DNA of 23,261 bases from a virus. This document shows, in pieces, positions 1 to 23,261 of the stretch (the stretch's first letter is position 1; each line of letters begins with the position of its first letter). Both the position numbers and the translations under genes were made by a program. The notes below the pieces were generated by a model. It saw only the letters and a list, made by a program, of their open reading frames with translations. It ran no database searches and was not told the origin of the DNA. Where the stretch lies: IMG/VR virus record IMGVR_UViG_3300043409_000666, positions 1-23,261 of that record, one strand, 5' to 3'.

Positions 1-87
1 CAGTACCTGCTCCGCACGGAGCACATCGTCTCGGACAACGCTGCCTCAGGGACCGCTCCGGCGAACACGGTTTGGATCGAGTACTAG
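1..87 (+). CDS. 3' end of an unidentified gene (partial)
   Basis: The window opens inside an open frame that ends in TAG at 85-87, giving 28 residues. The last ones read GTAPANTVWIEY. A similar ending (APAANTIHIQTFG) closes the tail fibre gene at 16583-17266, so this may be another virion fibre or decoration protein, but the fragment is too short to assign. It lies 3 bp before the start of the beta-helix gene, which suggests the same late operon. Confidence 0.6.
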   Translation, partial: QYLLRTEHIVSDNAASGTAPANTVWIEY

Positions 88-90
88 CCC

Positions 91-2130
91 ATGCCTCTTT
101 CCGTCAATCCGTCGGGAACGACCACATGGGTTCCCGCGAAGACCGCCAAGGTCATGGTCGGGGGCTCATGGATCCCCGTGAAGAAGATGAAGACCCGCGT
201 CGGGGCGTCATGGGTCCTGTCATGGGTCCACCCGGTGGTCAACGCCAGCCTGTCCCTGTCGAAGTCTGGGGTCAACACCAGCGAGGCGTACAGCGTGACG
301 CTGACGGCTCCGGGGGGGTTCCCAGAAGGGGCAGAGGTGGTCTTCCGATTCACGGGCTACTCGTACTCGATGTTCCCGACGGAGGGCTCTACCACTGCCA
401 CCTTGACGGGGGCCTCACACGCGTCGTCGGGCTCCTACGCGTGGTACGCCGACGTGAAGACGAAGGGCGGGGACACCACCTTCGGGCCCGTGACTCAGTC
501 CGTGGCCGTCGTGTCCACCACGGTGGGACTGACAGGGCCAGACTGGGTCATCTCCACGGAGTCTGGGGCCAGCGGTGCGTCCTCCGCCGCGTCCAAGACC
601 TTCACCATCACGCTGTCCAACTCAGCGGTTGTGACCTCCCTGTCCTTCCAGTTGTCCTACGCGGGCGGGGCATGGACGCAGTACGCCGCGTGGGGGGCGA
701 ACCCCGGTGCATCCGTGACGCACACCATGCAGTTCGCCACCCAAGGCTCGTGGAGAGCGCGCGCTGTAGCAACGCTGGCTGGCAGCACCGTCTACTCCGG
801 TGAGTTGTCCATCTACTGCTACAAGAAAGACCTCGCCTGTTCTGCAACCCCGTCCCCAGCGACGGTCGGGGATACGGTCACCCTCAGCGCGTGGCACGGG
901 GGCGACGGCCTTGGGGCCGCGTTCGGTCAGGACGGACGCTGGCAGTACATGTATACGTCCATCGGGGTCTGGAACGATCGGTGGTCAACGAACAACCCGC
1001 AAGGCTGGCTTGCCTCCGGCGTTACAGACATCCAATGGCGGTGGATCGAGTCCTACTCCGACGGCTCGTGGATCGTGTCCAACGTATCCCGAACCATCGT
1101 CAACGCCGCTCCGGCAACTGAGGTCGTGGTGAATGGAGGGCACTGTCACAACATTCAGGCTGGGATGGACAGCGCCGCCAACCAAGGACTACCTCTGCGA
1201 CTGACCGGGACGTTCTACTGCTACACGAACGTCTACATCCCGGACAACCTCTACATCACCGCGACGGGCGCCCACTTCTACCTCAACTCCGGTTCAGCGG
1301 TGTCGGGTGCCGCGTTCAACGCCGGGAGGTGGAAGAACAACCCGAAGGGGAACGCCGCGCAGTATGGACAAGCCGGTGGGTTCACCATCGACGGGGGCAC
1401 CTTCGAGGGCAATGGCGAGGGCTGCATGACGTTCTCCCACTCACCGGGATACACGGTCAAGAACGCGAGGTTCTTCCGGTACTGCCGGACAGGGAACACG
1501 GGTCACGCCATCGAGATGAACTCCTCCGGAGGCGATGACAATGTGAATGGGGCCTACACGGTCCAAATCTTGAACAACCAGTTCTTGGGCACCGATCTCG
1601 GACAGAGGACCAACTCCAACGACGAGCCATTGCAGTGGGACTGGAACTGGGATGGACCAAGCGGAGGGTCGGGTTCCTCTCCCCCCGTGTGGTATCCGGG
1701 AGATCCGGTGTCAGAGGCCACACAGGTCATGTGCCACAACATCCTGATCCAAGGCAACACGTTCCACAGGTGGTCGGAGGGGGGAGCCTTTCCGGGGTCG
1801 ATCAACGGCGGGTTCGCACTCTGCGCCATGGGTGGTCACGACTCCTCTGACGCCTCTGTTGTGGCTTCCTACCGGCACAACCACTTCCTGATCACCGGGA
1901 ACGTGATCCACGGAGCGGTGGGCAGTACAGGAACCAGCCCGAACAAGGGTGCGATCCACCTGTACCGGGTGCGTCAGGCAGTGGTGCAGAACAACACTCT
2001 GTACGGAGGCGTCCAGAACCGGTTCATCTCGGCGGAGGATGCCACCGACAAGACGTACTGCTCCGCGTCCGGAAATGCGTCTGCCAGCCCCGCCCTGACC
2101 GGGAACAACACCATCATCGTGGAGGGGTAA
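91..2130 (+). CDS. Ig-like / right-handed beta-helix fibre or tailspike protein
   Basis: This 679-residue protein is probably displayed on the virion. Residues about 1-45 carry a repeated VGxSW motif (VGGSWIPV, VGASWVLS), a kind of N-terminus common in actinophage minor tail proteins. Residues about 50-340 look like two or three beta-sandwich (Ig/PKD-like) modules with alternating hydrophobic and Thr/Ser-rich strands. From about 345 to 650 there are the short Asn/Gly-rich rungs of a right-handed parallel beta-helix (FTIDGGTFEGNG, ILIQGNTFHRW, FLITGNVIHG, AVVQNNTLYGG), as in phage polysaccharide depolymerases and pectate-lyase-fold spikes. Carbohydrate binding or cleavage is inferred from the fold; no catalytic residues can be assigned by eye. 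It lies upstream of the neck and sheath genes rather than with the other fibres, so a head fibre is an alternative. Confidence 0.75.
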   Translation: MPLSVNPSGTTTWVPAKTAKVMVGGSWIPVKKMKTRVGASWVLSWVHPVVNASLSLSKSGVNTSEAYSVTLTAPGGFPEGAEVVFRFTGYSYSMFPTEGSTTATLTGASHASSGSYAWYADVKTKGGDTTFGPVTQSVAVVSTTVGLTGPDWVISTESGASGASSAASKTFTITLSNSAVVTSLSFQLSYAGGAWTQYAAWGANPGASVTHTMQFATQGSWRARAVATLAGSTVYSGELSIYCYKKDLACSATPSPATVGDTVTLSAWHGGDGLGAAFGQDGRWQYMYTSIGVWNDRWSTNNPQGWLASGVTDIQWRWIESYSDGSWIVSNVSRTIVNAAPATEVVVNGGHCHNIQAGMDSAANQGLPLRLTGTFYCYTNVYIPDNLYITATGAHFYLNSGSAVSGAAFNAGRWKNNPKGNAAQYGQAGGFTIDGGTFEGNGEGCMTFSHSPGYTVKNARFFRYCRTGNTGHAIEMNSSGGDDNVNGAYTVQILNNQFLGTDLGQRTNSNDEPLQWDWNWDGPSGGSGSSPPVWYPGDPVSEATQVMCHNILIQGNTFHRWSEGGAFPGSINGGFALCAMGGHDSSDASVVASYRHNHFLITGNVIHGAVGSTGTSPNKGAIHLYRVRQAVVQNNTLYGGVQNRFISAEDATDKTYCSASGNASASPALTGNNTIIVEG

Positions 2131-2132
2131 GG

Positions 2133-2152
2133 ACAGGTACACTCGTACCTGT
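2133..2152 (+). promoter_or_regulatory. Perfect 8-bp hairpin over the HNH gene start
   Basis: ACAGGTAC and GTACCTGT form a perfect inverted repeat around a 4-nt ACTC loop. The right arm ends on the first two bases of the GTG start at 2151, so the folded RNA would bury the start codon and the AGGTAC stretch that is the only nearby ribosome-binding candidate. It has no T-tract, so it is not a standard terminator. It could limit translation of the endonuclease or be a DNA-binding dyad. Confidence 0.5.
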
Positions 2153-2660
2153 GAACTGTTCAGTCGATGAGTGTGAGAAGCCGGTAGTCGCCCGAGGTTG
2201 GTGCCGTACCCACTACATGCGGTGGCGGCGCTGGGGGGACGTGACCACGGTCAAGAAGACCTCCGGTCGGGTGTGCAGTATCGAGGGATGCCTTCGGAAG
2301 CATCAGGCTCGTGGCTGGTGCTTCATGCACTATGAGCGGTGGCGAACTCATGGGGACCCGATGTTCGAGGCGGAACACTCTCAGTGGAAGGGTGACCTGA
2401 TCGGGTACGCAGGGTGGCACGCTCGGATGAGACGAGAGCGGGGGCCTGCGTCCTCCCACGCCTGCGTGGACTGCGGTGAACCGGCGGACCACTGGTCTCT
2501 GAAGATGGACTATGTGGGGGACCTCCAGAAGAACGAGGACGACCAGATCTGGACGCGGGAGGTCGATGACTACGAGCCCCGGTGCATCCCCTGCCACCGG
2601 GCATACGACAAGGGTTGGGGCGGACGGAAGGGGAGACCCCCGGCTACGCTCACTACATGA
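2151..2660 (+). CDS. HNH-type endonuclease-like protein with two N-terminal zinc knuckles
   Basis: This 169-residue protein has three cysteine clusters. The first two are near-identical knuckles, C3-x4-C8-x9-C18-x2-H21 and C42-x4-C47-x9-C57-x2-H60, each followed by a W/R-rich stretch and GD. The C-terminal domain has C105-x2-C108 and C145-x2-C148-H149, as in small actinophage HNH endonucleases. Related proteins usually carry an Asp-His pair after the W-S of this domain; here the sequence is HWSLKMD, so the expected general-base His appears to be missing. It may be a DNA-binding or decayed homing nuclease. It sits between unrelated virion genes, as mobile endonucleases often do, and its stop overlaps the next ATG by 4 nt. 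The GTG start gives a complete first knuckle. Confidence 0.75.
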   Translation: MNCSVDECEKPVVARGWCRTHYMRWRRWGDVTTVKKTSGRVCSIEGCLRKHQARGWCFMHYERWRTHGDPMFEAEHSQWKGDLIGYAGWHARMRRERGPASSHACVDCGEPADHWSLKMDYVGDLQKNEDDQIWTREVDDYEPRCIPCHRAYDKGWGGRKGRPPATLTT

Positions 2661-3226
2661 GGCACAGCGATCCCGGAGGTAGGTTCTCGGTGCCTTTCGA
2701 GCAACGGGGAATCTTCGACGGGATCGACGGAGAACTTCGGTCCCCGGTCGGCCACCATGTGAAGTGGATCGAGTTCGACGCGGACGCCTCCGCCGTGGAC
2801 CCCATCTACGACGTGGCGGATCAGGTCACGGGTCGCCAGTGGAAGGAACCGCTGCGGATCCCTGCCTACGCCGCGTTCATCTATCAGGGTCCGTCGATGC
2901 ACAACGACCGAGGCTTCTACAACACCGACATCCTGCGCGTGAGCGTGGCGATGGACGTGATGGAGCGGACCTTCCCCGCGCTGGTCTGGGAGCCAGACAA
3001 GCACATCGCTGACCGGATCCTGTACCGGGGCAAGATCTTCATCCCCACTCGGATCTACCTTCGCGGTTTACTGCGGAACGTCCACACGATCTTCACCGTG
3101 GATGCCAATCAGGTGAATGAGGAGGAGTACGTCAACGACCCGCAACTGCACGCGTGGGCATCACAGGACGCCCGTCCGCCTCAGCCCTACGATCCCCAGC
3201 GTGTTCGCGAGGGGACTTCACGGTAG
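2657..3226 (+). CDS. Putative head-tail connector / neck protein
   Basis: This 189-residue protein starts at the ATG of an ATGA overlap with the HNH gene; the frame is open further upstream, but that would run 25 codons into the endonuclease. It has no signal peptide or membrane segment. Mixed alpha/beta sequence, conserved-looking aromatic and proline stretches (KWIEFDADAS, RIPAYAAFIYQGP) and its place just before the tail genes fit a head-completion or neck protein that joins portal to tail. That role is inferred from gene order only. The ending is Pro/Gln-rich and probably disordered. It is the last gene before a terminator. Confidence 0.6.
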   Translation: MRHSDPGGRFSVPFEQRGIFDGIDGELRSPVGHHVKWIEFDADASAVDPIYDVADQVTGRQWKEPLRIPAYAAFIYQGPSMHNDRGFYNTDILRVSVAMDVMERTFPALVWEPDKHIADRILYRGKIFIPTRIYLRGLLRNVHTIFTVDANQVNEEEYVNDPQLHAWASQDARPPQPYDPQRVREGTSR

Positions 3227-3272
3227 AGTTCCGCTCGTCAAAGTCTTCCTCCCAAGGGACCCTGACACCGAG

Positions 3273-3310
3273 AGAGCCCCCGGCGACCGTGATGCGTCGG
3301 GGGTTCTTTC
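3273..3310 (+). terminator. Rho-independent terminator after the neck gene
   Basis: A 13-bp stem (3273-3285 with 3295-3307; AGAGCCCCCGGCG against CGTCGGGGGTTCT, two G-U wobbles) closes a 9-nt loop and runs into TTC. It lies 46 bp after the stop of the neck gene in one of the few real gaps of the late region. The U-tract is short but the stem is very strong. It probably separates head and tail transcription units. Confidence 0.7.
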
Positions 3311-3320
3311 TGCGTTGACC

Positions 3321-3350
3321 CTGACGTGGGGTCACACGAGGTCATAGCGT
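3321..3350 (+). promoter_or_regulatory. Possible promoter for the tail module
   Basis: CTGACG (3321-3326), an 18-bp spacer and TAGCGT (3345-3350) loosely fit an actinobacterial -35 / TANNNT -10 pair. Position is the main support: it lies directly after the terminator and about 57 bp before the first gene of the tail module. A short dyad, TGACCC (3316-3321) with GGGTCA (3328-3333), overlaps the -35 and could be an operator. The match is weak. Confidence 0.25.
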
Positions 3351-3407
3351 GATCCCCAAGAGGAGCCCACTGCGGGGCCCTCCGTATGCGGGTAGGGGCG
3401 GTGCGAA

Positions 3408-3737
3408 ATGCCCGAGGGACTGAAGGCTGTGGAGTCAGCCTTGGATCGTGTTGCCTCGCGCATGACCCCCGTCATCCAGAACCGCGCTCTTGAGGCCGGA
3501 TGGCCCGACGATGTCGCCGCCAGCCTCTCCTTGATTCGCACTGCGAACGGCATCGGCGTCCACGTTGATTCGGCGTTCCGTCAGGTAGCGGCAGATCTGG
3601 AGTACGGATCGGCGAGCACCACACCTCGATCCGCCCTGTCCACGATGTACTCCCCGCAGACCAAGAAGATGATGGGCTCTCTGGCCCGTGACTCCATGGA
3701 TGAACTCATCGACCGGATGAAGGGGATGTTCTCGTGA
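3408..3737 (+). CDS. Small tail/head-completion protein
   Basis: This 109-residue, largely helical protein has no membrane segment. The ATG is preceded by AGGGG about 8 nt upstream. Its size and place, first in the tail module and just before a second connector and the sheath, fit the HK97 gp10-like or tail-completion group, but I see no diagnostic motif. The stop overlaps the next start (GTGA). Codons for I-R-T-A-N at 3534-3548 hold the first copy of the 13-bp palindrome, and a half-site (TGCGAA) lies directly before its ATG. Confidence 0.6.
   Translation: MPEGLKAVESALDRVASRMTPVIQNRALEAGWPDDVAASLSLIRTANGIGVHVDSAFRQVAADLEYGSASTTPRSALSTMYSPQTKKMMGSLARDSMDELIDRMKGMFS
3535..3547. repeat. 13-bp palindrome TTCGCACTGCGAA, copy 1 (exact)
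   Basis: Exact match to TTCGCANTGCGAA, centre C. It lies inside the 109-residue gene, read as xTT CGC ACT GCG AAx. One of seven dispersed copies; see findings. Confidence 0.85.
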
Positions 3738-4420
3738 CCCGTACTCCTGTCCCCACCTATCCCTCCGAGGGCTTCCTCCTCGATGAGGACCGCGCCCTGC
3801 GCGACCTCATGAAGGGGATCGTGGTCTCTGACAACGAAAACTCCTCCCGCAACGTCGAGGCGTGGTTCGGACACCCCGACATCGAACTGCGTGAGCAGAA
3901 GTACCCGTACATCACCGTCGATCTGCTGGAGATCCAAGAAGGCACCGACCGGGTGCATCGTGGTGATCTCTGGCTGCCGGACGAGCCAGCGCCCCATGGA
4001 CCCCCGGACTGGTGGGGCTACCCGGCCCAGCAGCCGAACTACCAGTGGCTCATGGAGATGCCGACCCCCGTGGACCTGATCTATCAGGTTGGGACGTGGG
4101 CTCGGAACCCCCGCCACGACCGGCAGATCCTGCGCGCCTGCATCACGCGTGGGCGCACCACTCTTCGCGGCGGCGTGATCGCCACGGCTGACGGCTACAC
4201 CCGCCGTCTCGACTATCTGGGTCACATCAAGCGTGACCGTGAAGAGGGCGGCAAGCGCCTCTTCAACAACATCTTCCGCTTGCGGATGTCATCGGAGGTT
4301 CCCTACGGAGTCCTCGAAGAGTTCCGGACGGTGGAGGCGGTGCATGTCAATGTCCGCACTCGTGCAGACGAGTGGCGCGGGGCAGAAGCCCTCGACTCGG
4401 TGATTGTGACGGAGCAATGA
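3734..4420 (+). CDS. Putative tail terminator / neck protein
   Basis: This 228-residue protein starts with GTG in a 4-nt overlap with the previous gene, so the two are probably translationally coupled. It is soluble and mixed alpha/beta, with a Pro/Trp-rich middle (residues about 85-120) and the pattern YPYITVDLLEI near residue 57. Tail terminator proteins that cap the tube at the head end commonly sit immediately before the sheath gene in myoviruses, and that is the basis for the call. No catalytic motif is visible, and a second head-completion protein is equally possible. Confidence 0.55.
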   Translation: MTRTPVPTYPSEGFLLDEDRALRDLMKGIVVSDNENSSRNVEAWFGHPDIELREQKYPYITVDLLEIQEGTDRVHRGDLWLPDEPAPHGPPDWWGYPAQQPNYQWLMEMPTPVDLIYQVGTWARNPRHDRQILRACITRGRTTLRGGVIATADGYTRRLDYLGHIKRDREEGGKRLFNNIFRLRMSSEVPYGVLEEFRTVEAVHVNVRTRADEWRGAEALDSVIVTEQ

Positions 4421-4454
4421 TCGGCCTGTACGCATACTCGAATGGAGAAGTCTG

Positions 4455-5918
4455 ATGGCAAACACCCGTCCCGGCGTCTACGTCAGTGAGGCCCCCCTCT
4501 CTCGCGTGATCGCCAACCCCAACTCGTCTGAGACGCTTGGCGGCTTCATGGGGACCGCCCTGCGGGGGCCCACCACCCCGGAACTCGTCACGTCGTGGTC
4601 GGACTTCGTCTCGAAGTTCGGCACGTTCAGCGGAACGACCACCCTGCCGTACGCGCTCTACCAGTACTTCAACAACGGCGGCGGGGATGCCTACGTCGCT
4701 CGCGTTCTGGCCTCCGATGCCGTGGCGGCACTGAAGGCGTGGAACTCGCGTCTGACCTTCACCGCCATCACCAAGGGCGCGTGGGGCAACGCGGTGTCTG
4801 CGGAGATCACGCTGAACGCCGACCCCGCGACCTTCACTCTCGCCATCAAGGAGGTGCAGCGCGGTGTGACCGTGACCGTGGAGCAGTTCCGCGATCTGTC
4901 CATGGTCCGCACCAACGCCCGCTACATCCTGAGCATCGTCAACTCGCTGACCATCGGCAGCCAGTACGTCACCGTGACGGACACCCTCGCCAACGATGCC
5001 AACCTCACCCCCTCCGCAGCGGTCACGCTGACCGGTGGGTCGGACGGCGTCGCAGCGATCACCGCTGGGGACTACGGAACCTCCCTCGACAAGTTCGACC
5101 CCATCGATGCGAACTTCGTCTTCAACGCCCCCGGCCTCGCGGACGCGACCTCTCTGGTGACCAAGATCGCTGCGGGTCGTCAGGACTCGATCTTCGTCTG
5201 CGACACCGCTGCGAATCAGGCTGCGTCCATGTCGGGCGCAACGCTTCCCTCCAGTTCCTACGCTGCGGTGTACTACCCGTGGATCTGGATCGCGGACCCG
5301 TCGCCGGACGCGGTCCGTGGTGGGATCGTCAAGGTCCCGCCGGGCGCATCCGTCGCGGGCATGATCGTCCGCACGGACACCTCACGCGGGGTCTTCAAGG
5401 CTCCGGCAGGTGTCGCCGCCACCCTCGCGGGCGCGGTCGCATCGGAGACCCGTCTGACCAACGCGGAGTTGGACACGCTGGCCGGGATGAACATCAACGT
5501 CACCCGTCCGGTCCCCGGCTCGGGCATCGCGGCGATGGGCGCTCGGACTCGCGCCTTCGGGACCGTGGACCAGTACGTGTCGGTCCGCCGGACGATCAAC
5601 TACGTGAAGAAGCGGGCGGCGGATGTCAGCCGGTTCGCGCTCTTCGAGCCCAACACCCCGCCCCTGTGGGAGCAGTTGCGTGTCGCCAACGGCGCGTTCC
5701 TGTCGGAACTGTGGCAGATCGGCGGTCTCGCTGGTCTGGACTTCTCACAGGCGTTCTACGTCAAGTGCGATGGGGAGAACAACACCTCCGCCTCCATCGC
5801 TGCTGGCGAGGTCCACATCGAGATCGGAATCGCTCCCGCGTTCCCCGCAGAGTTCGTTGTTATCCGCGTCGGGCAGTTCGAGTCAGACGCTTCCGTTGTC
5901 GTGACCGAGGAGGTCTGA
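4455..5918 (+). CDS. Contractile tail sheath protein
   Basis: This 487-residue protein forms the outer contractile tube of the tail. The N-terminus RPGVYVSEAP is the classic sheath start, followed by GFMGTALRGP and the ALYQYFNNGGGDAYVARV block typical of the family. The conserved C-terminal domain lies at about 376-487 (RRTINYVKKRAADVSRFALF, EPNTPPLWEQL, then AGEVHIEIGIAPAFPAEFVVIRV), which makes the inter-subunit strand exchange known for these proteins. The length is normal for a compact sheath. A GGAGAAG ribosome-binding site precedes the ATG. The tube gene follows 4 nt later, the standard order. This gene fixes the phage as a myovirus. Confidence 0.95.
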   Translation: MANTRPGVYVSEAPLSRVIANPNSSETLGGFMGTALRGPTTPELVTSWSDFVSKFGTFSGTTTLPYALYQYFNNGGGDAYVARVLASDAVAALKAWNSRLTFTAITKGAWGNAVSAEITLNADPATFTLAIKEVQRGVTVTVEQFRDLSMVRTNARYILSIVNSLTIGSQYVTVTDTLANDANLTPSAAVTLTGGSDGVAAITAGDYGTSLDKFDPIDANFVFNAPGLADATSLVTKIAAGRQDSIFVCDTAANQAASMSGATLPSSSYAAVYYPWIWIADPSPDAVRGGIVKVPPGASVAGMIVRTDTSRGVFKAPAGVAATLAGAVASETRLTNAELDTLAGMNINVTRPVPGSGIAAMGARTRAFGTVDQYVSVRRTINYVKKRAADVSRFALFEPNTPPLWEQLRVANGAFLSELWQIGGLAGLDFSQAFYVKCDGENNTSASIAAGEVHIEIGIAPAFPAEFVVIRVGQFESDASVVVTEEV

Positions 5919-5922
5919 TCCA

Positions 5923-6573
5923 ATGCCCGGTACTTCGTCCGCGAACGCGGCACTCCCGATCAATGGTCGGGAGAACCTGAACTCGGATCCGACGAGGAAC
6001 TTCCGATTCCTCGTTGAGTTCCAGCCCTACGGGACCGATCACCCCATGAAGAAGGTCAACTTCGGATTCACCTCCGTGGCGGGCCTCTCCATGGCGGTGG
6101 AGTCGATCCCCTACCGCGAGGGGGGCATGAACACGACCCTGCACCAGATCCCCGGTCAGGCGTCGTTCTCCCCGCTCACCCTCACCCGAGGGGTCCACCT
6201 TGGCAACAGTCAGGCGTGGCGCTGGATGAAGCGTCTGTTCACTGCGGTGGGTCCGACCACCGCCAGTGGCTACGCGGCGTACCAGTTCCGCACCTCCGTG
6301 ACGATCCACGTTCTCCAGCACCCGGTGAACATGGGCAACGACACGGGGGTCCCGGCCAACAACACGCTGGCGATGACGCGTAACGACCCCATCGCAGCGT
6401 CCTTCCGGGCCTACAACGCTTGGATCTCGTCGCTCGCGTACTCTGACCTGAATGCTGGCGACAACGCCATCATGGTGGAGCAGATGACGCTGGTCCACGA
6501 GGGTCTGGACATGTACTGGGAGAAGAACATCGGCACCCAGAAGGCTGTGGGTCAGTCGCAGTTCCTTCTCTAG
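5923..6573 (+). CDS. Tail tube protein (T4 gp19-like)
   Basis: This 216-residue protein is predicted to form the inner tube that DNA passes through. The start NFRFLVEFQP, then FGFTSVAGLSMAVESIPYREGG and the tract FSPLTLTRGVHLGNSQAW match the gp19-like tube family, where a strand hairpin and the V/L-T-L-x-R-G motif build the ring. It is somewhat longer than the usual 140-170 residues; the extra length is in a loop after about residue 130. GGAGG in the end of the sheath gene serves as ribosome-binding site. It lies between sheath and chaperone, as expected. Confidence 0.92.
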   Translation: MPGTSSANAALPINGRENLNSDPTRNFRFLVEFQPYGTDHPMKKVNFGFTSVAGLSMAVESIPYREGGMNTTLHQIPGQASFSPLTLTRGVHLGNSQAWRWMKRLFTAVGPTTASGYAAYQFRTSVTIHVLQHPVNMGNDTGVPANNTLAMTRNDPIAASFRAYNAWISSLAYSDLNAGDNAIMVEQMTLVHEGLDMYWEKNIGTQKAVGQSQFLL

Positions 6574-6594
6574 GCACACGACAAGGGAGCACAG

Positions 6595-7401
6595 ATGACG
6601 ACAGTGAGCATCAACGATCCATCGATCCAGAAGGTGATCGAGGAGGCCAACCGGGATGCGTACGCAGCCCCAGACGGCCCCACGGTCGAGGATCCACCGG
6701 ATCCGGTGTTCAGGTTCGCCGCTGGCTACATGACGGACGAAGGGGCGTGGACCAAGGAGTTCGAGGTCCGCGAACTGACTGGTCGCGACGAGGAGGCGCT
6801 CGCTCGGATTCCCGATGTCGGGCGCTCCCTCGTGGCGATGATCGAGCGGGGAGTCGTTCGGCTGGGCCCGGACCCGGCCACACCTGAGCGACTGGACAGC
6901 CTGTACGGCGGGGACTGGGACACCATCCTGCTGGCAGTCCGTGCGGTCACCTTCGGGGAGGAACTCGAACTCAAGCCGACCTGCAAGGGGTGCGGCTCCT
7001 CCTACGAGGTGACGGTCAACATCCTGAAGGATCTCCCTGTTCGCAGTGCGAATCCGGAGGATCTTGCGTGGACCGTCGAGGGTCGGCGACACGTCTACGA
7101 GATGACGCTGTACTCCGGGGCTACCCAGCGCACCATCTTCGACATGATGGGCGAGAACAAGTCCATCGCGGTCATCAACACAGAGGTGCTGCACGACAGC
7201 ATCCAGCAGATCGACGGGATGCCGGTGCTGGGCCGGGACACCGTTCGGGACATCCCGCTGGGAGACCGACGAGCACTGCTGGACTCGATTCAGGAGCGAC
7301 GGGTGGGGCCAGACCTTCAGGGGGTGAAGATCAAGTGCCCCACTTGCAGCCACGAGCAGGGGTTCCCTCTCAACGCTGCCGCCCTGTTTCAATGGAACTA
7401 A
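6595..7401 (+). CDS. T4 gp26-like baseplate / tail assembly chaperone protein
   Basis: This 268-residue protein lies between tube and tape measure, the usual place of tail assembly chaperones. A helical part (WDTILLAVRAVTFGEELELK) leads into a zinc-ribbon half C130-x2-C133, and a second half C248-x2-C251 ends the protein; together they can bind one zinc. The pattern (aliphatic helix, then SYG/TFG-E-x-LEL, then CxxC, VTVN-I-LKDLPV) resembles the T4 gp26 baseplate family. Its last codons read CTG TTT CAA TGG AAC TAA, and an open frame without a start follows in the +1 frame, so it probably has a longer frameshift product. The 13-bp palindrome lies at 7040-7052 inside the V-R-S-A-N codons. Confidence 0.8.
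   Translation: MTTVSINDPSIQKVIEEANRDAYAAPDGPTVEDPPDPVFRFAAGYMTDEGAWTKEFEVRELTGRDEEALARIPDVGRSLVAMIERGVVRLGPDPATPERLDSLYGGDWDTILLAVRAVTFGEELELKPTCKGCGSSYEVTVNILKDLPVRSANPEDLAWTVEGRRHVYEMTLYSGATQRTIFDMMGENKSIAVINTEVLHDSIQQIDGMPVLGRDTVRDIPLGDRRALLDSIQERRVGPDLQGVKIKCPTCSHEQGFPLNAAALFQWN
7040..7052. repeat. 13-bp palindrome TTCGCAGTGCGAA, copy 2 (exact)
   Basis: Exact match, centre G, inside the gp26-like gene and read as xTT CGC AGT GCG AAx. It is 3505 bp from copy 1. Confidence 0.85.
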
Positions 7402-7561
7402 GCACTCCTACGGATCACTGACTCTCCTGTATGACGCACTGGCTCGGAAGTACCCCGGTTGGTCCTTGAGTGAGATCAGGGACCTGACCAGCCGGGAACG
7501 CAACAACTGGTTCGAGATACTCCGATGGCGTCGAATGCGAGAGGTGAGTCACGGTGGCTGA
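7391..7561 (+). CDS. Frameshift extension of the tail chaperone (+1 frame)
   Basis: This 56-codon frame encodes a plausible helical peptide (LTLLYDALARKYPGWSLSEI, later NNWFEILRWRRM) with normal codon bias, yet it has no ATG or GTG before its very end. The only TTG (7466) would drop the first half, and the frame is open upstream only to a stop at 7325-7327. A +1 shift at TTT-C (7387-7390) would fuse it to residue 265 of the gp26-like protein, giving about 321 residues. Tail chaperone genes before the tape measure are classic sites of programmed frameshifting (lambda G/GT; Mu). The end overlaps the tape measure GTG by 8 nt. Alternatives: a -2 shift, or a separate short gene of the gp51 type started at TTG. 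Confidence 0.6.
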   Translation, partial: NGTKHSYGSLTLLYDALARKYPGWSLSEIRDLTSRERNNWFEILRWRRMREVSHGG

Positions 7562-9404
7562 GGACCCGACGTTCAGTGGGATGAGCAGCACTGGCGACGC
7601 CGCTGAAGCCTTCGCCAAGGTCACGTCCCAGATCAAGTCCGACATGGCGGCGATGGAGAGGTCCGCCAAGAAGATCGAGCAGCATCTAGGCAAGGCGTCC
7701 AAGTACTCCCTTGGGGGAGGTGGCGTAGGCAGCGCTGACAAGGGCTCTGGGGGTACGGGGGACGCAGCCCCCGCCTTCACCGGATCCTCGCTGGGCGCGA
7801 TCTCGGTGTCCCAGTTGGGCGGGGCAAAGGGCGTGGGCTACGGCGCTGCCTTCAGCGGTGGAGGCATCGCTGGGGCTCTTGGAGCGTTCGGGGGCGGGGG
7901 GTTCTCAGGAGGCATGGCTGGTGGCCTCGCCTTCGCTGGTCTGCCTGATCTGGTCATGCGCCCAGAGCGTGCCCTGAACATGGAGGGTGCTCGGTTCGGG
8001 ATGGCTCAGGCCACCGGATCGTTCGGCACCTTCCAGAACATGATGAACACGGCTCGCAACCAGTTCAACGTGCAGAACGAGCAAGCGTTCATGAACACCA
8101 TGGTCTACGGCACCCAGCGCATGGGCATGGTGGGTCTGGCCGGTGGGGAGCAGCGGGCTGCCTCGCAGATCGGTGGGTACAACACCCTCGCTGGGATGGC
8201 GGGCATCGACCAGTCTGCGGTGCCGGGAGTCATGGGGTCCATGAACTCCGCTCAGGCGTACTACTCCTCCATGGCTGCTGGGGTGCAGACGAGGAACCCA
8301 GTGACGGGGGAGTTGCTCGGCATCGAGAGTCAGGTCAACCAACTCTGGGGATCCGCTGGGATTCAGGGGATGGGGCAGAAGCAGGCCCTCGATCAGATCG
8401 ACATCAACTATGGAATCGGGTCCGCTGGACGCGCCCAACTTGAGCAGATGTACGGCGGAGACCAGAACGCCGTCAACATGGTCGTAGAGGGTCTGCGTAT
8501 CCGGGCCCGTCAAGGCGGGGATCCTCTCAAGGAGAACCAAGTCCAAGATCAGGTCAAGGGCAAGGCTGGTGGTCTCGGTTCGGAGTACACGCAGGGCATG
8601 GAGGGAACGCGAGGGCTGGAAAGTTCCAAGATGGCGATGGGGGCGGAGTACCTCAACGACGCCACCGCTGGCATCGAAGAGGCTGCCAAGCACATCACCA
8701 ATGCGGTGGACCTCCTCACCGAACTGGAGGGTCCTCTCCGCGACATGGTGGGGGCCTACACCACGATGGCTAACCAGATGGATGTCTTCAAGACGGAACT
8801 CCCCAGAGCCACGGACGGAGTCACCTCCTTCTTCACGGGCCTTCCCGGACTGCTCACGTCCTTCATCATGGGCTCGTTCGGGAAGTCCATTCTGGGTCGT
8901 CTGGGGATCAGTGCTGGAGCCAGCCTTCTCGGGCCTGCTGCTGCCGCTGTCGCTCCAGTAGCCGCTTTGGGTGTTGGGATCGCAGGCGTGACGGCTGGTG
9001 TGGGTCTGGCGGGCAAGTGGGCAGTCAACAGGTTCACTGACTACGACGAGCACAAGGGTGCCAAGGCGAACAAGGCCCTCGCGGAGAAGCCCTACGTCCC
9101 CCGCGCTTCCGGGTACGGCTCCTACTCCAAGGGCGAGTGGTTCGTGGAGTCCGATCAGGTCGCTCAGATCCACTACGGCGAGATGGTGGTCCCCAACCGG
9201 ATCGCCACGGCTGTGCGCGAGGAACTGGCCGTGGGAAAGACCTCTCCGGTAGCCAAGAAGGAAGGCACCATCGTCAACATCAACTTGACGATCCAGAAGG
9301 CGTCAGACCAAGAGGCTGTGTACTTCGCTCAGAAGGTCAAGCGACTGATCGAGGATGACCGGGAACTCATGTCGATTGGGTCCGGGAGGATGGGCTATGC
9401 GTGA
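7554..9404 (+). CDS. Tape measure protein
   Basis: This 616-residue protein is expected to set tail length and leave through the tube at infection. It begins with GTG behind a good GAGAGGTGAG site. A short helical start (KVTSQIKSDMAAMERSAKKI) is followed by Gly-rich low-complexity sequence (about 53-130), long helical segments, a hydrophobic block at about 450-490 that could insert in a membrane, and a C-terminal part with the common GEMVVPNRIA motif. Position after the chaperone and the composition are the basis for the call. It is short for a tape measure; at roughly 1.5 angstrom per residue it implies a tail near 90 nm, which is inference. It has no built-in peptidoglycan hydrolase; those lie in the next two genes. 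Confidence 0.8.
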   Translation: MAEDPTFSGMSSTGDAAEAFAKVTSQIKSDMAAMERSAKKIEQHLGKASKYSLGGGGVGSADKGSGGTGDAAPAFTGSSLGAISVSQLGGAKGVGYGAAFSGGGIAGALGAFGGGGFSGGMAGGLAFAGLPDLVMRPERALNMEGARFGMAQATGSFGTFQNMMNTARNQFNVQNEQAFMNTMVYGTQRMGMVGLAGGEQRAASQIGGYNTLAGMAGIDQSAVPGVMGSMNSAQAYYSSMAAGVQTRNPVTGELLGIESQVNQLWGSAGIQGMGQKQALDQIDINYGIGSAGRAQLEQMYGGDQNAVNMVVEGLRIRARQGGDPLKENQVQDQVKGKAGGLGSEYTQGMEGTRGLESSKMAMGAEYLNDATAGIEEAAKHITNAVDLLTELEGPLRDMVGAYTTMANQMDVFKTELPRATDGVTSFFTGLPGLLTSFIMGSFGKSILGRLGISAGASLLGPAAAAVAPVAALGVGIAGVTAGVGLAGKWAVNRFTDYDEHKGAKANKALAEKPYVPRASGYGSYSKGEWFVESDQVAQIHYGEMVVPNRIATAVREELAVGKTSPVAKKEGTIVNINLTIQKASDQEAVYFAQKVKRLIEDDRELMSIGSGRMGYA

Positions 9405-10701
9405 CAACCCATCGTCTGGCGGGGGCAGCATCACGATCACGAGCCCTTCCTACTCACCCACAGCCGGTCCTACTACAGGGACCAGTGATGCCTCGGGCGG
9501 AACCGGTACGGCGGAGATCCAGAACTTCGATGCGTCGGGTCTCCCCTTCCGGTTCAACCCTCCGATGCACAAGATGTCGCGGCTGGTGCGTCCGGACCTG
9601 ACTGGGGCCTCCCCGAAGAGTTCCTTCGCCCGGTTCTACAACGAGGAGCACAACACCTACGACTCCGATTTCGCAGTGCGAAACGGGAACGGCAAGACGG
9701 GGTTCGAGAACCTCCGACTAGGTCGCATCGTCATGGACGACATGGCGATCACTCGGGGGATCATCGAGGGTGGCAAGAGGTACGGCTTCCGGTTCCTCTA
9801 CAACCCGGCGGAACTCAGCGGGACCCTGAACGTGGGAACGTCGTTCATCCCTGACCAGCGGGCTACCAACACTGCTGTCCTCCAGAGCGGTCTGGAGACG
9901 ATCACGTTCGAGGTGATGCTCAACCGGATCCCTGATGTGACCAGCAAGGCGACGACCTCGGACTACTCCCCGCAGATCTCGAAGGATGATCTGAAGCAGA
10001 TCAAGGAGCGAGGGACCCACTACGACCTCGACTTTCTGTACCGCTGCGCGAGCGGGGTTCACAACACGAGGGCCCGACAGAAGACTGGAGACATCGGAGT
10101 CCTTCTACCGAACCCCTGCCGACTGGTCCTTGGCCCCTATACCTCTCGTGGGGCTCTGGTCAGCGTGGCAGTGACCGACACCCTCTTCTCGGGGGACTTG
10201 GTTCCCACCGTCTCCTACGTCAACATCACCTTCGCCCGGTTCCTGAACATGGCCCCCTCAGATCAGACGAGGCTGGAGTCCTACGGGATCACTCGGGAGG
10301 GTGGAGCAGAGACCAGCACTGTCGATCCGCCCTCCAGTGTCGGCGGGTACGGGAAGTCCCTGACGGGCAAGTCCGTCTATGACTACGCGAAGGGCGCGGG
10401 GTTCTCCTCCACGGAGGCGGACACCATGACGAAGATCGCCAACAGGGAGTCCAACTGGAACACGCACGCCCACAACGGCAACGCGGGCACCGGGGACAAC
10501 TCGTATGGACTGTGGCAGATCAACATGCTCGGGTCCATGGGGACCTCCCGGCGTAAGGCGTTGGGGATCTCCAACAACGAGCAACTGTTCGATCCTGCGA
10601 CCAATGCGCGAGCAGCCCGGATGATCTACAAGAGTCAGGGCTACGGGGCATGGTCGGTCTACAAGAACGGCTCCTACAAGCAGGTCGCGAAGACGTGGTG
10701 A
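9397..10701 (+). CDS. Tail protein with C-terminal lysozyme-like (transglycosylase) domain
   Basis: This 434-residue protein starts at an ATG with GGGAGG 7 nt upstream, overlapping the tape measure end by 8 nt; a further in-frame ATG at 9355 lies inside that gene and has no clear site. Residues about 45-300 form a structural domain (FRFNPPMHK, LRLGRIV, YGFRFLYNPAEL) shared with the next gene. Residues about 325-434 form a lysozyme-fold domain with the catalytic-type Glu351 in IANRESNW and the following GDNSYGLWQINM, as in soluble lytic transglycosylases. It should sit near the tail tip and open the peptidoglycan locally during DNA entry. Copy 3 of the 13-bp palindrome lies in it, in a different codon frame from copies 1 and 2. 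Confidence 0.85.
   Translation: MRDNPSSGGGSITITSPSYSPTAGPTTGTSDASGGTGTAEIQNFDASGLPFRFNPPMHKMSRLVRPDLTGASPKSSFARFYNEEHNTYDSDFAVRNGNGKTGFENLRLGRIVMDDMAITRGIIEGGKRYGFRFLYNPAELSGTLNVGTSFIPDQRATNTAVLQSGLETITFEVMLNRIPDVTSKATTSDYSPQISKDDLKQIKERGTHYDLDFLYRCASGVHNTRARQKTGDIGVLLPNPCRLVLGPYTSRGALVSVAVTDTLFSGDLVPTVSYVNITFARFLNMAPSDQTRLESYGITREGGAETSTVDPPSSVGGYGKSLTGKSVYDYAKGAGFSSTEADTMTKIANRESNWNTHAHNGNAGTGDNSYGLWQINMLGSMGTSRRKALGISNNEQLFDPATNARAARMIYKSQGYGAWSVYKNGSYKQVAKTW
9669..9683. repeat. 13-bp palindrome, copy 3 (exact, extended to 15 bp)
   Basis: TTTCGCAGTGCGAAA, with the 13-bp core at 9670-9682 and one further symmetric T/A pair. It is read as TTC GCA GTG CGA Axx, so the codon frame differs from copies 1 and 2. 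It is 2630 bp from copy 2. Confidence 0.85.
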
Positions 10702-10705
10702 TGAG

Positions 10706-12001
10706 ATGAGGATGCCAGTCGATCCCGGAGGGTCAATCGTAGAGTCGGAGGCGGCGGAGGTAACCCCAGCGTCAGACGCAGAGAAGTCCGCTGACATCTC
10801 TCACAAGACATTCCGGTTCAACCCCCCGATGCACAGCGCGAACCTCTCGGTACGCCCGGACATGGGGAACGTGGGGCAGACCGCCTCCCAGTTCTACGAC
10901 GAGAAGACTGCGCCGTCGGGCTACACGGACAAGTGGGCTAAGGAGGGTCTGGGCACCCTGCGTCTGGGTCGGATCATCCAGCACTCTGTCGTCCCCGGAC
11001 CTGCTGGACAGATGTCCCGTCGATGGGGATTCCGGTTCCTCTACAACCCGACGACGATCTCGACGGCTGCATCGCGAAACGACTCCTTCGTCATCGACCC
11101 CCGCAGTGAAACCAATCAGGTCGTCTCGGGTGTGAGCCAGAACTTCCAGACCGTCTCCTTCACCGTGCTGCTGGACCGGCTTCCGGACATCGCCTCAGGG
11201 ATACCCAATGGTGGGAAGAACCAGTACTCTCCCAGCCTCAGCAAGTCAGACCGGGATGGGATCCTCCGGTACGGAACCCACTGGGATCTGGAGGCCCTGT
11301 TCAAGGTCTGCAACGGCGACTGGAACCTCACCGACCGGGGCAAGACCGCCAACATCGGGGTCCTCATGCCCAGCAACGCACGTCTCATCCTCGGGTCAGG
11401 AGTCAACTTCTACGGCTTCGTCATGGGAGTGACGTGGAAGGACGAGATGTTCCTCGGGAACATGATCCCGGTGCGCACTCGGGCGGACATCACCTTCCGC
11501 CGACATGTGGACATGACCATCGATCAGGCGAAGGCTGCCTTCCCCGGAATGGTCTCCGACGCGACGGATTCCCCGGCTGATCCGAACTCGGGTAGCGGAG
11601 ACAGTTCTGTTGGGAACAATCGGGATGCACCCGTGCCCGGCCACAATCGGGTCACGACTGGGTTCTATGGGTACTCGGGCCATAACGGGTGGGACTACGC
11701 CGTCCCCACGGGGACATCTGTCCACGCGACGCATGGTGGGGTGGTCGAGAGGATCCGGTACCTCACCAACTCGTACGGGAAGCATGTGTTCGTGCGGTAC
11801 GGGAACGTCCAGATGATCTACGCCCACCTGAGTGCCATCAACTCAGGTCTTCGGGAGGGCGCATCCATCAACTCTGGGGACTACATCGGCAAGTCCGGGA
11901 GCACCGGGAGATCGACTGGTCCTCATCTTCACTACGAAGAGCGAGTGTCCGGAACCTCCCGGATCCCACAGTTCGCGAACAACACCGGAAGGGTCCGCTG
12001 A
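10706..12001 (+). CDS. Tail protein with C-terminal M23 (LytM-type) peptidase domain
   Basis: This 431-residue protein is a paralogue of the preceding one: FRFNPPMHS, LRLGRII, WGFRFLYNPTTI and FTVLLDRLPDI align with its N-terminal domain in order. The C-terminal domain is instead an M23 metallopeptidase with all zinc-binding and catalytic positions present: H326-N-G-W-D330, and H407-L-H409 in GPHLHYE. M23 enzymes cut peptide cross-bridges, so the pair of tail proteins should attack both glycan and peptide bonds. A Ser/Asn/Gly linker (about 290-310) joins the domains. The ATG at 10706 follows the previous stop by 4 nt; a second ATG at 10712 is possible. The stop overlaps the next ATG by 1 nt. 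Confidence 0.88.
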   Translation: MRMPVDPGGSIVESEAAEVTPASDAEKSADISHKTFRFNPPMHSANLSVRPDMGNVGQTASQFYDEKTAPSGYTDKWAKEGLGTLRLGRIIQHSVVPGPAGQMSRRWGFRFLYNPTTISTAASRNDSFVIDPRSETNQVVSGVSQNFQTVSFTVLLDRLPDIASGIPNGGKNQYSPSLSKSDRDGILRYGTHWDLEALFKVCNGDWNLTDRGKTANIGVLMPSNARLILGSGVNFYGFVMGVTWKDEMFLGNMIPVRTRADITFRRHVDMTIDQAKAAFPGMVSDATDSPADPNSGSGDSSVGNNRDAPVPGHNRVTTGFYGYSGHNGWDYAVPTGTSVHATHGGVVERIRYLTNSYGKHVFVRYGNVQMIYAHLSAINSGLREGASINSGDYIGKSGSTGRSTGPHLHYEERVSGTSRIPQFANNTGRVR

Positions 12002-12264
12002 TGATCACCAGTCGCTCGCGCTACGTGGACGGATCCATCATCCCGCAGGAGGACGGCACGGTCGCCGTTCGCCGGAACTTCGCTACCGTCACGATCCAGC
12101 CCATGTTCTACACATGGGGTGAGTACGACCGTCTGGATCGCATCGCCTCGCGGTACCTCGGTGATCCGCTCCTGTGGTGGAAGATCATGGACGCGAACCC
12201 CATCATCCAGAACCCCTCGGACATACGACCGGGGACGCAAATCCGGATACCCGCCGATGTTTAG
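12001..12264 (+). CDS. LysM-like tail protein X / baseplate hub accessory
   Basis: This 87-residue protein contains a compact LysM-type fold: YTWGEYDRLDRIASRYLGDP, then LLWWKIMDANPIIQNPSDIRPG and a terminal IRIPAD. The W-x-I-x-x-x-N-x-I-x-x-P-x-x-x-x-P-G pattern is the signature of tail protein X and T4 gp53-like proteins that help join tube, hub and wedge. It starts at the ATG of TGATG and overlaps the next gene by 8 nt. Peptidoglycan binding is possible but a structural role is more usual at this position. Confidence 0.88.
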   Translation: MITSRSRYVDGSIIPQEDGTVAVRRNFATVTIQPMFYTWGEYDRLDRIASRYLGDPLLWWKIMDANPIIQNPSDIRPGTQIRIPADV

Positions 12265-13444
12265 CCTCTTCCCCACGAGGGTCTCGTTCCCACTGACACC
12301 GCTTGACCGGCTCGACATCACCAACCTCGTGGTGCTGCGTCACGAGTACCAGATGGACACGGCGAGGATCACCCTCAAGGTGTCCTACGACGACATCAAC
12401 CAGTACGTGGGGGCGGGCAGCCCGATCTTCGTCCGGTGGGGGTCATCACTGAGGTTCGATGAGTTCGTCGGGTACGTCCACTCGTTCCGACCAGTGACCG
12501 ACGGGATCACGAAGCGCACGGAGATCGTCGCGATCTCTGCCGCCTACCCGATGGTCAACGAGAGCGGGCGGACCTTCACGAACGTCGGGATCCACAACGT
12601 CGCTCAGGAGATCGGGGACACCTACCGGTTCCAAGTGGAGACCGATCCGCACCCCTACATCCATGACCAGATCCTCCAGCGCGGTGATTCCGACTGGGTT
12701 CTCCTGTCCCGTCTCGCGGAGCAGTGGGGGTACGTCCTCCTGATGGATGGGGTCACCTTGGTCTTCCGCCCCCTGAAGGACGTGCTGGCGGAGAACTACC
12801 GGTACTCCTTCAACGCCAAGACCAGCGTCGCCGGAACCCTCGATCCGCTCGCCAACGTCCTCTCCTTCGAGGAGTCCTACTCTGCGACCGGGGACGAGCC
12901 TCTGACCGTGTCGTCCGTGCAGGGTGTGGACCCGATCAGTGTGGAACTGGTGGACCAGAGGAACATCGTCCCCGTTGCCGGGGTGTTCGAGGAGATCGAC
13001 TCCTCGCGGTCAGTGACCTCCAACTTGGAGGGTGAGTTGCGCGCGGCAGGCGTGACCACACGTCGTCAGTTCCCCTATGAGGCGCGGGCTACCTTCCGGG
13101 CGGCGTACCGGAAGAAGCCCTTCGACGTGTACCGGATCTTCAACGACAACCAGTACCGAACGTGGGTAGTCCGCTCGGTCCGCCATACGGTGACCGGCGG
13201 GGACTACATCTCTGAGATGATCCTTGGGTCGGATGGGCTGGACCACTCCAGCAAGTCTCGGGACTCCCAGTTGGATATCAACACTCTGCTCAAGCAGAGT
13301 CGTAGGGCCCGTCGCCCCTACCCGGTGATCATCGATTCTCGCCCCTACGTGGAAGGGGCGGGCGCAAGCGTTGTCGTGCCAGATCAACGATGGAAGGCTC
13401 AGGTCATGACCGTTCCCATCCAAGACCGGGAGGTGTCCGCATGA
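12257..13444 (+). CDS. Baseplate hub protein (gpD / gp27-like)
   Basis: This 395-residue protein starts at ATG TTT AGC inside the end of the LysM gene; an upstream in-frame ATG would extend far into that gene. Its size and place between tail protein X and the gp25-like wedge fit the P2 gpD / late-control family that forms the trimeric hub under the tube. In sequence, an N-terminal beta-rich domain (ARITLKVSYDDINQYVG, FVRWGSSLRFDEFVGYVHSF), a helical insertion with DSDWVLLSRLAEQWGYVLLM and VTLVFRPL, and a C-terminal beta part with TFRAAYRKKPFDVYRIF agree with that family. The tail ends in a Pro/Arg-rich stretch. It overlaps the next gene by ATGA. Confidence 0.85.
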   Translation: MFSLFPTRVSFPLTPLDRLDITNLVVLRHEYQMDTARITLKVSYDDINQYVGAGSPIFVRWGSSLRFDEFVGYVHSFRPVTDGITKRTEIVAISAAYPMVNESGRTFTNVGIHNVAQEIGDTYRFQVETDPHPYIHDQILQRGDSDWVLLSRLAEQWGYVLLMDGVTLVFRPLKDVLAENYRYSFNAKTSVAGTLDPLANVLSFEESYSATGDEPLTVSSVQGVDPISVELVDQRNIVPVAGVFEEIDSSRSVTSNLEGELRAAGVTTRRQFPYEARATFRAAYRKKPFDVYRIFNDNQYRTWVVRSVRHTVTGGDYISEMILGSDGLDHSSKSRDSQLDINTLLKQSRRARRPYPVIIDSRPYVEGAGASVVVPDQRWKAQVMTVPIQDREVSA

Positions 13445-13842
13445 GCCTCGCAGTGAAGTTCCCCTTCACCATCCAGTCAGGATCAGTGGCCGTCACGGAC
13501 AACCCGACGGAAGCGGTCGGCTCCATGATCGTCTTCTGCTTGGGCACGATGATCGGCGAGCGAGTCATGCGTCCGACGTGGGGCGTGGACATCATGAACA
13601 CGATCTACTCCGTCGGTGGAGATCTGGACACGGCGATGCCAGAGGCCGTCGAGAACGCCTTCAAGAAGTGGTTCCCGGACTACGAGCCACGGGAGATCAC
13701 GATCACGCGGAGCCCTGACCGTCCCACCTACGTGGATGTCGAAGTTCGGTTCGGCGCTTATGACAGCGAGGTGGACATGACTGTTCGCGTCGGTACGCAA
13801 CTGCCCGGTGGCACTGAGATCTACACGAACGAGGGGTTCTGA
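13441..13842 (+). CDS. Baseplate wedge protein (GpW / gp25-like)
   Basis: This 133-residue protein has the family hallmarks: an early aliphatic strand and helix (AVGSMIVFCLGTMIGERVMRP), the W-G-V-D-I motif, the central helix ETV-like VENAFKKWFPDYEP and the following REITITRSPD strand. These proteins make the inner wedge that links the sheath to the rest of the baseplate. The length is typical. It starts at the ATG in the ATGA overlap with the hub gene and ends in TGATG with the baseplate J gene, so the hub, wedge and J genes are tightly coupled. Confidence 0.92.
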   Translation: MSLAVKFPFTIQSGSVAVTDNPTEAVGSMIVFCLGTMIGERVMRPTWGVDIMNTIYSVGGDLDTAMPEAVENAFKKWFPDYEPREITITRSPDRPTYVDVEVRFGAYDSEVDMTVRVGTQLPGGTEIYTNEGF

Positions 13843-15353
13843 TGGCTGTCTCTCCGCTCCTGCCCGTCATCGACTACACGAGTCGGGACTACGAGTCGAT
13901 CCGCGCGGATCTCATCCGCCTCATCAGGGCCCGGATCCCTACGTGGACGGCAGAGAACCCGTCTGACTTCGGCGTTGCCCTCGTGGAGGGCTTCTCCTAC
14001 GCCGTGGACGGTCTGCACTACTACCTCGACCGGGTAGCCAACGAGGCGTACCTGCCCACGGCAGTCCAGCGGGAGTCTCTGTACGCCATCGCGGCCATGT
14101 TCAACTACACCCCCCGGCGCGCGGTGCCCTCGGAGGTCAACCTGACATTTCGCAATGCGACTCAGGCGGAGGTGATCCTCCCCGCTGGGACCCGCGTGCA
14201 GGCCAGCGTCCCCGGACAGTCCGGCGCGATCCTGAAGAACTTCGAGGTCCAGTCCGACCACACCCTGCCTCCGGCTTCCGCCACCTCAGAGACCACTCTC
14301 GAAGACGTGCCCGCTGTAGAAGGTCGTACCTACACAGACGAGACAGTGGGCATTTCCAATGGCTTCGTAGGACAGCGGTTCTTCCTCCCTCGAACCTCCG
14401 TTCTGGAGAACACGATCCGGATCACCACCCAGTTGGGTGAGGTCACCATGGAGTGGGAGGAGGTCCCGACCCTTCAGGACTACGCCACTCCGACCGACAA
14501 CAAGTTCGAGACGATTGCGCAGACCGACGGCTCCACCGTCGTCCGCTTCGGAGATGGCCTGCACGGCGAGGTGCCTCCCCTGCACGCGGTCATCCGGGCC
14601 ACCTACCGGGTTGGCGGGGGCACGGAGGGCAACGTCCCGGCCAACACCATCAACACGATCATCGAGCCGGTGATGTACGGAGTCAGCGTCTCCAACCCGG
14701 AGCCCGCCACGGGTGGACTGAACGCAGAGAGTCTCGCCAGCATCCGGTCCAACGCAGCGAAGTCCTACCGGTCTCGCGACCGGGCGGTGACGCTGGGGGA
14801 CTACGAGTCCCTCGTGGTCACGGGCGTGCCGGAGATCGACAAGGCCAAGTCGGTGGGCAACAACGCCTCCTCGGTCACCGTGTACGTCGCTCCTGTGGAT
14901 GACGGAACGAAGCGTCCGCCGCTCACGCAGGCTCTGGACGATGCAGTCACCTACTACCTTGAGCAGCGGGCAATGGCAGGCGTGACCATTCAGGTCTTCT
15001 CCGCGTCCTACGTCCCGATCTTCCTGTCCATGACCGCCCACTGCACCGCCACCGCCCGACAGGATGAGGTCAGCGCAGCGGTCAAGGCTCAGTTGGACTA
15101 CTTCTTCCGCTACCAGAACACGGACTTCGACCAGACCATCACGGTCCACACGCTCTACTCCCAGTTGGCCCAGATCGACGGTCTGGACTACGTGTCGATC
15201 ACCCGGCTGAGTCTGGCCTTCGTGGACCCGGACATTGAGGTCATCACGATGGATCAGGTGGCTATCAACGCAGTCCCGTACTTCCTGTCCGACGGTCTGG
15301 AGGGGGGCAATCCGCTCCTGACCTTGACCATGTCCGGGGGCATCACGGCATGA
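13842..15353 (+). CDS. Baseplate J-like protein (Mu gp47 / P2 gpJ / T4 gp6 family)
   Basis: This 503-residue wedge protein has the expected start (PVIDYTSRDYESIRADLIRL), the long N-terminal helical segment with NEAYLPTA, a beta-rich middle (VILPAGTRVQ, TVVRFGDGLHGEVPP, IRATYRVGGGTEGNVPANTI) and the conserved AKSYRSRDRAVTLGDYESLV block at about 305-325 followed by DKAKSVGN. The FGDG and GG-x-x-GNVP motifs are diagnostic. It pairs with the gp25-like and gpI-like neighbours to form the wedges that trigger sheath contraction. Copy 4 of the 13-bp palindrome lies at residues F-R-N-A-T. Confidence 0.95.
   Translation: MAVSPLLPVIDYTSRDYESIRADLIRLIRARIPTWTAENPSDFGVALVEGFSYAVDGLHYYLDRVANEAYLPTAVQRESLYAIAAMFNYTPRRAVPSEVNLTFRNATQAEVILPAGTRVQASVPGQSGAILKNFEVQSDHTLPPASATSETTLEDVPAVEGRTYTDETVGISNGFVGQRFFLPRTSVLENTIRITTQLGEVTMEWEEVPTLQDYATPTDNKFETIAQTDGSTVVRFGDGLHGEVPPLHAVIRATYRVGGGTEGNVPANTINTIIEPVMYGVSVSNPEPATGGLNAESLASIRSNAAKSYRSRDRAVTLGDYESLVVTGVPEIDKAKSVGNNASSVTVYVAPVDDGTKRPPLTQALDDAVTYYLEQRAMAGVTIQVFSASYVPIFLSMTAHCTATARQDEVSAAVKAQLDYFFRYQNTDFDQTITVHTLYSQLAQIDGLDYVSITRLSLAFVDPDIEVITMDQVAINAVPYFLSDGLEGGNPLLTLTMSGGITA
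14149..14161. repeat. 13-bp palindrome, copy 4 (one mismatch)
   Basis: TTCGCAATGCGAC matches 12 of 13 positions; the last base is C instead of A. It is read as xTT CGC AAT GCG ACx inside the baseplate J gene and is 4479 bp from copy 3. Confidence 0.7.
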
Positions 15354-16576
15354 CCACCTACTCCTCACTGCCGATGGACGCCTACGCGTGGGCGGATCCA
15401 CACGTCGATCTGGAGAACCCCCGGTTCGTCATCAGCGTGGAGTGGACGTGGCCGGAGGGGGACTGGTCCCACTTCTCCCTCGTGCGAAGCACCCGGTCTC
15501 CGGTGCGTCGTCGTGAAGAGGGCCAGATCATGATGGAGACGGTCGGGAGAGTCTGGGACCAGTACGCGTACCAGACCACTGGTCAGCCGGTGTACCGCGA
15601 CCCGCAACCCCCGCCGGGGGAATGGGTCTACTACACGGCCTTCGTCCTCGACCCGAACCGGGTGTGGATCTACGCCGGGGAGGTGTTTGAGGTCAGCATC
15701 GCTGACTATGACTGGGCCCTGCGCCTTCCGGAGTTGCTCCCCGGTGTGTCCATCGGAGACCTCCAGCGAACCATCTCTCCCGCCCAGCAGGACAACGATC
15801 TGGTCCAGTTCCTTCAGACCCCCGGTGCCCTTCTGGACAAGGTCGTGACGATGGGGGAAGCGGCTCAGTTCTACTGGGACCCGATCCGGGTTCCTCCGCA
15901 GATGTTCCCCCCAATGGTGGAGTCTCTCGGGTACCCCTACGACCCCACACTCGGCTTGGGCCGGATGAGGTACGCCATCGACGCTCTTGAGGGTCCGGTG
16001 TCTGGGTCGTTGGACTTCGTGCAGACCTTCGCTGGTGGGGTCTCCGGATGCGACGTGCGTGCCGAGATCTCGAACAACCTCATGCTCGACATCAACGACT
16101 CCTCGTTCGAGTCGGGGTCTCTTGTGGGGACCAAGTGGGCGAACTCGGCCAACATCCAACTGCGGAAGTACGAGAACTGGCTGGGGAAGCCCCCGGCGCT
16201 GTACCCCAATGTCGAGGCAGTCTGGTTCGCCTACCTGACCGCGTCTGGCACCTATACCTGTGGGCTGGCGGACCCTGTCCAGTACGGGCTCCCTGTGGCG
16301 ACGTGGACGAAGGCTCGCATGGGAATCCACGCGTACAAGCCCAGCGCTACCGCCTGCACCATCACGCTGGGGCTGAAACTGTATGACCACCTTGGGGTCT
16401 ACCTGAGGGACGTGACCGTCCTCGCTGCACAGCCCATCACGGAGGAGTGGGCGTGGTACGGCTCACCGGACGCCAGCGCCGTGTCTCTGGGGCAAACCGG
16501 CTTCGCTTACGCGGTGCCGTGGGTTCAGGTGAGCAATCCTTGTTCCATAGACCTTCTTGTCGTAGATGATGGGTGA
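15350..16576 (+). CDS. Tail protein I-like protein with C-terminal carbohydrate-binding-like domain
   Basis: This 408-residue protein starts in an ATGA overlap with baseplate J, the place where gpI sits in P2-like tails. Residues about 1-235 contain a beta-rich start (FVISVEWTWPEGDWSHFSLV) and the gpI-type helical part (DLVQFLQTPGALLDKVVTMG, FYWDPIRVPPQMFPPMVESL, YPYDP). From about 240 the protein changes to a jelly-roll-like module beginning NNLMLDINDSSFESGS, the usual opening of CBM-like domains on phage tail proteins. It probably links the wedge to fibres and may touch cell-surface glycan. The C-terminal domain assignment rests on pattern only. Confidence 0.75.
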   Translation: MTTYSSLPMDAYAWADPHVDLENPRFVISVEWTWPEGDWSHFSLVRSTRSPVRRREEGQIMMETVGRVWDQYAYQTTGQPVYRDPQPPPGEWVYYTAFVLDPNRVWIYAGEVFEVSIADYDWALRLPELLPGVSIGDLQRTISPAQQDNDLVQFLQTPGALLDKVVTMGEAAQFYWDPIRVPPQMFPPMVESLGYPYDPTLGLGRMRYAIDALEGPVSGSLDFVQTFAGGVSGCDVRAEISNNLMLDINDSSFESGSLVGTKWANSANIQLRKYENWLGKPPALYPNVEAVWFAYLTASGTYTCGLADPVQYGLPVATWTKARMGIHAYKPSATACTITLGLKLYDHLGVYLRDVTVLAAQPITEEWAWYGSPDASAVSLGQTGFAYAVPWVQVSNPCSIDLLVVDDG

Positions 16577-16582
16577 TGAGCG

Positions 16583-17266
16583 ATGCCAGTGAATGTGACC
16601 ACCGCCAAGCGGCTCCGGTACGACGGTCTGGAGACGTACCTCGCTCTCCAACTCAATCCGGGTGTGACCACCATCCAGTTCACGACTGTGCTCTCGGCGG
16701 ATGGCGGCGCTCCCATTGCGACCCTTCAGGCCAACGAGTACATCGCCCTGTCGATTCTGGACGCCAACTACCGGCTGTCGGAGATCATCTACCTCACTGC
16801 CTACACCTCGGGGGCTCTCACCGGGACGATTGAGCGCGGAGCCGAAGGAACCACCGCCTCCAAGACACACGTTGTGAACAGCAAGGTCGTTCACGCAGCG
16901 ACGGTCGTGGACTACGTGCTCGTGCAGGACCACGACGACGCCGTGGGTGCTCACCCGGAGATCCTGACGCAGGCGAACGCATACACCGACGGGAAGTTGT
17001 CGGACCATGTCAACGCCGCCGACCCGCACTCGGTCTACGCCAAGAAGGCGGGCGACACCTTCACCGGGGATGTCACCCACGCCGGGGCCACCAAGGTCTT
17101 GACCGTCGAGGGGACCCTCCGGATTCCGGTAGGGGCCACCCTCGAAGTTCTCGGAGACCTCAAGGTCACCGGGAGGTTCTTCATCAACGGCAGGGAGATC
17201 GTCGTCTCCAACACCGCGCCTGTGGCCCCCGCAGCAAACACCATCCACATCCAGACCTTCGGGTGA
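16583..17266 (+). CDS. Tail fibre protein
   Basis: This 227-residue protein has an N-terminal beta-rich part (about 1-110; TIERGAEGTTASKTH is typical of baseplate-attached fibre proteins) and then the collar sequence DHVNAADPHSVYAKKAGDTFTGDV, a motif that recurs in many phage tail fibres where the shaft trimerises. A short beta-helical shaft (LTVEGTLRIPVGATLEVLGDLKV read as consecutive strands) ends with APAANTIHIQ. It probably attaches to the gpI-like protein. The start at 16583 has only a weak GGTGATGAG-like site; an ATG at 16576 is out of frame. Confidence 0.75.
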   Translation: MPVNVTTAKRLRYDGLETYLALQLNPGVTTIQFTTVLSADGGAPIATLQANEYIALSILDANYRLSEIIYLTAYTSGALTGTIERGAEGTTASKTHVVNSKVVHAATVVDYVLVQDHDDAVGAHPEILTQANAYTDGKLSDHVNAADPHSVYAKKAGDTFTGDVTHAGATKVLTVEGTLRIPVGATLEVLGDLKVTGRFFINGREIVVSNTAPVAPAANTIHIQTFG

Positions 17267-17271
17267 TCTGA

Positions 17272-18699
17272 ATGCCCCAGAGCATCTATCAGGGACCGAC
17301 CTACATCGGGGAGACGATCCAGACCACCCCGAACACCACCCCCGTGTGGCAGAAGTCCCCGGTGAAGAACTGGGTCAACGGACAGTGGATCTGGTTGAAC
17401 GCTCCCATCGGGCCGGTGGACTTCGCACTGCGAAATCTGGCCTTCGACCGGGTGATGATCGAGATCTTCGACAGTCAGAACTTCGACCACGTCGGGGCCT
17501 ACGAGGTCTACCTCAAGACCGGCGGTGGTGCGTTCGTCCGACGCTCCGATCTGGACATCCCAGACGACACCTCGACGGGGTGGATCACTGGACTGTCCGC
17601 GACCACCACCTACACAGTGCGGATCAAGGTCAACCTGTTCAGTGGGGGTCAGACCCCCGACAGCGATCAGACCTTCACCACCCCAGCCAACCCTGCTCCG
17701 GCTGCTGTGATCGATCTGCGTACCCCCGCCCAGACCAACGCGTGGCTCGACCTCGCGTGGACCAATCCGGCAGGCTCATCGGCCACTTCCTACAACGTGT
17801 ACTGGGGAAGGAACGGGGAGGGCCCGGCTGGGGTCGTCAACGTGGGCATGGCGACCACGTACCGCGTGGCTGGGCTCAATGAGGACACGGCGTACTGGTA
17901 CTTCGTCCGGGGGAAGAACGCCTCTGGTCTGGAGGGCCCTGACTCGAACCGTCTCCAGTGGGCCACCGGGTGGGGAGAGATACGACGTTTGGGCGGAGAC
18001 GAGCAGATCCAATGGAAGCCTCGTGAGTGGGGATCCTACCGACCGGACATCCAGTGGAGGTGGGCTCGGGAGAACGGGATCGTGGACCGGAATCCACACC
18101 TGTATCAGGGGTACTGGCCGGGTGACAACTGGCACGGTGCCTCGAACCCGTCCTCGAACCTTGAAGCAGGGAAGACTCGACGCTACTGGGGGACCGTCGT
18201 CTACACCGCCTCCGATCTCCGTGACGCTCTGAACGCCAAGCATGGTGCTGGAGTCGGAGACAACATCGTCATGAGCATGGTGGCGCTCCGCCGCGCCTAC
18301 CGGCACACGGATCCCGGCAACATCGCTGCTCAGGACATGGTCTGGCACCTGACGAAGGCCAACCCGTTCAACAGCGGTCAGCCTCCCACCTACAGCAAGT
18401 ACTCCGGAGGACCGGCAATGAAGGCTGGGGAGGTCAGGCAGTCCTACCCTCTTCCAGCCTCCTTCGGGACGAAGTTGCTCCGGGGATGGGACGAGGGAAC
18501 TGCCGTCAACGGGATCGTCCTGCACCGGTCCGACAACGTCACCAACGGGTACGGAGCCGCAGGATACGGGCGCTGGTCCGGGCACCTCCTGAAGGACCCG
18601 AACACGTCTGGTACGTGGAGGTACAGTGACCTGACCCTGCTGATGGAGGGCTCATGGAATGTCCTCGTTCGAGCCTATAGGGGGCCGTACCAGTGGTGA
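17272..18699 (+). CDS. Minor tail / fibre protein with fibronectin type III-like domains
   Basis: This 475-residue protein has two tandem fibronectin III-like modules: residues about 45-140 (ending TTTYTVRIKVNLFSGG) and about 145-235 (LDLAWTNPAGSSATSYNVYW, LNEDTAYWYFVRGKNASG). The C-terminal half (about 240-475) is Trp/Tyr-rich, of no fold I can name, and likely binds the cell surface. FNIII modules are common in fibres of tailed phages of Gram-positive hosts. It starts 5 nt after the previous stop and overlaps the next GTG by 7 nt. Copy 5 of the palindrome lies at F-A-L-R-N. Confidence 0.72.
   Translation: MPQSIYQGPTYIGETIQTTPNTTPVWQKSPVKNWVNGQWIWLNAPIGPVDFALRNLAFDRVMIEIFDSQNFDHVGAYEVYLKTGGGAFVRRSDLDIPDDTSTGWITGLSATTTYTVRIKVNLFSGGQTPDSDQTFTTPANPAPAAVIDLRTPAQTNAWLDLAWTNPAGSSATSYNVYWGRNGEGPAGVVNVGMATTYRVAGLNEDTAYWYFVRGKNASGLEGPDSNRLQWATGWGEIRRLGGDEQIQWKPREWGSYRPDIQWRWARENGIVDRNPHLYQGYWPGDNWHGASNPSSNLEAGKTRRYWGTVVYTASDLRDALNAKHGAGVGDNIVMSMVALRRAYRHTDPGNIAAQDMVWHLTKANPFNSGQPPTYSKYSGGPAMKAGEVRQSYPLPASFGTKLLRGWDEGTAVNGIVLHRSDNVTNGYGAAGYGRWSGHLLKDPNTSGTWRYSDLTLLMEGSWNVLVRAYRGPYQW
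17422..17434. repeat. 13-bp palindrome TTCGCACTGCGAA, copy 5 (exact)
   Basis: Exact match, centre C, read as TTC GCA CTG CGA Axx. It shares its codon frame with copy 3 but not with the other copies. It is 3273 bp from copy 4. Confidence 0.85.
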
Positions 18700-19760
18700 A
18701 TGTCCTAGCCGCCTCGACCGGAGCCATCGGCCTAGGGCCGTACGGCGACGAGTCTGAGCACACAGGCCCTCCCGCAGTCATCGTCTACACCCCGCCCTAT
18801 CGCGACTTCATGGCGATGGATGCTCGGTCAATCATGCTGACCCTGCTCCCCCAGCACTACAACCTGATCCCGAACCCGTCGTTCCGCGCGAACCTCACCG
18901 GATGGACTGTCTGGGGCATGGGCACAGCCGTGGACGCTGCGGTGTCGTGGGTGGGCAAGTCCATCGTGTGCGACGGCGCGGGTCACCTCAAGAGAATGGT
19001 CTACACGGGGCCCTTGGTCGGAACTCAGGAGAACCAGTGGGATCCCAAGAGGGGTGGTCCTGAGGCCACGTTCAGCGTCTACGCGAAGGGAGTGGGTGAG
19101 GTCCGTCTGTTGATGTCCGCCTACTACTCCACGGATCAGACCGACCTGACTGCTGGACCTCAGTACCAGAACCTGCCCACTTCTGCCAGCCCTGCCACAG
19201 CGCCCTCAGGGGTCCCGGCGCTGCTCGACAGCACCACGGGTCGGGTCTGGACCCTCATCTCCCCAGCGCCCTCCATCGCCCCGTTCTACGAGGACATCGG
19301 GCGGGGACCCGCAATTGCCAGTGTCACTGGGGAGTGGACCACCATCGAAGATGACGGGGACTGGCACCGCAACCTCATCCACACCTACGCCCGGATCTTG
19401 GAGGAGGAGGGGCAGATCTCCTTCGTGGGGGCGCGGTGGGTCGAGGTCACGGTCGAAGTTCGCAATGCGAATGGCCTGCGTCTGTCTGCCACCATGCTGG
19501 ACCCGACGGAGTACCCGGTGTGCGCCTACTTCGATGGGGGCATGACAGAGAGCCTCGCGCTCGATGACTTCCTGTGGGAGGGGGTCACGGACAACAGCGC
19601 CAGTTACTACTACTTCGACCGGGTACTGCGGGCCAAGTGGCTGCACGAGAACATCGGCTACGCCAAGCCAGCAGGTCGTCCGCACCAGATCTTCTTTGGC
19701 TCCTACTGGAGGCCCTACGTCGGGGCCACTGGAGAGACCAAGATTCTGGCGCTCACCTAG
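18693..19760 (+). CDS. Minor tail protein, carbohydrate-binding-like
   Basis: This 355-residue protein starts with GTG (a second GTG follows directly). Near residue 57 the sequence NLIPNPSFRANLTGWTVWG is the common opening of phage jelly-roll (CBM-like) modules, as in the gpI-like gene. The remainder is beta-rich with many aromatics (SYYYFDRVLRAKWLHENIGY) and a terminal strand. Together with the previous two genes it probably makes up the host-recognition apparatus. It is the last virion gene of the run. Copy 6 of the 13-bp palindrome lies at V-R-N-A-N. Confidence 0.65.
   Translation: MVNVLAASTGAIGLGPYGDESEHTGPPAVIVYTPPYRDFMAMDARSIMLTLLPQHYNLIPNPSFRANLTGWTVWGMGTAVDAAVSWVGKSIVCDGAGHLKRMVYTGPLVGTQENQWDPKRGGPEATFSVYAKGVGEVRLLMSAYYSTDQTDLTAGPQYQNLPTSASPATAPSGVPALLDSTTGRVWTLISPAPSIAPFYEDIGRGPAIASVTGEWTTIEDDGDWHRNLIHTYARILEEEGQISFVGARWVEVTVEVRNANGLRLSATMLDPTEYPVCAYFDGGMTESLALDDFLWEGVTDNSASYYYFDRVLRAKWLHENIGYAKPAGRPHQIFFGSYWRPYVGATGETKILALT
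19459..19471. repeat. 13-bp palindrome TTCGCAATGCGAA, copy 6 (exact)
   Basis: Exact match, centre A, read as xTT CGC AAT GCG AAx inside the minor tail gene. It is 2037 bp from copy 5. Confidence 0.85.
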
Positions 19761-19769
19761 ACTCCAAGG

Positions 19770-20036
19770 GTGCTGACTGACCTACTGATCGTTGCCCTGT
19801 CCGCGTCATTCGTCGTGTCCTTCGTGGACCGTTGGTTGAACTACCCGATGCTCCGTGGGGTGGTGGCTCTGCTGCTGTCCGTCGGGGGCGCTCTGCTCTT
19901 CGACTACTCGGGGTGGATGTTGGTTGTCGCTGCAACCGCGTCGGCCTTCATCGTCCTGATCCTGATCCTCGTCGGGGAGCGCCTCGCCACGCCTCCCCCA
20001 CTGGTCGTGGATACCCGGCGCTCTAGGGGCCTCTAG
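19770..20036 (+). CDS. Small membrane protein, possible holin
   Basis: This 88-residue protein begins with GTG 9 nt after the minor tail gene. It has three predicted membrane segments at about 4-20 (LLIVALSASFVVSFV), 28-48 (LRGVVALLLSVGGALLF) and 50-68 (WMLVVAATASAFIVLILIL), then a short Arg-containing tail. Size, segment count and place at the end of the late block fit a holin, which forms pores that release an endolysin. No endolysin lies in this window, so the role is unproven; it could also be a superinfection or host-membrane factor. The ribosome-binding site is weak. Confidence 0.6.
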   Translation: MLTDLLIVALSASFVVSFVDRWLNYPMLRGVVALLLSVGGALLFDYSGWMLVVAATASAFIVLILILVGERLATPPPLVVDTRRSRGL

Positions 20037-20182
20037 AGACCTCTGTTGGAAAGAGGCCAGATTCGGGCCCCACAACAAATAGAAGTTGGACTAAAAACCG
20101 GCCTCTGACCTGCGACGATGCGGAAGTGTCGCTAATAAGACTGATAACGGCATCACTGACCTGCATATCCAACGAGGTCCCT
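20037..20182. other. Non-coding gap between late and replication modules
   Basis: This gap is locally richer in A/T (20079-20100 and 20130-20150) than the rest of the window. It holds three copies of a 7-mer in alternating orientation: GGCCTCT near 20030, AGAGGCC near 20052 and GGCCTCT near 20100, able to form alternative hairpins; the first has no T-tract, so it is at best a weak terminator. I find no convincing -35/-10 pair, although the early promoter would be expected here. Confidence 0.4.
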
Positions 20183-20398
20183 GTGGTATGGGCGACGCAC
20201 CGATACGACCCCTACTTGACAGATACGGAGGGGGCGTGGTGTAGGGTGTGCCCAGCCCCAAAGAGAACCGCCCCCCGGTTTCCCGAAGGGCGGTTCAGAG
20301 ACTGGGCCCGGTTGACGCCGGGTTCGCAGTCGAAACTGGAGAGTCCACCTCCAGTGCGATGTGCAAGAGCATCGTACAACAGGTGGCCTCTCCCTTGA
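20183..20398 (+). CDS. Small Cys-pair protein before the initiator (uncertain)
   Basis: This 71-residue frame begins at a GTG preceded by GAGGT with good spacing, and ends 1 nt before the ATG of the replication initiator, as expected for a coupled operon. The start MVWATHRYDPY, followed by WCRVCPAPKR, resembles the short actinophage proteins with an H/Y-x-P and C-x2-C pair, usually of unknown function. Against it: the C-terminal part lacks a second metal-binding pair, codon use is mixed, and three dyads lie within it. The frame is open further upstream (to 20126), but that part has AT-rich codons unlike the neighbours. Confidence 0.4.
   Translation: MVWATHRYDPYLTDTEGAWCRVCPAPKRTAPRFPEGRFRDWARLTPGSQSKLESPPPVRCARASYNRWPLP
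20216..20247 (+). promoter_or_regulatory. TTGACA ... TAGGGT promoter-like pair
   Basis: A perfect -35 hexamer TTGACA (20216-20221) is followed by TGTAGGGT (20240-20247). With TAGGGT as -10 the spacer is 20 bp, longer than normal; with TGTAGG it is 18 bp but a poor -10. It would start transcription at about 20254, upstream of the initiator, but inside the possible small gene. One of the two is probably spurious. Confidence 0.3.
20265..20296 (+). other. 9-bp stem-loop in the initiator leader region
   Basis: GAACCGCCC (20265-20273) pairs perfectly with GGGCGGTTC (20288-20296) around a 14-nt loop. No T-tract follows, so intrinsic termination is unlikely. It is followed by two shorter dyads, CCCGG/CCGGG at 20307-20322 and CTGGAG/CTCCAG at 20336-20354. 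The cluster could fold as a structured leader or mark a protein-binding region. Confidence 0.45.
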
Positions 20399-20408
20399 AA
20401 TGAGAGGC
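20386..20408 (+). promoter_or_regulatory. Hairpin spanning the initiator start codon
   Basis: GCCTCTC (20386-20392) and GAGAGGC (20402-20408) form a perfect 7-bp stem with a 9-nt loop. The ATG at 20400 straddles loop and stem, and AGGTGG lies just 5' of the stem. Translation of the initiator may depend on opening of this hairpin, for example by ribosomes finishing the frame that ends at 20398. Confidence 0.45.
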
Positions 20409-21320
20409 AAGAGATTGAGCCACGATTGGGTCGAGTACTCCATCAAGGAGTCTCCCTACACAGGTGCGACGTTTGCCGTCCACATGGTCCTCGCGCACCA
20501 CGCTGACAAGAACACCGGCATGTGCTGGCCCAGTCAGGACCTCATTGCCGAAGAGGCCCGTGTCACTGTGCGGACCGTCAAGAGGTCCATCAAGCAGATG
20601 TGCGATGACGGCTATCTGGAGCGGTCCTACCGCCACCGTCAGCGTCGGTACCGTCTTCTCGTATCCAACGGAGAGGGGACATGGGTGTCCCTTGAGAAGG
20701 GACATGGGAGTCCCTTGAGAGGGGACATGGGTGTCCCGTCAGAAGGGACACGGGTGTCCCTTGCATATAGAACCGTCACTGAACCGTCAGTAGAACCGTC
20801 AGTGGAACCGAAAAGCACCGGACCCTCCGGGCCCGGCGAAGGAGTAGACGTGAAGATCGGGAACCTCAGCGAGGACGCGGACATGCCGGAAATGGATGTC
20901 ACGCGGAATCCGAAGCGGAAGTTGCCGTTCAAGGCGGTCCCCCCGGTCGGCACCAACGACTGGCTGCTCTACCGGTTCGAGCAGGAGCGGGCACGGGCTG
21001 GGGTCCGGACCGGGAGGTACAACAAGGGTCACCTGAACCACACCTTCCGGTCCCTTCGGGATGATGACGGGATGACCAACGCGGAGATCGAAGTCCTGAT
21101 CCGCACCTTCTTCGTCCGTCACGGGGACGTGGCCCGGACCAAGGTCCGGGAGTGGGATCTCTCTTCGCTGTTCCGGCAGATGGTCCCCCAGTTGCAGATT
21201 CAGGCCAGAGACACGACCCGTGCCGTTCGAGACGGGCGCAAGACCACGACACAGAAGGGCAAGGAACTGAGCGGCGATCTTCTCGCTCGCTTCGGAGTAT
21301 CGAAGGATGATGACGAATGA
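20400..21320 (+). CDS. Winged-helix replication initiator (lambda O-type organisation)
   Basis: This 306-residue protein has an N-terminal winged-helix domain at about 9-85: FAVHMVLAHHADKNTGMCWP, then the helix-turn-helix SQDLIAEEARVTVRTVKRSI and a basic wing (RSYRHRQRRYRLL). A low-complexity linker (about 88-145) contains EPSVEPSVEP. The C-terminal domain (about 175-290) is helical and DnaD-like in style. The linker DNA carries four 23-bp iterons, so this is a likely initiator that binds an origin inside its own gene, as lambda O does. The ATG at 20400 was chosen because it lies 1 nt after the preceding frame; GTG at 20361 would add 13 residues, and TTG at 20415 is also possible. It overlaps the loader gene by ATGA, as expected for partner proteins. 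Confidence 0.78.
   Translation: MRGKRLSHDWVEYSIKESPYTGATFAVHMVLAHHADKNTGMCWPSQDLIAEEARVTVRTVKRSIKQMCDDGYLERSYRHRQRRYRLLVSNGEGTWVSLEKGHGSPLRGDMGVPSEGTRVSLAYRTVTEPSVEPSVEPKSTGPSGPGEGVDVKIGNLSEDADMPEMDVTRNPKRKLPFKAVPPVGTNDWLLYRFEQERARAGVRTGRYNKGHLNHTFRSLRDDDGMTNAEIEVLIRTFFVRHGDVARTKVREWDLSSLFRQMVPQLQIQARDTTRAVRDGRKTTTQKGKELSGDLLARFGVSKDDDE
20671..20762. repeat. Four 23-bp iterons, candidate replication origin
   Basis: Four head-to-tail units with exact 23-bp period. The dyad cores lie at 20676-20691, 20699-20714, 20722-20737 and 20745-20760. The core is GGGACATGGGTGTCCC (arms GGGACA and TGTCCC, 4-bp centre); unit 2 has one arm mismatch and unit 4 one change in the centre. The period is not a multiple of three, so each copy is read in a different codon frame and the repetition cannot be protein-driven. 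A short A/T-rich stretch (GCATATAGAA) follows. Confidence 0.85.
20771..20810. repeat. AACCGTCA direct repeats next to the iterons
   Basis: AACCGTCA recurs at 20771, 20782 and 20794, with a partial copy AACCG at 20806, at 11-12 bp spacing. It encodes the E-P-S-V repeat of the linker. Since most spacing is 12 bp (four codons) it may be a protein-level repeat, but one helical turn per copy would also suit a binding array. Confidence 0.6.
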
Positions 21321-22033
21321 CTGAGACCCAGAAGAAGAAGCGGTACTGGTACAGGCCGGATGGCTATGAGACCGATCACCTGATCGACTCCCTCTCCGAC
21401 GAGGAACTTCTCGACCATATGGGCGTCCCGCTGAAGTACATCCGGCACGCGGTCGCGATGCAGAACGATCTGCCAGATGAGGTGGAGTCGTGGTTGGCGA
21501 ACATGCCCTACGTCTACCGGCCCACCTTCGACCGGCTGGACAAGGACATGTGCGGCGTTGGTCTGGTCTTCTGGGGCGAGCCCGGAGGGCGGAAGACCAC
21601 CGTGGCGGCTGCCACCTTGTTGCGGGCGGTCCGACTGAAGACCCCCAACACCGACCCCACCGGACACAACTACACATGGCACGGGGCAGCGATGGGTCGC
21701 TTCGTGGACTGGCAGGAGGCCAGCGCGCTCTTTCGCAGTGCGAGTCGCAGCGAGGAGGACGAGATGGCGGCGGAGGAGGTCAAGAAGTTCATGAAGCCCA
21801 ACGGACCGGCGGTCCACCGGGCGGACTTCCTCATTCTGGACGACATCAGCCGCGAGCGGGCCACTGAGTTCAACATCACGGAGTTGCAGCGGACCCTCCG
21901 CCGTCGCGGGGACAATGGCTACCCGACCATCCTCACCAGCAACCGCCACCCGGACGATTGGGAAGAGGCGCATGGGGATGCCCTCTCCGGCTACATCCAC
22001 CGCCAGTTCCTTCCAGTCGAGTTCGCGCTGTGA
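21317..22033 (+). CDS. DnaC-like AAA+ helicase loader
   Basis: This 238-residue ATPase should load the DnaB-like helicase at the origin. It has a helical N-terminal part that may contact initiator or helicase (about 1-70), then the AAA+ domain: P-loop G87-E-P-G-G-R-K93-T-T, Walker B LILDD (D175, D176) and sensor-1 TILTSNRHP near residue 205. The third glycine of the P-loop is Arg92, unlike the usual GxPGxGK, which is odd but leaves Lys93 and Thr94. Length and fold match phage DnaC/DnaI-type loaders. It overlaps the initiator (ATGA) and the next gene (GTGA). Copy 7 of the palindrome, with one mismatch, lies at F-R-S-A-S. Confidence 0.85.
   Translation: MTETQKKKRYWYRPDGYETDHLIDSLSDEELLDHMGVPLKYIRHAVAMQNDLPDEVESWLANMPYVYRPTFDRLDKDMCGVGLVFWGEPGGRKTTVAAATLLRAVRLKTPNTDPTGHNYTWHGAAMGRFVDWQEASALFRSASRSEEDEMAAEEVKKFMKPNGPAVHRADFLILDDISRERATEFNITELQRTLRRRGDNGYPTILTSNRHPDDWEEAHGDALSGYIHRQFLPVEFAL
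21732..21744. repeat. 13-bp palindrome, copy 7 (one mismatch)
   Basis: TTCGCAGTGCGAG matches 12 of 13 positions; the last base is G instead of A. It is read as xTT CGC AGT GCG AGx in the helicase loader gene and is 2273 bp from copy 6. Confidence 0.65.
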
Positions 22034-22443
22034 AGGACAACGACCTGAGCGCAGCGCCGACCCATCGCTACTGGGTCCTGTCGGACTTGGTCTTCACCAA
22101 GGTGGAGTCCAGTGAGGTGAAGAAGGCGGGGTGGTTCCGCAAGACGGAGACCATCACCATCACCCGCGCCCCAGACCTGCGGGTCATGAGTGAACTGTGG
22201 CGGTGGAGTTCCCGGTACGGGGTCCGGCTCGAACTGATCTTCGTGGGTGAGGACGACGCACCGGGACTCTGGGACTCACTGATCAAGGCAGCCAACCCGT
22301 TCAGCGACTTCATCGAGTTCGAGAACATCAACGACGTGGTGGGGCTGATGGACTACCGACCTGACCTACTCGGAGTCATTGACGTTCCGGAACGCTCCGC
22401 CTACTACGGCGGTCGTGGACTGACCATGCAGGAGTTGAGGTAA
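22030..22443 (+). CDS. Unknown protein between helicase loader and helicase
   Basis: This 137-residue protein is not recognised. It starts with GTG in a GTGA overlap with the loader; the frame is open upstream but only inside that gene. It is soluble and alpha/beta, with a first part rich in Lys/Thr strands (FRKTETITITRAP), a helix MSELWRWSSRYGVRLELIFVG and a later DYRPDLLGVIDVPERSAYYGGRG. No cysteine clusters or known nucleotide-binding motif are visible. Its place in a tight initiator-loader-helicase operon suggests a role in replication or its control, which is inference only. Confidence 0.65.
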   Translation: MKDNDLSAAPTHRYWVLSDLVFTKVESSEVKKAGWFRKTETITITRAPDLRVMSELWRWSSRYGVRLELIFVGEDDAPGLWDSLIKAANPFSDFIEFENINDVVGLMDYRPDLLGVIDVPERSAYYGGRGLTMQELR

Positions 22444-22446
22444 CCC

Positions 22447-23261
22447 GTGGCACTCTCCAACGAGAACCGGATCATCGCCAAGATCATCACCGAGCGGGAC
22501 ATCACGGCGGTCAGGGACCGGGGGATGACCTCCAAGTGGTTCTACGGCCCAGAGCATAAGGACGCGCTGGACTTCATCCTCAAGCACCACGAGAAGTACG
22601 GCGAGGTGCCGACCAAGGTGGCCTTCCAGAGCCACTTCGGAACGAAGTACAAGATCGTCTCCATCCCAGAGGCGATGGACTACCTGCTCGACACCTGTGC
22701 CGAACACGCCCAGTGGATGCACGCCAAGGAGGTCTCGCTGAACGTCGCGGACGACCTCAAGGACAGTCGCACCGCTGACGCCATCGCCAGCATGGAGGCG
22801 GGGCTCGCCAAGATCCGGTCGTTCACCCCCGTGGCGACCCATCTGGTGGACTCCATGGACAACGACCGACTGGAGGAGCGGTGGAAGGAGTACGACCTCA
22901 GGAAGACCTCCACCGGTCTGCTGGGGTACTCCACCGGGTTCCCCACGATTGACGACGCGACGCTGGGTCTCCAGAACGGCCAGTTGGTCACGCTGCTGGC
23001 CCAGCAGAAGGTGGGCAAGACCAGCCTGTGCCTGACGATGGGCAACAACATCTACGCCAACCACAAGGTGCCGATCCTGTTCGTCACCTTCGAGATGAGC
23101 GTTCGTGAGTTGGAGATGCGGCAGGAGTCACTGATGGCTCACATCAACTTCCGCCACCTCCAGAAGGGCGACCTGACTCCGCTGGAGGAGAAGCGCTACG
23201 ACGAGTGGTTGGATATGGCCCAATCTGACTACGACTGGCCGTTCCACTTCATGGATGTCGC
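22447..23261 (+). CDS. dnaB: DnaB-like replicative helicase (truncated by window end)
   Basis: The frame starts with GTG, with GAGG 7 nt upstream, 3 nt after the previous stop, and runs off the window; 271 residues are visible. The N-terminal part (about 1-125) is helical, as in the DnaB primase-interacting domain. The RecA-like domain follows with TGFPTIDDATLGLQNGQLVTL, the P-loop A185-Q-Q-K-V-G-K-T-S (DnaB proteins commonly have A-x4-GKT) and the H1a strand ILFVTFEMS with its Glu. It is expected to form a hexamer that unwinds the fork after loading by the DnaC-like protein. No intein or split is seen in the visible part. Confidence 0.88.
   Translation, partial: MALSNENRIIAKIITERDITAVRDRGMTSKWFYGPEHKDALDFILKHHEKYGEVPTKVAFQSHFGTKYKIVSIPEAMDYLLDTCAEHAQWMHAKEVSLNVADDLKDSRTADAIASMEAGLAKIRSFTPVATHLVDSMDNDRLEERWKEYDLRKTSTGLLGYSTGFPTIDDATLGLQNGQLVTLLAQQKVGKTSLCLTMGNNIYANHKVPILFVTFEMSVRELEMRQESLMAHINFRHLQKGDLTPLEEKRYDEWLDMAQSDYDWPFHFMDV

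Follow-up and report, generated by a model that had tools for sequence, protein, structure and literature searches.

The window analyzed here, the whole 23,261-nucleotide stretch of IMG/VR record IMGVR_UViG_3300043409_000666, comes from the genome of an unclassified myophage, of which it is one fragment, and this myophage is distant kin of Streptomyces phage BRock. The motif TTCGCANTGCGAA occurs in it as five exact copies and two copies with one mismatch, all seven inside ORFs and at no fixed position relative to gene starts. Site A (TTCGCACTGCGAA, exact, 3535 to 3547) lies within the ORF at 3408 to 3737, site B (TTCGCAGTGCGAA, exact, 7040 to 7052) within a baseplate-hub-like gene (6595 to 7401), and site C (again TTCGCAGTGCGAA, exact, 9670 to 9682) within an SLT/lysozyme-like gene (9355 to 10701). 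Site D (TTCGCAATGCGAC, 14149 to 14161), whose single mismatch is a C at the last base, falls in the baseplate wedge gene (13842 to 15353), and site E (TTCGCACTGCGAA, exact, 17422 to 17434) in a tail-fibre-like gene (17272 to 18699). Site F (TTCGCAATGCGAA, exact, 19459 to 19471) is within the ORF at 18693 to 19760, and site G (TTCGCAGTGCGAG, 21732 to 21744), with its one mismatch a G at the last base, is within a DnaC-like helicase loader gene (21317 to 22033). The motif scan thus bore out the five exact and two 12-of-13 copies reported in an initial annotation; it also returned a two-mismatch copy not claimed there (TTCGCGCTGTGAA, 22022 to 22034), which is doubtful and was left out of the site count. 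Successive sites were 2037 to 4479 bases apart, in line with the spacing of 2.0 to 4.5 kb given earlier. The group of large viruses carrying this 13-letter palindrome probably has actinobacteria as hosts.

In relatives, the intragenic sites were usually either retained with exact codons or gone. Site A was retained in L166, L006, and L007 and missing in L008, L009, and L011; site B was retained in L166, L006, L007, L011, and L012 and read TTCGAACTTCGAA in L008, L009, and L010. Site C was retained in L166 and L168, part-decayed in L165, and gone in L009. Site D was retained in L169, L166, L168, and L174 and gone in L165 and L009; the amino acids at this place in L165 were largely the same, with none of the four same-residue codons retained. 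Site E was found in all of L169, L166, L170, L168, L165, and L174, site F in L169, L170, and at position 889 of G588, and site G in L169 and L170, with an exact copy in the G588 ortholog (6051). Because some sites had gone despite largely equal amino acids, the array shows turnover rather than fixation.

Chance and codon usage were rejected as sources of the array by two kinds of shuffle and by the rank of the motif among palindromes. The window held 8 matches at up to two mismatches, compared to a mean of 0.36 and a largest value of 3 in 100 dinucleotide shuffles. Shuffling synonymous codons in 20 ORFs over 2000 rounds gave a mean of 0.037 exact copies (maximum 1; observed 5) and of 0.44 copies at up to one mismatch (maximum 4; observed 7), and the 13-mer ranked first among window palindromes with arms of 5 to 7 bases and gaps of 0 to 10. 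The initial annotation had pointed to scarce codons and to two codon frames as signs of selection on DNA rather than protein. Both observations held: TTT, AAT, and CGA made up 4% of Phe, 11% of Asn, and 11% of Arg codons in the 20 ORFs, and five of the seven sites were read in one frame and two in another. Together with the excess over the codon shuffle, conservation in orthologs, the occurrence of sites between genes in related contigs, and the dyad-symmetric base change seen in one related lineage, the two frames support selection acting on DNA, not protein. The loss of sites despite equal amino acids, which the initial annotation had named as refuting, was partly borne out, as some sites had gone in relatives with largely the same residues.

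The 13-mer is a perfect dyad, without the asymmetry or single orientation of L5-type sites. Among 35 sites treated as independent, half-site positions 2, 3, 5, and 6 were invariant and the outermost base was relaxed; as the sites were gathered at up to one mismatch, this near-invariance is partly by construction. The central base was free, as is that of the KorB operator OB, yet was G or C in 31 of the 35. In L008, L009, and L010, the ortholog of site B had changed symmetrically at two bases to TTCGAACTTCGAA, and L008 and L009 carried a second copy of this variant, at the same place in both.

The motif was counted in 119 stretches among the matches listed. Nine of 12 related records contained the 13-mer at up to one mismatch, whereas the backwards control was absent from all 12. 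One lineage, represented by four overlapping contigs, had 29 exact copies in ~85 kb, dispersed as in an L5-type stoperator system; G587 alone had 15 and G588 8 exact sites, with controls at 0. Overall, the array typically had one site per ~1 to 5 kb, often intragenic. The interval was ~3 kb in the tail and replication regions and ~1.1 kb in the presumed early region, where sites were mostly in gene gaps. Sites wholly outside called genes accounted for 11 of 15 in G587 (13% expected), 1 of 8 in G588, and none of 7 in the window. Some intergenic sites began directly after a stop codon, and one lay just downstream of a promoter-like repeat; over the whole array, no consistent promoter-to-site relation was found. 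Spacing exceeded random regularity in the window, G001, and G588; the coefficient of variation was 0.99 for G587 as a whole and 1.20 for mycobacteriophage D29, unlike which the window and G588 were even. The L280 site at 11411 was orthologous to that at 20188 in G587; the L280 site at 1470 had no counterpart at the corresponding place in G587, while that at 6309 lay outside the aligned blocks. Neither BRock (100 of 112.5 kb searched) nor LuckySocke (94.6 of 114.6 kb) had a dispersed palindrome or any copy at up to one mismatch in the parts covered, and on this basis the array was rejected as an ancestral trait of the BRock group. More distant sheath relatives (L013 to L084, viral; L085 to L164, genomic) yielded two copies, an exact one in L136 and another with a single mismatch in L146; both were taken as chance.

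Dispersed inverted-repeat repressor sites have a precedent in an actinobacterial phage, the conserved inverted repeats of phiC31. The stoperators of cluster A mycobacteriophages (L5, D29, Bxb1) are likewise 13-bp sites, present in ~24 to 34 copies dispersed over each genome, with a lineage-specific consensus (PMC3029335, PMC5712189). We counted D29 as a yardstick: its sites were dispersed genome-wide and crowded at one end, and they were asymmetric, with 24 of 25 against the direction of the neighboring genes. Against this yardstick, the L5 parallel drawn in the initial annotation holds for the scatter of sites over the genome and their clustering toward one end, and does not extend to asymmetry and orientation. 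Cluster A stoperators are also mainly intergenic and oriented to transcription, and the HTH repressor that reads them is known. The present site is a palindrome, every one of its seven window copies is intragenic, and the intervals are more uniform in the window, G001, and G588, an evenness that G587 as a whole does not show. The KorB operator OB of plasmid RK2, described as 16 bp and as acting both near and far from promoters (PMC11790492), resembles the present site in the odd 6-1-6 palindromic core of its oligonucleotide; it differs in its letters and in that KorB is plasmid-borne, and the center here is free and G/C-rich. No KorA/OA partner was found here. The SPBRE of Bacillus phage SPbeta, a motif of 15 bp that occurs at some ten promoter regions and is the target of the tyrosine-recombinase-like repressor MrpR, is similarly repeated throughout a phage genome and was first found by sequence, its repressor being given later; unlike the sites here, it is described at promoter regions, with intragenic sites not mentioned in the available text of that report (PMC10516654).

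Our best explanation, to which we give an even chance, is that TTCGCANTGCGAA forms the core of a dyad-symmetric site for a homodimeric DNA-binding protein serving genome-wide silencing or shut-off. Such a sequence-specific protein, probably phage-encoded, would occupy the phage genome once per ~1 to 5 kb, between genes in the presumed early region and in the interior of long operons for late functions and replication. We infer that a protein dimer binds the 13-mer and that its effect is transcriptional; on the model of the L5 stoperators, bound dimers would block or damp transcription genome-wide. Of the roles listed in the initial annotation (repressor, silencing, packaging, or segregation), the data favor, without proving, a repressor or silencing array. 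Since BRock is described as virulent (PMC7453282), lysogenic silencing is not to be assumed, and neither an integrase nor a canonical repressor was recognized among the proteins scanned, a subset of the ORFs. HTH candidates were present among these proteins. The best-placed candidate binder, on the ground of its position, is an HTH plus PF18780 protein encoded beside a divergent control region (30826 to 31509 in G587); both motif-bearing lineages that cover this region have it, whereas none was found in the BRock group. A MerR-like HTH protein is an unlikely binder because BRock and LuckySocke have homologs. Counting against the operator array are the wholly intragenic sites of the window, the even spacing in the window and G588 that is unlike D29, and the 12 sites of contig G708, which has no detectable protein in common with the window family and is not predicted by a lineage-specific repressor.

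Several other readers of the sites can be considered. A ParB/KorB-family protein, namely, a ParB-like pair (A and B) encoded by adjacent genes in G588, might load at the sites and coat or slide along the DNA for segregation, compaction, or long-range silencing, a reading we regard as rather unlikely. ParB-like A matched phrog_1033 (E value of 1.6e-13) and Pfam ParB_N (7e-5, below the curated cut-off), its PDB sequence matches under an E value of 0.2 were solely ParB/Noc/Spo0J chains, all weak (0.029 to 0.18), and its AlphaFold model from a single sequence had a mean pLDDT of 40; ParB-like B matched HTH_23 (2.1e-11) and phrog_1033 (5.6e-6). Regular spacing would fit even coverage of the genome, the KorB operator oligonucleotide contains TTTAGCGGCTAAA, also a 6-1-6 13-mer (PMC11790492), and one site overlaps codons 4 to 8 of ParB-like A, although other genes likewise contain a site. 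The presence of this ParB-like pair in one lineage here is a further point of likeness to the RK2 KorB system. The window, G001, and L170 have sites yet lack A and B at that place (a stretch of ~2.9 kb that G588 alone has, the direction of the change not being polarized), tblastn returned no further copy of either in the loci searched, and no ParA was recognized among the proteins scanned; the ParB-like protein was found only in G588, the other motif-bearing contigs being fragments. A Chloroflexota ParB-ASCH gene (contig G573) adjoins two motif copies, yet the 2.8 to 4.0 kb around five orthologs held no exact or one-mismatch copy and, in all, 1 two-mismatch copy, and this case was therefore not used as evidence.

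A host (actinobacterial) DNA-binding protein exploited by several unrelated phages is, in our judgment, unlikely. It would accommodate two apparently unrelated phage contigs with no detectable protein in common with the window family, G708, in which 6 exact and 6 one-mismatch copies give a consensus near GTTCGYANTRCGAAC, and G589, where 3 copies are exact. The GC content of G708 is 41%, and its 12 sites were unexpected. The word outnumbered its backwards control by 28 to 13 copies in 396 Actinomycetota genomes and by 22 to 11 in 296 class Actinomycetes genomes that overlap this sample, compared to 24 and 22 in 151 Chloroflexota genomes. Matches were nevertheless confined to 27, 22, and 23 genomes of these samples, respectively, nearly all single. 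Since none of the sampled genomes had more than two copies, a host chromosomal motif or HIP1-like word was rejected; as the word is about twice its control in Actinomycetota, it may have a weak host role. Further against a host reader, the array is missing from the searched parts of BRock and LuckySocke, and the L008 to L010 lineage has another half-site. The true host of the phage possibly lies outside the genome samples. A broader alternative, improbable though of some weight, is a site code common to unrelated phages: a near-regular, largely intragenic genome-wide address for a conserved host protein or a horizontally shared one (perhaps a ParB/KorB-like clamp), by which the chromosome would be organized or silenced whole, like a plasmid or nucleoid, the related lineage having switched specificity. 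A set of sites for recombination, packaging, replication, or another structural purpose would fit the recurrence of sites genome-wide at roughly even intervals, whatever the gene function, in the window, G001, and G588. Such a set is doubtful, given that the replication iterons are separate and different in sequence and that recombination signals such as Chi are asymmetric. We consider it very improbable that the sites act in RNA, as a hairpin (UUCGC-ANU-GCGAA) for termination, processing, or protein binding. With G-U pairs counted, two early-region sites did lengthen into long stems, by 10 and by 15 pairs, and one G588 site gained 5; a stop codon directly precedes some intergenic sites, and the L008 change would keep a stem too. 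Yet 25 of 28 sites gained three or fewer further pairs, G-U included, and 22 of 28 no further Watson-Crick pair; the stem letters were near-invariant rather than covarying (35 sites, collected at up to one mismatch), the would-be loop center was free, and the sole terminator-like match in the scanned early region was not a site.

Sequence alone yields an exact putative recognition site on DNA, of which an uncultivated phage group would make use dozens of times, and the 13-mer is a ready probe with which to fish for its candidate binding protein. The operator array predicts a DNA-binding protein with a specificity that varies from one related lineage to another, as is the case for heteroimmune stoperator systems. 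If the shared motif in the unrelated phage is real, it would also point to a host factor that these phages have in common or to a control system that is mobile.

A scan of the window recovered all seven copies of the 13-bp palindrome reported in the initial annotation, five exact and two with one mismatch, all inside ORFs as had been claimed. Chance and codon usage were excluded as explanations by dinucleotide shuffles of the window together with 2,000 synonymous-codon permutations, which gave a mean of 0.037 exact copies against the 5 observed. The record itself, a 23,261-base IMG/VR virus fragment, belongs to a contractile-tail phage according to PHROG profiles (sheath, tube, baseplate hub and wedge, tail peptidase, and tail fibre), which also place an O-like initiator and then a DnaC-like loader after the tail genes; a DnaB-like ORF, read from its translation, follows. 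Tandem iterons lie within the initiator gene of both the window (20671-20762) and the related phage contig G588 (4965-5106); their letters differ (GGGACA-N4-TGTCCC versus AGCGAC-N6-GTCGCT), and by analogy they may mark a lambda-type origin. No DNA-level match to the window was found among GenBank phages of the searched collection. By protein, the closest were Streptomyces myophages of the BRock group (sheath identity, 36-38%; SNF2 helicase, 36-37%, and PolA, 34-35%, both from downstream contigs rather than the window), whose gene order we read as similar. An actinobacterial host is suggested because one related contig carries a WhiB-like gene.

The motif is a trait of the window's phage family. 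Searches with the sheath and other proteins yielded relatives both near and distant. Among 12 related records, 9 carried the motif at up to one mismatch (versus 0 of 12 for the backwards control, the reversed word); it was not found in the remaining three, L008, L009, and L010. At the same threshold, two contigs covering the region downstream of the window held 9 sites in 26.8 kb (3300044261_000005) and 6 sites in 15.0 kb (3300049492_000016). Scanning viral contigs with a 14-base pattern returned at least 119 stretches; among the 119 listed, 7 had two or more exact copies, two of these in the known records G001 and G005. The others were G587 (3300045961_000112; 15 exact copies in 42.1 kb), G588 (3300045961_000077; 8 in 23.2 kb), 3300049492_000024 (3 copies; related at the DNA level to the head region of G587, where one of its sites has an orthologous counterpart), and G708 and G589, two contigs that appear unrelated. 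Because the terminal 127 bases are identical between G587 and L007, and likewise between L165 and G588, and because a 777-base overlap at 94% joins L007 to L165, these four contigs cover ~85 kb of one lineage, with 29 exact sites (15 + 3 + 3 + 8) and genes for terminase, portal, capsid, tail, replication, and presumed early functions.

The initial annotation had proposed testing whether sites persist at synonymous positions while codons drift. Codons for the same amino acid were identical at 78 of 99 site positions versus 3,905 of 5,887 elsewhere (28 mutually non-independent ortholog comparisons, pooled since picking the retained cases would be circular). The difference was mostly all-or-nothing: where the word was kept, so were nearly all codons, as at site E in L174 (5 of 5 same-residue codons kept versus 54% elsewhere). 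Loss with the residues largely the same, which the initial annotation had regarded as counterevidence, occurred at site D in L165 (0 of 4 codons kept), and the site C copy in the same contig is intermediate, having decayed in part. G588 contains every one of sites F, G, H, I, and J, at amino acid identities of 57-78%. Places without a site in the window hold two exact copies in L165 and one single-mismatch copy in L011; therefore, the set of sites turns over. Site B is TTCGAACTTCGAA in L008, L009, and L010, with both halves altered alike, and a second copy occurs at a common place in L008 and L009; this variant may represent a specificity switch.

Placement and density varied along the lineage. 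In G587, 11 of 15 sites fell wholly outside called genes (binomial P about 1e-7; genes called with our own script occupy ~87% of the contig, a repetitive stretch without called genes excluded); in G588, 1 of 8 did. Some sites start directly after a stop codon (e.g., G587 40400 and 41603; G588 18552). Nine sites lie 0.8-1.5 kb apart in the presumed early region, which is divergent; density falls to about one site per 3 kb in the tail and replication regions and is lower still in the G587 head region, where one gap measures 9.9 kb. For the window (CV 0.30, P 0.005), G001 (CV 0.32, P 0.001), and G588 (CV 0.20, P 0.0001), spacing was more regular than expected at random, but this did not hold across the whole of G587, where densities are mixed (CV 0.99, P 0.64). 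The early region of G587 also contains a repeat resembling a promoter, CCTAACCCGCGACC (up to 3 mismatches; 32009, 32303, 32414, 33334, and 35463), followed ~15 bases later by TGTA (GTAC-like in the fourth of five); one site lies shortly downstream of such a repeat. A second element, CCGCAGTAAACGCCGC (up to one mismatch), occurs in gene gaps and genes at 34326, 35357, 36974, and 40155, and consecutive genes for an AAA_5 ATPase, a no-family protein, and a weakly VWA/CoxE-like protein span 15528-19183. The longest inter-site gap includes a stretch rich in GGACC/GGTCC repeats (10644-13487) in which our script called no genes and which is probably a collagen-like tail fibre.

Across 35 sites treated as independent (one per ortholog group), half-site positions 2, 3, 5, and 6 showed no variation and position 4 almost none, a near-invariance due partly to the limit of one mismatch. 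The outermost base was mildly relaxed, the central base was free yet G or C in 31 of 35, a purine was favoured directly outside the site, and 22 of 28 sites had no further Watson-Crick pair beyond the dyad. This pattern fits a protein dimer that would contact two half-sites and leave the centre uncontacted. The same 6-1-6 geometry occurs in the KorB operator oligonucleotide described in PMC11790492. The stoperators of mycobacteriophage D29, of which we counted 25 at up to one mismatch from the published consensus, are likewise dispersed with one region crowded, there a genome end; however, 14 lie outside genes, 5 at edges, and 6 inside, and 24 of 25 are oriented against neighbouring genes, whereas the present array is symmetric, often intragenic, and mostly different in spacing. 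Neither the motif string with N nor any of its four spelled-out forms had a match in the papers searched.

The initial annotation had proposed scanning the host genome for the motif. In the bacterial genomes sampled, it does not behave as a chromosomal repeat: exact copies were nearly always single and never more than two per genome. Exact copies occurred in 27 of 396 Actinomycetota genomes (28:13 copies versus the backwards control), 22 of 296 genomes in the overlapping class Actinomycetes sample (22:11), and 23 of 151 Chloroflexota genomes (24:22), the first two ratios indicating a mild excess in Actinomycetota. The true host may lie outside the genomes sampled. One Chloroflexota MAG contig (L181, 1491-3902) combines a ParB_N-ASCH gene with two exact copies, one ~8 bases beyond the gene's stop; no such arrangement was seen around five orthologs.

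As to what reads the sites, a lineage-specific repressor would not predict those in G708 and G589, in neither of which were proteins common to the window family detectable; either a host factor or a regulator shared horizontally would do so. G708 (3300025030_000412), a 24.1-kb phage contig of 41% GC, has 12 GTTCGYANTRCGAAC-like sites (6 exact and 6 one-mismatch; 10 within ORFs), and their spacing is more regular than chance would give (P 0.011). G589 (3300005295_000060) has 3 exact copies in 20.5 kb (4546, 16498, and 19234), and its translations include recombinase-like and small HTH-like ORFs.

Among candidate binders, a MerR-like protein is unlikely, as its homologs occur in BRock and LuckySocke, both without an array in the parts searched. 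A ParB-like gene pair lies between tail and replication genes of G588 (1817-4179, minus strand); the ~2.9 kb carrying it is missing from the corresponding place in the window, and no further member of either type was found in the loci compared outside G588. A protein with an HTH and PF18780 is encoded beside the divergent region in the two lineages whose contigs reach that region, and the two versions are 52% identical. A site falls within its gene in each lineage, though not at a shared position: the copy is exact in L280 and has one mismatch in G587. The protein's HTH also gives a match to the KorA family that falls short of the curated cut-off. A search of 50,697 phage records at E 0.001 detected no relatives of this protein apart from a weak, partial match in Geobacillus virus E3. 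The SPBRE of SPbeta offers a precedent, its array having been recognised decades ahead of its repressor (PMC10516654). For the present family, the HTH-PF18780 protein is, by position only, the best-placed candidate to bind the array.

Follow-up and report, generated by a model that had tools for sequence, protein, structure and literature searches.

Four dyad-bearing iterons inside the replication initiator gene of an uncultured contractile-tail phage very probably serve as initiator-binding sites of a putative theta-type origin, as judged from sequence comparison. The window, by which we mean the whole stretch of DNA analysed (23,261 bases of an IMG/VR record), thereby gains a testable candidate origin, and its array is a further member of a known in-gene origin design, not a new type.

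Architecture of the initiator gene and its iteron array

The features of the replication region are as follows.

20361-21320, + strand: replication initiator gene; HTH_36 winged helix (residues about 35-100), iteron linker and helical C-terminal part
20671-20762, unstranded: four 23-bp iterons with GGGACA-N4-TGTCCC dyads (AGTCCC in unit 2)
20676-20691, unstranded: iteron dyad 1, GGGACATGGGTGTCCC
20699-20714, unstranded: iteron dyad 2, GGGACATGGGAGTCCC, one mismatch
20722-20737, unstranded: iteron dyad 3, GGGACATGGGTGTCCC
20745-20760, unstranded: iteron dyad 4, GGGACACGGGTGTCCC
20760-20819, unstranded: AT-richer stretch adjoining the iterons, candidate unwinding element
20768-20810, + strand: 12-bp direct repeat TAGAACCGTCAG, 3.7 copies, in codon frame, encoding EPSV-type repeats
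21317-22033, + strand: DnaC-like AAA+ helicase loader (phrog_50, E=7e-15)
22030-22443, + strand: 137-aa ORF between loader and helicase, function unassigned, no Pfam match
22447-23261, + strand: DnaB-like replicative helicase, truncated at the window end (PF03796, E=5e-15; phrog_19, E=5e-32)

The four units are arranged head to tail with starts at 20671, 20694, 20717 and 20740 (dyad cores at 20676, 20699, 20722 and 20745), which confirmed the exact 23-bp period described in an earlier note on this DNA. That note assigned a GGGACA-N4-TGTCCC dyad to each unit; units 1, 3 and 4 are indeed perfect, but "each" was slightly overstated because unit 2 carries one mismatch (GGGACA-TGGG-AGTCCC). The array spans codons about 104-134 of 319, directly past the winged helix, and its units fall at codon phases 1, 0, 2 and 1, out of step with the reading frame as had been proposed. 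When the same protein was recoded synonymously with phage codon usage, none of 2000 recodings matched either array score (23/24 palindromic matches; 18/23 identical columns). A scan of the whole window detected no second dyad array besides 20671-20762.

The AT content of 20760-20819 is 50% against a window mean of 37%, placing it among the top 0.8% of the window's 60-nt stretches; at 50% this richness is nevertheless just moderate, and we counted it against the origin reading. GC skew displayed no sharp switch at 20.7 kb. The in-frame 12-bp array at 20768-20810 (TAGAACCGTCAG) sits immediately 3′ of the iterons. Among the surveyed loci described below, enrichment of 9-, 12- or 15-nt tandem repeats after arrays was marginal (p=0.08), and this array was therefore kept out of the proposed mechanism.

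The initiator matched PF13730 (HTH_36; E=1.9e-11), the sole family above its cut-off, as well as the PHROG replication-initiation families phrog_270 (3e-11) and 'O-like' phrog_391 (2e-9), neither PHROG match extending beyond the winged helix-turn-helix (wHTH) and part of the linker. It had no match to Pfam Phage_rep_O (PF04492) at E<=1, to PDB proteins by phmmer or to INPHARED phages by tblastn. A low-confidence AlphaFold2 model (mean pLDDT 43) placed helices at residues 35-82, wing strands at 86-99, an unstructured region at 100-197 and further helices at 198-310. The start codon is uncertain: the gene can begin at GTG 20361, and the in-frame ATG at 20400 reads ACG in the related contig L006. 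Close relatives in IMG/VR were limited to L005 (99.9% by DNA) and L006 (97.3%), and searches with the loader and the helicase returned the same two contigs.

The earlier note had a DnaC-like loader and a DnaB-like helicase following the initiator directly. This is true of the loader gene, which overlaps the initiator 3′ end by 4 bp, but the 137-aa ORF precedes the helicase gene. Its term "myovirus" is correct as morphology, since contractile-tail genes (sheath, gp25-like wedge, baseplate J) lie 5′ of the initiator. Among the best helicase relatives, phages of Streptomyces and Mycobacterium predominate (27-30% identity), which hints weakly that the host may be actinobacterial. Elsewhere in the window, two adjacent lytic-domain genes (9355-10701 and 10706-12001; SLT lysozyme-like and M23 peptidase) have N-terminal parts that look alike by eye.

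Dyad arms are held while spacers turn over

We compared the window with L006 (97.3%) and found changes at 2/48 arm positions, 11/16 spacer positions, 5/28 positions of the inter-dyad linkers and 12/868 positions in the rest of the gene. By these counts, the spacers vary much more than the remainder of the gene, whereas the arms are conserved. In three other, independent pairs of relatives that carry different arrays and whose genes differ by 15-29%, the arms were unchanged (L173/L185, 0/48; L255/L257, 0/24; L008/L009, 0/24), with a combined p of about 9e-8 for arm conservation. Together, this evidence points to selection on the dyad arms at the DNA level, and the view that the repeat is conserved as DNA was upheld by the recodings, by L006 and by the other pairs alike.

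Between the window (20676-20760) and L006 (3424-3508), the 4-nt spacers seem to have been inverted in place, with TGGG becoming CCCA, CGGG becoming CCCG and TGGG becoming CCCG; read as the reverse complement, the window spacers agree with those of L006 at 12/16 bases, against 5/16 in the same orientation. Such inversion could have arisen from template switching at palindromes or from exchange with another phage.

These comparisons bear on two other explanations of the repeats. Neutral tandem duplication, or a protein-level linker repeat devoid of cis function, would be in keeping with the tolerance of linkers for repeats and with the neighbouring in-frame 12-bp array, yet it is scarcely credible given the out-of-frame 23-bp period, the 0/2000 outcome of recoding and the conservation of arms although encoded residues change: the initiators of the window and L006 differ at 14/319 residues, 10 of them at positions 108-134. 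It is also very improbable that the repeats act in mRNA as four GC-rich hairpins controlling translation or mRNA stability. The RNA does fold much more stably than shuffled sequences (-69.9 kcal/mol, z=-3.9), but palindromic DNA repeats fold so anyway, the helical phasing has no RNA rationale, and identical primary sequence recurs in unrelated genes. Moreover, the departures from the dyad, namely A in the window against C in L006 in the right arm of unit 2 and TGACCC in unit 3 of L006, are uncompensated on the opposite arm.

In-gene dyad arrays among winged-helix initiators

A motif-free survey covered wHTH initiator loci matching phrog_270, PF13730, phrog_391 or PF04492, drawn from samples at order, class or phylum level around several genomes. 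We used a strand-aware detector that assumes no motif and seeks a repeated dyad with 6-nt arms, a spacer of 3-8 and units 18-50 bp apart, its threshold having been set on 360 prior shuffles, of which 1 exceeded it. Dyad arrays were detected in 34/131 loci (22/90 + 12/41), compared with 1/129 upstream 900-nt regions (1/89 + 0/40) and 0/524 codon shuffles; three quarters of the surveyed loci had no array at the detector threshold. The detector also recovered lambda's annotated iterons.

Every survey array begins 213-397 nt after the start of the HTH match. The spacings cluster at 21-24, 33-34 and 42-48 bp, which are multiples of about 11 bp, and phasing on 11 bp was pronounced (per-locus Rayleigh p about 3e-8). 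Across 37 loci, AT content is 52% in the 80 nt after the array and 42% beyond (p=3e-7). Collectively, the survey shows that wHTH initiators well beyond lambda commonly carry predicted iterons of this kind, in-gene dyads phased to the helix and flanked by AT-rich DNA, and their presence in a contractile-tail phage is unsurprising because the design is this widespread. In L182, L210 and L217, the arrays lie at or just past the stop codon of short HTH proteins; an array therefore need not be coding.

The GGGACA dyad in other initiators

Paired GGGACA-N4-TGTCCC dyads were searched in viral and genome contigs; this set is motif-chosen and serves for description, plus tests where stated. In the motif-found initiators, the dyads are in-gene, immediately past the winged helix and 20-24 bp or 45-46 bp apart. 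The initiators are of several kinds: HTH_36 (L060, L072, L114), a sub-threshold Phage_rep_O match (L100), RepA_N (L125), phrog_270 (L115), phrog_678 (L126) and unclassified wHTH-like proteins (L008-L010, L040, L053). The RepA_N-type gene of L125 (753-1667, - strand) carries GGGACA dyads as in HTH_36 initiators, 22 and 24 bp apart, followed by AT-rich repeats. Within the window and the L005, L006, L114 and L126 records, the GGGACA dyad is confined to the in-gene array.

Paired dyads also turned up in other settings. Four phage contigs (L117, L118, L123, L124) have two GGGACA dyads 45 bp apart within a predicted membrane-protein gene, a non-initiator. Poribacteria, Verrucomicrobia and other genomes (e.g. 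L021, L026, L061, L071, L085) hold paired dyads 25-57 bp apart at several loci per genome; many of these pairs, at spacings of 25-45 bp, were set aside as lying outside recognisable initiators and often outside plausible genes, and probably constitute a dispersed repeat family.

The 1.1-Mb Clostridia genome that holds L060 (6703-7725, - strand) contains only three copies of the dyad. The third (G002:C23:15708-15723) overlaps the initiator start, about 360 bp away from the two in-gene copies, and suggests autorepression at that locus. This arrangement fits a reading of the dyads as operators through which the initiator or another regulator controls its own operon, with the origin elsewhere, and palindromic operators of wHTH proteins are common. 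For the window array we consider that reading unlikely: tandem helix-phased arrays about 300 nt into a gene beside AT-rich DNA typify origins rather than promoters, related designs already described are origins, and scoring by the sigma-70 consensus only gave no promoter-like match around the array. Operator and origin roles may both be present.

Dyad arms covary with the recognition helix

We quantified whether the iteron arms track the protein by partial Mantel tests on 37 non-redundant loci. Similarity of the arms correlated with that of the recognition helix (partial r 0.26, p=0.0005) but not with that of the remainder of the domain (partial r 0.008, p=0.43); relatedness in the arm-helix test was controlled through the rest of the domain only, and the covariation could retain some phylogenetic signal. 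Without the motif-selected loci (n=30), the association with the helix persisted (partial r 0.20, p=0.007). Furthermore, arginine at one helix position was present in 11/11 loci with a GGACA half-site as opposed to 10/26 others (max-statistic permutation p=0.013); this test was prompted by a prior look at the data, and its p accounts for the selection of column and residue but not for that of the GGACA class.

The arm-helix dependence offers indirect indication that the surveyed initiators may bind their own iterons. A broader proposal is that a readable code operates across the class, in which the HTH_36-type recognition helix would dictate its own in-gene half-site, GGGACA-N4-TGTCCC would be one recurrent word, and the spacer would be free and locally inverting. 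According to this proposal, the word would pair with a helix of the form [KR]-[TS]-[VIL]-x-R or similar and would be used by different initiator families in phages of several bacterial phyla. Taken jointly, we put this forward tentatively, with slightly less than even confidence. If the link between helix and half-site holds, sequence could be used to predict the origins of many uncultured phages and plasmids.

Proposed mechanism at the candidate origin

The arrangement of the window array, the conservation of its arms, the class-wide position, spacing and AT flank, and the statistical dependence between arm and helix are directly supported; arm conservation, helix-phased spacing, AT flank and arm-helix dependence also lend support to the putative lambda O-like in-gene origin that the earlier note had envisaged. 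From this pattern, we infer binding, unwinding, helicase delivery and origin activity in the window phage. In the proposed sequence of events, winged-helix dimers would bind GGGACA half-sites about two helical turns apart, a spacing that would put the initiator dimers on the same side of the DNA helix. This nucleoprotein complex would open the AT-richer stretch at about 20760-20820, and the C-terminal part of the initiator and/or the DnaC-like loader would deliver the phage's own DnaB-like helicase. As the window is a metagenomic fragment, a further origin elsewhere is possible.

Comparison with known systems

Lambda O/ori-lambda, like the Stx phages P27 and 933W, resembles the window in having iterons with internal dyads in the linker between wHTH and C-terminus, an AT-rich neighbour and a loader gene next. 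The annotated lambda iterons occupy codons 117-145 of the 300-codon O gene, lie 20-24 bp apart and adjoin AT-rich DNA, so the matching gene position and the internal symmetry had been rightly noted, as had the dissimilar iteron sequence (ATCCCTCAAAACGAGGGA in lambda against GGGACA-N4-TGTCCC in the window). In a P27 lambdoid plasmid, silent iteron mutations abolish replication, and the lambdoid ori lies in O (PMC7466680). Lambda differs in its P-type non-AAA+ loader and its use of host DnaB, whereas the window has a DnaC-like AAA+ loader and its own DnaB-like helicase. The likeness to lambda thus extends to array position, spacing and AT flank but not to a Phage_rep_O match or to loader type; with its own helicase and other iterons besides, membership in the lambda O family by sequence is not supported.

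To our knowledge, no loader or helicase genes lie beside rep in pSK41 or pPR9. These plasmids (RepA_N in pSK41; Rep with an HTH_36 N-terminus in pPR9) have an ori within the initiator gene linker, where the window has its candidate origin, and differ from it in being staphylococcal plasmids with a C-terminal domain of another kind. The pSK41 ori lies in a dispensable rep linker, with four Rep boxes midway along rep, and pPR9, set apart from pSK41 by an HTH_36 domain and the ori region belonging to it, still replicates, which shows that this combination makes a functional replicon (PMC5703833). In the RepA of V. cholerae PLE, the DNA-binding domain and semi-palindromic iterons covary and function only as cognate pairs (PMC8263062); it differs from the window in its RepA_N domain, its intergenic iterons of about 30 bp and its setting in a satellite element.

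The 38-39-40 module of Bacillus phage SPP1 has the gene order found in the window, an initiator gene containing the origin (a candidate one in the window) followed by a loader and a phage DnaB-family helicase (PMC6316719). SPP1 gp38, which acts together with gp39 and gp40, binds oriL within gene 38, and oriL comprises direct repeats and an AT-rich unwinding element in the initiator gene (PMC6316719). The likeness is one of gene order; SPP1 differs in having a second origin, oriR, and the window in its extra 137-aa ORF before the helicase. Because the window pairs a DnaC-like loader with its own DnaB-like helicase, its module logic is nearer to SPP1 38-39-40 than to lambda. By analogy, though it would work like lambda O/ori, the window module would stand nearer in its logic to SPP1 38-39-40 and pPR9/pSK41. 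Of greater interest are the anatomy that the class shares, the reappearance of a single dyad in initiators of several families, and the association between helix and half-site.
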